64,000 nt of DNA from Rugalucina vietnamica (lineage: Eukaryota > Mollusca > Bivalvia > Lucinida > Lucinidae), in the NCBI GenBank assembly GCA_964017185.1, contig OZ024882.1:37744488-37808487 (forward strand), read 5' to 3'. This document shows positions 1-64,000 of this stretch, in pieces. The position numbers were made by a program, and so were the translations under genes. The stretch's first letter is position 1; every line of letters begins with the position of its first letter. The notes under the pieces were generated by a model. That model searched no databases and was not told the origin of the DNA. It saw nothing but the letters and a program-made list of their open reading frames with translations.

Positions 1-682
1 TACTACTATTTGCACACTTTTGGTCTATCTTTACTGTTAAACGACATTTTCAACTACTAGCCCACACGACAAACAATTTCTTAATATGAAATAATTATGA
101 AGTATCATCTAGAGATATTTTATGCAAAGTATTATTTTGTTTGCTGGGTGGACCGGTAGTTATGAAATTAAAAATTGTGTTCAGAAATGGCCCAAAATGA
201 GCCAAAAAGTGCAAAATGTGCTATACGTGTACCTATGGTTCTTCTGTGCCTAACCATGGCAACACTTGTAGGATGAATGAAGAATTTGTTCAGGATTTTC
301 AAAGAGTAGGCATGTGGCTAGTTTTAGGAATATGTTTATCATCTCAATTCCAAAATTATTTTTTGATCTCAATTCCAAAATTATTTTTTACCAAAATCTG
401 AGGCCGAAATCAGGCCTTAAACTCCCTAGGCCTTTATCAAACATGCATATTTTTATTGATCTCTTGTCCCCTTGTGCTATAATGGGATTAATCACAGGCA
501 AAAGAAATATATTACAGTGGATTTGCTAACAAAAAAAATCTCTCTAACAGTGGGCAATGAAAAGTCAAAAAGTATAGATGATATATGTGGAAGTTATAAA
601 CCATTTGTTCTGTCTCCATATGGCCTTAAATATTGGTGTGATGTAACACCACAACATTTATGTACCAACACCAGCTGATTAC
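1..682. other. Intron downstream of E15; nothing recognised
   Basis: AT-rich sequence with no exon, repeat structure or mobile-element ends that I can name. The 3' continuation of the Roco gene would lie further left. A short local duplication of an ATTCCAAAATTATTTTTT-like string is visible near 345-390. Confidence 0.5.
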
Positions 683-877
683 CTCATTTCTGTCAAATAT
701 TCCAACACTCTGTGAGACAGCCTCCATCTGTCTGAATGGCAGGAAGTCTTTGTTCTCCTTCTCCCTGAGGGATATGAGTTTCTTCTCCAGGTTAAGCCAG
801 GCCTCAGGGATCTTCTCACCCATATACTTCTGTTGTAGGGCTACTTTCACTATACTCTTCTTCAGGTCAGGTATACC
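683..877 (-). CDS. Roco gene exon E15: start of COR domain
   Basis: The 195-nt exon has acceptor CTGTACAG and donor GTAATC, phase 0 both sides, 65 residues. It has GIPDLKKSIVKVALQQKYM, then KIPEAWLNLEKKLISLREK and FLPFRQMEAVSQSVGIF. An I-P-x-x-W/Y-L-x-L-E-K helix after a GI-P-x-L-K helix is characteristic of the beginning of COR (C-terminal of Roc), which mediates dimerisation in Roco proteins. The open donor shows the gene continues to the left of the window. Confidence 0.9.
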
Positions 878-1484
878 CTGTACAGATACATGGTAAAATA
901 CAACATTATTGTTCACAGAGAAAACCACTCCAGTGGCAAACAAGGCCATGCTGGTTAGGATTTTATGTTTCCAGAGAAGAATAATGATCAATACATGTAC
1001 TTTCGCTTCAATACAAGGGACCTCTGGAAAGATTTAGGACTGTGTCTATATCTTGAAAATTATTTTATATTATACAAAAAAAAGATATATCAGTTTACAG
1101 ATTATGCCTTCCTCAATAATATATGGGAAACTTGGAATCAAAACGTACATACACTTGGAGAAATTGGTCTCCAAGGCAACCAATGTCGCCCTTCTTGAAG
1201 CACTTTGCTTTTGATGTTTTATAAATCCCGGAGATAAGACAACAATTATGCACAAATTGGCAATATGGCCTTTAAATACAGCAACAACTTGCATGGTGTC
1301 ACACCATTATTTGTTTTATATGTTCGCAAAATTCCTTGGTCTTTCGACAGTTAACAAGTTTGCAAAAGCTAACAGAAATGTATGTGTCAATCAAAGTGCT
1401 GGAAAGAAACTTGATGTTGTCACAACGGATGAAGCAGCATTTTTAATCAAACACTGTTCAAGCAAAAATGAGTTAACAAATCTT

Positions 1485-1857
1485 ATTAAAATTTCTTAAT
1501 GTTGGCTGAATCAAATCTAGGATATGTAAGATCATTTATTGTTTGCTTTTTCGAAAAGTCTTAGCCAGGAAATTGGTGATAAGAGGAAGGGCTGCAGGCT
1601 ATTCGATGCATGCGAAAAGCGAAACCCCATTTAAAATCGATGCAAAATGGATTGGAGGTAGCTACATGAAAAGGAATATTAAAATTTCTTAATGTTGGCT
1701 GAATCAAATCTAAGATATGTAAGATCATTTATTGTTTGCTTTTTCGAAAAGTCTTAGCCAGGAAATTGGTGCTGCAGGCTATTCGATGCATGGGAAAAGC
1801 GAAACCCCATTTAAAATCGACGCAAAATGGATTGGAGGTAGCTACATGAAAAGGAAT
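1485..1857. repeat. Direct tandem duplication, ~190 bp x 2
   Basis: Copy 1 (1485-1677) and copy 2 (1678-1857) are nearly identical, both opening ATTAAAATTTCTTAATGTTG and closing with ATGAAAAGGAAT. Copy 2 lacks 13 bp present in copy 1 near 1580. It is intronic. The short reading frames across it have no recognisable product. The flanks 878-1484 and 1858-2321 hold nothing I can identify. Confidence 0.85.
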
Positions 1858-2493
1858 GTGTTTTCCTGATATTTGAATAATATTGCCACTCTCAGAATAA
1901 TCAAATGAACTTAAAATTATCAAGTGTTGGTGTCTGATGACCTTGAAAGCCACTTAAATTGCAACTGATCAGCCAGGTAGTTCTTGAAAAATTATAACGG
2001 ATGCGAAGTTGTTGACTGCAAAGTGCTCCGAGAGTAGCAACATGCACATATTAAAATGATAATATCAATACGTTCTCAACGAGCAATTTTTCTTAAATTT
2101 TCAGCAATAACTCCAGATATAATGTAATATTCATGTATAAAATTTAAACTGATTTTTTTGAAATTCTTTTTAGTTATTGAGATATTAGACATAGTCTCAA
2201 ACTTTCCAGACAGCCTACATATTCAATTAATTCCAAATTTCCTTGGCCTGGAAAGGTGTTTTACCTTGTGACAAACTATATTTTTATGTCAATCTGGAAC
2301 TGACACTGTATGAATAACATTCCAGAGGACCAATGGTATTGTAAATGCTCACTGGATCTGTACAACATTACTTGTAGGGGAGCTAATGACACCTGCCAAG
2401 GGGCATTGCCTGTATGGACCCCAGGAGCACAGGTGGACAGATTTATAAATGGGATTACTGAACATTGCTACACACAAAATACAAAAGCTCTGG

Positions 2494-2664
2494 AGAAGCC
2501 TCCGTGGTGCAGTGGTTATGTCACTCGCCTTGTAAACCAGGGGTCGCAGGTTCGATCCCGGGCTTCTCCAGTCCGTCGGATGGGACTATAAACCGAGGTC
2601 CCGTCGCCATATGACCTTAGCTGTTGGAGGGACGTTAAACCCCAATCAACCAACCAACCAACCA
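2494..2664 (+). mobile_element. tRNA-Thr-headed SINE with 13-bp target duplication
   Basis: The head is cloverleaf-like: A box TGGTGCAGTGG, loop CTTGTAA (TGT, Thr anticodon), B box GGTTCGATCCC and matching ends GGAGAAG / CTTCTCC. A ~75-bp unrelated body follows, including GACGTTAAACCCCAATC, and an (ACCA)n tail. Flanking 13-bp repeats ACAAAAGCTCTGG lie at 2481-2493 and 2665-2677. Intact TSDs and boxes indicate a full-length, fairly recent retroposition. The tRNA-like part merges into a SINE body, so it is not a tRNA gene. Confidence 0.9.
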
Positions 2665-2955
2665 ACAAAAGCTCTGGGACTAGTGGTTTCTATGAAGATT
2701 TTTGTATGGTTTTCCCATTTTAAGTGTATGGGAGCTTATGTCACCTTGGGGTAGGGTCATTTTGAACCCCAGGGGCAGAATCTATGTAAAGCAACATATA
2801 ACATTGCTGCATACTATATAAACAAGCTTTCGATCTTGTGGTTTCAGAGAAGATTTTTGCATGTTTCCTTTTATAGGCCTAAGACTGATAATGGCCGGCT
2901 TGGAGCCTGGCTCATATGTTCATATGGCCCCCAGGTGCATGGTAAGCAGGTTTTA

Positions 2956-3321
2956 ACTAAATGTTATGAACCACTGCAGAAGCTGAGGGTAAGGTTATGG
3001 CCATGTAAAATCGCTTTATTCCCGCCAGTAATTTTTATTTACTGATCGTTCCACGGTGATACTTCTATGGTGGTCCTTTTTGTTTTATGTCTTGGTGTTT
3101 AAAATTTTTGTGCTGTTGGCACCTTATGTATGTTTTCATATTTCAAGTTAAGTCTAGGTAACTGAGTGGCCACCTATTGGGAAAATGCTGCTCATTCGGC
3201 TTACGATATGTTTTCATGGTATAAGTACCTGATTGTTAATTTAGTTTTCTCCCATCTCGGTTTTTTTGGGTGGGAATCTTTTTCTGATTGCACCTTTTCC
3301 TGATCTTTGACTACTTGTACC
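2956..3321 (+). repeat. Repeat F, copy 1 (inserted in pearl-like element)
   Basis: Sequence from ACTAAATGTTATGAACCAC to CTACTTGTACC interrupts the pearl-like core, with TTTTA on both sides as a possible target duplication. The same sequence occurs inverted at 16936-17303 and truncated at about 52246-52357. It has no coding capacity that I trust and no clear TIR. It could be the 3' part of a retroelement. Confidence 0.6.
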
Positions 3322-4294
3322 TTTTTATAAAGGGGATTACTTAACATTACTACACACAAAATTTAACAGCTCAAGTACTTGTGATTTCTGAGATGAACAT
3401 TTCTGTGTGTTTTCCCATTGTAAGAATATGAGAGCTAATGACCCCAGAGTGGGTCCATGTTTGGCCCAAGGGACATGATTTACAGGATTTATGTAGAGCA
3501 TCATATAGCATTGCTGCATACTTGGGTCTTGTGGTTTCAGAGAAGATTTTTTTATGTTTTTCCTATTCTAATTCTATGGGGGCTAATGTCCCCCAGGATG
3601 GGACCATTTCTGAACCTTGGGGTATGATAAGCAGGACTTAAGAAGGGTACCACTTATATTGTTACATGCTACATACACATGCTATAGCTCTTGTGGCTTA
3701 AGAGAAGAAGTTTTTTTCCCATTATAAGCCTATGGCAGATATTGACGCCCCCGGGGCGAGGTTAATTTGGACCCATGGAACATGGTTAGCAGGATTTATG
3801 AAGGGGCTACCAAACATTGCTACAATGCTGTGGGCTTGGTGGTTTCAGAGAAGAAGATTTTGCTTATGTGTTTACCATTGTAAATCTATGTGAGCTATCT
3901 GTTGCCATGAAAAACCACAATTTTGACACAATCAGCTCCAAAACCTAATACAGTCAATCCCCTACCCAGTGATGGTTGACATTAAACTTGATCAAGATCG
4001 GCTCACTAGCTACAGAAATATTCTATGAAATTGTGGATGGAAGGACTGACGACAAAGAAGACCGAGCCTTGCTATACTAGTAGGTCACCTGATAAGCTTT
4101 GGGCTCAGGTGAGCTAAAATGCTTCCACAGACATCAACCCTGATACTTTGAATTTTGCAAATTAAAGGATTTCGCAGCTTTGAATTAATTGTTCCTGTTA
4201 TGTATTAACACCTTTGTTTACTTTTATGGATGAAACAATATATATAATTATCTGACTCAAAAGCATGGTAAAATCAAAGAAACTTGTTACTTAC

Positions 4295-4384
4295 ATCTCC
4301 TGTGTAAGAACTAACATAATAGAATCCTGAAATCTGGGGAAATCTGCCCTGTAAACTGGCCTCCGGTAGTCGACATTTCTCCAC
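4295..4384 (-). CDS. Roco gene exon E14: end of Roc / start of COR
   Basis: The 90-nt exon has acceptor GTTGTAG and donor GTAAGT, phase 0 both sides, 30 residues: VEKCRLPEASLQGRFPQI, then SGFYYVSSYTGD. The pattern of a helix, FPQI, a hydrophobic strand and a S/T-x-x-G loop matches the G5 region at the end of Roc domains. It joins THADK of E13 directly to VEKC. Confidence 0.88.
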
Positions 4385-4436
4385 CTACAACACACAGCAT
4401 GACCAACAAGAATATATAGTTTGTTAAGAGAACAGG

Positions 4437-4640
4437 TATACACCTAAACCACTTTATAACACAGTTATATAAATTACAGTACAGTTTGGATAAAACAGGG
4501 AAAATTCATGGACACCAGATGGTCATATTTTTGCTATATCAGTATACATTTTAAACTGGTTATAACACAGCTTGGATAGCTAGAACAGAAATTTTCTTGG
4601 AGCCCAACAATAGTGTTCTAAGTATAAAGCAGTTGTGTGA
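4437..4640. mobile_element. Degenerate TA-site MITE, copy of the 32575 family
   Basis: It runs from TACACCTAAACCACTTTATA to a degraded reverse-complement end near 4630 and shares internal phrases (GTTATAACAC, GGATAGCTA, CCCAACAATAGTGTT) with the better-preserved copy at 32575-32741. The right end has decayed. Non-coding. Confidence 0.55.
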
Positions 4641-4641
4641 C

Positions 4642-4806
4642 AATAAACCTCCACTTAGTGTTCTTTGCTTCTATAAACCTCCAATGAGTGTTCTTTGCCC
4701 CTATAAACCTCCACTTAGTGTTCTTTGCTTCTATAAACCTCCAATGAGTGTTCTTTGCCCCTATAAACCTCCACTTAGTGTTCTTTGCATCTATAAACCT
4801 CCAACC
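4642..4806 (+). repeat. 30-bp minisatellite with 60-bp alternation
   Basis: About five and a half copies of a 30-bp unit around TAAACCTCCACTTAGTG / TTCTTTGC alternate between two variants (CTTCTA and CCCCTA; ACTTAG and AATGAG), giving a 60-bp higher-order period. Because 30 is a multiple of three it stays open in one plus-strand frame (repeating KPPLSVLCFY-like), but lies in an intron of the minus-strand gene with no start context. I treat it as non-coding. 4807-5098 holds nothing I recognise. Confidence 0.85.
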
Positions 4807-5098
4807 TTCTTAGCCTCTGTGTGAATATGAATATGGAAATCATTCACTATTAACCAAGCAGTAAACTGTAAAGGTTTAATTTCAGCCCAAGAAGAGCATT
4901 GAGGATGGTCTCTCATTTGCCACTGCCAGAGGCAAACTGTGACGCTGTTATGTCTCCCTTGGGTATTAGATAATCTATTTACATGCTACCTAAAACCTGA
5001 ATGATGCTGTCAACAGATATAGTATTGGTTTTAAAATACATGTAATACCAGTCAGTCGAAAGTCTCAGGTTAGAAAAATAATTTTACATTCCACTTAC

Positions 5099-5245
5099 TT
5101 TATCAGCGTGTGTGCCCACGACTAGGATGGGAGCTTTTGGAGCATGACAAGCTATAGAGCTGAGCCAGAAGTCCAGGCCTGCATGCTCATAACCTTGTCG
5201 TACATTCCACAGTAACAGGTAAACAGCCCGGTTAGATAGGAAAAA
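5099..5245 (-). CDS. Roco gene exon E13: Roc G4 motif
   Basis: The 147-nt exon has acceptor CTTTCAG and donor GTAAGT, phase 0 both sides, 49 residues. It contains the hydrophobic strand RAVYLLLWNVRQGYEHAG, the helix LDFWLSSIACHAPKAPI, and LVVGTHADK. THAD is the G4 motif ([NT][KH]xD-like) used for guanine recognition and is commonly THxD in Roco proteins. It completes the recognisable GTPase core. Confidence 0.93.
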
Positions 5246-6331
5246 CTGAAAGTCAATAGAAAATATTGCTATGGAAATGGTTTGATTAACTAGAAATTAT
5301 GTTCAGAAAACATTTAACATCAATCAGGGTACTATCGAGATAGAAATGAAAGCAACAAGTTATCTGGCTTCTCATATTTCCTTGGGTTATACTGAAGGTA
5401 CCCGGGTGCCAGTCATCCTTTCCCATCTTCAACTTAAGCAACCTGGTAGAGGTCTGGCAAGCACAAAATCTAAACAACAGCATGAAACAAAACAACCCAG
5501 AACATTATCACAGTTTCACGTGGTGAATATGATCTTGTGTGTTAGCAAAACAAGCTTTTTCTGTTTCCACAGCAGCAAAAACTAGTTTTTGAATCTACAT
5601 AAGTTCCTCAGCTGTCGCCTGAAAATTTCTATTTAAATAGGGTATAGACATTTGTGCATTGGTATTAAGGGTGAACCAAGGGGACACATGCAAGGTGATT
5701 ATCAGACAACAGCTGTTTTAAACCCATGCCCAACCAAAAAACCCTGGGAGACTGGCCTCATGTGCCAGACCTAACAAGAAACAATGACATTGTATATCCT
5801 TAGTAAACACATTTTAAATTTGGATTAAACAATAACAAACTTGCCAGGGTCATGTCAGAAGCTCAAATTATATCAGTTTTCATATGTGCTCAATTATTTC
5901 AGCTGTTGTTATTTTTAAAAACCTTCAAATTGTCCGATAACTGCTGATCCTGTCCAATAAATACCCCGTCTGGGTGCCCCTAACCAAACCAGTGTTGTCA
6001 TTGGAAGTATGCAAGATTGGGCTTTCTTAAAAGTGTTGGCAACATTTATATCGAAGATTGTTGTACCGAAAACAATGGCAGTATTGCAAAAAATTGAATT
6101 TTGTCAGATGTACCCTGATTGCCACTAATCACACACTTATTAATCCTTCGTTTCACCCTAAACTATCACTCAGAGATTTGCGATGAAGAGATGATCTACT
6201 CTATTTTCCTGTCAACTGAATATTAAGTATTTTAAGCCTCTGGCTAGTGTTTGGGTGCTTGTTTGTAATGTTACAAGGTGGACAAACATGTAGCTAAAAT
6301 TGATTTTTTGTGCACTAGTATTGGGACATAA

Positions 6332-6608
6332 CCAGTAAGCAAAGTGGCCATAGTTTTCATAAAACTGAATGAAATATCATGGGGTAAAGTGCACATATCC
6401 CAGGATGACATGCTCCAAACTGTTATAAAACAGCAACTGTGGTTTTAAAATAATTAAATACCATTGATCAGGGTAATCTATCAAACTGTTGTTCCCAATA
6501 AAATGAATGTTGTATAACAGTTTAGAGCTTACTAACTGGGGTATGTGCACTTTACCCGGTGAAATTTCATTCAGTTTTAAAAAACTATAGCTGATTTGCT
6601 TACTGACT
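6332..6608. repeat. Imperfect palindrome (foldback/MITE-like), ~275 bp
   Basis: The left arm (from CCAGTAAGCAAAGTGG, through AAAACTGAATGAAAT and GGGTAAAGTGCACATA) is the reverse complement of the right arm ending TTTGCTTACTGACTG. The arms meet near 6470. No TSD could be fixed. It is a foldback-type non-autonomous element or a decayed MITE. Flanking sequence 5246-6331 and 6609-6863 holds nothing I can name. Confidence 0.7.
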
Positions 6609-6863
6609 GTCCGAAAACTGGTAAACAATAATTGATGTTAGTGATGTGGTTGTCCACATTGTATGTTACTTAACATCACAAATGATATGTTCATGTCAAG
6701 ATGTCATCATTTATGGGGGACTTCCAAAAATTGGTATGTACTGTAATAAAGCAACATGCAAAGTAAACAAATAAGTTTGTACATACAGCTGATTTAATTT
6801 AACCACTTTTCCATTACAGCCCTTTTAAACAATAAACCGGAACAATTATATCTGTCCCCTTAC

Positions 6864-7011
6864 CTGATGAGTATTATAGTAGACAGTTTGTCCAGCAAAG
6901 TCCCAGACACTGAACACAAGAGGATCTTTCTCGTCCTTCACTGGCACCTCCCACTTGGAGATATCTATACCATCAGTAATGGCTTCATCATGATCCATGT
7001 ATGCTCGAAAC
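6864..7011 (-). CDS. Roco gene exon E12: Roc switch region
   Basis: The 148-nt exon has acceptor ATGCTAG and donor GTAAGG, phase 2 in and phase 0 out. It encodes FRAYMDHDEAITDGIDISKW and later FSVWDFAGQTVYYNTHQ. ITDGIDI carries the conserved Thr-Gly region expected for switch I, and DFAGQ is the G3 motif (DxxGQ) of switch II in Roc domains. It joins E11 and E13 in phase. Confidence 0.93.
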
Positions 7012-7135
7012 CTAGCATTCATCAGGGCTGATACCAGGCTAGAACAGAGTGGCAGATGGGGACATTTCCATGGGTTTCAAAAAGTTTATTTTTGGTTTGT
7101 TTTAATTAAATACTTTATTTATTTAACAAGGATTC

Positions 7136-7275
7136 CAAACAGGAATATGTTTGAAACTAGGAAACAGTGCTCCCAAACATACTAACCCCTAGGAAACAGT
7201 GAACAAGTTTCAAATACTTACCCCAAGGAAGAGGAGCTCCCCAAAGTCAATGAGTTTCAAACATATTCCTGTTTG
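7136..7275. repeat. 22-bp perfect inverted repeat, 96-bp spacer
   Basis: 7136-7157 (CAAACAGGAATATG...) is the exact reverse complement of 7254-7275. It lies in the short intron between E11 and E12. It could be the termini of a tiny MITE or a chance dyad; no TSD is visible. Confidence 0.6.
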
Positions 7276-7379
7276 TGTTTGTTTATCAAGACAACCGAAC
7301 AATAGTTGAGGGAGAGTTGTAAAGACACCATTCAATATCAAAGTTTAAGATATTCTTCAATTAAACCTATTTCCCGTAC

Positions 7380-7545
7380 CTTGTTTTCCCTGCCCCGCCT
7401 AGGCCAACCAACATGAGTTTTGTTCTCTTACAAGGTGATGCTCCTAGGCGCAGTCTCTTGAGGTAGCCCATCACTGCAACAAACCCTCGGGTAACTATCT
7501 CCTTGGGTGGAGTCTTCAACAGGGGACACTCACGCAGATGGATTG
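7380..7545 (-). CDS. Roco gene exon E11: Roc domain P-loop
   Basis: The 166-nt exon has acceptor ATCTGCAG and donor GTACGG, phase 1 in, phase 2 out. It encodes the end of the LRR cap (IHLRECPLLKTPPKEIV), a linker helix, and the start of Roc: TKLMLVGLGGAGKT. GLGGAGKT is the G1 or P-loop motif (GxxxxGKT) that binds the phosphates of GTP or GDP. After the splice the motif continues R-F rather than the common S-L, a small departure that might reflect a slightly different donor choice. Confidence 0.93.
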
Positions 7546-8085
7546 CTGCAGATCATGGAGCATTATTCATTATGATTTACTGAAACATTGCCCTGACAAA
7601 AAGCAGACACATCTGTTTCTATTGTTACTTAACATCCCCAACATTTAGGGATATAGCCACTGCATCCTGTGAAACTAAACTGCACTATAGTGGGTTATAC
7701 AGACACAACATGGTGGTGGTAATTTCTGATACACATGACAATTGGTTCCAGAGTCTAAGGCTCTACTTCTGAGTCTACCGGTAGATCTCTTTCCATAAAG
7801 GCAAGCACATTATGGTGTGCCAAACAGTGCATATACATGTATCTACTTATGTTGAAAAACATATTTGCAAAGATAGAAAGTGATCAGTGAAATAGAATAT
7901 GGGAGTAAACATGCAAACAAAGGTCAATTCTTAATTAACCCTTATAATGAGAGATAGGAAAGAAGTGCACATCCACAGGACTTCAGACTGAAGCCATTTT
8001 CATTCACAACTTTCAAACTTTATATTTGTCTGAAGCATGATAAAGTAAATGTCTTGACTAAAGGCATGACACTGTAGGGTTTGAA
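7546..8085. other. Intron stretch, nothing recognised
   Basis: Part of the intron upstream of E11 and before the 83-bp array in window order. It has no exon-like block, terminal repeats or tandem structure apart from weak similarity to the array just before 8086. Confidence 0.4.
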
Positions 8086-11000
8086 CTGAACCACAATATC
8101 ATTCCCTACAACACAGCTGAGTACCATAGTTACCTTTCATTTGCAGACCACTGAGCTTGGCTGACAAACAAAACCACCATGTCATTCCCTACAACACATC
8201 TGAGTACCATAATTACCTTTCATTGGCAGACCACTGAGCTCGGCTGACAGCCTAAACCACCATGTCATTCCCTACAACACATCTGAGTACCATAATTACC
8301 TTTCATTGGCAGACCACTGAGCTAGGCTGACAGACTAAACCACCATGTAATTCCCTACAACATATCTTAGTACCATAATTGCCTTTCATTGGCAGACCAC
8401 TAAGCTCGGCTGACAGACTAAACCACCATGTCATTCCCTACAACATATCTGATTACCATAACTACCTTTCATTGGCAGACCACTGAGCTTGGCTGACAGC
8501 CTAAACCACCATGTAATTCCCTACAACATATCTGAGTACCATAATTACCTTTCATTGGCAGACCACTGAGCTTGGCTAACAGACTAAACCACCATGTAAT
8601 TCCCTACAACATATCTGAGTACCATAATTACCTTTCATTGGCAGACCACTGAGCTTGGCTGACAGCCTAAACCACCATGTAATTCCCTACAACATATCTT
8701 AGTACCATAATTGCCTTTCATTGGCAGACCACTGAGCTCGGCTGACAGACTAAACCACCATGTCATTCCCTACAACATATCTGAGTACCATAATTACCTT
8801 TCATTGGCAGACCACTGAGCTTAGCTGCAAACTGAACCACTATGTCATTCCCTACAACATATCTGAGTACCATAATTGCCTTTCATTGGCAGACCTCTGA
8901 GCTCGGCTGACAGACTACACCACCATGTAATTCCCTACAACATATCTGAGTACCACTGAGTACCACCTTTCATTGGCAGACCACTGAGCTTGGCTGACAG
9001 ACTAAACCACCATGTCATTCCCTACAACATATCTGATTACCATAATTACCTTTCATTGGCAGACCACTGAGCTCCGCTGACAGACTAAACCACCATGTCA
9101 TTCCCTACAACATATCTGAGTACCATAATTACCTTTCATTGGCAGACCGCTGAGCTTGGCTGACAGACTAAACCACCATGTCATTCCCTACAACATATCT
9201 GATTACCATAACTACCTTTCATTGGCAGACCACTGAGCTAGGCAGACAGACTAAACCACCATGTCATTCCCTACAACATATCTGATTACCATAACTACCT
9301 TTCATTGGCAGACCACTGAGCTAGGCAGACAGACTAAACCACCATGTTGTTCCCTACAACATATCTGATTACCATAACTACCTTTCATTGGCAGACCACT
9401 GAGCTAGGCAGACAGACTAAACCACCATGTTGTTCCCTACAACATATCTGAGTACCATAATTACCTTTCATTGGCAGACCACTGAGCTTGGCTGACAGAC
9501 TAAACCACCATGTCATTACCTACAACATATCTGAGTACCATAACTACCTTTCATTGGCAGACCACTGAGCTAGGCAGACAGACTAAACCACCATGTTGTT
9601 CCCTACAACATATCTGAGTACCATAATTAGCTTTCATTGGCAGACCGCTGAGCTTGGCTGACAGACTAAACCACCATGTCATTCCCTACAACATATCTCA
9701 GTACCATAATTAGCTTTCATTGGCAGACCGCTGAGCTTGGCTGACAGACTAAACCACCATGTCATTCCCTACAACATATCTCAGTACCATAATTACCTTT
9801 CATTGGCAGACCACTGAGCTAGGCAGACAGACTAAACCACCATGTCATTTCCTACAACACATCTGAGTACCATAATTACCTTTCATTGGCAGACCACTGA
9901 GCTAGGCAGACAGACTAAACCACCATGTCATTCCCTACAACATATCTCAGTACCATAATTAGCTTTCATTGGCAGACCGCTGAGCTTGGCTGACAGACTA
10001 AACCACCATGTCATTCCCTACAACATATCTCAGTACCATAATTACCTTTCATTGGCAGACCACTGAGCTAGGCAGACAGACTAAACCACCATGTCATTTC
10101 CTACAACACATCTGAGTACCATAATTACCTTTCATTGGCAGACCACTGAGCTTGGCTGACAGACTAAACCACCATGTCATTCCCTACAACACATCTGAGT
10201 ACCATAATTACCTTTCATTGGCAGACCACTGAGCTTGGCTGACAGACTAAACCACCATGTCATTTCCTGCAACATATCTGAGTACCATAATTGCCTTTCA
10301 TTGGCAGACCACTGAGCTAGGCAGACAGACTAAACCACCATGTCATTCCCTACAACATATCTCAGTACCATAATTACCTTTCATTGGCAGACCACTGAGC
10401 TTGGCTGACAGACTAAACCACCATGTCATTCCCTACAACATATCTGAGTACCATAATTACCTTTCATTGGCAGACCACTGAGCTAGGCAGACAGACTAAA
10501 CCACCATGTCATTTCCTACAACACATCTGAGTACCATAATTACCTTTCATTGGCAGACCACTGAGCTTGGCTGACAGACTAAACCACCATGTCATTCCCT
10601 ACAACATATCTGAGTACCATAATTACCTTTCATTGGCAGACCACTGAGCTTGGCTGACAGACTAAACCACCATGTCATTCCCTACAACACATCTGAGTAC
10701 CATAATTACCTGTCATTGGCAGACCACTGAGCTTGGCTGACAGACTAAACCACCATGTCATTCCCTACAACATATCTCAGTACCATAATTACCTTTCATT
10801 GGCAGACCACTGAGCTAGGCAGACAGACTAAACCACCATGTCATTTCCTACAACACATCTGAGTACCATAATTACCTTTCATTGGCAGACCACTGAGCTT
10901 GGCTGACAGACTAAACCACCATGTCATTTCCTACAACACATCTGAGTACCATAATTACCTTTCATTGGCAGACCACTGAGCTAGGCAGACAGACTAAACC

Positions 11001-14000
11001 ACCATGTCATTTCCTACAACACATCTGAGTACCATAATTACCTTTCATTGGCAGACCACTGAGCTTGGCTGACAGACTAAACCACTATGTCATTCCCTAC
11101 AACACATCTGAGTACCATAATTACCTTTCATTGGCAGACCGCTGAGCTTGGCTGACAGACTAAACCACCATGTCATTCCCTACAACATATCTCAGTACCA
11201 TAATTACCTTTCATTGGCAGACCACTGAGCTAGGCAGACAGACTAAACCACCATGTCATTTCCTACAACACATCTGAGTACCATAATTACCTTTCATTGG
11301 CAGACCACTGAGCTAGGCAGACAGACTAAACCACCATGTCATTCCCTACAACATATCTCAGTACCATAATTAGCTTTCATTGGCAGACCGCTGAGCTTGG
11401 CTGACAGACTAAACCACCATGTCATTCCCTACAACATATCTCAGTACCATAATTACCTTTCATTGGCAGACCACTGAGCTAGGCAGACAGACTAAACCAC
11501 CATGTCATTTCCTACAACACATCTGAGTACCATAATTACCTTTCATTGGCAGACCACTGAGCTTGGCTGACAGACTAAACCACCATGTCATTCCCTACAA
11601 CACATCTGAGTACCATAATTACCTTTCATTGGCAGACCACTGAGCTTGGCTGACAGACTAAACCACCATGTCATTTCCTGCAACATATCTGAGTACCATA
11701 ATTGCCTTTCATTGGCAGACCACTGAGCTAGGCAGACAGACTAAACCACCATGTCATTCCCTACAACATATCTCAGTACCATAATTACCTTTCATTGGCA
11801 GACCACTGAGCTTGGCTGACAGACTAAACCACCATGTCATTCCCTACAACATATCTGAGTACCATAATTACCTTTCATTGGCAGACCACTGAGCTAGGCA
11901 GACAGACTAAACCACCATGTCATTTCCTACAACACATCTGAGTACCATAATTACCTTTCATTGGCAGACCACTGAGCTTGGCTGACAGACTAAACCACCA
12001 TGTCATTCCCTACAACATATCTGAGTACCATAATTACCTTTCATTGGCAGACCACTGAGCTTGGCTGACAGACTAAACCACCATGTCATTCCCTACAACA
12101 CATCTGAGTACCATAATTACCTGTCATTGGCAGACCACTGAGCTTGGCTGACAGACTAAACCACCATGTCATTCCCTACAACATATCTCAGTACCATAAT
12201 TACCTTTCATTGGCAGACCACTGAGCTAGGCAGACAGACTAAACCACCATGTCATTTCCTACAACACATCTGAGTACCATAATTACCTTTCATTGGCAGA
12301 CCACTGAGCTTGGCTGACAGACTAAACCACCATGTCATTTCCTACAACACATCTGAGTACCATAATTACCTTTCATTGGCAGACCACTGAGCTAGGCAGA
12401 CAGACTAAACCACCATGTCATTTCCTACAACACATCTGAGTACCATAATTACCTTTCATTGGCAGACCACTGAGCTTGGCTGACAGACTAAACCACTATG
12501 TCATTCCCTACAACACATCTGAGTACCATAATTACCTTTCATTGGCAGACCACTGAGCTCAGCTGACAGACTAAACCACCATGTCATTCCCTACAACACA
12601 TCTGAGTACCATAATTACCTTTCATTGGCAGGCCACTGAGCTCAGCTGCAAACTGAACCACCATGTCATTCCAAACAACATATCTGATTACCATAACTAC
12701 CTTTCATTGGCAGACCACTGAGCTAGGCAGACAGACTAAACCACCATGTTGTTCCCTACAATATATCTGATTACCATAACTACCTTTCATTGGCAGACCA
12801 CTGAGCTCGGCTGACAGACTAAACCACCATGTCATTCCCTACAACATATCTCAGTACCATAACTACCTTTCATTGGCAGACCACTGAGCTCGGCTGACAG
12901 ACTAAACCACCATGTCATTCCTTACAACATATCTCAGTACCATAACTACCTTTCATTGGCAGACCACTGAGCTTGGTTGACAGACTACGTAAACCACCAT
13001 GTCATTCCATACAACATATCTCAGTACCATAACTACCTTTCATTGGCAGACCACTGAGCTCAGCTGACAGACTAAACCACCATGTCATTTCCTACAACAC
13101 ATCTGAGTACCATAATTACCTTTCACTGGCAGACCACTGAGCTTGGCTGACAGCCTAAACCACCATGTCATTCCATACAACATATCTGAGTACCATAATT
13201 ACCTGTCATTGGCAGACCACTGAGCTTGGCTGACAGACTAAACCACCATGTCATTCCCTACAACATATCTGATTACCATAACTACCTTTCATTGGCAGAC
13301 CACTGAGCTTGGCTGACAGACTATACCACCATGTCATTCCCTACAACATATCTGAGTACCATAACTACCTTTCATTGGCAGACCACTGAGCTTGGCTGAC
13401 AGACTATACCACCATGTCATTTCCTACTACATATCTGATTACCATAACTACCTTTCATTGGCAGACCACTGAGCTAGGCAGACAGACTAAACCACCATGT
13501 CATTCCCTACAACATATCTGATTACCATAACTACCTTTCATTGGCAGACCACTGAGCTTGGCTGACAGACTATACCACCATGTCATTCCCTACAACACAA
13601 ATGAGTACCATAATTACCTTTCATTGGCAGACCACTGAGCTTGGACTCCTCCTTGTGGTGGAATCATGAATTAAGTCCGTTCAGCCCGGCATGACGAAAA
13701 ACTGCCACTTTCTACTACTACTACTACCACTGAGCTTGGCTGACAGACTAAACCACCATGTCATTCCCTACAACACATCTGAGTACCATAATTAGCTTTC
13801 ATTGGCAGACCACTGAGCTTGGCTGACAGACTAAACCACCATGTCATTCCCTACAACATATCTGATTACCATAACTACCTTTCATTGGCAGACCACTGAG
13901 CTAGGCAGACAGACTAAACCACCATGTTGTTCCCTACAACATATCTGATTACCATAACTACCTTTCATTGGCAGACCACTGAGCTCGGCTGACAGACTAA

Positions 14001-15667
14001 ACCACCATGTTGTTCCCTACAACATATCTGAGTACCATAATTGCCTTTCGTTGGCAGAGCACTGAGCTTGGCTGACAGACTAAACCACCATGTCATTTCC
14101 TACAACACATCTGAGTACCATAATTACCTTTCATTGGCAGACCACTGAGCTAGGCAGACAGACTAAACCACCATGTTGTTCCCTACAACATATCTGATTA
14201 CCATAACTACCTTTCATTGGCAGACCACTGAGCTCGGCTGACAGACTAAACCACCATGTTGTTCCCTACAACATATCTGATTACCATAACTACCTTTCAT
14301 TGGCAGACCACTGAGCTAGGCAGACAGACTAAACCACCATGTTGTTCCCTACAACATATCTGATTACCATAACTACCTTTCATTGGCAGACCACTGAGCT
14401 AGGCAGACAGACTAAACCACCATGTTGTTCCCTACAACATATCTGATTACCATAACTACCTTTCATTGGCAGACCACTGAGCTAGGCAGACAGACTAAAC
14501 CACCATGTCGTTCCCTACAACATATCTGATTACCATAACTACCTTTCATTGGCAGACCACTGAGCTAGGCAGACAGACTAAACCACCATGTTGTTCCCTA
14601 CAACATATCTGATTACCATAACTACCTTTCATTGGCAGACCACTGAGCTTGGCTGACAGACTAAACCACCATGTCATTTCCTACTACATATCTGAGTACC
14701 ATAATTACCTTTCATTGGCAGACCACTGAGCTTGGCTGACAGACTAAACCACCATGTTGTTCCCTACAACATATCTGATTACCATAACTACCTTTCATTG
14801 GCAGACCACTGAGCTTGGCTGACAGACTAAACCACCATGTCATTTCCTACTACATATCTGAGTACCATAATTACCTTTCATTGGCAGACCACTGAGCTTG
14901 GCTGACAGACTAAACCACCATGTTGTTCCCTACAACACATCTGAGTACCATAATTACCTTTCGTTGGCAGAGCACTGAGCTCGGCTGACAGACTACACCA
15001 CCATGTCATTCCCTACAACATATCTGAGTACCACTGAGTACCACCTTTCATTGGCAGGCCACTGAGCTCAGCTGCAAACTGAACCACTATGTCATTCCAA
15101 ACAACATATCTGATTACCATAACTACCTTTCATTGGCAGACCACTGAGCTAGGCAGACAGACTAAACCACCATGTTGTTCCCTACAACATATCTGATTAC
15201 CATAACTACCTTTCATTGGCAGACCACTGAGCTAGGCAGACAGACTAAACCACCATGTTGTTCCCTACAACATATCTCAGTACCATAATTACCTTTCATT
15301 GGCAGACCACTGAGCTCAGCTGACAGACTAAACCACCATGTCATTCCTTACAACATATCTGATTACCATAACTACCTTTCATTGGCAGACCACTGAGCTT
15401 GGCTGACAGACTACGTAAACCACCATGTCATTTCCTACTACATATCTGAGTACCATAACTACCTTTCATTGGCAGACCACTGAGCTTGGCTGACAGACTA
15501 AACCACCATGTCATTTCCTACTACATATCTGATTACCATAACTACCTTTCATTGGCAGACCACTGAGCTTGGCTGACAGACTACGTAAACCACCATGTCA
15601 TTTCCTACTACATATCTTAGTACCATAACTACCTTTCATTGGCAGACCACTGAGCTCCGCTGACAGA
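8086..15667 (-). repeat. 83-bp tandem array built from the E10 donor junction
   Basis: About 90 copies of an 83-bp unit. Read on the gene strand each unit contains GGTTTAG, a 35-nt block matching the last 35 nt of E10 (opening TCTGTCAGC, closing CCAATGAAAG), the donor GTAATTATGG or GTAACTATGG, then about 40 nt of intron. The genuine exon end (15633-15667) is the terminal copy. Variants (AGCTTGGCTGAC versus AGCTAGGCAGAC; CATTCCC versus TTGTTCC) recur in blocks: markers at 10260/11668, 10710/12121 and 11082/12492 are spaced about 1410 bp, equal to 17 units, so a higher-order duplication is present. An 82-bp retroposed fragment interrupts it at 13645. No variable spacers, so not CRISPR-like. Confidence 0.95.
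13645..13726 (+). mobile_element. Short retroposed fragment with (CTA)n tail
   Basis: An 82-bp sequence foreign to the array opens ACTCCTCCTTGTGGTGGAAT and ends in five CTA repeats. It is bounded by exact 13-bp copies of CCACTGAGCTTGG (13632-13644 and 13727-13739). TSD plus simple-repeat tail indicate a truncated LINE- or SINE-type insertion; the family is unknown to me. Confidence 0.75.
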
Positions 15668-15815
15668 CTGGTTAGCTGTGGATTCTGTTCCAGATTGAGT
15701 TCCTTGAGAGACCAAATGTTCTTTATATCGTCAGGTATAAACTTGAGGTTATGGTACTTCAGAGTCAGTGACTTAAGAGTCTTGATCTTGAGAACTGTTG
15801 GTGGAATACCACCCG
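15633..15815 (-). CDS. Roco gene exon E10: LRR segment leading to Roc
   Basis: The 183-nt exon has acceptor TTTTCCAG and donor GTAGTTATGG, phase 1 in and out, 60 complete codons. It reads TGGIPPTVLKIKTLKSL, then repeat-like YHNLKFIPDDIKNIWSL and LKELNLEQNPQLTSL, ending SAELSGLPMK. These are LRRs preceding the GTPase. Its last 35 nt (15633-15667) and donor are the terminal unit of the 83-bp array that occupies the next intron, so about 90 near copies of this donor lie downstream in the transcript. Confidence 0.9.
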
Positions 15816-16935
15816 CTGGAAAACAATGGAATCATATAGTTTAAGAGGATAATTTCTTAGCATAAATGTCAGTTTTTTTGTTGTTGATTTTTTAAATAAG
15901 TCATGCATTATAAATGATGCAATATTTGTGAGAAAAGTGATTCCAGTGCTTGCCTTGATAATTAATATAGTAACTTTTAAGGTAGAAACTGGTGCAATTT
16001 TAAATGCCTATTGGTTTGTGTAGCCACTGTACAAACCCACAATTTTTCCAAAACAAAGCATACCAGAGGACTCACCTGAGATCCGAGATATACACCAATA
16101 GAGTTGTTTGAATATAATGATCATATAAATAGCCCCAGGGCAAGGCCAGAATAATCCCTGGTGTCATTTTTTTTTTTTTTTTTCAAAATCATAAATATTC
16201 TGTTGATTTGCCCATTTCTTGAAAGTTTTTCCTTCAATGACATTATAACAGCTTTCTGCATACATGATCTAAGTTGACCTTGCAATAAAATATGTCAAGG
16301 TCAACATTGGGTCATGATTTCTAGATACATTGTAGTACTCTAGTCCAAACTAATACATGTCAAGTTTCGTTGCAATAGGTTCAGTAGTTTGGGAGAAGAA
16401 AATTTTGAAAAGTTTTTACCATAAATGGGCATAGCGGCCATCTTGGTCATGTCACTTGGATTATTTATAAACACAATAGTTCCCCTTCTTGATGCTAAAA
16501 TTTGACTTTGACTGGCCCAACCGATTCAGAAAAGAAGATCTTTAAATATTATGGTTATATGATTACATGTGTATTGCCCCATAGTGGGGGCAGACTAATC
16601 AGTGGGTTCCATTATTTTTCAGAATCTTAAATCTTCAGTCCATTTTCCCATTTCCTGCAATTTTTTTCTTCAAATGATATTAGAACAATTTTCCCCATCG
16701 AAATGCATGAGCAACCCATGTTGACTTGTCGTAAAATTTGTCAAATCATCAGAGGGTCATGATTTAAAACATATTCTGTACCTTAATTTTTACGACAATT
16801 AGGTATTTACCCACCCTTTTTCATATAATTTCTGAAATCTTACTCGGGGATGTTCAATGATGTTACCCACTCTGGTAAAATGGAAAACAATTGGGGAAAA
16901 ATGATCTCAAATAAAATATTATTTTGGTATGAAAA

Positions 16936-17303
16936 GGTACAAGTAGGCAAAGATCAGGAAAAGGCGCAATCAGAAAGAGATTCCCACTCCAAAAACCGAG
17001 GTGGGAAAAAACCAAACTAACAATCAGGCACTTATACCATGAAACATATCGTAAGCCGAATTAGCAGCTATTTTCCCAATAGGTGGCCACTCTGTTACCT
17101 TAACTTAATTAAAAATATGAAAACATACATAAGGCGCCAACAGCACAAAAAAAATTTTAAACACCAAGACATAAAACAAAAAGAACCACCACAGAAGTAT
17201 CGCCTTGGAACGATCAGTAACACAAAGTTACTGGCGGGCTTAAACAGGTTTTACAGGATCCTAACCTCACCCTCAGCTTCTGCAGTGGTTCATAACATTT
17301 AGT
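16936..17303 (-). repeat. Repeat F, copy 2 (inverted)
   Basis: Reverse-complement copy of 2956-3321, from ACTAAATGTTATG at 17303 to GTACC at 16936, with moderate divergence. The 87-codon plus-strand frame here is antisense to the repeat and has no recognisable product. Confidence 0.7.
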
Positions 17304-17479
17304 AAGTTCTTCGGTCCTCGTGGTGAATCTCTAACTAGTCAATGAATCATCAAGAACAAACAAATAAATCATGATAAACATCCTGATGAAGTGTTTATTT
17401 ATTTTTTTATCATTCATTTATTAAAGCTTTTTTTAAGATATTGTACTGAACTAAAGGGGCAAAATGAAGCCAAAAGTAC

Positions 17480-17760
17480 ATAGAGTTTAACATTTCTACC
17501 TCAAAACAAAGACATCACTCATTGTCAATGAATTGTAGATGATTTGCATGTGCTGCAGATCAGGGTCATTATGGTTTTACCAACTTTCTCAATGATGTCA
17601 GCCCAGCCTGGGTTCTTTGAAAAGCTCAACAGTCTCACATTCACTGACCAAGTGGTTCTGAGTCTCATCATTATCAGGTATTGCAAGTAAATGCTTAAGG
17701 ACATGCTGGAAACCAGTGTCACTGCTAGGTAGCGCTTATGCATTGACGAACTGGAAACAT
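17480..17760 (-). pseudogene. Exon-like fragment with two compensating frame breaks
   Basis: The minus strand shows coding-like stretches in two frames: one ends near 17620 (with VLKHLLAIPDNDETQNHL), then GWADIIEKVGKT in the next frame, then NHNDPDLQHMQIIYNSL back in the first. Possible acceptors (TTTCCAG, CTAGCAG) precede it and a donor-like GAGGTAGAAA follows. It is not needed by the Roco gene, since E9 joins E10 in phase without it. It lies inside a pearl-like element. The order of motifs weakly recalls the helical FH3 region of formins, but this is a guess. It may be a captured or retroposed gene piece, or a decayed exon. Confidence 0.35.
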
Positions 17761-18033
17761 AATAAACTCAGTACAGATAAAAACTTTGAATTTTCCCGGA
17801 ATAGCGTATCATAGATTTTTTTTATGTTTTCCTATAGATGCTTTAAGTAAAATTTAACTTTGATTGGCCAAGGGGTTTCAGAGAAGATCTTTGAAAATGG
17901 AAGAGGAGGACAAGGACAAGGATGGATGGATGGATGGAAGCCGGGTGTCTACCTAACCCATAAGCTCACCTGTGAGACTTCGGCTCAGGTGAGCTCAAAT
18001 GTTAAGATATGGAAGGATAAGAATAGAACTTAC

Positions 18034-18169
18034 TTTCAGTGAATTCCAATGAGCCAGCACCAAATCTCTGGTATTTCTTACACAGCACATCATTGAGTTG
18101 TACGACTTCATCAGCTGTCAAAGTGCTGGACTCATCAACATCAACTGTCTTGAACAGTTCTTGTCTCTC
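18034..18169 (-). CDS. Roco gene exon E9: EF-hand-like loop
   Basis: The 136-nt exon has acceptor GTATTTCAG and donor GTAAGTTC, phase 0 in and phase 1 out, 45 codons. It encodes ERQELFKTV, then the 12-residue loop DVDESSTLTADE, then VVQLNDVLCKKY. Loop positions 1, 3, 5 and 12 are D, D, S and E with a hydrophobic residue at 8, as in a calcium-binding EF-hand, although position 6 is S rather than the usual G. The flanks look like E and F helices. The acceptor and first ~30 nt are the template of the 55-bp array that fills the intron upstream. E9 joins E10 directly in phase. A single EF-hand between LRR segments and Roc is unusual. Confidence 0.88.
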
Positions 18170-18427
18170 CTGAAATACATAACCCATATACAGGAGTTAC
18201 AGTCTTACACAATGCTTGTCTATGTTGAAATACACACCACATAAACATGAGTTACAGTCTTAAACAGTTACTGTCTCTCCTGAAATACATACCCCATATA
18301 CATGAGTTACAGTCTTAAACAGTTCTTGTCCCTCCTGAAATACATACCCCAATAACAGGAGTTACAGTCATAAACAGTTCTTGTCCCTCCTGAAATGCAT
18401 ACCCCAATAACAGGAGTTACATTTGTA
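18170..18427 (-). repeat. 55-bp acceptor array, block a (next to E9)
   Basis: About four to five copies of the 55-bp unit directly adjoin the E9 acceptor. Each contains a T-rich stretch ending TTTCAG followed by a GAGGGACAAGAACTGT-like copy of the start of E9. The first copies are the most diverged. The array is cut here by a TIR element (18433-19635). Confidence 0.9.
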
Positions 18428-18432
18428 CAGTC

Positions 18433-19635
18433 CAGGACCGGATCCAGACTTTAGTGTCCTGGTAATATCACAGCAGGTGACTAACAGTGACTAAGATAAC
18501 AGTAGGAATCATGACCAAAAGACTGGTTATTGACATCTGGCAGTAATAGCTGTGCCAATGATACACATTTTTTCTTAATTTTGTGCAAAAAATGGCTTAA
18601 GGATGTTCGCTGCCAATGAAAAAGTATTCAAACTTTTTTTTCTAATTCCAAATTACAACACAAGACATTTGAAAACAAAATAAGTATAGGGTAGTGTGCA
18701 TTTTTTTCGAGCTACAGGCCTGTGAATGAGACCTCTGAACACTATGCTTTAAATTTAGTAAAATTAATTTAATTTTCAATCCTTTGGAACATACCTGTCT
18801 TGAACAAAAATACACATAGAATGCTTTCAAAAGTCATAATATTTACGTAATGCAGACTATTGTGAACCAAAAGCAATGAAAAATTTGGAACTTGAAGTGA
18901 ATGACAAATTTCTACGTGTCGTTTACCAACCCTACCCCCATACTTGAAAAGTCGGAAAAAAATCAATATTTTGAAATGTGCCAAACCCATATTTGTGGAT
19001 TCAAAATTTTTCTTGTATTTTCACACAAGATAGGTTTGAATAAAAGAAAGAAATATATAGGGTAGTGTGCATATATGAGAGTACCAACAACTTGAAAATT
19101 GCCATTTTAAGCCTTTTTTCGTCTGTTTTGTTTCTTAAAGCCCATTTCATAAAACCACCCAAAATTTTAAAACTAGCACACCAAAGACAGAAAGACCGAC
19201 TTAGAAGACCATATACACATATACTGCTGCTAAAACAAACATCGAACTAATGCAATTTAATTGAAGATGCATGATATATAAGTTTAATCTACCCTACCCC
19301 CTAAATTTTACAGACAACTAAAATTTTCTGAAAAGTTGCAGAAAATGGGGTGAAAAAATGAAGTTCCTTAGAATGACAATTTTCATGGCTCATTCAATGC
19401 ATATTAACACTATGTATCCAAATATAAAATATTAGGAAAATATCTGCAACCGTTTTCGAGATATTCAACAAAAGAAAAACCGGAAGTTCCGAAATGTCAA
19501 ATGTTAGCAGCGAACATCCTTAATAAAATATTTTTTGCATGGTGTCTGGGGGGGGTGGGTGGGGTGGGGGTGGGGGGGGGGGGCATGAGCCCCAATGCCC
19601 CCGGCCCCCCCCCCCCCCCTCTAGATCCGGGCCTG
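18433..19635. mobile_element. TIR element (hAT-like ends) with nested TTAA element
   Basis: Ends are CAGGACCGGATCCAGA and the reverse complement of CAGGCCCGGATCTAGA, 16-bp TIRs with two mismatches. Both flanks carry CAGTC, from the disrupted array unit; an 8-bp hAT duplication is not fully preserved. Only about 280 bp is its own sequence, including adjoining G-rich and C-rich tracts (19545-19620). The remainder is element A. No transposase. Confidence 0.65.
18601..19519 (+). mobile_element. Element A: TTAA-site TIR element, 919 bp
   Basis: TIRs GGATGTTCGCTGC / GCAGCGAACATCC (approximately) are flanked by TTAA at 18597-18600 and 19520-19523. TTAA duplication is typical of piggyBac and Kolobok elements. 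No reading frame encodes a recognisable transposase. Element B (20963-25819) is the same family in opposite orientation, so A also shows how B looked before the nested insertion. Confidence 0.85.
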
Positions 19636-19640
19636 CAGTC

Positions 19641-19793
19641 TTAAACATTTCTTGTCCCTCTTGAAATACATACCCCAATAACAGGAGTTACAGTCTTAAA
19701 CAGTTCTTGTCCCTCCTGAAAATATACTCCAATAACAGGAGTTACAGTCTTAAACAGTTCATGTCCCTCCTGAAAAACATACCTAAACTAGAA
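19641..19793 (-). repeat. 55-bp acceptor array, block b
   Basis: About three 55-bp units survive between two insertions, showing the array was continuous before the mobile elements arrived. The right border is the start of element E. Confidence 0.9.
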
Positions 19794-20940
19794 AAAGTGC
19801 CTTGAGAGGCACGTATACCCCCGGCTGGTAGCTCCCCACCCTGACCCCTAAGCCCACCGCGCCCGACCCAGACATGTTCACTGACACATTGAATCTCAAT
19901 TCCCGAATTAAAAAGAGCACCCTCAACAAGTAAATCTTAAAAATTTGAATTTGCAAAAAGTAATGTCTAAAAGAATTGACAGGTGTGTGTGTGGGGGGGG
20001 GGGGGGGGGGAGAGTGTAGTAGAATGACAGACTATTATAGAGCAGTATACAGAGCTGACTTGTATACTCAATCTAGGACTTGATCGCGGACATTGAGGGT
20101 CAGGTCCTCGGTCCTAGATGGAAAATAGAATGTCATTCTTTAAAAATTAATATTAATAAAAAATAATATGAGATGTCCTGGATCTTAACCTCTAGCCCCA
20201 CCCTGGGCATGGAACCTAGTGTGTTATGTCATTAGGAACAAGGCAAACCTTATAGAGTACCTATGGTGCAAGTATGAATGATTTCTAAACATAGCGGTTA
20301 AAAAAAAGTACAGAAAATACAATTTTTAAAGATGTTCTAGATTTTGACCTCTAGCCCCACCCCCCGCACATGGACCCTAGAGTCTGAACCTTACACAGTA
20401 CCTATGGTCTAAGCATGAATGCTTTCTGACAAGACTTATTGGATGTCAAGAAAATAGACTAACAGAAAATTTATCATGGTCTCTATCATATTATAAATGT
20501 GTCCTAGATTTTGACCTTTAGCCCCACCCCTGGGGATGGTACCATTGATATTGAAAGAAAACCCTATAGGGCATCTATGAACTAAATAAGAATACATTCC
20601 TATGATTGTTTGTTAAGATATGGACTTAGAGAAGAAACAGTAACATTGTAAACAGCACATTTTAAAGGTGACCTAGATTATGACCTCCAGCCCCACCCCC
20701 TGGGCATGGACCCTGGGGCCCGACCTCATGGAAATAAAGCAAACCCTATAGGGTACCTATGGTCCAAATATGAATAGTTTCTGACCATTGGTTTATGAGA
20801 TATACACCTCTAGAGAAACTTTAACCAAAACTTTGACATAAATTCTATTAACGAACGAAAAAACGAACGAACAAACATACGAACGGACGAACGGAAAAGC
20901 GAAAGCTATATACCCGTCGGAATAAATGCCGGGGGGTATA
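19794..20940 (+). mobile_element. Family II pearl-like element E, ~1.15 kb
   Basis: It begins TAAACTAGAAAAAGTGCC with 5' hairpin GTGCCTTGAGAGGCAC, then TATACCCCCGGC, and ends GCCGGGGGGTATA: a subterminal inverted repeat. The core has about four degenerate ~165-bp units sharing TAGCCCCACCC and ATGGACCCTAG-like phrases. A (CGAACGAA)-type microsatellite precedes the 3' end. The layout matches the 35279-40590 element. Non-coding. It splits a 55-bp unit. Confidence 0.7.
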
Positions 20941-20962
20941 ATAACAGGAGTAACAGTCTTAA

Positions 20963-23900
20963 GGATGTTCACTGCTAACATTTGACATTTCGGAACTTCC
21001 GTTTTTTCTTTTGTTGAATATCTCGTAAACGGTTGCAGATATTTTCCTAATATTTTACATTTGGATACATATTGATGATATGCATTGAATGAGCCATGAA
21101 AATTGTCAATCTAAGAAACTTCATTTTTTCACCCCATTTTCTGCAACTTTTCAGAAAATTTTAGTTGTCAGTAAAATTTAGGGGGTAGGGTAGATTAAAC
21201 TTGAATATTATATATCTTCAAATTAATTGCACTAGTTTGATGTTTATTTTAGCTGCAGTATATGTATACACGGTCTTCTAAGTCAGTCTTTGTGTCTTTA
21301 GTGTGCTGGTTTTAAAATTTTAGATGGTTTTATGAAATGGGCTTTAAGAAACAAAACGGCCGAAAAAAGGCTGAAAATGGCGATTTTCAAGTTGTTGGTT
21401 CTCTCTTATATGCACACTACCCTATATATTTCATTCTTTTATTCGAACAATATTACCACGTTCTACGTTGTGTGAAAATACAAGAAAAAGTTTGAATCAA
21501 CAAATATGGGTTTGGCACATTTCAAAATATTGAGTTTTTCCGACTTTTCAAGTATGGGGGTAGGGTTGGAAAATGAATCGTAAAATTATGTCATCCACTT
21601 CAAGTTGCAAATTCTTCTATGCTTTTGCTCCAAAAAAGTCTTATAGTCGGCCGTGCTTAATTTCTAGGGCCTCTAGAAAAAAGTTTTGATGGCATTTTTT
21701 GTTAATGCTCGGCATCCATGTTAGAAATGTTCTTTGGGGTATGACAAAGTGTCCCAGGGCGGATGCCGCATCTGAATCTTCGAATTAAGGTCATGGTAAG
21801 GTCAAAGGTCAACTAGGTGCATTTCGGTTTTAAAATCTCTGTTTTAGAATCTAATTTGTCATAAATATTATTTTATCAAAGTCTAACTGTGATTAATATG
21901 CTCAAAACCAGCCATGCAGTAATAGAAATAATAAACAAAACAATTTTAGGAATATAGTTCCTATTATGGGATAGATACAAGTACAGCTTTTGCCAAAATC
22001 ATTCAGTCAGAGTAGCTTGCACAATGTTTGTAGTAATATTTGTAGTCACGAATTGCAGATCCATTTTTCTTTACAAATTTAAATGCTATTTAGAAGTAAC
22101 GATGATCTTTCCTAGTAATAACAACACCTAGCCGCACCGACATATAGAGAACGCTACAAAAGCTAGATTTAAAACAATTTGCATTGCTGACGTATATCAA
22201 ACGTTCCAATTCATTGCAAATTAAAATGACCCTGGGGCTAATTTGACCTAACTTGCACCCCCGGACAATTTTTCATGGGTGCCAAATCGTTCATTGGGAC
22301 CTCTGAAATGCAAAGAGTTTTTGTCGTACACGATAAACTCAATTGCATTTTGAAAAATGCAGTATTTCCATGGCAACTGCTAACGTGATTCATTAGCATG
22401 AGCGTGTTCCTACAAAATTGATCACAGTTCTGCTGTTGCTAGTCCTAGACCTCTGAATCTGGTCTCGTGTTAACGCTGAGGCATAGGCCTTTCAACGCGT
22501 GGTAAGTACTGCAAATTAACTAATTTGCATATTCATGAATGTTAATGAAAACATTCGAAATGATTTAAACTGGTTATATATCCACGAATAAACTATTTTT
22601 AATCCTAAATTATCATTATCACTGTTACTGCACCAGTAAAACAGTATAATGAAAAAAATATTTATGTCATGGGCATATATGATAATAGTCTCATTTGTAT
22701 ATTCATGAATATTGATTAAAATGTTGAACATCTGGGCAAAGCAAGGGAAAATCTATTCCCATTTAAGGATTTTATGTAGGTTATATAAGATATTCCTTGC
22801 ACTTTAGGACAATTCTCATGCTGCCAGTTTGGCCCGAGGGACCACCTAAATGCCATAGAATATTGCTGTCCTCAACAATGAGCACATTTGCATGATGGGA
22901 AATTACATAGTTTCCACGCCCACTCCCTATAACGTGATTCTAAAGTATGGTATGAACGTACAAACAAACTCATATCCCACCAAGAATATGCTCTAAGATA
23001 CTTTGATTGGTCTGATAGTAATGCATTGACATAGCAATTTAACATATAAACATAATATTCAAATCATTGAACTTACTTAATCTTGAATATTAATGAAGAA
23101 AATAAGATAAGATATTGAGTATACATACAAAATCACTTGTTCAAGGGCTGTGAATAAATCTAGGATACTGAAAGAGGTATCAAATGAATGTTATGACAAT
23201 GTATATAATTATTATTAATCACTCTGAAGTCTGATAAAGGAGTAATCTGATCTTCAATCTCATGAATATTAATGAAAATCTAAGAAATATGAGAGAAAAA
23301 AATGAACAAAATAAACACGTTAATCTACAAAATGACTTGTATCTCGGCACAAAAAACGCTAAGGTCCTAAAAGTGGTATCAAGTGGTTGCTTAGGTAATA
23401 TTAAAGCACTTAATCTAAAATATGTAAGTTATTGGATTTTTTTCATGACCATTGATAAAATCATTAGAAATTGAAGTAAAAATACGGAAGAATTAAGAAG
23501 GAAACCATGTAAAGCACATGTATCTTGGTTACTGATAGACCCTAGAGTGTTGTTTTTTGGAATCAAATGATTTCTAAGACTGCAATTGGACTCCAATGAT
23601 TGCAAGGACAATGTTTATTGCATATATCATGTAATCAGATATATAAATCATAAAATATTTTGTATGGACATGAATAAGGACTTTATGAATTAGAAAACAT
23701 TCACCAAAAATGAAGTGGGAATACCAACAAAATTACTTTTATCTCGGCTTCAAATGCCCTGAGAGCCTTGAAAATGGTATCAGTATAATGCTATATCAAT
23801 GTACTATTGCCATATAGTCTTATAGATAAACCATATTATATTGAATATTGTAAATGCTATGTAAGATACGAACAAAATAATGAAAATTACAGAAAATTGA

Positions 23901-25819
23901 AGATTGTGCGCCAAGAAAATTGCTTATATCATCTTGGTTGCCAAAAAATATGCTTTACATATCTGAATCTATATCAATAAAGTATTGTTCCATTAATTAT
24001 ATGATGCTACATTTAGCTTTCTAGGGCTATTAGTAGTCGAGACCCGAGATATATGCGATCTTAAGGGTATAGCCCTTCATTATTCGATGATTTTTCTCCA
24101 ATTTAAGCATATTTTTAATATTGATACCACAAAAATATCAACATATTTATATAATCTGATCAAAAAATTATAAAACATTGTCCTAGCAATCAGCTGATAC
24201 CAATTTCAGCACTCTAGGTCCATCAGTAGCCACGCTACATTTGCTTTTACATGTATACCACATTAATTCGCCCCGATTTTACTCCGATTTCTGAAGATAT
24301 CATTAATGTTCATGAAAACAAAATGGCTTATATATGTTATATATTTGTGTATTGTCAAAATGGTATAATATAACCCTAGCAATCATTTGATGCCATTTTC
24401 AGCACTTTAGTATTTGAGTTGCCGAGATTCACGGCATTTTGTAGGTTTACGCGTTTAAAGTTTTCTTTTTTTCTCTCCTATTCCTAAAGTTTTCATTAAT
24501 ATTCATGAGATTGAAGATCAGATTGTTCACATACCAGACGCATGAGTGATATTTCTTTTCCATAGCATTCATTCTATACCTCTACACTACTTTCAACATT
24601 CTAGGTTTATATACAGGGGTAAGTGATGTATGTACGTATATCCCCTATTTTTCTATGATTTTCTCAAATTTCTTATGTTTTGTATCATTAATATTCATGA
24701 ATAAGCAAGTTCAATGATTTGAATATTAAGTATTTATGTTAAGTATTGCTGTCAGGCCAATCATAATAGTTTAGAGCATACTATTGGTTTGATATGAGTA
24801 TTTTTGTAAGTACAGCCAATTCGTTTGAATCACAGGTAGGCGCGGACACTATGTTATTTTACACCATGCAAATGTGTTGATTGTTGAGGACAATATGGAC
24901 AGTTATTAGAAGACTGAATGTTCATGTCACAAGCAGGAATTATAAAATAATATCAAAAGTACATTAAAAGTCATAGCAACTTTACAGGATCAGGTTTATG
25001 ATAAAAATTAGTTGTAGCATTTTATCGCGAATAACATGGGGTGCTTTATTAGCACAAATACGGCATGTTTACTGCTTTAAACAAAGGTAAATTACATCTT
25101 TAGCCCTCTGCATAACACTATGTCTATTTACAACTCTTTCACTCATTATTAAATTAGCAAATAAGGATAAAGAAAATAGGTGGTTGTATTTGTAAGCATT
25201 TTCAGCATTTTCGCACTAGTTTGACCTCAGACCTTCCTGTGTATCGAACCCATGTGTCAAATTAATCCTTGTGGCAAGGCTTTGGGTCATTCCATATAAA
25301 CTGGCAGCTGTTTTTATTTATTTTGTAACAGTTTCGTGACATAAAAGTACATATTATGAAATTAAGTATTATTTTTCTTACAGAATGCACTTAGTTGACC
25401 TTTGACCTTACTGTGACCTTAAAACGCAAATTCACGCTTGGCATCCGGCCCTATGTTGTTTGTAGTATCCCAAGGAATAATTCTAGCCTGGATGCCGAGC
25501 ATTAACAAAAAATGCCATCATGAGTTATCGTAGAAATTAAGCACGGCCGACTATTAATTACGTAACTATTGTGACTTTTGAAAGAATTCTATGTGTATTT
25601 TTGTTCAAGACAGGTATATTTCAAAGAATTAAAAATTAAATTAATTTTACTAAATTTAAAACATGGCGCTCAGAGGTCTCATTCAGAGGCCTGTAGCTTG
25701 AAAAAATGCGCACTACCCTATATTCATTTTGTTTTCAAATGTCTTGTGTTGTGTTTTGGAATCAAAAAAGAGTGGTTAGAAAAAAAGTTTGAATACTTTT
25801 TCATTGGCAGCGAACATCC
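20963..25819 (-). mobile_element. Element B: TTAA-site TIR element carrying a nested foldback
   Basis: It is flanked by TTAA (20959-20962, 25820-25823) with TIRs GGATGTTCACTGC / GCAGCGAACATCC. Outer parts 20963-21640 and 25557-25819 are the reverse complement of element A, so B is the same family inserted in the opposite direction. Element C accounts for the size difference. No transposase frame is visible. It lies in the 55-bp array, in the intron upstream of E9. Confidence 0.85.
21644..25553. mobile_element. Element C: 3.9-kb foldback-like element with TTA duplication
   Basis: Ends TAGTCGGCCGTGCTTAATTT and its reverse complement extend as ~75-bp TIRs (TTTTTTGTTAATGCTCGGCA also in both arms). 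TTA flanks both ends (21641-21643, 25554-25556), as for PIF/Harbinger. The arms remain inversely related far inside: the phrase around TGAATATTAATGA near 22530-23280 recurs as TCATTAATATTCA near 24490-24700, and TGTCCTCAACAAT at 22868 is matched inverted near 24880. Each arm contains repeated ~200-bp units, as in Drosophila FB elements. No coding capacity. Confidence 0.75.
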
Positions 25820-25823
25820 TTAA

Positions 25824-28800
25824 ACAGTTCTTGTCCCTCCTGAAATACATACCCGAAATTGTGCAATACTATCTCCCTTTGAATGTTTTTGCTGCTTCCA
25901 AAGGATCAAACCTTAATATTTTATTAAACAGTTCTTGTCCCTCCTGAAAAACATACCCCAATAACAGGCGTTACAGTCTTAAACAGTTCTTGTCCCTCCT
26001 GAAAAACATACCCCAATAACAGGCGTTACAGTCTTAAACAGTTCTTGTCCCTCCTGAAAAACATATCCCAATAACAGGAGTTACAGTCTTAAACAGTTCA
26101 TGTCCCTCCTGAAAAACATACCCCAATAACAGGAGTAACAGTCAAACAGTTCTTGTCTCTCCTGAAAAACATACCCCAATAACAGGCGTTACAGTCTTAA
26201 ACAGTTCTTGTCCCTCCTGAAAAACAATCCCCAATAACAGGAGTAACAGTCTTAATCAGTTCTTGTCCCTCCTGAAATACATACCACAATAACAGGAGTT
26301 ACAGTCTTAAACATTTATTGTCCCTCCTGAAATACATACCACAATAACAGGAGTTACAGTCTTAAACAGTTCTTGTCTCTACTGAAAAACATATCCCAAT
26401 AACAGGAGTTACAGTCTTAAACAGTTCATGTCCCTCCTGAAAAACATACCCAAATAACAGGAGTAACAGTCTTAAACAGTTCTTGTCCCTCCTGAAATAC
26501 ATACCCCAATAACAGGAGTTACAGTGTTAAACAGTTCTTGTCCCCCCTGAAAAACATACCCCAATAACAGGAGTTACAGTCTTAAACAGTTCTTGTCCCT
26601 CCTGAAATACATACCACAATAACAGGAGTAACAGTCAAACAGTTCTTGTCTCTCCTGAAAAACATATCCCAATAACAGGAGTTACAGTCTTAAACAGTTC
26701 ATGTCCCTCCTGAAAAACATACCCAAATAACAGGAGTAACAGTCTTAAACAGTTCTTGTCCCTCCTGAAATACATACCCCAATAACAGGAGTTACAGTGT
26801 TAAACAGTTCTTGTCCCCCCTGAAAAACATACCCCAATAACAGGAGTTACAGTCTTAAACAGTTCTTGTCCCTCCTGAAATACATACCCCAATAACAGGA
26901 GTTACAGTCTTAAACAGTTCTTGTCCCTCCTGAAAAACATTCCCCAATAACAGGAGTTACAGTCTTAAACAGTTCTGGTCACTCCTGAAAAAACATACCC
27001 CAATAACAGGAGTTACAGTCTTAAACAGTTCTTGTCCCTCCTGAAATACATACCACAATAACAGGAGTTACAGTCTTAAACATTTATTGTCCCTCCTGAA
27101 ATACATACCCAATAACAGAGTTACAGTCTTAAACAGTTCTTGTCTCTACTGAAAAACATACTCCAATAACAGAAGTTACAGTCTTAATCAGTTCTTGTCC
27201 CTCCTGAAATACATACCCCAATAACAGAAGTTACAGTCTTAAACAGTTCTTGTCCCTCCTGAAATACATACCCCAATAACAGGAGTTACAGTGTTAAACA
27301 GTTCTTGTCCCCCCTGAAAAACATACCCCAATAACAGGAGTTACAGTCTTAAACAGTTCTTGTCCCTCCTGAAATACATACCCCAATAACAGGAGTTACA
27401 GTCTTAAACAGTTCTTGTCCCTCCTGAAATACATACCCCAATAACAGGAGTTACAGTCTTAAACAGTTCTTGTCCCTCCTGAAAAACATTCCCCAATAAC
27501 AGGAGTTACAGTCTTAAACAGTTCTGGTCTCTCCTGAAAAAACATACCCCAATAACAGGAGTTACAGTCTTAAACAGTTCTTGTCCCTCCTGAAATACAT
27601 ACCACAATAACAGGAGTTACAGTCTTAAACAGTTCATGTCCCTCCTGAAAAACATACCCCAATAACAGGAGTAACAGTCAAACAGTTCTTGTCTCTCCTG
27701 AAAAACATATCCCAATAGCAGGAGTTACAGTCTTAAACAGGTCATGTCCCTCCTGAAAAACATACCCAAATAACAGGAGTAACAGTCTTAAACAGTTCTT
27801 GTCCCTCCTGAAATACATACCCCAATAACAGGAGTTAGTGTTAAACAGTTCTTGTCCCCCCTGAAAAACATACCCCAATAACAGGAGTTACAGTCTTAAA
27901 CAGTTCTTGTCCCTCCTGAAATACATACCCCAATAACAGGAGTTACAGTCTTAAACAGTTCTTGTCCCTCCTGAAAAACATTCCCCAATAACAGGAGTTA
28001 CAGTCTTAAACAGTTCTGGTCACTCCTGAAAAAACATACCCCAATAACAGGAGTTACAGTCTTAAACAGTTCTTGTCCCTCCTGAAATACATACCACAAT
28101 AACAGGAGTTACAGTCTTAAACATTTATTGTCCCTCCTGAAATACATACCCAATAACAGAGTTACAGTCTTAAACAGTTCTTGTCTCTACTGAAAAACAT
28201 ACTCTAATAACAGAAGTTACAGTCTTAATCAGTTCTTGTCCCTCCTGAAATACATACCCCAATAACAGGAGTTACAGTCTTAAACAGTTCTTGTCCCTCC
28301 TGAAAAACATACCCCAATAACAGGAGTAACAGTCTTAATCAGTTCTTGTCCCTCCTGAAAAACATACCCCAACAACAGGAGTTACAGTCTTATACAGTTC
28401 TTGTCCCTCCTGAAAAACATACCCCAATAGCAGGACTTACAGTCTTAAACAGTTCTTTTCCCTCCTGAAAAACATACCCCAATAACAGGAGTTACAGTCT
28501 TAAACAGTTCATGTCCCTCCTGAAAAACATACCCAAATAACAGGAGTAACAGTCTTAAACAGTTCTTGTCCCTCCTGAAATACATACCCCAATAACAGGA
28601 GTTACAGTGTTAAACAGTTCTTGTCCCCCCTGAAATACATACCCCAATAACAGAAGTTACAGTCTTAAACAGTTCTTGTCCCTCCTGAAAAACAATCCCC
28701 AATAACAGGAGTAACAGTCTTAATCAGTTCTTGTCCCTCCTGAAATACATACCACAATAACAGGAGTTACAGTCTTAAACAGTTCTTGTCTCTACTGAAA

Positions 28801-29755
28801 AACATACTCTAATAACAGAGTTACAGTCTTAAACAGTTCTTGTCTCTACTGAAAAACATACTCCAATAACAGAAGTTACAGTCTTAAACAGTTCTGGTCA
28901 CTCCTGAAAAACAATCCCCAATAACAGGAGTTACAGTCTTAAACAGTTCTTGTCCCTCCTGAAAAACATACCCCAATAACAGGAGTAACAGTCTTAATCA
29001 GTTCTTGTCCCTCCTGAAAAACATACCCCAACAACAGGAGTTACAGTCTTATACAGTTCTTGTCCCTCCTGAAAAACATACCCCAATAGCAGGACTTACA
29101 GTCTTAAACAGTTCTTTTCCCTCCTGAAAAACATACCCCAATAACAGGAGTTACAGTCTTAAACAGTTCATGTCCCTCCTGAAAAACATACCCAAATAAC
29201 AGGAGTAACAGTCTTAAACAGTTCTTGTCCCTCCTGAAATACATACCCCAATAACAGGAGTTACAGTGTTAAACAGTTCTTGTCCCCCCTGAAAAACATA
29301 CCCCAATAACAGGAGTTACAGTCTTAAACAGTTCTTGTCCCTCCTGAAATACATACCCCAATAACAGGAGTTACAGTCTTAAACAGTTCTTGTCCCTCCT
29401 GAAAAACATTCCCCAATAACAGGAGTTACAGTCTTAAACAGTTCTGGTCACTCCTGAAAAAACATACCCCAATAACAGGAGTTACAGTCTTAAACAGTTC
29501 TTGTCCCTCCTGAAATACATACCACAATAACAGGAGTTACAGTCTTAAACATTTATTGTCCCTCCTGAAATACATACCCAATAACAGAGTTACAGTCTTA
29601 AACAGTTCTTGTCTCTACTGAAAAACATACTCCAATAACAGAAGTTACAGTCTTAAACAGTTCTGGTCACTCCTGAAAAACAATCCCCAATAACAGTAGT
29701 AACAGTCTTAAACAGTTCTTGTCACCCCTGAAAACATACCCTATATACAGGAGTT
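25824..29755 (-). repeat. 55-bp tandem array (block c) built from the E9 acceptor
   Basis: About 70 copies. On the gene strand each typical unit is GTATGTATTTCAG or GTATGTTTTTCAG followed by a 42-nt block matching the start of E9 (GAGGGACAAGAACTGTTTAA) and ending in TTATTGGG. The block is free of stops in the E9 frame and encodes EGQELFKTVTPVIG. Variant units (TGGTCACTCC, ATTTATTGTCC, AGTGTTAAAC) recur, and a block near 28300-28560 recurs about 659 bp later, showing higher-order amplification. Upstream of the true exon, every unit supplies a decoy acceptor. Homology to E9 ends before the EF loop. Confidence 0.95.
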
Positions 29756-29833
29756 ACTGTAATTATTTAAATTTTATATGTGGTCCATGCGATACATTAA
29801 ACATTTTAAACAAATTGGCAGGCTTTCTTTTCC

Positions 29834-29864
<31 letters not shown>

Positions 29865-30100
29865 AAAAAAATGATTGTACAAAGAAGATTATTAATGATG
29901 ATTTTCTGAAATGCCAACAATCTCAAAAGCATAAACTTCCCAAATTTGGCATTGTTTTATGACTGCACAGCAATTTATGTACTTTGTGTTTTGATGGTTT
30001 GTGATAAACTTGAGATATCTGTGGCAACACAGTGTATGTATGTAATGTTCTTTGCCAGTAAAACTCAGTTTTAGAAAATGGGGCTATTACAGATGTTTAC
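29756..30100. other. Intron between 55-bp array and E8, with A-tract
   Basis: Contains an interrupted run of about 37 A residues at 29835-29871. Otherwise nothing recognised before the E8 donor at 30100. Confidence 0.6.
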
Positions 30101-30814
30101 CTTGTCACTAAGTCTCCTTAGTATAGTGCTGCTATTCAGTGTTTGGTTGAAGGCTCTGTATGACAGGAATGTCTTGGTAGTAGTGAGCTGGTCAAACCAA
30201 GGGACACCACTGAGATCCAAGGTTGTCAAAGGGAGATCAGCCAGCTCAGCAGGAACAGATCTTATCTCATTTCTCCCCAGTGACAGTACCGTTAGTTGTG
30301 TCAAGTTCTTGATGTCAGAGAAGGAGTTTATCTCTCCAATGTTCTCAGCATAGAGTTCCTCTAGCTTAGTCAGTTTGAACACAACCTGTGGTAAACCTGA
30401 CAGTGGGTTGTCAGAGATGTTGAGGTACGTCAGTGAGTCCGCTAGAACATCAAAGTTAGCCGGCAGGTCCAATATATTGTTCATGGCTATATCCAGGTAG
30501 GACAAACTCTTCAGTTTCTCCAGACCATTAGGTAGGGTCACCAGCTGATTATTAGATACAGAAAGTGTCTCCAAGTTGATGAATTTTTCAAAGAAGTCTG
30601 CTGGCAAACGTTCAATAAAATTGTTCTGGAAATCCAACCGCTGGATAAATGGATAGAATTGCTCAAACTTCTCCATGGGGACAGCATTTAGTTCATTGCC
30701 TGCCATGGATGACAGGACGTGACCTGTACAGCGTACATAGGTCTCTGTTGTCTGGAAGAGGAGGCGTGGCTTACTGTCCTGCATCACGTCCTTGAATATG
30801 TCCATCATGTCTCG
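30101..30814 (-). CDS. Roco gene exon E8: leucine-rich repeats
   Basis: This is the largest exon, 714 nt and 238 residues, with acceptor TTTTCAG and donor GTAAAC, phase 0 both sides. After about 55 residues of linker it has roughly seven LRRs of 21-24 residues with the LxxLxxxxNxL spacing, for example LETLSVSNNQLVTLP, LSYLDIAMNNILDLP, LTYLNISDNPLSGLP and LTVLSLGRNEIRSVP. LRRs next to Roc domains are typical of Roco proteins and serve protein interaction or dimer regulation. The last residues (RRLSDK) form the start of the helix that E9 continues into the EF-hand-like loop. An ATG near the 5' end is not a start, since a good acceptor precedes it. Confidence 0.92.
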
Positions 30815-32574
30815 CTGAAAATATTATAGCAGGAAATATCAGAAACTGACTTACTGAATATTGTCTATACACCATCTTTCAGAAACTGCATTTTTTAAAA
30901 CCTCACTTTTCTGAGACACCGCATAAAAAATATGACCAGGTCATCCTTCTGCAACCCAAAATGTCTTAACCAGAGGACCAATGGTCCTATAAATGCTCAT
31001 CTGAGATCTGGGATATGAGACCTAAGCTGACCTTGTCATAAAATAGGTCAAGGTCATCCTGGGGTCATGATTTATATAAACTTTGTAGAGCTCCATTCAC
31101 TGATGCTTCAGGCAAAGTTTCAAAATCATAGGTCTTCCGGTTCTAAAGAATAAGATTCATAAAGGTTTTTGCTATTTATAGCCATGGCTGCCATTTTGGT
31201 CAAGTGACCTTGACCATTTATATTAACTTTCATTCCCCTCTCCTAACCAAGCTTCGCATAAAGTTTGCTTTGGTTGGCCAAGCCGTTTCAGAGAAGATGT
31301 TTGAATATTATGGTCATATACACATGCATATAGCCCAAGGGCAGGGGCAGACAACACCAATTTTTTTTTTCATAAACATAAATACTCTGTCCATTAGCAT
31401 ACTCCCAGCAAGTATCCTCCCATTTACCGGTAATTACATTTTCCTAATTTTCCCCATTCAAATGTATAGGCAACCTATACAATAGGTCAAGGTCATCCCA
31501 AGGTAATAATTCATATAACTCTCCCTGATGTCTCATGCCAAGTTTCAAAATCATAGGCCTTCTGGTTCTGGAACAGAAGATTTTTAAAGATTTTTGCTAT
31601 TTATAGCCATGGCAACCATCTTGGTCATGTGACCTTGACCATTCATATAAACTTTCATTCTCCCTCACAAGAATGCTCCATACTAAGTTTGGCTATGATT
31701 TGCCAAGCCGTATCAGAGAAGAAGGTCTTTGAATATTGTGGTAATATACATGTCTATTGCCCCGGGGTGGGGGAAGACCTGCCCCTGGGGTACATTTTTT
31801 AGGAATCATAAACATTCAGACCATTTGACCATTTCCATAAAGTTTTTCCTTTCAAATGACATTTTGACAATTTTCCCCATTCAAATGCATGGGCCACCTT
31901 TGTTGACCTTGCCATAAAATAGGTCATGGCAATATCCCAGGGCCATGATTTATATATGTTTTGTAGAGCTGTCCCCCCTTATGATTCATGCCAGGTTTCA
32001 AAATCGTAGGCCTTCTGGTTCTGGAGAAGATTTTTTATAGATTTTTTCTATTTATAGCCATGGGGGCTATCTTGGTCGTGTGACCTTGACTATTTATATA
32101 AACCTTCAATCCCCATCCCAAGGATACTACATGTACAATTTGGCTTTGATTGGTCAGAGGTTACTGAGAAAATTAAGTTTTACATTTAATTTGTAAATAA
32201 CCTTTTGCCAAGGTCAAGAAAGCACCTTGACCTTTTATACTCACAACACTTCATTAGCTCAACATGTTGTCTATATCTACCAACTTTCAGGTCACAGGCT
32301 AAAAAAACTTTCTAAAAATTCAATGTTTTCACTGTTTTTTCATAGAAAAGCCTATGTAACCAAAATTGACATTGCCATAAAATTAGTCAAGGTCAACCCA
32401 AGGTCACAATTTTATTAAATTATGATGGGCCAGAGTCCCAGATGCTACACAACACGCTTTGTTGCACCTTGCACCTTTGGGAAAATATTTTGCACTATTG
32501 CCTGCTGAAGCATGAAATAACTGTATAATATTGCCCCGGGAATGGGGCAGACCAACCACTGTTATACACCTGGA

Positions 32575-32741
32575 CCTCTTTATAACACGCTTTTGGATAT
32601 AACACGGACCATCCATGGACCCCATTGGTCTACTATTACTATATATCTATACATTTTACTCTCGTTATAACACGGACTGGATAGCTAACACGGAAATTGT
32701 TTTGGACCCCAACAATAGTGTTATAAAGAGGTTGTGGTGTA
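32575..32741. mobile_element. 167-bp MITE, TA target duplication
   Basis: TIRs TACACCTGGACCTCTTTATA and (reverse complement of the right end) TACACCACAACCTCTTTATA are flanked by TA. Size and TA duplication suit a Tc1/mariner-type MITE. A degraded relative lies at 4437-4640. Non-coding. Confidence 0.8.
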
Positions 32742-32779
32742 TAAACTAGAATTTGTTTTCTATGTGAAAACTGATGTCT

Positions 32780-34835
32780 CCCCCCTGTTCTAAGTGCATG
32801 TTCAAAGTATACAAGTAAGAGTTAAAGTTCTTCTGCATCACATATCCTGTCATTGTTTTATAAGTGTATCAGGTTTCATTGAAAATATATCTCTTACCGT
32901 TTTTTAAGGAATGGAGCAGGTATGAAATTGTATGGCAAATAATCAAAGGGAAATAACTCCAAAAATACACAAGCAAGAGTTATAAGTCTTGTGCATTACA
33001 CCTCGTCTCATTGTGCTTTATAAGTGTTCAGTTTCATTGTAATATCTCTTACCCTTTTTTAGTTATGGAGCGGAAAAGAAATTATATGGCAAATTATCGA
33101 AGAGAAATAACTCCAAAAATACACAAGCAAGAGTTAAAAATGTTGTGCATTACATCTCGTCTCATTGTGCTTTATAAGTGTACCAAGTTTCATTGAAATG
33201 TCTCTTACCATTTTTTAGATATTGAGCTGACACAAAATTGTATGGAAAATAATCAAAGGGAAATAACTCCAAAAAACACAAGCAACACTTATATTTCTTG
33301 TGCATGATACATCGTCTAATTGTGCTTTATAAGTGTATCAAGTTTCATTGAAATATCTCTTAAGGTTTTCAAGTTATAGAGCAGGCACAAAATTGTATGG
33401 AAAATAATCAAAGGGAAATGACTCCAAAGATATGAAAGCAAGAGTAATGATTCTTGTGCATGACACATTGTCTCATCATGCTTTATAAGTGTACCATGTT
33501 TCATTGAAAAATCTCTGATGGTTTTTGAGTTATAGAGCAGACACAAAATTGTATGAAAAATAATCAAAGGGAAATAACTCCGAAGATATGCATGCAAGAG
33601 TTATAATTCTTTAGCATGACACATCATCTCATCATGCTTTATAAGTGTACCAAGTTTCACTGAAATTTCTCTTACGGTTTTCAAGTTATAGAGTGGAGAC
33701 GAAATTGTATGGAAAATAATCAAAGGGTAATTACTCCAAAGATATGCAAGCAAGAGTTATGGTTCTTTAGCACGACACATCATCTCATCATGCTTTATAA
33801 GTGTACCAAGTTTCAATGAAATATCTCTTAAGGTTTTTGAGTTATAGAGCGGACATGAAATTGTATGGAAAATAATCAAAGGGAAATAACTCATAAAATA
33901 CTCAAGCCTGAGTTATGGTTCTTGTGCATGACACATTGTCTGATCATGCTTAATAAGTGTACCAAGTTTTATTGAAAAATCTTAAACGGTTTTCACAAGA
34001 ACCATAACTAGAGCGGACACGAAATTGTATCAAAAATAATCAAAGGGAAATAACTCCAAAAATACTCAAGCTAGAGTTATGCTTCTTAAGCATGACACAT
34101 CGTCTCGTCGTGGTTTACAAGTGTACCAAGTTTCATTGAAAAATCTAACGGTTTTCAAGTTATAGAGCGGACACGATTTGTGACCTACAGACAGGCAGAC
34201 AGACGGACAGACAAGACGCACGGGGAAAAACAATATGTCTTCCGACCTGAAGTGGGGAGACATAATTACCGCAAAGATATGCAAGCAAGAGTTATGGCTC
34301 TTTAGCATGACATACCATCTCATCATGGGTTATAAGTGTACCAAGTTTCATTGAAATATCTCTTATGATTTTCGAGTTAAAGTGCAGACATGAAATTGCA
34401 TGGAAAATAATCAAAGGGAAATAACTCCAAAGATATGAAAGCAAGAGTAATGATTCTTGCGCATGACACATCGTTTTATCATGCATTATAAGTGTACCAA
34501 GTTTCATTGAAATATCTCTAATGGTTTTTGAGTTATAAAGCCGACACAAAACTGTATTGAAAATAATCAAAGGGAAATAACTCCAAAGATATGCAAGCAA
34601 GAGTTATGGTTCTTTAGCATGACACATCATCTCATTGTGATTTATAAGTAAACCAAGTTTCATTGAAATATCTCTTATGATTTCGAGTTATAGAGCGGAC
34701 ACAAAATTGTATGGACACAATTTGTGATGGACAGACGGACGGACGGACAGATGGACGGACGGACGGACGGACGGACGCATGGGGAAAAACAATGTGTCTC
34801 CCAACCCTTCGGGGGGACATAATCATCAGACGCCG
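32780..34835 (+). repeat. ~155-bp degenerate tandem repeat, ~11 units, GGAC microsatellite ends
   Basis: Units share AATCAAAGGGAAATAACTCC, TTTATAAGTGTACCAAGTTT and TATAGAGCGGACAC, spaced about 153-157 bp from 32940 to 34563. Two 3'-end-like blocks (34190-34262 and 34730-34820) carry GGACGGAC or CAGACGGA runs then GGGGAAAAACAAT. This looks like the tandem core of a further pearl-like family. Open minus-strand frames across it are by-products of the repeat. 34906-35278 holds nothing recognised. Confidence 0.85.
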
Positions 34836-36272
34836 CCAGAAGGATGCTGGAGCATGGCCATCCTATTAGCTCATCTTGTGAGCCTTTGGCTAAGGTGAGC
34901 TACATGTAAAAGTATGCCCAAAAACCATTTTGAATAGTCCTTTTGCATGTGCAAGGGAGATAATCTAATCACCTTAAAATTGAAAATCAAATCTATGGAG
35001 TAATTTTACGAGTTTGGCTCACAGCTACCGGTATGCATACTACAATTTTGGTTTGGTTTATTTTAACTAAAAAATAATCCATTTAGATTTTTTCCAAGAA
35101 AATAGTTACTTCTCTTGCAGACAGTTTTACAATGTAAAAAGCACTAATCAAAGTTATTTTCTGGCATAAAATTTGTTGACCAATTTTCAAAATTCATGTA
35201 GCATCTGTTAAGACTGTTGGAATGCAAAATGGTGATATGATCATATTTTTATTGAGGTGTTTCAGACAAGTGAGATCTTGAACTAGAAATAAGTGTTTGT
35301 AAAACACTATGCCCCCAACTGTATGCTTGCCACTAACCTGGCACAGTTTTTTCATTATTTTTGAAAATCATGTAAGCAAACAGACTTGACCTGGGCACAA
35401 ATAGCAAACTTGAGGACTAACAGTGATAACAGATGCACACTTAAATCCGAAAGTGGTAAAATTGATAATTTTTTAAAATTCCGTAATTTTGTCAAAATTT
35501 GACAAAAAGTTCTCAAAAGTTAATCAAGTGATCTACTCCTTGGCCCCAATCAGCATACCAAATATGAAAGCACTAGCTCAAATACTTTTTGAGATATCTT
35601 GCACACAAGATTTTCAAGATTTTTTTTCAAAGGGAGATAATTCAGAAAGGAGGCATAATTCAGAAAGAAAAAAAATATGGGTCATCTTTTTTTGTCATGC
35701 GGAATCCATATATGAAATTTCAAGACACTAGCATCCACTGTTTAAAAGTTTCAAATTTCATCCAAAAGTGGTAAAATTGATAAATTTTCAAATTTCCGTA
35801 ATTTTGTCAAAATTTGACAAAAAGTTCTCAACAGTTAATCAGGTGATCTACTCCTTGGCCCCAATCAGCATACCAAATATGAAAGCACTAGCTCAATTAC
35901 TTTTTGAGATATCTTGCACACAAGATTTTCAAGATTTTTTTTTTCAAACGGAGACAATTCAGAAAGGGGGCATAACTCAGAAAAGAAAAAAAATACGGAT
36001 CATCTTTTTTTTCATGAGGAATCCATATATGAAATTTCAAGACACTAGCATCCACTGTTTAAAAGTTTCAAATTTCATCCGAAAGTGGTAAAATTGATAA
36101 ATTTTCAAAATTCCATAATTTTGTCAAAATTTGACAAAAAGTTCTCAAAAGTTAATCAGGTGATCTACTCCTTGGCCCCAATCAGCATACCAAATATGAA
36201 AGCACTAGCTCAAATACTTTTTGAAATATCTTGCACACAAGATTTTCAAGATTTTTTTTCAAAGGGAGATAA

Positions 36273-37500
36273 TGTTAATGTTTATGTTATAAGGGAAACT
36301 ACTCATTAAGAACTTTAACTTAATACAATTACTTCCCTTTTGCTTATTGTGATGTCACAACGTCATGATGATGACGTTACGTCTAATTATTTTATGTCTT
36401 TTATGTCTGCCATAGTGAATATTAAATATGTAACTCTCAGAGTATTTAGTATCGTTCAAGCTTATACTGCGTTTACACTATGTTCCCAGCAGCCCCGGCA
36501 GCCCCGTTTGCTAGAAACGTAGCGTGCCGTGGAGTTTTGTTAATATATTTCTCTGATTTTCAAGATCTATTACGTTTTGTTACGTTTTCTTACGTTCTAT
36601 TACGATATCCGTAACACGCCGTGGTAGTGATAAGCCGGTGTGTCATGAAGGCGCTAAGGTACGTTACGGTTATCCACGATCTATCACGATTAGTAGCACG
36701 TTCTATTACGGCCTGTTACGTTCTGTTGTGGTCAGTTGCGTTTTGACCAAGGCGTAACACGTTTCTTTGGTCTGTCAAGGTCAGCTACGGACCATTCAAT
36801 ATAAAGCACATTTTTGCCTTTTGTATACGAATAAGTCCTTTGAAATAATAACAATCGCGCTCCACAACAACCGACTGCAGAGTTGATTAAGAAATTCTTC
36901 TTCAATTGCATAGTGCAGCGTATGGTCTGTATTGTTCACTATAGTGACTGCTCCAGTATGAAGGAACTTGTCCCCATGATATGCCATTTTATATCTATAA
37001 ACTTCACGCGCCGTGATAACCGTAACAGAACGTGACATACGTAGTAGAGCGGGTTGAACACCGTCAAAGACCGTAACGCACCGTAACTTAACGCAACAAA
37101 ACGTGTTGAGTATTCCGTAGGAAACGGGACGAGACGTGAGACGACCGTGATCAAACGCAACAGAACGTGGAAGATCCGTAGCTTGCCGGGCTATTCACTA
37201 GCTTCCCGTTGCACTACGGACCGCCTCCACGTTTCGCTACGTACTGTTACGTTCTGTCACAGTGTGTTACGTTCAGCCCGTTTTATCACGGCCCATTACG
37301 TTTCTCATTTCCACCGTGACTGCCGTGGCAGATTTTTAAACTGTCAAAAAATTTGTCACGGTGTCCACGGTTATCCCGGCGTGCTACGTTTGCCTATCCC
37401 GTTCCCCTGCGTTGCCTCACGGTTATCCCGTTTTGCTCACGGTTGTCTGAAACGTGGCCGCCGTGACCGCCGGGATCATAGTGTAAATGCAGTATTAACA
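36273..37500 (+). repeat. 5' LTR, interrupted by a TIR element
   Basis: 36273-36464 matches the 3' LTR and stops at CTTA; the final ACA is found at 37498-37500 after the inserted element and its TTA duplicate. The LTR has CRE-like strings (ATGATGACGTTACGTC) that could be promoter sites; this is inferred. The insertion probably disables 5' LTR function. Confidence 0.88.
36465..37494. mobile_element. 1030-bp TIR element, TTA duplication, rich in TTACG/CGTAA motifs
   Basis: Ends TACTGCGTTTACACTATG and TACTGCATTTACACTATG (right end reversed) are flanked by TTA, as in PIF/Harbinger elements. The interior is full of short motifs such as CTATTACG, TTACGTT, CGTAACG and CCGTGG in both orientations and is far richer in CpG than its surroundings. 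The 143-codon frame at 37147-37578 crosses these motifs and the element end and is not a credible gene. No transposase. Confidence 0.85.
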
Positions 37501-37502
37501 AA

Positions 37503-37513
37503 TGGTAGCAGAG
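37503..37513 (+). promoter_or_regulatory. LTR retrotransposon primer-binding site (tRNA-iMet)
   Basis: TGGTAGCAGAG begins two bases after the 5' LTR end and is complementary to the 3' end of animal initiator tRNA-Met (CTCTGCTACCA). This fixes the LTR border and plus-strand orientation. Confidence 0.85.
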
Positions 37514-37646
37514 CATACCAAAAGGTCCTTACAGATATGGGAGACTGTTTGGAATATAGTGTGGACAGCAAAGAGTGAAATGGTGAAGTTACAGGACTAA
37601 GAAGATAAGTTTTCAAGGGTGATGGTAACAGTAGTGAAAATTAAGA

Positions 37647-38987
37647 ATGACAATTACAATAAAACCTCCAGTTAACAACAACAAAAAGAATTATGAGCGG
37701 TATAAACAAGAACTTTTAGCGTGGAAAGAAATAACTGATTTAGATGCAAGGAAACAAGCAATTGCTGTAGCACTATCCCTTCCAGAAGAGGACGACACCC
37801 AGATAAGTATTTGACCAGTTGCCACTAGAGGACTTGAAGAAAGAAAATGGATTTAGAGTGTTGGTAACATTTCTTGATGAACACTTGGGAAAGGATGATC
37901 TCAGTGACAGTATTGAAAAGTTTTATGACTTCGAAAATTATGAAAGGGTTGACGGGCAAACAATTTATAATTTATAGCTAACTATGATATGAAATACAGA
38001 AAAATAGAGAAGAAAAATATGAAATTACCATCCGAAATTTTGGCCTTCAAATTAATTCAGAAATCAAAAATTAATCACAAGGAAAAACTTTTAGTTCTCA
38101 CTGGATTAAACTATGAAAACAAAGCAAGATTGTATGAGGAAGCTAAATTGTCACTTAAGAAATTTGTAGGAGAAAACATATCAACAGAAAAACAAAGCAA
38201 ATCATTGGAGTCCAGTAAAGTGGAGAAAAGTGAGGATGTTCAGGCACTGGTTTCAACATGTAACTTAAGGGAGAAAAATAAGCAAGTTCAGAAGACAACA
38301 GGGGTGCTCTATAACAAAGGAGGTGTAAGACGTATTTGTGGAGGTTCACATAGAAAGAGTGACACAAACGTGACTTTGATCAGGAGAAGAAATCCACTAG
38401 GCATAAATGGTCGACCTATCAGGTGTTATTCTTGTGGGTCTTTTAGGCATCTATTAGCGGATTGTCCAGACAGCTGGGAAAATATGAAGAAAGTGAAGTA
38501 CTGTAAAAAGGAGGTTTGGCCAATGGGCTACTTCGAGGAAACTAAAAGGGTGAATACCAACAACTCTGCACTTTATGATACTGGAGGTTATAAGAGCATG
38601 AATGAAAATTGTGGCAAAAGGAGAAACAAAGCATGTGCTGATGTATACACAGGTTCTAAATATGCGATTGGGTTTTCCAGCAACAAAGTGTCACATGATA
38701 ATTTTGCGAAACCTGTAGAATCTGAACTGAATTTAACATTTCAAGTTAAATATGGGAGAGGGGCGTTTAATTCAAAGATAAAATCAACGAGTAAACTGGA
38801 CTACAGAGGTGCAAAGAGGGTGGAGACAGAAGTTGGGTCGAGGATTCAGCAGGTTGAGAACCCAAGGTGGTGTGGCCAGGCCAGGAATTTGGGTTATAGT
38901 ATGGACATGTATGGTGAATGCTGGAAGTTACCAAATGGTTGCAACAGTCACAGATGTTTTGGAGATGCACTGAATGTTAGGAAATGA
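37647..38987 (+). pseudogene. Degenerate gag of LTR retrotransposon
   Basis: Retrotransposon Gag forms the particle that packages element RNA. A first frame opens with ATG at 37647 and stops at 37812; a second is open to about 37976; a third runs to 38987 (332 codons from the first Met at 37989). The pieces read as one capsid-like protein broken by two frame changes. The last frame holds a CCHC zinc knuckle, CYSCGSFRHLLADC (C-x2-C-x4-H-x4-C), near 38420, followed by a basic tail. No pol follows. The breaks are left as seen. Confidence 0.8.
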
Positions 38988-39540
38988 ACAATTTACATTG
39001 TATTCCATATACTAGTGACTAGCAAACAAAATGTGTGAAACATATGGGTGATTTAAAATACAGAGGGCTAAACTACACTCGTTGGTCACGTTTATATTGA
39101 CTGAAGAAAAATGGTGGGGCTTATAATTGTATTTGTAGCTCATCGTAATATGTGTTTATCAGAATGGGAATGACTAATAATCCTTTTACACGTTTAAAAA
39201 TAAAAGTGTAAGATTCTGAAATTCATACTAGGGATAAAATGGATAATGACAAATGACAAGTTTCGAATGAGTAGTAAATTATATAGGGCCATTTTTTTAA
39301 AAATATGAAAACAGAGAATACACAGTTTAATTAGGAGAAAGTTCTGATCACAAATATGCAAATTGCAATGGGTCACAGAGGACAAATATGCTGATAGCAT
39401 GGTCATTGCTTGTTTGTTTCTTTTGGAGGTATGACATTGCTAAGACAATTCATATTATACATCATTCTAATTTATTTTTCTTCACTTTTACTTATTCACT
39501 TTTCAATTCTACTTTTTAAACTTGTTTCTTTTTCAATCTA

Positions 39541-39569
39541 TAACCAAAAGAAGAAGAAAGTATAATTAA
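39541..39569 (+). promoter_or_regulatory. Polypurine tract before 3' LTR
   Basis: AAAAGAAGAAGAAAG a short way before the 3' LTR is the expected plus-strand priming site of an LTR retrotransposon. 38988-39540 is non-coding sequence of the element with no motif that I recognise. Confidence 0.65.
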
Positions 39570-39764
39570 TGTTAATGTTTATGTTATAAGGGAAACTACT
39601 CATTAAGAACTTTAACTTAATACAATTACTTCCCTTTTGCTTATTGTGATGTCACAACGTCATGATGATGACATTACGTCTAATTACTTTATGTCTTTTA
39701 TGTCTGCCATAGTGAATATTAAATATGTAACTCTCAGAGTATTTAGTATTGTTCAAGCTTAACA
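39570..39764 (+). repeat. 3' LTR, 195 bp, intact
   Basis: Complete LTR TGTTAATG...TTAACA, followed by the GATAA duplication and resumed 316-bp unit. It differs from the 5' LTR at about three bases. Confidence 0.92.
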
Positions 39765-40631
39765 GATAATTCAGAAAGGGGGCATAACTCAGAAAAGAAA
39801 AAAATACGGGTCATCTTTTTTTTTCATGAGGAATCCATATATGAAATTTCAAGACACTAGCATCCACTGTTTAAAAGTTTCAAATTTCATCCAAAAGTGG
39901 TAAAATTGATAAATTTTCAAATTTCCGTAATTTTGTCAAAATTTGACAAAAAGTTCTCAAAAGTTAATCAGGTGATCTACTCCTTGGCCCCAATCAGCAT
40001 ACCAAATATGAAAGCACTAGCTCAAATACTTTTTGAGATATCTTGCACACAAGATTTTCAAGATTTTTTTTCAAAGGGAGATAATTCAGAAAGGGGGCAT
40101 AACTCAGAAAAGAAAAAAAAATACGGGTCATCTTTTTTTTCATGAAGAATTCATATATGAAATTTCAAGACACTAGCATCCACTGTTTAAAAGTTTCAAA
40201 TTTCATCCGAAAGTGGTAAAATTGATAAATTTTCAAAATTCCGTAATTTTGTCAAAGTTTGACAAAAAGTTCTCAAAAGTTAATCAGGTGATCTACTCCT
40301 TGGCCCCAATCACCATACCAAATATGAAAGCACTAGCTCAAATACTTTTTGAGATATCTTGCACACAAGATTTTCAAGATTTTTTTTCAAAGGGAGATAA
40401 TTCAGAAAGGGGGCATAACTCAGAAAAGAAAAAAAGTACGGGTCATCTTTTTTTTCATGAGGAATCCATATATGAAATTTCAAGAATCTAGCATCCACTG
40501 TTTAAAAGTGCGGACACACGGACACACAGACACACGGACAAGCCCAAAGCAATATGCCCTACCAACTTTTTCAAAGTTGGGGGCATAAAAATGCAGTTTC
40601 TGGAAGATGGTATATAGACAGTATAGCTTAC

Positions 40632-40696
40632 TCTATCTGTAGCAGATCACTGATTGCCTGGTTTGTTGGACAAGAGATGAGAGAGACATTCAGTAT
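40632..40696 (-). CDS. Roco gene exon E7, tentative
   Basis: A 65-nt block follows an AG (ATCCTAG) and is closed by donor GTAAGC. In phase 0 it reads ILNVSLISCPTNQAISDL and then LQIE, which fits E6. It leaves in phase 2, whereas E8 needs phase 0, so a small unseen exon may lie in the 9.8-kb intron, or the borders are wrong. A stronger-looking acceptor 30 nt upstream (TTATTTCAG) opens another frame that does not fit E6. Treat this as provisional. Confidence 0.4.
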
Positions 40697-40789
40697 CTAG
40701 GATGTTACTATGGCTGAAATAATTCATGCAGATAGAAAGACTGCTCTGCTCTATTCTACATTCATATATTAATAAGTAGCCCTAGGCAA

Positions 40790-41776
40790 CGATCGCTCAC
40801 CTGAGAGTCAACAAGTACAGTCACTGGACAAAGTAATTGGGGCTTTTACCATATATGGGTATGGTGGCCATCTTGGTCATGTGACCTTGAAACCCTACTT
40901 ACATCAGCAGAAGAGCTCTTGTCTGGATTGTGTATCCTCTTTTCTGCCATTTTGGTTCACGTGAAAAAATCATCTAACAAGGTCAGGGTCCTATAATGAC
41001 CCCCGTGGTGGGGCCATATTTGAACCCAGGAGCAAGATTGGCAGGATTTATGTAGAGCTCCACATGACAATGTTGTATATCAAATATACAAGCTTTGTGT
41101 CATGCTGTTGCAGAGAAGATTTTTTCATATATTTCCATTATAAGTCTATGGTAGATAATGACATCATGCCTGGGGCGTGGCCTGTATGGACCCCAGGGGC
41201 ACCATTAGCAGCATTTATAAAGGAGAGGATAATACATTGGTCCACACAACATATGAAAGCTCTGGGCCATATGGTTTCGGAGAAGAAGATTTTTTTATGT
41301 TTTTCCCATGACACCCCCGGGGCGGGGCTCGTATGGACCCCAGGGGCACATTTGGCAGGATTTATAAAGAGGACCATTATACATTGCTAAAAGGAAAATA
41401 TGAAAACTTTGGGCCTTGTGGTTTTGGAGAAGAAGATTTTTTAAAGTTTTTCCCATGACGCCCCCGGGGCGGGGCCCGTATGGACCCTAGGGGCACGGTT
41501 GGCAGGATTTATAAAGAGGAACACTATACATTGCTACAAAGAAAATATGAAAGCTCTGGGCCTTCTGGTTTCGGAGAAGAAGATTTTTTTATGTTTTACC
41601 CATGACCCCCCCAGGGCGGGCCTGTATGAACCCCAGGGGCACGGTTGGCAGGATTTATAAAGAGGACCACTATACATTGCTACTGACAAAATATGAGAGC
41701 TCTGGGCCTTGTGGTTTCGGAGAAGAAGATTTTTTTTATGTTTTTCCCATTGTAAGTCTAGGGGAGCTAATGACCC

Positions 41777-41810
<34 letters not shown>

Positions 41811-42345
41811 TTTATGACCCCAGCGACATGATTGGCAGGATTTATAAAAAGGACCACTACACATTGCTACATACAAAATATGAAGGCTCTGGGCCATGTG
41901 GTTTCGGAGAAAAAGATTTTTTTATGTTTTGCCCCATCACGCCCCCGGGGCGGGGCCTGTATGGACCCCAGGGGCACGGTTGGCAGGATTTATAAAGAGG
42001 ACCACTATACATTGCTACACACAAAATATGAAAGGTCTGGGACTTGTGGTTTCAGAGAAGAAGATTTTTTTATGTTTTTCCCATTGTAAGTCTATGGGAG
42101 CCATCTGTTGCCATGGAAACCAGAGTTCTAATCCGACCTGCCCCAAAACCTTGCACAACCTTTCCCCCTCCTCAATGATGCTTTAGATAAAATTTGATTA
42201 CGATCGGCCATGTTGTCTTAGAGATATTTGAGTTTGAAAATGTGAACGGACGCACGCACGCACGCACAGACGGAGGCACGGACGGACGCCGGCTCGACTA
42301 CTGTACTATAAGCTCACTTTGTGAGCCTTCGGTTCAGGTGAGCTA
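40790..42345 (+). mobile_element. Pearl/HINE-like element with ~150-bp tandem core and G30 tract
   Basis: It starts near GATCGCTCACCTGAGAG and ends AGCCTTCGGTTCAGGTGAGCTAA after a (GCAC)/(GGAC) microsatellite. About seven units of ~147-165 bp share GCCCCCGGGGCGGGGC, ATGGACCCCAGGGGCAC and GGCAGGATTTATAAAGAGGA. An uninterrupted run of 30 G lies at 41779-41808. Reading frames with poly-Pro or poly-Gly arise from this tract. 40591-40631 and 42346-42538 hold nothing recognised. Confidence 0.75.
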
Positions 42346-42538
42346 ATAACAAGTTTTAGAATTACTTAAATAAACTACATCATAGTTTTGACTGCGATGG
42401 TCTGATGGTCTGTATGTTTTCTTAAGAAAAAGAAACACTATTCTATTTATCAGGAAAGCACTTTGCAACTTTAGCTTGTGCCTTATGTAATCTCATGACA
42501 TGTAAGAATGAGGCAAAGTGTAAACATTAACAACTCAC

Positions 42539-42637
42539 GGTAGAGGAGACCTTTGGTCCTGAGACATATTGTATATACTCCAGTATAACCACATTCATGT
42601 AACACAGTCGCTTCAACCAAAGGTCCACATGGCCACT
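42539..42637 (-). CDS. Roco gene exon E6 (N-terminal region)
   Basis: The 99-nt block has acceptor CTTGCAG and donor GTGAGTTG, phase 0 on both sides, encoding 33 residues including LWLKRLCYMNVVILEYIQY, a likely amphipathic helix. It joins E5 and E7 in phase. No domain is recognised. It follows E5 after a 430-bp intron segment with no repeats that I can name. Confidence 0.75.
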
Positions 42638-43067
42638 CTGCAAGATCAATTGTTGGCTTGTTTTGGGGTTAAATGTCCTTGTCAACAATCTTTCAGTCAT
42701 AATGGGACAAAGCTGCCACTCTAGAGGGTATTAATAAGTAGTTAATGCATCTCACATGGACACAACCCGGCTCATTTGGGTTACTCACAAGGCCATCACA
42801 CTCAAAACACTATGAGAAGAGAAAATTTAGTGTATGGCCTGCAGTACTTCAATTGAGATTGTAGTTATTCAGCTGTTAGGTGCTACTAATAGTAGTTATT
42901 AAGCAAAAATTTTAAAAATACATTGCCTATGGTTGTATCACCAGGTAGAGAATTAGTTTGTAACATATATGTGTGAAGCTTCCATGCAATTAAGTGTGAA
43001 TGGTTGAATCTTTACTGTAAATATATCAAATTTTGTAGAAATATTCAGTGTATCCATGAACACTTAC
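42638..43067. other. Intron between E6 and E5, nothing recognised
   Basis: Unique-looking AT-rich sequence without exons or repeats that I can name. Confidence 0.4.
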
Positions 43068-43130
43068 CACAGAATGGCTCAGTTTGACACCTGGACACAG
43101 GGCCACACACAGGTCTGGGGTAAGGTTATC
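43068..43130 (-). CDS. Roco gene exon E5, at the edge of the 85-bp array
   Basis: The 63-nt exon has acceptor TATGTTACAG and donor GTAAGTG, phase 0 on both sides, encoding DNLTPDLCVALCPGVKL plus four residues. The acceptor and first roughly 50 nt are repeated about 15 times immediately upstream in the gene sense as 85-bp units. I chose this copy as the genuine exon because only it continues past AAACTG into SHSV and a consensus donor; the array copies run into TGTACTGATTG instead. Upstream copies therefore offer decoy acceptors. The peptide is not recognised. Confidence 0.75.
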
Positions 43131-44172
43131 CTGTAACATAAATATCAGTAAAACAATCAGTACACAGTTTGACACCTGGACACAGGGCCACACACAGGTC
43201 TGGGGTAAAGTTATCCTGTAACATAAATATCAGTACAACAATCAGTACACAGTTTGACACTTGGACACAGGGCCACACACAGGTCTGGGGTAAGGTTATC
43301 CTGTAACGTAAATATCAGTACAACAATCAGTACACAGTTTGACACCTGGACACAGGGCCACACACAGGTCTGGGGTAAGGTTATCCTGTAACATAAATAT
43401 CAGTATAACAATCAGTACACAGTTTGACACTTGGACACAGGGCCACACACAGGTCTGGGGTAAGGTTATCCTGTAACATAAATATCAGTACAACAATCAG
43501 TACACAGTTTGACACCAGGGCACAGGGCCACACACAGGTCTGGGGTAAGGTTATCCTGTAACAAATATCAGTACAACAATCAGTACACAGTTTGACACTT
43601 GGACACAGGGCCACACACAGGTCTGGGGTTAGGTTATCCTGTAACACAAATATCAGTACATCAATCAGTACACAGTTTGACACCTGGACACAAGGCCACA
43701 CACAGGTATGGGATAAGGTTATCCTGTAACATAAATACCAGTTCAACAATCAGTACACAGTTTGACACCTGAACACAAGGCCTCACTCAGGTCTGGTGTA
43801 AGGTTATCCTGTAACATAAATACCAGTTCAACAATCAGTACACAGTTTGACACCTGAACACAAGGCCACACTCAGGTCTGGGGTAAGGTTATCCTGTAAC
43901 ATAAATATCAATACAACAATCAGTACACAGTTTGACACCTGGACACAGGGCCACACACAGGTCTGGGGTAAGGTTATCCTGTAACATAAATATCAGTACA
44001 AAAACCAGTACACAGTTTGACACTTGGACACAGGGCCACACACAGGTCTGGGGTAAGGTTATCCTGTAACACAATATCAGTACAACAATCAGTACACAGT
44101 TTGACACTTGGACACAGGGCCACACACAGGTCTGGGGTAAGGTTATCCTGTAACACAATAACCAGTACAATA
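43083..44172 (-). repeat. 85-bp tandem array built from the E5 acceptor (block a)
   Basis: About thirteen 85-bp units. On the gene strand each has TTATGTTACAG, then a ~50-nt copy of the start of E5 (GATAACCTTACCCCAGACCT onward to GTCAAACTG), then TGTACTGATTG spacer. The first unit is E5 itself. Minus-strand frames containing NLTPDLCVALCPSVKL merely translate these copies. The repeated block is not a multiple of three and lacks the E5 donor. Confidence 0.95.
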
Positions 44173-44962
44173 AGAGCTGTCGCAGGACAGCGTAGCTTGC
44201 CTGACTTATGCTTTGCCACTAAATCTATCAAAGTCTATGACTCATGACCTTGACCTCAAGGTCTCTCAGGTTCGCCAAGATGGTACAGCTTTAAACCATT
44301 ACATGTATATACCAACATGATCCATCAACATATTCAAAAGATATAGACTTTAAAAACCTTAACCCAAAAAAATTTTAATATAAAATTTCTAAGTCTGTGA
44401 CCTTGACCTCAAGGTCACTCAGGTGGGTATGGTACAGCATAAAACTTCAGTCCAATATCTATCAATAAGCGAAGTATCAGCATCTATATATTCAAGAGAT
44501 ACAAACTTACAAAAACATTAACACAAAATTTATAAGTCCATGACCTTGACCTCATGGTCACTCAGGTGGGTCGTTATGGTACAGCATAAAACTTCAGCCA
44601 ATATCTATCAATATGCAAAGTATCAACTTGATCCATCTATATATTCAAGAGAATTAGACTTACAAAAACTTTAACCAAAAACTTTAACACAAAATTTCTG
44701 AGTCCCTGACCTTGACCTCAAAGTCACTCAGGTAGTCCATGATGGTACAGTATAAAACTTCTGACCAATATCTACCAACATGCAAAGTATCAACTTAATC
44801 CATCAATATGTTCAAGAGATATAGCCTTATAAAAACTTAAACCAAAAACTTTAACATTTTGAGCAACGCCGACGCTAACGCTAACGCCGACACTAACGCC
44901 TACGCCAACGCCGGGGTGACTGCAATAGCTCTTCCTGTACTTTCGTACAGGCGAGCTAAAAA
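44173..44962 (+). mobile_element. Pearl-like element G, ~790 bp, inside the 85-bp array
   Basis: The 5' end has palindrome GCTGTCGCAGGACAGC and then TAGCTTGCCTG; the 3' end has hairpin CCTGTACTTTCGTACAGG then CGAGCTAA. TAGCTTGCCTG and CAGGCGAGCTA form the subterminal inverted repeat. The core has about four ~165-bp units with CCTTGACCTCAAGGTC. A (CTAACGCCGA)-type microsatellite precedes the 3' end. Same architecture as families I and II but different sequence. Confidence 0.75.
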
Positions 44963-45190
44963 CCAGTACACAGTTTAATATTTGGACACAGGGCCACACA
45001 CAGGTCTGGGGTAAGGTTATCCTGTAACATAAATATCAGTACAACAATCAGTCAACAGTTTGACACTTGGACACAGGGCCACACACAGGTCTGGGGTTAG
45101 GTTATCCTGTAACATAAATATCAGTACAACAATAAGTACACAGTTTGACACCTGGACACAGGGCCACTCACAGGTTATCCTGAAACACAA
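44963..45190 (-). repeat. 85-bp array (block b)
   Basis: About two and a half further units of the E5-derived array beyond element G. It is ended by insertion of a family I pearl-like element at 45191. Confidence 0.92.
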
Positions 45191-45975
45191 GAGGACCAAT
45201 GGTCCTATAAATGCTCACCTGAGATCTGGGATATGCGACCTAAGCTGACCTTGCCATAAAATAAGTCAAGGTCATCCCGGGGTTATGATTTATAACAACT
45301 TTGTAGAGCTCCATTCACTTATGCTTCAGGTAAAGTTTCATAGGTCTTCCGGTTCTGAACAATAAGATTTATAAAGGTTTTTGCTACTTATAGCCATGGC
45401 TGCAATCTTGGTCACATGACCTGATCCATTTACATCAACTTTCATTCCCTTTCCTAACAATGCTCCACATAAAGTTTGGCTTTGACTGGCCAAGCGATTT
45501 CAGAAAAGGTGTTTTAATATTATGGTCATAAATATGTATATAGCCCAAGGGCAGGGGCAGACAACCCCCTGAGGACATTTTTTTCATAAACATAATTCTT
45601 CTGTCCGTTTGCATATTCCCAGCAACTTTTCCCCATTTACATTTTACTTATTTTCCCCATTCAAATGCATGGGCAACCTATGTTGGCCCTGCCATTAAAT
45701 AGGTCAAGGTCATCTCAAGGTCATTAGGAAGATTTTTTTTATAGTTTTTACCATATATGGGCATGGCAGCCATCTTGGTCCTTTGACCTGTAGCATTTAT
45801 ATAATCTTTCTTTCTCCCTTCCAAAGGATGCTCCACATGAAGTTTGGCTTTGATTGGCCAAGCTGTTTCAGGGGACAAGATCTTTTGGACAGATGACGTA
45901 TGACGGACAAATGGACAACAGAGCATGGCCATCCTAAATGCTCACCTTTTGAGTCTTTGGCTCAGAAGAGCTAAA
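45191..45975 (+). mobile_element. Pearl/HINE-like element, family I, copy 4
   Basis: It begins GAGGACCAATGGTCC, then GCTCACCTGAGATCTGG, and ends CTCAGAAGAGCTAA with a decayed 3' hairpin. The core has CCATTCAAATGCATGGG and GCCATCTTGGTC. It is short (785 bp). Confidence 0.7.
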
Positions 45976-46150
45976 AAACAGGTCCTCTTTTTTTTTTCAT
46001 ATGCAAACCACATACCAAATTTCAAGATCCTAACTCTAACGGTTCTTGACCAAGTGCTAATTAAGCTAACTCAGGCACTTGGACTAGACTGCACTCACAG
46101 ACAGACCCAAACCAATATGCCCCCTTAACTTCCTCGAAGTTGGGAGTACT
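45976..46150 (+). repeat. Family II pearl-like 3'-end fragment
   Basis: Phrases CATACCAAATTTCAAGATCC and AATATGCCCCCTTAACTTC then GAAGTTGGG match the 3' end of the 35279-40590 family. Truncated. Confidence 0.55.
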
Positions 46151-46162
46151 AGAGCACAAAAA

Positions 46163-46517
46163 ATGAAATTAAGTTCAAATATTATAAAAGAAAATTGTTA
46201 TGATGACAAATTTTCACATATTTATGCAAAGTCCATTAAAATCTGTGAAAAAGAAAAAGGCTATTCTTTCATGAGAAAAAATCAATATTGGTTACTGGAA
46301 CTTCTTTCCTGCCTCTTTGCTCATTCTGTCGAGGGTATAACTCGGTCATTATCGCTATGCTTTTATCATTTTTAGATGCTTATAAAAAAATCATAATTTG
46401 CCAGAAATATTACGGGGTTTATACCTTGGGTTGAAGAAATAATAACCATTATAAGATATTTTCAAAGCTTTTAAGAAAAAAATAATTTTGTTTTCATATG
46501 TTCTGCTCTGAATTCAG
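46163..46517. repeat. Dispersed repeat R, copy 1, left part
   Basis: Sequence around TTTGCTCATTCTGTCGAGGG and TTTGCCAGAAATATTAC up to GAATTCAG matches 55188-55377. The match continues past the hAT-like insertion at 48214-48260 (GGCCATAGGGATAAACACTG). Function unknown. Confidence 0.7.
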
Positions 46518-48213
46518 TAGTGTTGTAACGATGATCGAGTCAAATCGAAAATTGAAAAAAGTTGTCCAGGTCGGCGACAATCAATTATGCTGTCCAGGAA
46601 TCGATTGTCGCTAACAGTAGGAGCCCTCATTAGCCGAAATTCAGCAAAAACTTGAATAATTTAACAGTGTTAGAAATAAGCAATTGCCCGATTGCCTGAC
46701 ACGGATTGAAACGTCGGCAAGCCAAGTTTAATGCAATCATGGTAGGGTGCTTAGGCCCTATGTTAGGGTGCCCGCTTGGCAACCTGAATTCATTGCCGGC
46801 GAGCGTGAATGATACCCATTGTTTTCTTAGATAGGTCACAAAGGTTGTAAAAATAAGCCAAGGGATACACATCCCGCAATGGATTATCAGTAAGTAGATG
46901 GTAAACGAGATCATTGAACAAAGTTGTCAAACCTTTACGCCCACGTTTACTTAATTGTCCATTTATTCCTAATCCGATAATCGCAATCCATTCATGCTTG
47001 CCGAAGAATAGACGCACGCCACGTAATATCGGTCAGTTTAATCCAATTACATTACCATGAAAACATAAACACAGATGCGTAATTGAACTGTCAATTAAAT
47101 CTGCAGATAGCCGAAAGTAGGTGCGGCCTGCATTCAACACGAGCGCTCATTGGCCAATCGATTTTTTTTTCAAAGTCACTCCTTGACTTCACGAACGTAT
47201 GAGTTTCCGAGGCGGTAAGATCAGAGACAGACACACAAATTCTCGTAACCATTACTACCATTAGCGGACGCACCTGATTTTAGAGGAAGTCCATGGTCGT
47301 CTGCATTCTAGATTTTCGGCGTATGGCTGTCACTTGTCATTGCAAAAACGCAGAAAATGTCCGTTGAAGCAAGCAGCATGGCACGTTAACGTGACGCTAC
47401 TCTGTGTTTTCGTGTCGGCGATTATTAGAGTCCAAAATATTGAGATACCATTATATCTTATTGAGCTGCTCAAATCAAGTATTTGCACATGATCCGCTAC
47501 TGAAATTGGCAATATTTTTTATAGAAAACTCGCTACCGTTTTTATCCAATATATTTCACTGGGTAAAATGAGTGGTGTTTTCTACTGTTTCCACTGTCAT
47601 TGACGCTTTAAAATCTGTTTTCAATGGTGCGTCATAAAAATGAATTCTATTGTTTATAGAGTGTTTACAATGGATTAAAATTTTAAAACGCAAACTTGCA
47701 ATTTATTATTCTATTGTACAAAGATCTCGAGGTAAATGGTTTATTAATTAATGGTTTTTAATGAGCCTATAAGGTGCTTTCCCCCACCCAAACGAACTAC
47801 AGAAACGGTGTGCAGTCTGGTCGGATTTGGTAGTATAGCCTTTCCGTTACATGACTCTCGTATAACGGGCCCGCGATTTGTGAACTCCGACCAGCGCATT
47901 ATAGCGGAACTGTTTTAGAAGTAAATTTCACTCTCGTAAAAACGTAGCTAAAATAGCAAGTCCTCTCTGTTGCATATAATCAATTTAAAGTCTTTATACA
48001 TATTAAATGCACAATTTTACTTCAGCTATTCCATACATTATATTTTTAGATTTAATTGAGTATGTTGGCAGAGTACTCCTCCCAGTTCTGATCAGTTCTG
48101 TGGAAGGAAATCAGTATTGGTCACATTTCGATTATAATCGATAATTGATCGGAAAAGCATGTCTCATTATTTTCGATGATCGATTATGAAAATTCCATAA
48201 TCGAACAACACTA
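46518..48213. mobile_element. hAT-like element, 1.7 kb, 8-bp target duplication
   Basis: Ends TAGTGTTGTAACGAT and (right end reversed) TAGTGTTGTTCGATTATGG form short TIRs flanked by GAATTCAG on both sides (46510-46517, 48214-48221). An 8-bp duplication and TAGTGTTG ends are typical of hAT transposons. The unoccupied target is seen in repeat R copy 2 at 55370-55377. Interior frames of 75-94 codons on the minus strand show no transposase motif that I recognise, so it is probably non-autonomous. Its base composition is less AT-rich than the surrounding introns. Confidence 0.88.
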
Positions 48214-48426
48214 GAATTCAGTAAGGCCATAGGGATAAACACTGAGTCATTCACCTCATACAAATGACTGATGACGTCATTTCGACTGGATCATTCTTTC
48301 TATATACCAGCTGTTTTGCTGGTTATATGACACCAACAGTGGTGTCTTCATGAAAGAGTAAAATAAGTTCCATAAGCTTGTTGTGTGTAATAAAAGTAAA
48401 ATATATATTGTTTAAACAACACCTAC

Positions 48427-48539
48427 CTCCTGTATGAGTAGCCCACTGTAGCAGTTCTGTAGATAACCAGCATATTCTGGTACATTGTAATGCTGGAGTG
48501 GTGTCCCCTTGTAGTCAATAAAGTGGAGCAACTCCATCT
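48427..48539 (-). CDS. Roco gene exon E4 (N-terminal region)
   Basis: The 113-nt block has acceptor ATTGTAG and donor GTAGGTG, phase 1 in and phase 0 out, 37 full codons. The peptide runs MELLHFIDYKGTPLQHYN and then VPEYAGYLQNCYSGLLIQE, rich in aromatic residues. The internal Met is not taken as a start, because the acceptor and phase join it to E3. No domain is recognised. The upstream limit of the next intron is only about 200 bp from a hAT-like insertion. Confidence 0.8.
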
Positions 48540-48926
48540 CTACAATGCAAACCAACAAACAAATCCAGCTTGGGTTTCATTATACACAAGCTACAAGAGA
48601 ATCTTTGTTGTACAACTCTTTGTATGAATTCTAGATTTTTAAGAAATATTTTTATCAAGGACTATGGACCATAAATGTCAAGGTGTTTGCTAGTAAAAAT
48701 TGCTATAGAATGTTTAATGTTTGCAAATTTAGTATCAACGCTGCCAAGATGAGAACTATAGACCAATTCTATCATTGGCATAAAATGACAATGTAGCAAT
48801 ATGACGTCCAAGAAAGTCAAGAAACCCTGGAGGTGAAGGTCACCATGTCAAAGTATGTGATACATTTCTGTGTTCAAAAAAACATTGTTGTCTGAATATT
48901 CAGAAACAAGAAGGAACATGACTTAC

Positions 48927-49112
48927 TGAGCCCCGGACAGAGGATATGTACATTCTGTTCCCTGTAGTTCATCAAGGCCTTCATAGAGGGATATCTCAGC
49001 GTGTTCACATCAAACTTGGCTGGCAGAAAACACATTAACTTGCTGTTGTTACTGAAGAAGTCAAACAATGCAGGACTCATAGCACACTTGGGCAGGGCCC
49101 TCTGCTCAAATA
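48927..49112 (-). CDS. Roco gene exon E3 (N-terminal region)
   Basis: The 186-nt block has acceptor TTTCAG and a strong donor GTAAGTC, phase 1 in and phase 1 out, giving about 61 residues. The peptide contains ALPKCAMSPALFDFFSNN and later MKALMNYREQNVHILCPGL, so it looks like a compact mixed helical segment. Both joins are in phase. I do not recognise the domain; N-terminal regions of Roco proteins vary widely. It sits 387 bp upstream of E4. Confidence 0.8.
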
Positions 49113-49375
49113 CTGAAACATACACAATCAAATGCATCTATACATAATGAATATTTTAACCATATAATATCGAACACATTTTAACAACACAACAAAGTGT
49201 ATGTTTATTAGGGACTGAAGATCACTGACTTAATCCTCTAACATCCTAGGGAATGCAACTGAAGCTATCTTAAAATGTACCTTATAACAGTTACAAGAGC
49301 TATATACTTGTATACTTTTAAAGAGTGTGGTATTATTAATCCAGTTGGCAAGCTACTCTCTACTCTCTAAAGAAA
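49113..49375. other. Intron upstream of E3, nothing recognised
   Basis: Unique-looking sequence with no exon or repeat that I can name. Confidence 0.4.
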
Positions 49376-52245
49376 CCAGAGGACCATTGGTCCTGAGAGC
49401 GCTCACCTGAAGCCTGATCTTGGAGTATTAAGTCATCATGAAATAACCCTGACCTTGAATACTCACACACCTTTATTGACTTCATAAGTTGTCTGCAAAG
49501 TTTCTGGGGTTGGTAACTCAAAGCCATCTTAAGCTTAAGATCAACTTACGAACTTTGGCAACGTCTTATCTTACAAAGTGGCACCTTTTATTTGAAAAAA
49601 GTTCCGACAGCTTAGTGTAACTGGAATAGCAATGAGGTAAATTTTAAGATGGTCATTTTAAGTTTGTCAAGTTGGGGAACTTACGATGCCTTCGAGTTAC
49701 TGGGCCCAGGTCTCAGGCTGCAATAGTTTCCAAACCCAGTAACATCTGAGAAAACCAAAATTTTAATTTTGATATTTAAATGACCTTGGGTCAAGGTCAA
49801 GAAATGACCTTGGGCTTCATTAATTACCTACCTTCATTGACTCCATTAGTTGTCTGCATCTAGCAACTTTCAGGTCTCAGGCTGCAAAAGTTTCCAAAAT
49901 ATCCATTGTTTTCACCTTTTCCCATGTAAAAGCCTATGTTTCCAAAATTGACCTTGCCGTAAAATAGGTCAAGGTCATCCTAGGGTCATCATTTCAACAA
50001 ACTATGATGGGCTGGAGTCCCAAATGCTACATACCAAGTTTCGCGTAAATCGGCCAGCCGATTCTGGAGAAGAAGATTTTTGAGTGGTTTTTACCATAGT
50101 TGGGCATGGCAGACATCTTGGTCATGTGACCTGGATTTTGCGATCAAACTTTCGTTCCCCCTACCCATGGACGCTCCACATAAAATTTCACTTTGATTGG
50201 CCAAGCAGTTTCAGAGAAGATCTTTGAAAAGTGTGTATGGATGACAGACAGGCCAAGGTCAAGAGATGACCTTGACCTAAATTAATCACATACCTTCATC
50301 TACTCCATTAGTTGTTTGCATCTACCACTTTTCAGGCCTCAGGCTGCAATAGTTTTCAAAAAATCCAGTTTTCACTTTTTCCCATGTAAAAGCCTATGTT
50401 TCCAAAATTGACATTGCTGTAAAATAGGTCAAGGTCATCCTATGGTCATCATTTGATCAAACTATGATGGGCTGGAGTCCCAAATGCTACGAACCATGTT
50501 TCATGAAAATCAGCCAGCCGGTTCTTTTGATCAAACTATGATGGGCTGGAGTCCCAAATGCTACATACCATGTTTCATGAAAATCAGCCAGCTGGTTCTG
50601 GAGAAGAAAATTTTTGAGTGGTTTTTACCATATATGGGCGTGACGGCCATCTTGTTCATGTGACCTGGATTTGGCAATCAAACTTTCGTCTCCCCTACCC
50701 ATGGATGCTCCACATAAAATTACACTTTGATTGGCCAAGCAGTTTCAGAGGAGAAGATCTTTGAAAAGTGTGTATGGATGACAGACTGGCCAAGGTCAAG
50801 AGATGACCCTTGACCTAAATTAATCACATACCTGCATCTACTACATTAGTTGTTTGCATCTACCACTTTTCAGGCCTCATGCTGCAGTAGTTTTCAAAAA
50901 ATCCATAGTTTTCACTTTTTCCCATGTAAAAGCTTATGTTTCCAAAATTGACATTGCAGTAAAATAGGTCGAGGTCATCCTATGGTCATCATTTGATCAA
51001 ACTATGATGGGCTGGAGTCCCCGATGCTACATACAAAGTTTCATGAAAATCGGCCATAGGCTTTTACATTGGAAAAAGTGAAAACTATGGATTTTTTGAA
51101 AACTATTGCAGCCTGAGGCCTGAAAAGTGGTAGATGCAAACAACTAATGGAGTAGATGAAGGTATGTGATTAATTTAGGTCAAGGTCATCTCTTGACCTT
51201 GGCCAGTCTGTCATCCCTACACACTTTTCAAAGATCTTCTTCCCTGAAACTGCTAGGCCAATCAAAGTGAAATTTTATGTGGAGCGTCCATGGGTAGAAG
51301 ATTTTTGAGTGTTTTTTACCATATATGGGCGTGGCTGCCATCTTGGTCATGTGACCTGGATTTTGTGATCAAACTTTCGTCTCCCCTACCCATGGATGCT
51401 CCACATAAAATTTCACTTTGGTTGGCAAAGTAGTTTCAGAGGAGAAGATCTTTGAAAAGTGTGTATGGACGACAGACTGCCCAGAGTCAAGAGATGACCT
51501 TGACCTAAATTAATCACATACCTGCATCTACTCCATTAGTTGTTTGCATCTACCACTATTCAGGCCTCAGGCTGCAATAGTTTTCAAACTCAGGCTGCAA
51601 TAGTTTCCAAAATATCCAATGTTTTCACCTTTTCCCATGTAAAAGGCTGTTTCAAAAATTGACCTTTCTGTAAAATAGGTCAAGGTCATCCCAGGGTCAT
51701 CTCTTTAGCAAACTATGATGAGCTGTAGTCCCCGATGCTACATATCAAGTTTCATGGAAGTCCGCCCACCGGTTCTGGAGAAGAAGATTTTTGAAGGGTT
51801 TTCACCATATATGGGCATGGCGGCCATCTTGGTCAAGTGACCAAGATATTGCTAACAAAATTTCAATGCCACTACCCAAGGAGGCTCCACATAAAATTTC
51901 AACTTGATTTGCCAAGCGGTTTCCGAGAAGAAGATCTTTGAAATTGTGACTTAAGTTTAACATTTCAATGACATTGGGTCAATGTCAAGATATGACCTTG
52001 ACCTTAATTTATTACATATCTTCATTGACTCCATCAGTTGTCTGCATCTAGCAGTTTTCAAGTCTCAGGCTGTAATAATTCCCAAAATATCCATTGTTAT
52101 CGCCTTTTCCCATGTAAAAAACTATGATTCCAAAGTTGACCTTGCTGTAAAATAGGTCAAGGTCAACCCAGGGTCACCATTTGCATGCAGATACACATAT
52201 TTTTTTTTATTCTAGTATAAATAGTTGAGTTTCAAATACATATTT
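49376..52245 (+). mobile_element. Pearl/HINE-like element, family I, copy 5 (multi-unit, 3' truncated)
   Basis: It starts CCAGAGGACCATTGGTCC, then GCTCACCTGAAGCC, and has four to five ~500-bp core units sharing CTATGATGGGCTGGAGTCCC, CATATATGGGCGTGGC and AAAGTGTGTATGGA. An inverted piece of a unit lies at 51053-51294. Instead of a hairpin end it runs into repeat F copy 3. Confidence 0.75.
51053..51294 (-). repeat. Inverted segment of a core unit
   Basis: From ATAGGCTTTTACATTGG to GTCCATGGGTAG this ~240-bp piece is the reverse complement of core sequence seen nearby in the plus direction (for example 50680-50940). It interrupts AAAATCGGCC...AAGATTTTTGAG of a unit. A local inversion or template switch is likely. 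Confidence 0.75.
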
Positions 52246-52357
52246 ATTTTCATGGTATAAGTACCTGATTGTTAGTTTGGTTTTTTCCCACCTTGGTTTT
52301 TGGAGTGGGAGTCTTTTTCTGATTGCGCCTTTTCCTGATCTTTGCCTAATTGTACTT
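52246..52357 (+). repeat. Repeat F, copy 3 (truncated)
   Basis: From CATGGTATAAGTACCTGATT to GCCTAATTGTACTTTT it matches the last third of 2956-3321. 52358-52697 holds nothing I recognise. Confidence 0.6.
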
Positions 52358-52697
52358 TTTATTCTACCCTAAGCATATGCTTTGTACATCCTAACTAAGT
52401 CTTGTCAATAGTTTAAGTATAAATAATTGCAAATATTGTACTGCCTATTCCATACTAAGGAAATGATCTGTACATTTTGCCTTTTCTACATTTTGTTTCA
52501 TTTAACATGTGTATTCATAACAGTATAAACCATTGTGTCTACACCTTAACATCATCAATGGAATACAACATTTTCTGCTTTTGTATTTGTCTGTGTTTGT
52601 GTATTATTATGTTAATATGTATATACTGAGGGCCTCATGGAAGATTAGCTTATTACATGTATTGATGTATGTGCTAAATGATGTAACCCTCTTTAAA

Positions 52698-54809
52698 CCA
52701 AAGGACCATTGGTCCTGAGAACGCTCACCTGAAGCCTGATCTTGGAGTATTAAGTCATCATGAAATGACCTTGACCTTGAATACTCACACACCTTTATTG
52801 ACTTCATAAGTTGTCTGCATCTGCAAAGTTTCAGGTCTCAGGCTGCAATAGTTTCCAAACCCAGTGATTTCTGAGAAAACCATAATTTTAATTTTGATAT
52901 TTAAATGACCTGGGGTCAAGGTCAAGAAATGACCTTGGCCTTCATTAATTACTTACCTTCATTGACTCTATTAGTTGTCTGCATCTAGCAACTTTCAGGT
53001 CTCAGGCTGCACCAGTTTCCAAAATATCCACTGTTTTCGCCTTTTCCCATGTAAAAGCCTGTTTCCAAAATTAATATAGCCGTAAAATAGGTCAAGGTCA
53101 TCCTAGGGTCATTATTTCAACACACTATGATGGGCTGGAGTCCCAAATGCTACATACCAAGTTTCCCATAAATCAACCAGCCGGTTCTGGAGAAGAAGAT
53201 ATTTGAGTGGTTTTTACCATAGTTGGGCATGGCAGCCATCTTGGTCATGTGACCCAAATTTCGCGATCAAACTTTCGTTCCCCCTATCCATAGACGCTCC
53301 ACATAAAATTTCACTTTGATTGGCAGAGCAGTTTCAGAGATCTTTGAAAAGTGTGTATGGACAACAGACTGGCCAAGGTCAGGAGATGACCTTGACCTAA
53401 ATTAATCACATACCTTCATCTACTCCATTAGTTGTTTGCATCTACCACTTTTCAGGTCTCAGGCTGCAACAGTTTTCAAAAAAATCCATAGTTTCACTTT
53501 TCCAATGTAAAAGCCTATGTTTCCAAAATTGACATTGCCGTAAAATAGGTCAAAGTCATCCTATGGTCATCATTTGATCAAACTATGATGGGCTGGAGTC
53601 CCAAATGCTACATACCAAATTTCGTGAAAGATTTTTGAGTGGTTTTTACCATATATGGGCGTGGCGGCCATCTTGGTCATGTGACCTGGATTTGGCAATC
53701 AAACTTTCGTCTCCCCTACTCATGGATGCTCCACATAAAATTTCACTTTGATTGGCGAAGCAGTTTCAGAGAAGAAGATCTTTGGAAAGTGTGTATGGAC
53801 GACAGACTGGCCAAGGTCAAGAGATGACCTTGACCTAAATTAATCACATACCTTCATCTACTCCATTAGTTGTTTGCATCTACCACTTTTCAGGCCTCAG
53901 GCTGCAATAGTTTTCAAAAAATCCATAGTTTTCACTTTTTCCCATGTAAAAGCATATGTTTCCAAATTTGACCTTGCCGTAAAATAGGTCAAGGTCATCC
54001 GAGGGTCTTCATTTTATCAAACTATAATGGGCTGAAGTCCCCAATGCTACATACCAAGTTTCGTGGAAATCGACCCACCGGTTCTGGAGAAGAAGATTTT
54101 TTAGTGGTTTTCACCATATATGGGCGTGGCGGCCATCTTGATCATGTGACCTGGATTTCGCGATCAAACTTTTGTCTCCCCTATCCATGGATGCTCCACA
54201 TAAAATTTCACTTTGATTGGCCAAGCAGTTTCAGAGAAGAAGATCTTTGAAAAGTGTGTATGGATGACAGACTGGCCAAGGTCAAGAGATGACCTTGACC
54301 TAAATTAATCACATACCTTCATCTACTCCATAAGTTGTTTGCATCTACCACTTTTCAGGCCTCAGGCTGCAAAAGATTTAAAAAAATCCATGGTTTTCAC
54401 TTTTTCCCATGTAAAAGCCTATGTTTCCAAATTTGACCTTGTAGTAAAATAGGTCAAGGTCATCCAAGGGTCATCATTTTATCAAACTATGATGGGCTGA
54501 AGTCCCCGATGCTACATACCAAGTTTCGTGGAAATCGGCCCACGGGTTCTGGAGAAGAAGATTTTTGAACGGTTTTTACCATATATGGGCGTGGCGGCCA
54601 TCTTGGTCATGTGACAAAGATATCGCGATCAAAATTACAATGCCACTACCCAAGGAGGCTCCACATAAAATTTCAACGAGATTGGCCAAGCGGTTTCAGA
54701 GAAGAAGATCTTTGAAATTGTGGACAACAACGACGGACGACGGACGGACGCCGGATCATGGCCATCCTATAAGCTCACCTTGTGAGCCTTGGGCTCAGGT
54801 GAGCTAATA
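52698..54809 (+). mobile_element. Pearl/HINE-like element, family I, copy 6
   Basis: Complete: 5' CCAAAGGACCATTGGTCC, then GCTCACCTGAAGCC; ~500-bp core units with TTGGCGAAGCAGTTTCAGAG-like phrases; CGACGGACGACGGACGG microsatellite; 3' AGCTCACCTTGTGAGCCTTG hairpin region ending CAGGTGAGCTAA. Non-coding. Confidence 0.8.
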
Positions 54810-54839
54810 AAGTCTTTACTTACTACTTACTTACTTACT

Positions 54840-55180
54840 TATCAGTTTAGCAAATTATAATGGGGTGGAGTCCTGGATGCTACATACCAAGTTTCGTGGA
54901 AATCGGCTCACCGGTTCTGGAGAAGAAGATTTTTGAAGGGTTTTTACCATATATGGGCATGGCGGCCATCTTAGTCATGTGACCACAATATCGCGAACAA
55001 AATTTCAATGCCACTACCCAAGGAGGCTACACATAAAATTTCAACTTGATCGGCCAAGCAGTTTAAGAGAAGAAGATCTTTGAAATTGTGGACGACGATA
55101 GATGACGATGACGGACGGACGCCAGATCATGGGTATACTATAAGCTCACCTGTGAGCCTTCGGCTCAGGTGAGCTAATAA
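54840..55180 (+). mobile_element. Family I pearl-like 3'-end fragment
   Basis: One partial core unit (GGGGTGGAGTCCTGGATGCT onward), a GACGACG microsatellite and a full hairpin end AGCCTTCGGCTCAGGTGAGC then TAA at 55177. It lacks the 5' part. Confidence 0.75.
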
Positions 55181-55187
55181 ATATTGG

Positions 55188-55420
55188 GTATCAGAACTGC
55201 TCCTTTCCCGCCTTTTGCTCATTCAGTTGAGGGTATAATTCGGTCAATATCGTTATTATATAATTATTTTAAGACACTTATAAAATTATAATTTGCCAGA
55301 AATATTACAGGGCTCATACCTTAAGTTGCAGAAGCAAAAAAGTTTGATTTTGTTCATATTTTCTACTTTGAATTCAGTACGGCCATAGCGATAAACACTG
55401 AGTAAGGTGGCTAACCATAA
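55188..55420. repeat. Dispersed repeat R, copy 2 (empty hAT site)
   Basis: Matches 46290-46517 and then continues without interruption into GGCCATAGCGATAAACACTG, so at 55370-55377 the GAATTCAG target is present once. It serves as the internal empty-site control for the hAT-like insertion. 55421-55664 holds nothing recognised. Confidence 0.75.
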
Positions 55421-55664
55421 TCCCCTAAGGGCCTGGAAATAGCAGGTGTATTCTTTTTACAAAGCCACAATATATGCAGGAACCATATTATGCCAAACAC
55501 CATGCTAAAATGCAGCAGGTAAAGCAAGTTTTCTTGGTCATATTGTGCCAGGAATAAAACACTCCTCCACCGCACTGCAAAGACAATGTTAATATAAAAC
55601 ACTACAGACAGGCCTGGATATTCCCTATCTCGGGGATTTCCAACAGGTACAGTAATGTACTAAC

Positions 55665-55791
55665 ATTTGGGTCTGTGTTTCGCCTCCATACACTTCACAT
55701 GAACTCGGCTGGTCATTGGTGACTCCAGTCCGGCTCCCTCTAGAGCATTCAGGCATTCCTCTTCAACTCCACTTAATGTCTCTATTTGTTC
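55665..55791 (-). CDS. Roco gene exon E2 (N-terminal region)
   Basis: The 127-nt block has acceptor TTTCAG and donor GTTAGT, phase 0 in and phase 1 out. It encodes about 42 residues rich in Glu and small residues, beginning EQIETLSGVEEECLNALEG, probably helical. The phase fits E1 and E3. No family motif is recognised. It lies between a pearl-like element (55934-57624) and a dispersed repeat copy ending near 55400. Confidence 0.75.
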
Positions 55792-55933
55792 CTGAAACAA
55801 ACATAAACAAGTTTTATTGATAACAATTACTGGAAAAAACCTCACAATTTTTATTGTGTAATTGTCTATTTCTAAATGATTTATCATTCTGTTATCTTAT
55901 ATAAAGTATGAATAGGCCAGAACTTGTGTTCAA

Positions 55934-57624
55934 CCAGAGGACCATTGGTCCTGAGAACGCTCACCTGAAGCCTGATCTTGGAGTATTAAGTCATCATGAA
56001 ATGACCTTGACCTTGAATACTCACACACCTTTATTGACTTCACAAGTTGTCCGCATCTGCAAAGTTTCAGGTCTCAGGCTGCAATAGTTTCCAAACCCAG
56101 TGATTTCTCAGAAAACCATAATTTCAATTTTGATATTTAAATGACCTTGGATCAAGGTCAACAAATGACCTTGGCCTTCATTAATCACTTACCTTCATTG
56201 ATTCCATTAGTTGTCTGCATCTAGCAACTTTCAGGTCTCAGGCTGCAACAGTTTCCAAAATATCCATTGTTTTCCCCTTTTCCCATGTAAAAGCCTATGT
56301 TTCCAAAATTGACCTTTCCGTAAAATAGGTCAAGGTCATCTTAGGGTATCATTTCAACAAACTATGATGGGCTGGAGTCCCAAATGCTGCATACCAAGTT
56401 TCGTGTAAATCGGCCAGCCGGTTCTGGAGAAGAAGATTTTTGAGTGGTTTTTACCATAGTTGGGCATGGCGGCCATCTTGGTCATGTGACCCGAATTTCG
56501 CGATCACACTTTCGTTCCCCCTACCCATGGACGCTCCACATAAAATTTCACTTTGATTGGCCAAGCAGTTTCAGAGAAGAAGATCTTTGAAAAGTGTGTA
56601 TGGACGACAGACTGGCCAAGGTCAAGAGATGACCTTGACCTAAATTAATCACATACCTTCATCTACTCCATTGGTTGTTTGCATCTACCACTTTTCAGGC
56701 CTCAGGCTGCAATAGTTTTCAAAAAATCCATAGTTTTCACTTTTTCCCATGTAAAAGCCTATGTTTCCAAAATTGACATTGCCGTAAAATAGGTCAAGGT
56801 CATCCTATAGTCATCATTTGATCAAATTATGATGGGCTGGAGTCCCAAATGCTACATACCAAGTTTCATGAAAATCGGTCAGCCGGTTCTGGAGAAGAAG
56901 ATTTTTGAGTGGTTTTTACCATATATGGGCGTGGCGGCCATCTTAATCATGTGACCTGGATTTCGCAATCAAACTTTCGTCTCCCCTACCCATGGATGCT
57001 TCATATAAAATTTCACTTTGATTGGCCAAGCAGTTTCAGAGAAGAAGATCTTTGAAAAGTGTGTATGGAGGACAGACTGGCCAAGGTCAAGAGATGACCT
57101 TGACCTAAATTAATCTTATACCTTCATCTACTCCATTAGTTGTTTGCATCTACCACTTTTCAGGCCTCAGGTTGCAATAGTTTTCAAAAAATCCATAGTT
57201 TTCACTTTTTCCGATGTAAAAGCATATGTTTCCAAAATTGACATTGCCGTAAAATAGGTCAAGGTCATCCAAGGGTCATCATTTTATCAAACTATGATGG
57301 GCTGAAGTCCCCGATGCTACATAGCAAGTTTCATGGAAATCGGCCCGCCAGTTCTGGAGAAGAAGATTTTTGAGCGTTTTTTACCATATATGGGCGTGGC
57401 GGCCATCTTGGTCATGTGACCTGGATTTCGTGATCAAACTTGAAATGCCACTACCCAAGGAGGCTCCACATAAAATTTCAACTAGATCGGCCAAGCGGTT
57501 ACAGAGAAGAAGATCTTTGAAATTGTGGCCGACCGACGGACGACGGACGGACGACGGACGGACGGACGCCGGAGCATGGGTATACTATAAGCTCACCTGT
57601 GAGCCTTCGGCTCAGGTGAGCTAA
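55934..57624 (+). mobile_element. Pearl/HINE-like element, family I, copy 7 (complete)
   Basis: 5' CCAGAGGACCATTGGTCC, then GCTCACCTGAAGCC; three ~500-bp core units; a run of GGACGGACGACGG; 3' hairpin TGAGCCTTCGGCTCA inside AGCTCACC/GGTGAGCT, then AA. It is the cleanest copy in the window. Terminal CTAA after a hairpin resembles Helitron/Helentron 3' ends. Confidence 0.82.
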
Positions 57625-57631
57625 CAATATA

Positions 57632-57776
57632 TAGGGATCAAACATGATTTTCCATTCATTAACTAGCAAGGTCCCGAGGGGAGTGTTGAAAACCGAGGGG
57701 CATAGCCCGAGGTTTTTAACACTCCCCAAGGGACCTAGGGAATGTTAATGAATGATAAAATCATTTTTGATCGCTA
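57632..57776. repeat. 145-bp foldback palindrome
   Basis: The left arm (GGGATCAAACATGATTTT ... GGTCCC, GGGGAGTGTTGAAAACC) is the reverse complement of the right arm (GGTTTTTAACACTCCCC, GGGACC, AAAATCATTTTTGATCGC). About 25 bases form the loop. It could extrude or form a long RNA hairpin, and it is likely a MITE arm pair. Confidence 0.85.
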
Positions 57777-58049
57777 TTATTGCATAAATTCTGCAAAAAC
57801 GAAAGAAATAATGGTGCACTTTCTTTTACAGCCTCATCACATTTTCATATGCCTTCAAGCTATATATATTTTTATGCTCATTCCGGATGAACTTCAGATT
57901 CTTATTATTAGCACGTGCTTTGCATGGCGCCCGGTTACGAGCATAAGTAAAAGCCATGTGCGCGCATGAATTGCAATATTAATAAATGGCTTTCTCTTCA
58001 TTAATAAACGGCTGTTAATATCATTTGACACGGGTATTTATGCAATAAT
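57776..58049. mobile_element. Possible TIR element, 274 bp
   Basis: ATTATTGCATAAAT at 57776 and its exact reverse complement ATTTATGCAATAAT ending 58049 enclose non-coding sequence. It adjoins the palindrome at 57632 and ends 30 bp from the E1 donor. No clear TSD; both structures may belong to one element. Confidence 0.45.
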
Positions 58050-58079
58050 GTAAAAATTATTCATAATAAAGTTACTTAC

Positions 58080-58159
58080 AGCAGAGAACAGTTCTATTGG
58101 TACAGGGTAGGACTTCTCCTGTACACAGTACTCCGGCCAGTGAAACGCTCCACTCCAAC
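58080..58159 (-). CDS. Roco gene exon E1 (first seen; N-terminal region)
   Basis: The 80-nt block has an acceptor ending TTTAG and a donor GTAAGT. It enters in phase 1 and leaves in phase 0, encoding about 26 residues including HWPEYCVQEKSYPVPIELF. It was chosen because the frame is open and joins E2 in phase. No domain is recognised. The start codon is not here: the exon begins in mid-codon, and I found no convincing upstream exon between 58160 and 64000. A foldback sequence lies about 300 bp downstream in the following intron. Confidence 0.7.
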
Positions 58160-58351
58160 CTAAACATACAACAATAACTGACAACTGACAACGGAATGTT
58201 TTCATTTCTAGATTTTTTCCATGAACTGCTTAATACAATTTACCATATTCATTCTTTTTAGCTCATGGTGTGCTTAACTTTTCAAAAGTTAAGGTTAGTT
58301 ATCAAATTATCTTCATTATAAGCACACATTTAAGAGCTTGTTTAATGCCCA

Positions 58352-58500
58352 TGTAACAGGCGAAGAAAAATTCTTTCTTCCCTGACGGGGATCGAACCAG
58401 GTTCTCCCCCGTGCTAAGCGAACACTCTACCACCTCGCTGTAAAAGCCGGCTTGTACCGCAAGGCAGTACAAATGTGCTATATACCTATACCCTGTGACA
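58352..58500 (-). repeat. TRIM 3' LTR with tRNA-like segment
   Basis: Second 149-bp LTR with the same tRNA-Ala-like boxes. Differences from the 5' LTR include GAGGTGG versus GACGTGG and CCCCGTC versus CCCCATC. 58160-58351 holds nothing recognised. Confidence 0.85.
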
Positions 58501-58512
58501 TTCTCCCCCACC
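58501..58512 (-). promoter_or_regulatory. TRIM polypurine tract
   Basis: Minus-strand GGTGGGGGAGAA directly precedes the 3' LTR, the position of a plus-strand priming site. Confidence 0.75.
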
Positions 58513-58601
58513 AAATTGGGCTTCGTCCCCGAAGTCCCAGGCCATAGAATTTATCGCAGAAACAAACTCGGGGAATTACTGCACAGGTCATAGGATTTAT
58601 T

Positions 58602-58615
58602 CACGTTGGGCGCCA
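58602..58615 (-). promoter_or_regulatory. TRIM primer-binding site
   Basis: Minus-strand TGGCGCCCAACGTG starts two bases after the 5' LTR. It matches the tRNA-Lys(1,2)-type primer site known from several retroelements and confirms minus orientation. Confidence 0.85.
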
Positions 58616-58617
58616 AA

Positions 58618-58766
58618 TGTAACAGGCGAAGAAAAATTCTTTCTTCCCTGATGGGGATCGAACCAGGTTCTCCCGCGTGCTAAGCGAACACTCTACCACG
58701 TCGCTGTAAAAGCCGGCTTGTACCACAAGGCAGTACAAGTGTGCTATATACCTATACCCTGTGACA
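58618..58766 (-). repeat. TRIM 5' LTR with tRNA-Ala-like Pol III boxes
   Basis: On the minus strand it begins TGTCACAGGGTATAGGTATA (a TATA-like string at once). Further in are GTGGTAGAGTGTTCG (A box), CGCTTAGCACG (anticodon-loop-like, AGC = Ala) and GGTTCGATCCC (B box), and it ends CTTCGCCTGTTACA. The order and spacing follow tRNA-Ala(AGC), without a proper acceptor stem, so it is not a functional tRNA gene. Confidence 0.85.
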
Positions 58767-58829
58767 CCCAGTCTTAAATTTGAGAAGCCTTGCAAAACTA
58801 TCAAAATAGATTTGTGATCAGCAGAAAGC

Positions 58830-59038
58830 AATAAACTAGAAATGAGGGTTTGTAATGCACAATGCCCCCAACTGCATGCTTGCTCCTAACATGGCATAAC
58901 AGAATGCAAGCTTTTTGCAGACAAGTTAAAAATGGAGTAAAAACTTCAGCGAAACATCATTATTCAATTCCCTCATATGATTTTCATGAAACTTCACATG
59001 CTTCAAGATAATTGTATCCTTGGACTAAAATCCAAATA
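58830..59038 (+). repeat. Family II pearl-like 5'-end fragment
   Basis: AAACTAGAAATGAGGGTTTG, then ATGCCCCCAACTGCATGCTTG, matches the start of the 35279 element; cut off by the family I element at 59039. Confidence 0.65.
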
Positions 59039-60924
59039 CCAGAGGACCAACGTTCCTGTAAACGCTCACCTGAGATCTGCTATATTAACCAAATATTTAT
59101 TTAAAAAATTTGACCTTTATGGGGCCCCACCAACCAATCAAAATAAAGGATTAGAACAAAAGTCAACCAAACTGTAGAGGACTACTCTATAAACATTTCT
59201 GCAAAAATAGAATTCAACTATCTGCGATTGGACCAGAAAAAAATAGCCAATTTCCACTTTTCCCGTTTTAAGTCTATCGAAACTTTAAAGTTGCCATAGC
59301 AACCAGATTTCTTATCCGACTGGAATAAAAAACACAAATTATGTAGAGACTACTGTCAGGAACATGTATACTCAACAAATATTTCTGCAAAGACAAAATT
59401 CAAATACATACAATTGGTCCAGAAAAAATAGCTAATTTTCACTTTTCCCATTATAAGTCTATAGAAACCATAGCAACCACACTTCTTATCCATCTGGAAT
59501 AAAAAAAACAAATTATGTAGAGGCTACTGTCAGGAACATGTATACAAAGTACAGGATTCATCCACTTGACAGTTTCTGAGAAGAAGATTTTTGAATGTTT
59601 TTTTTTTCAAAATTTTGCCCTTTATGGGGCCCCAGCAACCAATCAAAATAAAGGATTAGGACAAAACTCACAAGAATCGTCAAACACTACTCATTAAACA
59701 ATTCTGCAAAAACAAAATTCAAATGTCTGCAATTTTAGCAGAAAAATAGCCGATTTCCACTTTTCCATACATGTGATATCTCCCGATCTCGGCCTATTTA
59801 CACGAATTCTAGATACCTTTCCCGATGGTCCCCCTATATGCTTTGCCTTCCGATTTGCCAAAAAGTCCATTTTTATGCACTTTATGTAAGAAAAATAATA
59901 TCCAGGTGACCAATTTTTATGTAAAGTGTAGTATAAATACGATATTGGATTGACCCAATAATGTGTGTCACTGAGAGAATCTACCTCAAGGCTATTTATA
60001 GCGGTGTCTGCGTAATTAAAATAATTGTTGTTTACAGGATGCATTAGGCAATCTGGATGTTTTAATTGATGTTATGAGTTTAAAGGATTATAATAAAAAT
60101 TGACCTTAATTGGATAATTACTTTCAATTATGGAATAGATCTAAATAAAACTGCTGTTATATTTACGGCAGCGGGTGAATTCCAACTGAAGTAAGCAAAA
60201 TTTGTGTAAGTTTTATAAAAAAAAATAAGTTTTATAATAAAATTGTTTTATTTTTATTCTGAAATAATCTCCCGATATAAAGACCAAAAATACGAATTAA
60301 AACTAAAATCCTCCCGATTGGAGACTGTGGAAAGATCACATGTATGCTTTTCCCATTATAAGTCTATGGAAACTTTAAGTTGCCATAGCAACCAGAGTTC
60401 TTATCCGCCTGGAATAAAAAACACAAATTATGTAGAGGCCACTGTCAGGAACATGTATACAAAGAACAGGCTTAATCCCCTTGACAGTTTCTGAGAAGAA
60501 GATTTTTGAATGTTTTTCGAAATTTTGCCCTATATGGGGCCCCTGCAACCAATCAAAATAAAGGATTAGGACAAAAGTCACATGAAACGTAGAGGACTAC
60601 TCAATAAACATTTCTGCAAAAACAAAATTCAAATATCTCCAACAAGACAGCAAAAACTGGCAATTTTCACTTTTTTCCATTATAAGTCTATGGGAAGCAT
60701 AAGTTACCATAGTAACCAGAGTCCTTATCCTATCAAAACAAAAAACACAATTATTCTTTCCCCCTACCTGTAGATGGTGTATGTGTAATATGAGAACAAT
60801 CGGCCCAGCCGTTTCAGAGAAGAAGATCTTTGAAATTGTGAACGACGACGGACGGACGGACCCCGGAGCATGGGTATACTATAAGCTCACCTATGAGCCT
60901 TCGGCTAAGGCTCAGGTGAGCTAA
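59039..60924 (+). mobile_element. Pearl/HINE-like element, family I, copy 8, with nested element J
   Basis: 5' CCAGAGGACCAACGTTCC, then GCTCACCTGAGATC; ~290-bp core units with ATGGGGCCCC, CCAATCAAAATAAAGGATTA and AAATTATGTAGAG; GACGGACGGACGG run; 3' GGCTCAGGTGAGCTAA. A TIR element (59767-60346) splits one unit. 60925-61487 holds nothing recognised. Confidence 0.75.
59767..60346. mobile_element. Element J: 580-bp TIR element
   Basis: Ends ATACATGTGATATCTCCCG and (right end reversed) ATACATGTGATCTTTCC, flanked by CTTTTCC (59760-59766, 60347-60353), a 7-bp, perhaps originally 8-bp, duplication. CTCCCGAT occurs near both ends. The 116-codon minus-strand frame spanning its left part crosses the element border and has no known motif. 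Confidence 0.75.
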
Positions 60925-61519
60925 AAAAATGGGGAGTCACTGGCCTCATTTCCATGGTATCAGAATTTTTTGGATGTTTCTCGTGCATTTCAGAAAACAG
61001 CACTCGTAGCGGACATGTGTTTTAATATATATGTTATTACTGCAAAAACAACTTAAACCCACAATGAGTGTTATTTTCTTACATATCTGCTCTTAAATTG
61101 AGGAGATTACAAGCATAATTAACTTTCCCCCCAATCTTTTCAAACCTGGAAAAAGTATGTATTTTTGCAATATCTCCTAAACTAATTTAATTTTGATTAA
61201 ATTATTATACTAACAGATAAACATTGTAACCATTTAAAAGTTCAAATAAAAAACGTTCAACAGCAAAATATTATCATTTTCACATATAATTAACCTTATA
61301 CATAAATTGGGGTATATCAATTGCCACAGACCTTCTTCTAAAATAAAAATGAACAACATGTATACTCGCCTTAGGACTTAATAATGCAGGAACAAACACA
61401 ATAAGATTCCACAGCTTGCAACGTCATTGAGAAATCAAAACAAAACGTGTTTAAAGGATACACGTAACATGCACATACTAAACGCCAATGTTGTGTAAAC
61501 AGTGTGCTCATAAACAATG

Positions 61520-61957
61520 GTACTGTTTACCCTTAATTCTGTCAAAAGTTGATGGAAAGTCCTCAAAAGTTAACCTCAACCCGAATCAGAATACAAAATA
61601 TGATGGCTCTAGCTCAAATACATGTACTTTTGAGATATCTTGCACACAAGATTTTAAAATTTTGTTTTCAAAGGGACATAACTCAGAAAAGGGGCATAAC
61701 TGGTCAACTATTTCTTCATGAGGAATCTGTATATGAAATTTCAAGACCCTAGCAATCACTGTTCAAAAGTTTCAAATTTCATCTTTAAGTGGAATTACCA
61801 CAGGGAATTTTCCAAATACCGTAATTTTGTCAAAATTTGAGGAAAAGTTCTTAAATGTAAATCAGGTGATCTACTCCTCTGCACCAGTCAGTATACCAAA
61901 TATGAATACTCTGACTAAAATACTTTTTGAGATATTGTGCACACAAGATTTTTCAAG
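61520..61957 (+). repeat. Family II tandem-core units, two diverged copies
   Basis: Units with AATTCTGTCAAAAGTTGATG / TTTTGTCAAAATTTGAG, GATATCTTGCACACAAGATTT and ATATGAAATTTCAAGACCC correspond to the 316-bp core units at 35446-40507, more diverged. Cut off by the family I element at 61958. Confidence 0.75.
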
Positions 61958-63702
61958 CCAGAGGACCAATGGTCCTGTAAACGCTCACCTGAGATCTGGG
62001 ATATGCGACCTCAGCTGACCTTGCCATAAAATAGGTCAAGGTCATCCCAGGGTCATGATTTATATAAACTTTGTAGAGCTCCTCTCCCTGATGCTTCATG
62101 CCCAGGTTCAAAAACATAGGCCTTCTGGTTCTGGAGAGGAAGATTTTTTTAAAGACTTGCTATTTATAGCCATGGTGGCCATCTTGGTTATGTGACCTTG
62201 ACCATTTATATACACTTTCATTCCCACTTCCTAGCAATGCTCCACATGATATTTGGCTTTGATTGGCCAAGCAGTTTCAGAGAAGAAGTTCTTTGAATAT
62301 CACTGTAATATACATGTATATTGCCCCGGGGTGGGGGCAGACAGACCCCTGGGGTCCAAATTTTTTTCAAAATCATCAATCTTAAGTCCATTTGCCCATT
62401 TCCTGCAAGTTTTTCCCTACAAATGACATTTTAACACTTTTCCCCATTCAAATGCATGAGCCACCTAGGCCAAGGTCAACCCAGGGTCATGATTTATAAT
62501 ATGAAATAAGGCACCACCTTTGGCGCGACGCTCTGCTCCTATTGCGCTGATAAATTTCTCATCCTCACCCTGGGGCCCTGCCAGGTGTCTTGTGGATCTG
62601 GGGAGAAGGTCATTTATTTTCAAGGATCTGGTGAGCAAGCATTAACGTTTGGAGATTTAGGGAGCAGAGGAAATGGGCAAATAGGAAAACAATATTCTTT
62701 CAGAGAGCAGGCAGTAAAAAGACCCACCGGGTAGGACCTTACCCGTATGATCAGGGACACACAAGGGCATGGGCCATAAAATTCTTCAGTTTTTCTTTTT
62801 GCACAATTTACAATGATTTCCGTACAACATAAAGTTCTAGATCTGTATTTTTAGGATAGACCATTCCGAAATAAGGGAGGTCGTTTTGTTTCATACGAAC
62901 CTTCATCGCTCGGTGCGACAAAGGTCGTGCACTGTGCAGTTAACTGAAGGCAACCGTGTGACGTCATACTAAGCAAAGCTGTGACGTCATGTTGTCATGA
63001 AAAACGACAGATATTCTTGTGTAAGTATCTTTGTTTAATTCGTCCATTGAGGGCAGCCGCAGTCGAACAAAACGTTTGTCAACACAATATTTCGAATGTT
63101 TCGACGTGAATAGTTGTTGCTATTCGCTACCCCGAATTCCTGTTCCGACTGACGAAAAATTTTTTCTCTATCAATATATCTAGAACAGAATAAAACAGAA
63201 CATTTTTACCACATTCTACCATAAGAGCGATGCAGGAGCGTCACTATAAACTTTGTAGAGCTCCAGTCACTGATGCTTCACACAAAGTTTCAAAATCACT
63301 GGCCTTCTGGTTCTGGAGAAGAAGATTTCTAAAGGTTTTTTTCTATTTATAGCCATGGCAGCCATCTTGGTCATGTGACCTTGACCATTTATATAAACTG
63401 TCTTTCCCCCTTCCCAAGGATCCTCCATATGAAGTTTGGCTTTGATTGGCCAAGCGGTTTCACAGGAGAAGATGTTTCAATATTATGGAAATATACATGT
63501 ATATAGCCCTGGGGCAGGGGCAGACAACCCCCAGGGGCCAAAATTTTTCTATTGACATTTATTTTCTGTCTATTTGCCTATTCCCAGTAAGTTTTACCCA
63601 TTTAATAGCATTTTACCATTTTTCCCCATTCAAATGCATTGGCGACCTAAGTTGACCTTGCTGTAAAATAGGTCAAGGTCATTGCAGGGTCATGATTTAT
63701 AC
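61958..63702 (+). mobile_element. Pearl/HINE-like element, family I, copy 9 (interrupted)
   Basis: 5' CCAGAGGACCAATGGTCC, then GCTCACCTGAGATCTGG. Core units share GCCATCTTGGTTATGTGACC-like and CCATTCAAATGCATGAG-like phrases and resume after a 746-bp insertion (62499-63244). No hairpin 3' end is seen before the next 5' end at 63703. Confidence 0.72.
62499..63244. mobile_element. 746-bp insertion with paired CRE-like sites, TATA duplication
   Basis: It interrupts GATTTATA|TAAACTTTG of the host element, with TATA at 62495-62498 and 63245-63248. The ends (GGCGCGACGCTCTGCTCC and reversed GTGACGCTCCTGCATCGC) are loosely similar inverted sequences. Two exact TGACGTCA palindromes (62959-62966, 62982-62989) lie 23 bp apart in a GC-richer stretch. 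No reading frame of note. It is either a MITE or an inserted promoter-like fragment. Confidence 0.6.
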
Positions 63703-64000
63703 CAGAGGACCTGAGATATATAAATGAACTTGTTAGACTAGAATGGTACAATGCATGCATATAACCCTAGGGCAGGGTCAGAATAACTCCTGGAGTCAAT
63801 GTCTTTTTCAAATCATAAAAATTCAGTCCATTTGCCAATTGACTGCAAGTTTTGTCCTTCAAATGACATTTTAACAATTTTCTCCATTCAAATGCATGGG
63901 TGATCTAAGTTGATCTTGCCCTGAAATAGGTCAAGGTCATCCCAGTGTCATGATTTATACAAATTTTGTAGACCTCCATTCCTTAATGCTTCATGCCAAG
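63703..64000 (+). mobile_element. Pearl/HINE-like element, family I, copy 10 (5' part)
   Basis: CCAGAGGACCTGAGATATAT followed by family core phrases (CCATTCAAATGCATGGG, AGGTCAAGGTCATCCCAG) to the window end. The 5' palindrome is mostly deleted. Confidence 0.65.

What the first reader, a model, noticed from the sequence alone, without database searches (positions are those of the whole stretch)
8086..45190. Three tandem arrays in one gene are each amplified from a different exon-intron junction
Seen directly: the 83-bp array repeats the end of E10 plus its donor; the 55-bp array repeats the acceptor plus start of E9; the 85-bp array repeats the acceptor plus most of E5. In each case the genuine exon is the terminal unit. 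Ordinary intronic minisatellites do not systematically start inside exons; three independent cases in a 57-kb gene suggest a mechanism, either selection on splicing (decoy sites that tune exon use) or a local amplification process anchored at exon edges. The pre-mRNA would carry about 90 extra E10-type donors, about 75 E9-type acceptors and about 15 E5-type acceptors.
Basis: partly seen in the sequence, partly recalled or inferred. Interest (0 to 1): 0.87.

Follow-up and report, generated by a model that had tools for sequence, protein, structure and literature searches.

The report
Splice-site tandem arrays ("mirages") in clam gene
In one bivalve gene, pieces that straddle exon edges have been copied side by side up to about 90 times, filling introns with look-alike splice sites; such repeats are known from lancelets as "mirages", and these are unusually large.

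Summary
The arrays are real. In a minus-strand bivalve LRR-Roc gene, 3 of 22 tested exon edges are tandemly amplified: the E10 donor edge (83 bp, 90 units), the E9 acceptor edge (55 bp, 79 units, split by insertions) and the E5 acceptor edge (85 bp, 15 units); 19 edges are single-copy. A scallop homologue confirms E9 and E10. E5 rests on phase and splice signals only. Most copies keep usable-looking splice signals, and using them would bring a stop codon. An E5-array stretch recurs on a second public contig.

A genuine exon at the array's end follows from geometry and points to no mechanism. Splice dinucleotides are not demonstrably better kept than the rest (11 of 89 donors lost). Breakpoints lie 23-51 nt inside exons. 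Best account: short duplications across exon edges, probably at 3-5 shared letters, grown by array turnover and tolerated by splicing.

The kind is known: amphioxus "mirages" (Adh, globin, troponin C, PGBD5). New here, within my searches, are the mollusc host, the copy number and two to three in one gene. Use of decoys, and frequency genome-wide, could not be tested.

The parts
8085..15669 (-). 83-bp array: last 37 nt of E10 + donor + 46 nt of intron 10; 90 anchored units, genuine E10 end is the first (5') unit
15633..15815 (-). Exon E10 (LRR; 183 nt), donor AAG|GTAGTT
25840..29760 (-). 55-bp array, main block (71 anchored units): 32 nt intron 8 + acceptor + first 23 nt of E9
19636..19783 (-). 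55-bp array, second block (3 units), separated by other DNA
18147..18421 (-). 55-bp array, exon-side block (5 units; the last is the genuine E9 start)
18034..18169 (-). Exon E9 (136 nt), acceptor TATTTCAG|GAG
43080..44170 (-). 85-bp array, main block (13 units incl. the predicted E5): 34 nt intron 4 + acceptor + 51 of 63 nt of E5
44965..45190 (-). 85-bp array, distal block (2 anchored units plus a degenerate one), split off by an insertion
43068..43130 (-). Predicted exon E5 (63 nt, phase 0), acceptor TTACAG|GAT, donor GTG|GTAAGT; no homology support
30101..30814 (-). Exon E8 (LRR; 714 nt), donor AAG|GTAAAC; edges single-copy
7380..7545 (-). Exon E11 (leads into the Roc GTPase domain); edges single-copy
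44172..44963 (-). Insertion inside the 85-bp array, carrying 166-bp tandem repeats
18597..19523 (.). Element with inverted TTAA ends between two blocks of the 55-bp array

Best explanation
These are independent 'mirages': minisatellites founded by a short tandem duplication that happened to straddle an exon-intron boundary. Shown: unit content, copy numbers, geometry and long exact multi-unit copies. Inferred: each founding duplication came from template slippage or microhomology repair (shared CAGT-type letters at the E10 breakpoints, ACAGT at the E9 breakpoints). The arrays then grew and homogenised by unequal exchange or slippage inside introns, where length is nearly neutral; selection keeps only the end unit attached to the full exon. 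The copied splice signals are tolerated because a decoy has no proper partner: possible pseudo-exons inside one unit are about 27-42 nt, too short for efficient exon definition (recalled knowledge), while the genuine edge belongs to a full exon. Transcripts that do use a decoy carry a premature stop and would probably be degraded.
For: 3 of 22 exon edges multi-copy, 19 single, all copies in their own arrays. E9 and E10 confirmed by a scallop homologue. Unit exon parts match the genuine exons. Shared letters at the founding breakpoints of E10 and E9. Exact 1,427-bp match at offset 1,411 = 17 x 83 in the E10 array and exact 520-bp match in the E9 array: block turnover. Decoy use gives a stop: 78 of 78 usable E10 donors, 77 of 77 E9 acceptors, 13 of 14 E5 acceptors before the exon, the 14th just inside it. 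P0155, on a second contig of 1,392,753 bp, reads an E5-array stretch and its adjoining insertion with 79 of 80 residues equal. Same architecture in amphioxus, reported not to disturb splicing.
Against: Uniform placement makes several edge-spanning arrays in one gene unlikely, hinting at an extra cause. The exon part of the unit is slightly less variable than the intron part in all three arrays (Mann-Whitney P = 0.017, 0.29, 0.009), though a rotation test is not significant (0.14, 0.31, 0.32). Second codon positions are the least variable in two of three arrays, a weak hint of coding constraint. E5 lacks homology support and its founding junction is hidden by inserted DNA. No transcript and no relative's DNA was available. 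The exact 1.4-kb copy could be an assembly error.
Confidence: 0.8

Rival explanations
1. The arrays are selected decoys: intronic copies of donor and acceptor recruit U1 or U2AF, slow or detain introns 4, 8 and 10, or shunt transcripts to nonsense-mediated decay, tuning expression of an immune-type LRR-Roc gene.
For: Decoys score at or above the genuine site in 76 of 89, 69 of 78 and 10 of 14 cases (weight matrices recalled, not species-trained). Use of a usable decoy yields a premature stop. AG is kept in 76 of 78 and 14 of 14 acceptor copies. Decoy exons that cause intron retention are known in human OGT (passages).
Against: GT is lost in 11 of 89 donors, and 78% of two-site windows in that unit vary no more; for the acceptors 20% and 33% of windows vary as little. 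Copies of a site are expected to score like it without selection. Amphioxus mirages reportedly do not alter splicing.
Confidence: 0.08
2. A mutational process targets exon edges in this genome, for example at R-loops or transcription-associated breaks, so mirages are common genome-wide. This could act together with the best explanation.
For: 2-3 edge-spanning arrays in one gene; P = 5e-5 to 0.004 under uniform placement (and arithmetic from it). Several amphioxus genes also carry them.
Against: Estimate is post hoc. Breakpoints are not at the edge itself but 23-51 nt into the exon. Exon-near intron may simply be the DNA that survives longest in introns full of inserted elements.
Confidence: 0.2
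3. The 55-bp units act as alternative in-frame 42-nt micro-exons, bounded by CAG|GAG and a GTATGT donor, adding 14 residues between E8 and E9.
For: Of 77 usable decoy acceptors, 60 have GTATGT within 60 nt, 52 of them at 42 nt, and 44 are in frame and open.
Against: A 14-codon open frame is likely by chance. The first letters of the donor region are among the more variable columns. The unit next to E9 has lost its AG and the genuine upstream unit lacks the donor. Introns between neighbouring units would be 13 nt, so at most one or few could be used.
Confidence: 0.04
4. Assembly artefact: read errors or misjoins created or inflated the arrays.
For: Long exact internal copies (1,427 bp) can be misassembled.
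Against: Units differ (55 distinct of 89, 42 of 78, 14 of 14). An E5-array stretch recurs on a second public contig with one residue changed. Other DNA is inserted inside the arrays.
Confidence: 0.03

Closest known systems
Amphioxus 'mirages' (minisatellite-like tandem repeats spanning exon-intron boundaries: Adh3, globins BflGb6 and BflGb9, troponin C, PGBD5); PMC3087553 and PMC3902484, passages read
   Same: Tandem units of tens to about 160 bp containing the end of an exon, the splice site and adjoining intron; both donor and acceptor edges occur; many copies keep AG/GT.
   Different: Bivalve host; 90, 79 and 15 units against 6 and 3 in the two BflGb6 haplotypes; two to three in one gene; arrays broken by inserted DNA. 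Effect on splicing not tested here.
Human IFI6 (6-16) minisatellite with repeated splice donors (Turri et al. 1995, seen only as cited in passages of PMC4526556; paper not held)
   Same: A minisatellite at an exon edge offers many donors.
   Different: There, two downstream repeats are used as donors and give isoforms; unit recalled as 12 bp. Here use would give a stop codon.
Intron gain by tandem genomic duplication of AGGT segments (PMC3443670, passages read)
   Same: Tandem duplication multiplies splice signals.
   Different: There an exonic piece is duplicated and a new intron arises; here an existing edge is multiplied within an intron and no new intron is shown.
Decoy exons and detained introns (human OGT; PMC12061472, passages read)
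   Same: Intronic splice sites that are not productively used.
   Different: The OGT decoy exon is regulated; here there are many repeat copies with no demonstrated preferential conservation.
Mollusc intronic minisatellite in abalone TSSK1-like, intron 3, 27-bp unit (PMC6905558, passages read)
   Same: Length-variable minisatellite in a mollusc intron.
   Different: The passages seen do not say that it spans an exon edge.

Membership tests
Mirage (exon-intron-boundary minisatellite) | Tandem repeat unit spans a genuine exon-intron boundary | tested here: met
   E10 and E9 edges with 90 and 79 spanning copies; E5 edge with 15, exon predicted only
Mirage (exon-intron-boundary minisatellite) | Both donor and acceptor edges can be affected | tested here: met
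   E10 donor; E9 acceptor (and predicted E5 acceptor)
Mirage (exon-intron-boundary minisatellite) | Many but not all units keep AG/GT | tested here: met
   78 of 89; 76 of 78; 14 of 14
Mirage (exon-intron-boundary minisatellite) | Inner units homogenised, end units excluded | tested here: inconclusive
   Distal end unit 0.916 vs median 0.964 (83 bp) and 0.891 vs 0.945 (55 bp); the decoy next to the exon 0.88 and 0.764; genuine units are lower partly by construction. In the 85-bp array the ends are 0.965 and 0.988 vs median 0.965, so not met there
Mirage (exon-intron-boundary minisatellite) | Copy-number instability between haplotypes | tested here: inconclusive
   Exact multi-unit copies inside arrays; second contig known only from one 81-aa reading
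Mirage (exon-intron-boundary minisatellite) | Does not disturb regular splicing | not testable with these tools
   No transcript data
IFI6-type minisatellite of usable splice donors | Repeat copies are used as splice sites in mRNA | not testable with these tools
   Only the predicted consequence was tested: 78 of 78 usable donors give a stop
Selected splicing decoy | Splice motifs conserved above the rest of the unit | tested here: not met
   Clearly not for the 83-bp donor GT (0.78 of windows as little variable); for the acceptors AG is well kept but not beyond chance windows (0.20, 0.33)
Ordinary dispersed satellite or element | Unit occurs at unrelated places | tested here: not met
   In the window all 15, 79 and 90 matches lie within the arrays' own ranges on one strand; the rest of the genome could not be searched

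The most novel reading that the evidence does not exclude
The arrays form a copy-number-tunable splicing brake: about 170 intronic decoy donors and acceptors in three introns of one immune-type gene detain introns or feed nonsense-mediated decay, so that array length, which changes quickly, sets the gene's output and varies between individuals.
Probability: 0.07. Interest if true: 0.8.

Novelty: new member of a known kind. Interest (0 to 1): 0.45.

Why it matters
It carries a phenomenon described in lancelets to a mollusc, at larger copy number than the published case I could read. It gives a natural experiment in splice-site choice: dozens of near-identical sites, many scoring at or above the genuine one, next to one used exon. 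It is also a hard case for gene predictors and assemblers, and a scan for mirages across long-read bivalve genomes would test the proposed mirage route to new introns.

Tried and rejected
Considered and rejected: units as coding repeats (longest open stretches inside the arrays are 50, 69 and 122 codons, none runs through; third codon positions are not more variable than first; second positions are lowest in two of three arrays, so a weak hint remains); 'exon always terminal' as evidence of mechanism (forced by geometry); a gradient of similarity away from the exon (flat along the 83-bp array, 0.91-0.94, and without a fall along the 55-bp array, 0.86-0.90); inserted elements as the source of the arrays (they interrupt or neighbour them).

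Led nowhere: PDB search by E8 gave generic LRR proteins (60 of 319 shown) and by the Roc exon LRRK2-type Roc; E1-E2 and E6-E7 were not found with the scallop protein (the attempt failed on a wrong program option); E5 has no homology support. Literature searches returned nothing and 44 two unrelated papers; IFI6 came, the mirage precedent from the listing and the passages. Earthworm metallothionein and abalone TSSK1-like passages describe intronic minisatellites but not, in what I saw, exon-edge arrays. That mirages are unreported in molluscs rests only, open-licence PMC; one search matched 321 papers, 20 listed, and one listed nudibranch paper containing the word mirage (PMC7664011) was not opened.

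The splice matrices are recalled, human-like and not species-trained. In one search, 76 of 284 random 60-mers outside the arrays had 3 or more copies in the window because repeats are common there; being multi-copy is not special, being locally tandem at an exon edge is.
Full report
What the gene is. The window holds, on the minus strand, a large part of a gene whose exons align in order with a 2,076-residue scallop protein (P0048, Ylistrum balloti, listed as an uncharacterized protein with precomputed LRR, Roc, COR and TIR-type Pfam accessions). Matched stretches run from 49,098 down to 677. Pfam finds LRRs in E8 and E10 and Roc in the exons near 6.9 and 5.2 kb. Splice phases fit across E3|E4|E5, E8|E9 and E9|E10|E11. 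The exons expected between E5 and E8, and the first two, were not located.

The three arrays. The E10 array lies downstream of E10 in intron 10: 90 anchored units over 7.6 kb, each with the last 37 nt of E10, the donor and 46 nt of intron. The E9 array lies upstream of E9 in intron 8: 79 anchored units in three blocks (71, 3, 5), each with 32 nt of intron, the acceptor and the first 23 nt of E9. The E5 array lies upstream of predicted E5 in intron 4: 15 anchored units in two blocks (2, 13), each with 34 nt of intron, the acceptor and 51 of the 63 nt of E5. All 22 edges of the 11 located exons were compared with the whole window as 60-mers: 3 are multi-copy (90, 79, 15) and 19 occur once. All copies lie in the arrays' own ranges, on one strand.

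How sure the exons are. E9 and E10 match P0048 (42% identity each) and join in frame. E5 has no tblastn hit, and its alignment to the expected stretch of P0048 is reached by 28% of shuffles. It remains a likely exon because it is open, in phase 0 after E4, and bounded by an acceptor and a good donor.

Chance. If founding segments of these lengths were dropped uniformly on 683-49,112 (20 inner edges, at least 15 nt on each side), three or more edge-spanning ones among the five arrays of at least five copies has P = 5e-5, and among eight families P = 0.002. Counting only the two homology-backed edges, the same per-array values give about 0.004. The window was chosen for this feature, so these values overstate the surprise.

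How they arose. At E10 the exon breakpoint reads ...CCAGTCTG and the intron end of the array ...TTCAGTTC; the unit junction reads ...TTTAGTCTG. At E9 the exon reads ...GACAGTTG, the intron start ...TTACAGTAA, and the unit junction ...GACTGTAAC. Both are what slippage or repair at three to five shared letters would leave, with one later substitution; this is inference. The E5 founding junction is masked by inserted DNA. Later growth was by blocks: an exact 1,427-bp match at offset 1,411 bp (17 x 83) in the E10 array, an exact 520-bp match at offset 2,469 bp in the E9 array. Units are about equally alike at any separation (0.91-0.93 in the 83-bp array). The distal end units and the decoys next to the exon are more diverged than the median in the 83- and 55-bp arrays, not in the 85-bp array.

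Why the exon is at the end. Duplicating a segment that straddles an exon edge leaves the rest of the exon attached to one end copy and the rest of the intron to the other. The genuine exon is therefore always terminal, at the 5' end for a donor edge and the 3' end for an acceptor edge. This is geometry, not evidence of selection.

Are the decoys selected? With recalled human-like matrices, 76 of 89 donor copies, 69 of 78 E9 acceptor copies and 10 of 14 E5 acceptor copies score at or above the genuine site. That is expected of copies of a site. The telling test is whether splice letters are kept better than the rest. In the 83-bp array the GT is lost in 11 of 89 units and 78% of two-letter windows vary no more than it does; in the two acceptor arrays the AG is well kept, but 20% and 33% of windows do as well. 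The exon part is a little less variable than the intron part in all three (Mann-Whitney 0.017, 0.29, 0.009), but not significantly under rotation of the unit (0.14, 0.31, 0.32). By codon position (first, second, third) the mean changes are 3.5, 1.0, 3.4 (83 bp), 5.5, 2.8, 2.6 (55 bp) and 0.7, 0.2, 0.4 (85 bp). I read this as no good evidence for selection on decoys, with a weak trend left open.

What use of a decoy would do. All 78 usable E10 donors and all 77 usable E9 acceptors bring an in-frame stop before the next exon part; of 14 E5 acceptors, 13 do so before E5 and the nearest just inside it. Stray use would thus probably be removed by decay, which limits harm. A separate possibility, that 55-bp units serve as 42-nt in-frame micro-exons (44 of 77 open), is probably coincidence.

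Independent support. An open reading in the E5 array found one protein, P0155 (81 aa, public ENA source, contig of 1,392,753 bp), which matches the window's own reading in 79 of 80 residues, across both the array and the inserted DNA next to it. I infer another haplotype or assembly of the same species. Relatives of E8 at 67-87% identity exist on other contigs (P0002-P0007), but their DNA could not be fetched, so presence of the arrays in other species is untested.

What is known. Minisatellite-like repeats spanning exon-intron boundaries are described in amphioxus as 'mirages': Adh3, globins BflGb6 and BflGb9 (6 and 3 units in two BflGb6 haplotypes, 150-160 bp), with both edges affected, many units keeping AG/GT, length instability, and RT-PCR suggesting normal splicing (passages of PMC3087553); also troponin C and PGBD5 (passages of PMC3902484). 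A human case in which repeat donors are used is IFI6 (passages of PMC4526556; original not held). The present arrays meet the main sequence features of mirages and are filed as new members of that kind, remarkable for phylum, number and concentration in one gene.

Noticed in passing
18597-19523 and 25807-25823: Element with inverted ends TTAAGGATGTTCGCTGC...GCAGCGAACATCCTTAA, a piggyBac-like TTAA target by recall; one end of a second copy sits at a TTAA of a 55-bp unit.
   Followed up: partly
37971-38987 (+): 338-aa open frame with a zinc-knuckle-like motif (CYSCGSFRHLLADC, motif by recall), looks like a retroelement gag remnant inside the gene's intron region.
   Followed up: no
35445-36273 and 39764-40509; 53628-54717 and 56153-57522: Tandem families of about 316 bp and of 465 bp each occur at two places (TRF); the matching ORF readings suggest the 316-bp pair is one dispersed element, unlike the exon-edge arrays.
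   Followed up: no
12551-11140 (83-bp array): Exact 1,427-bp repeat at offset 1,411 bp: a very recent 17-unit duplication, or an assembly duplication.
   Followed up: partly
25924-29757: 55-bp units contain a donor-like GTATGT 42 nt after the acceptor, giving in-frame open 42-nt pseudo-exons for 44 of 77 usable acceptors.
   Followed up: partly
44172-44963: Insertion inside the E5 array with a possible 9-10-bp target duplication (TGTACTGGTT, by eye) and internal 166-bp tandem repeats.
   Followed up: partly
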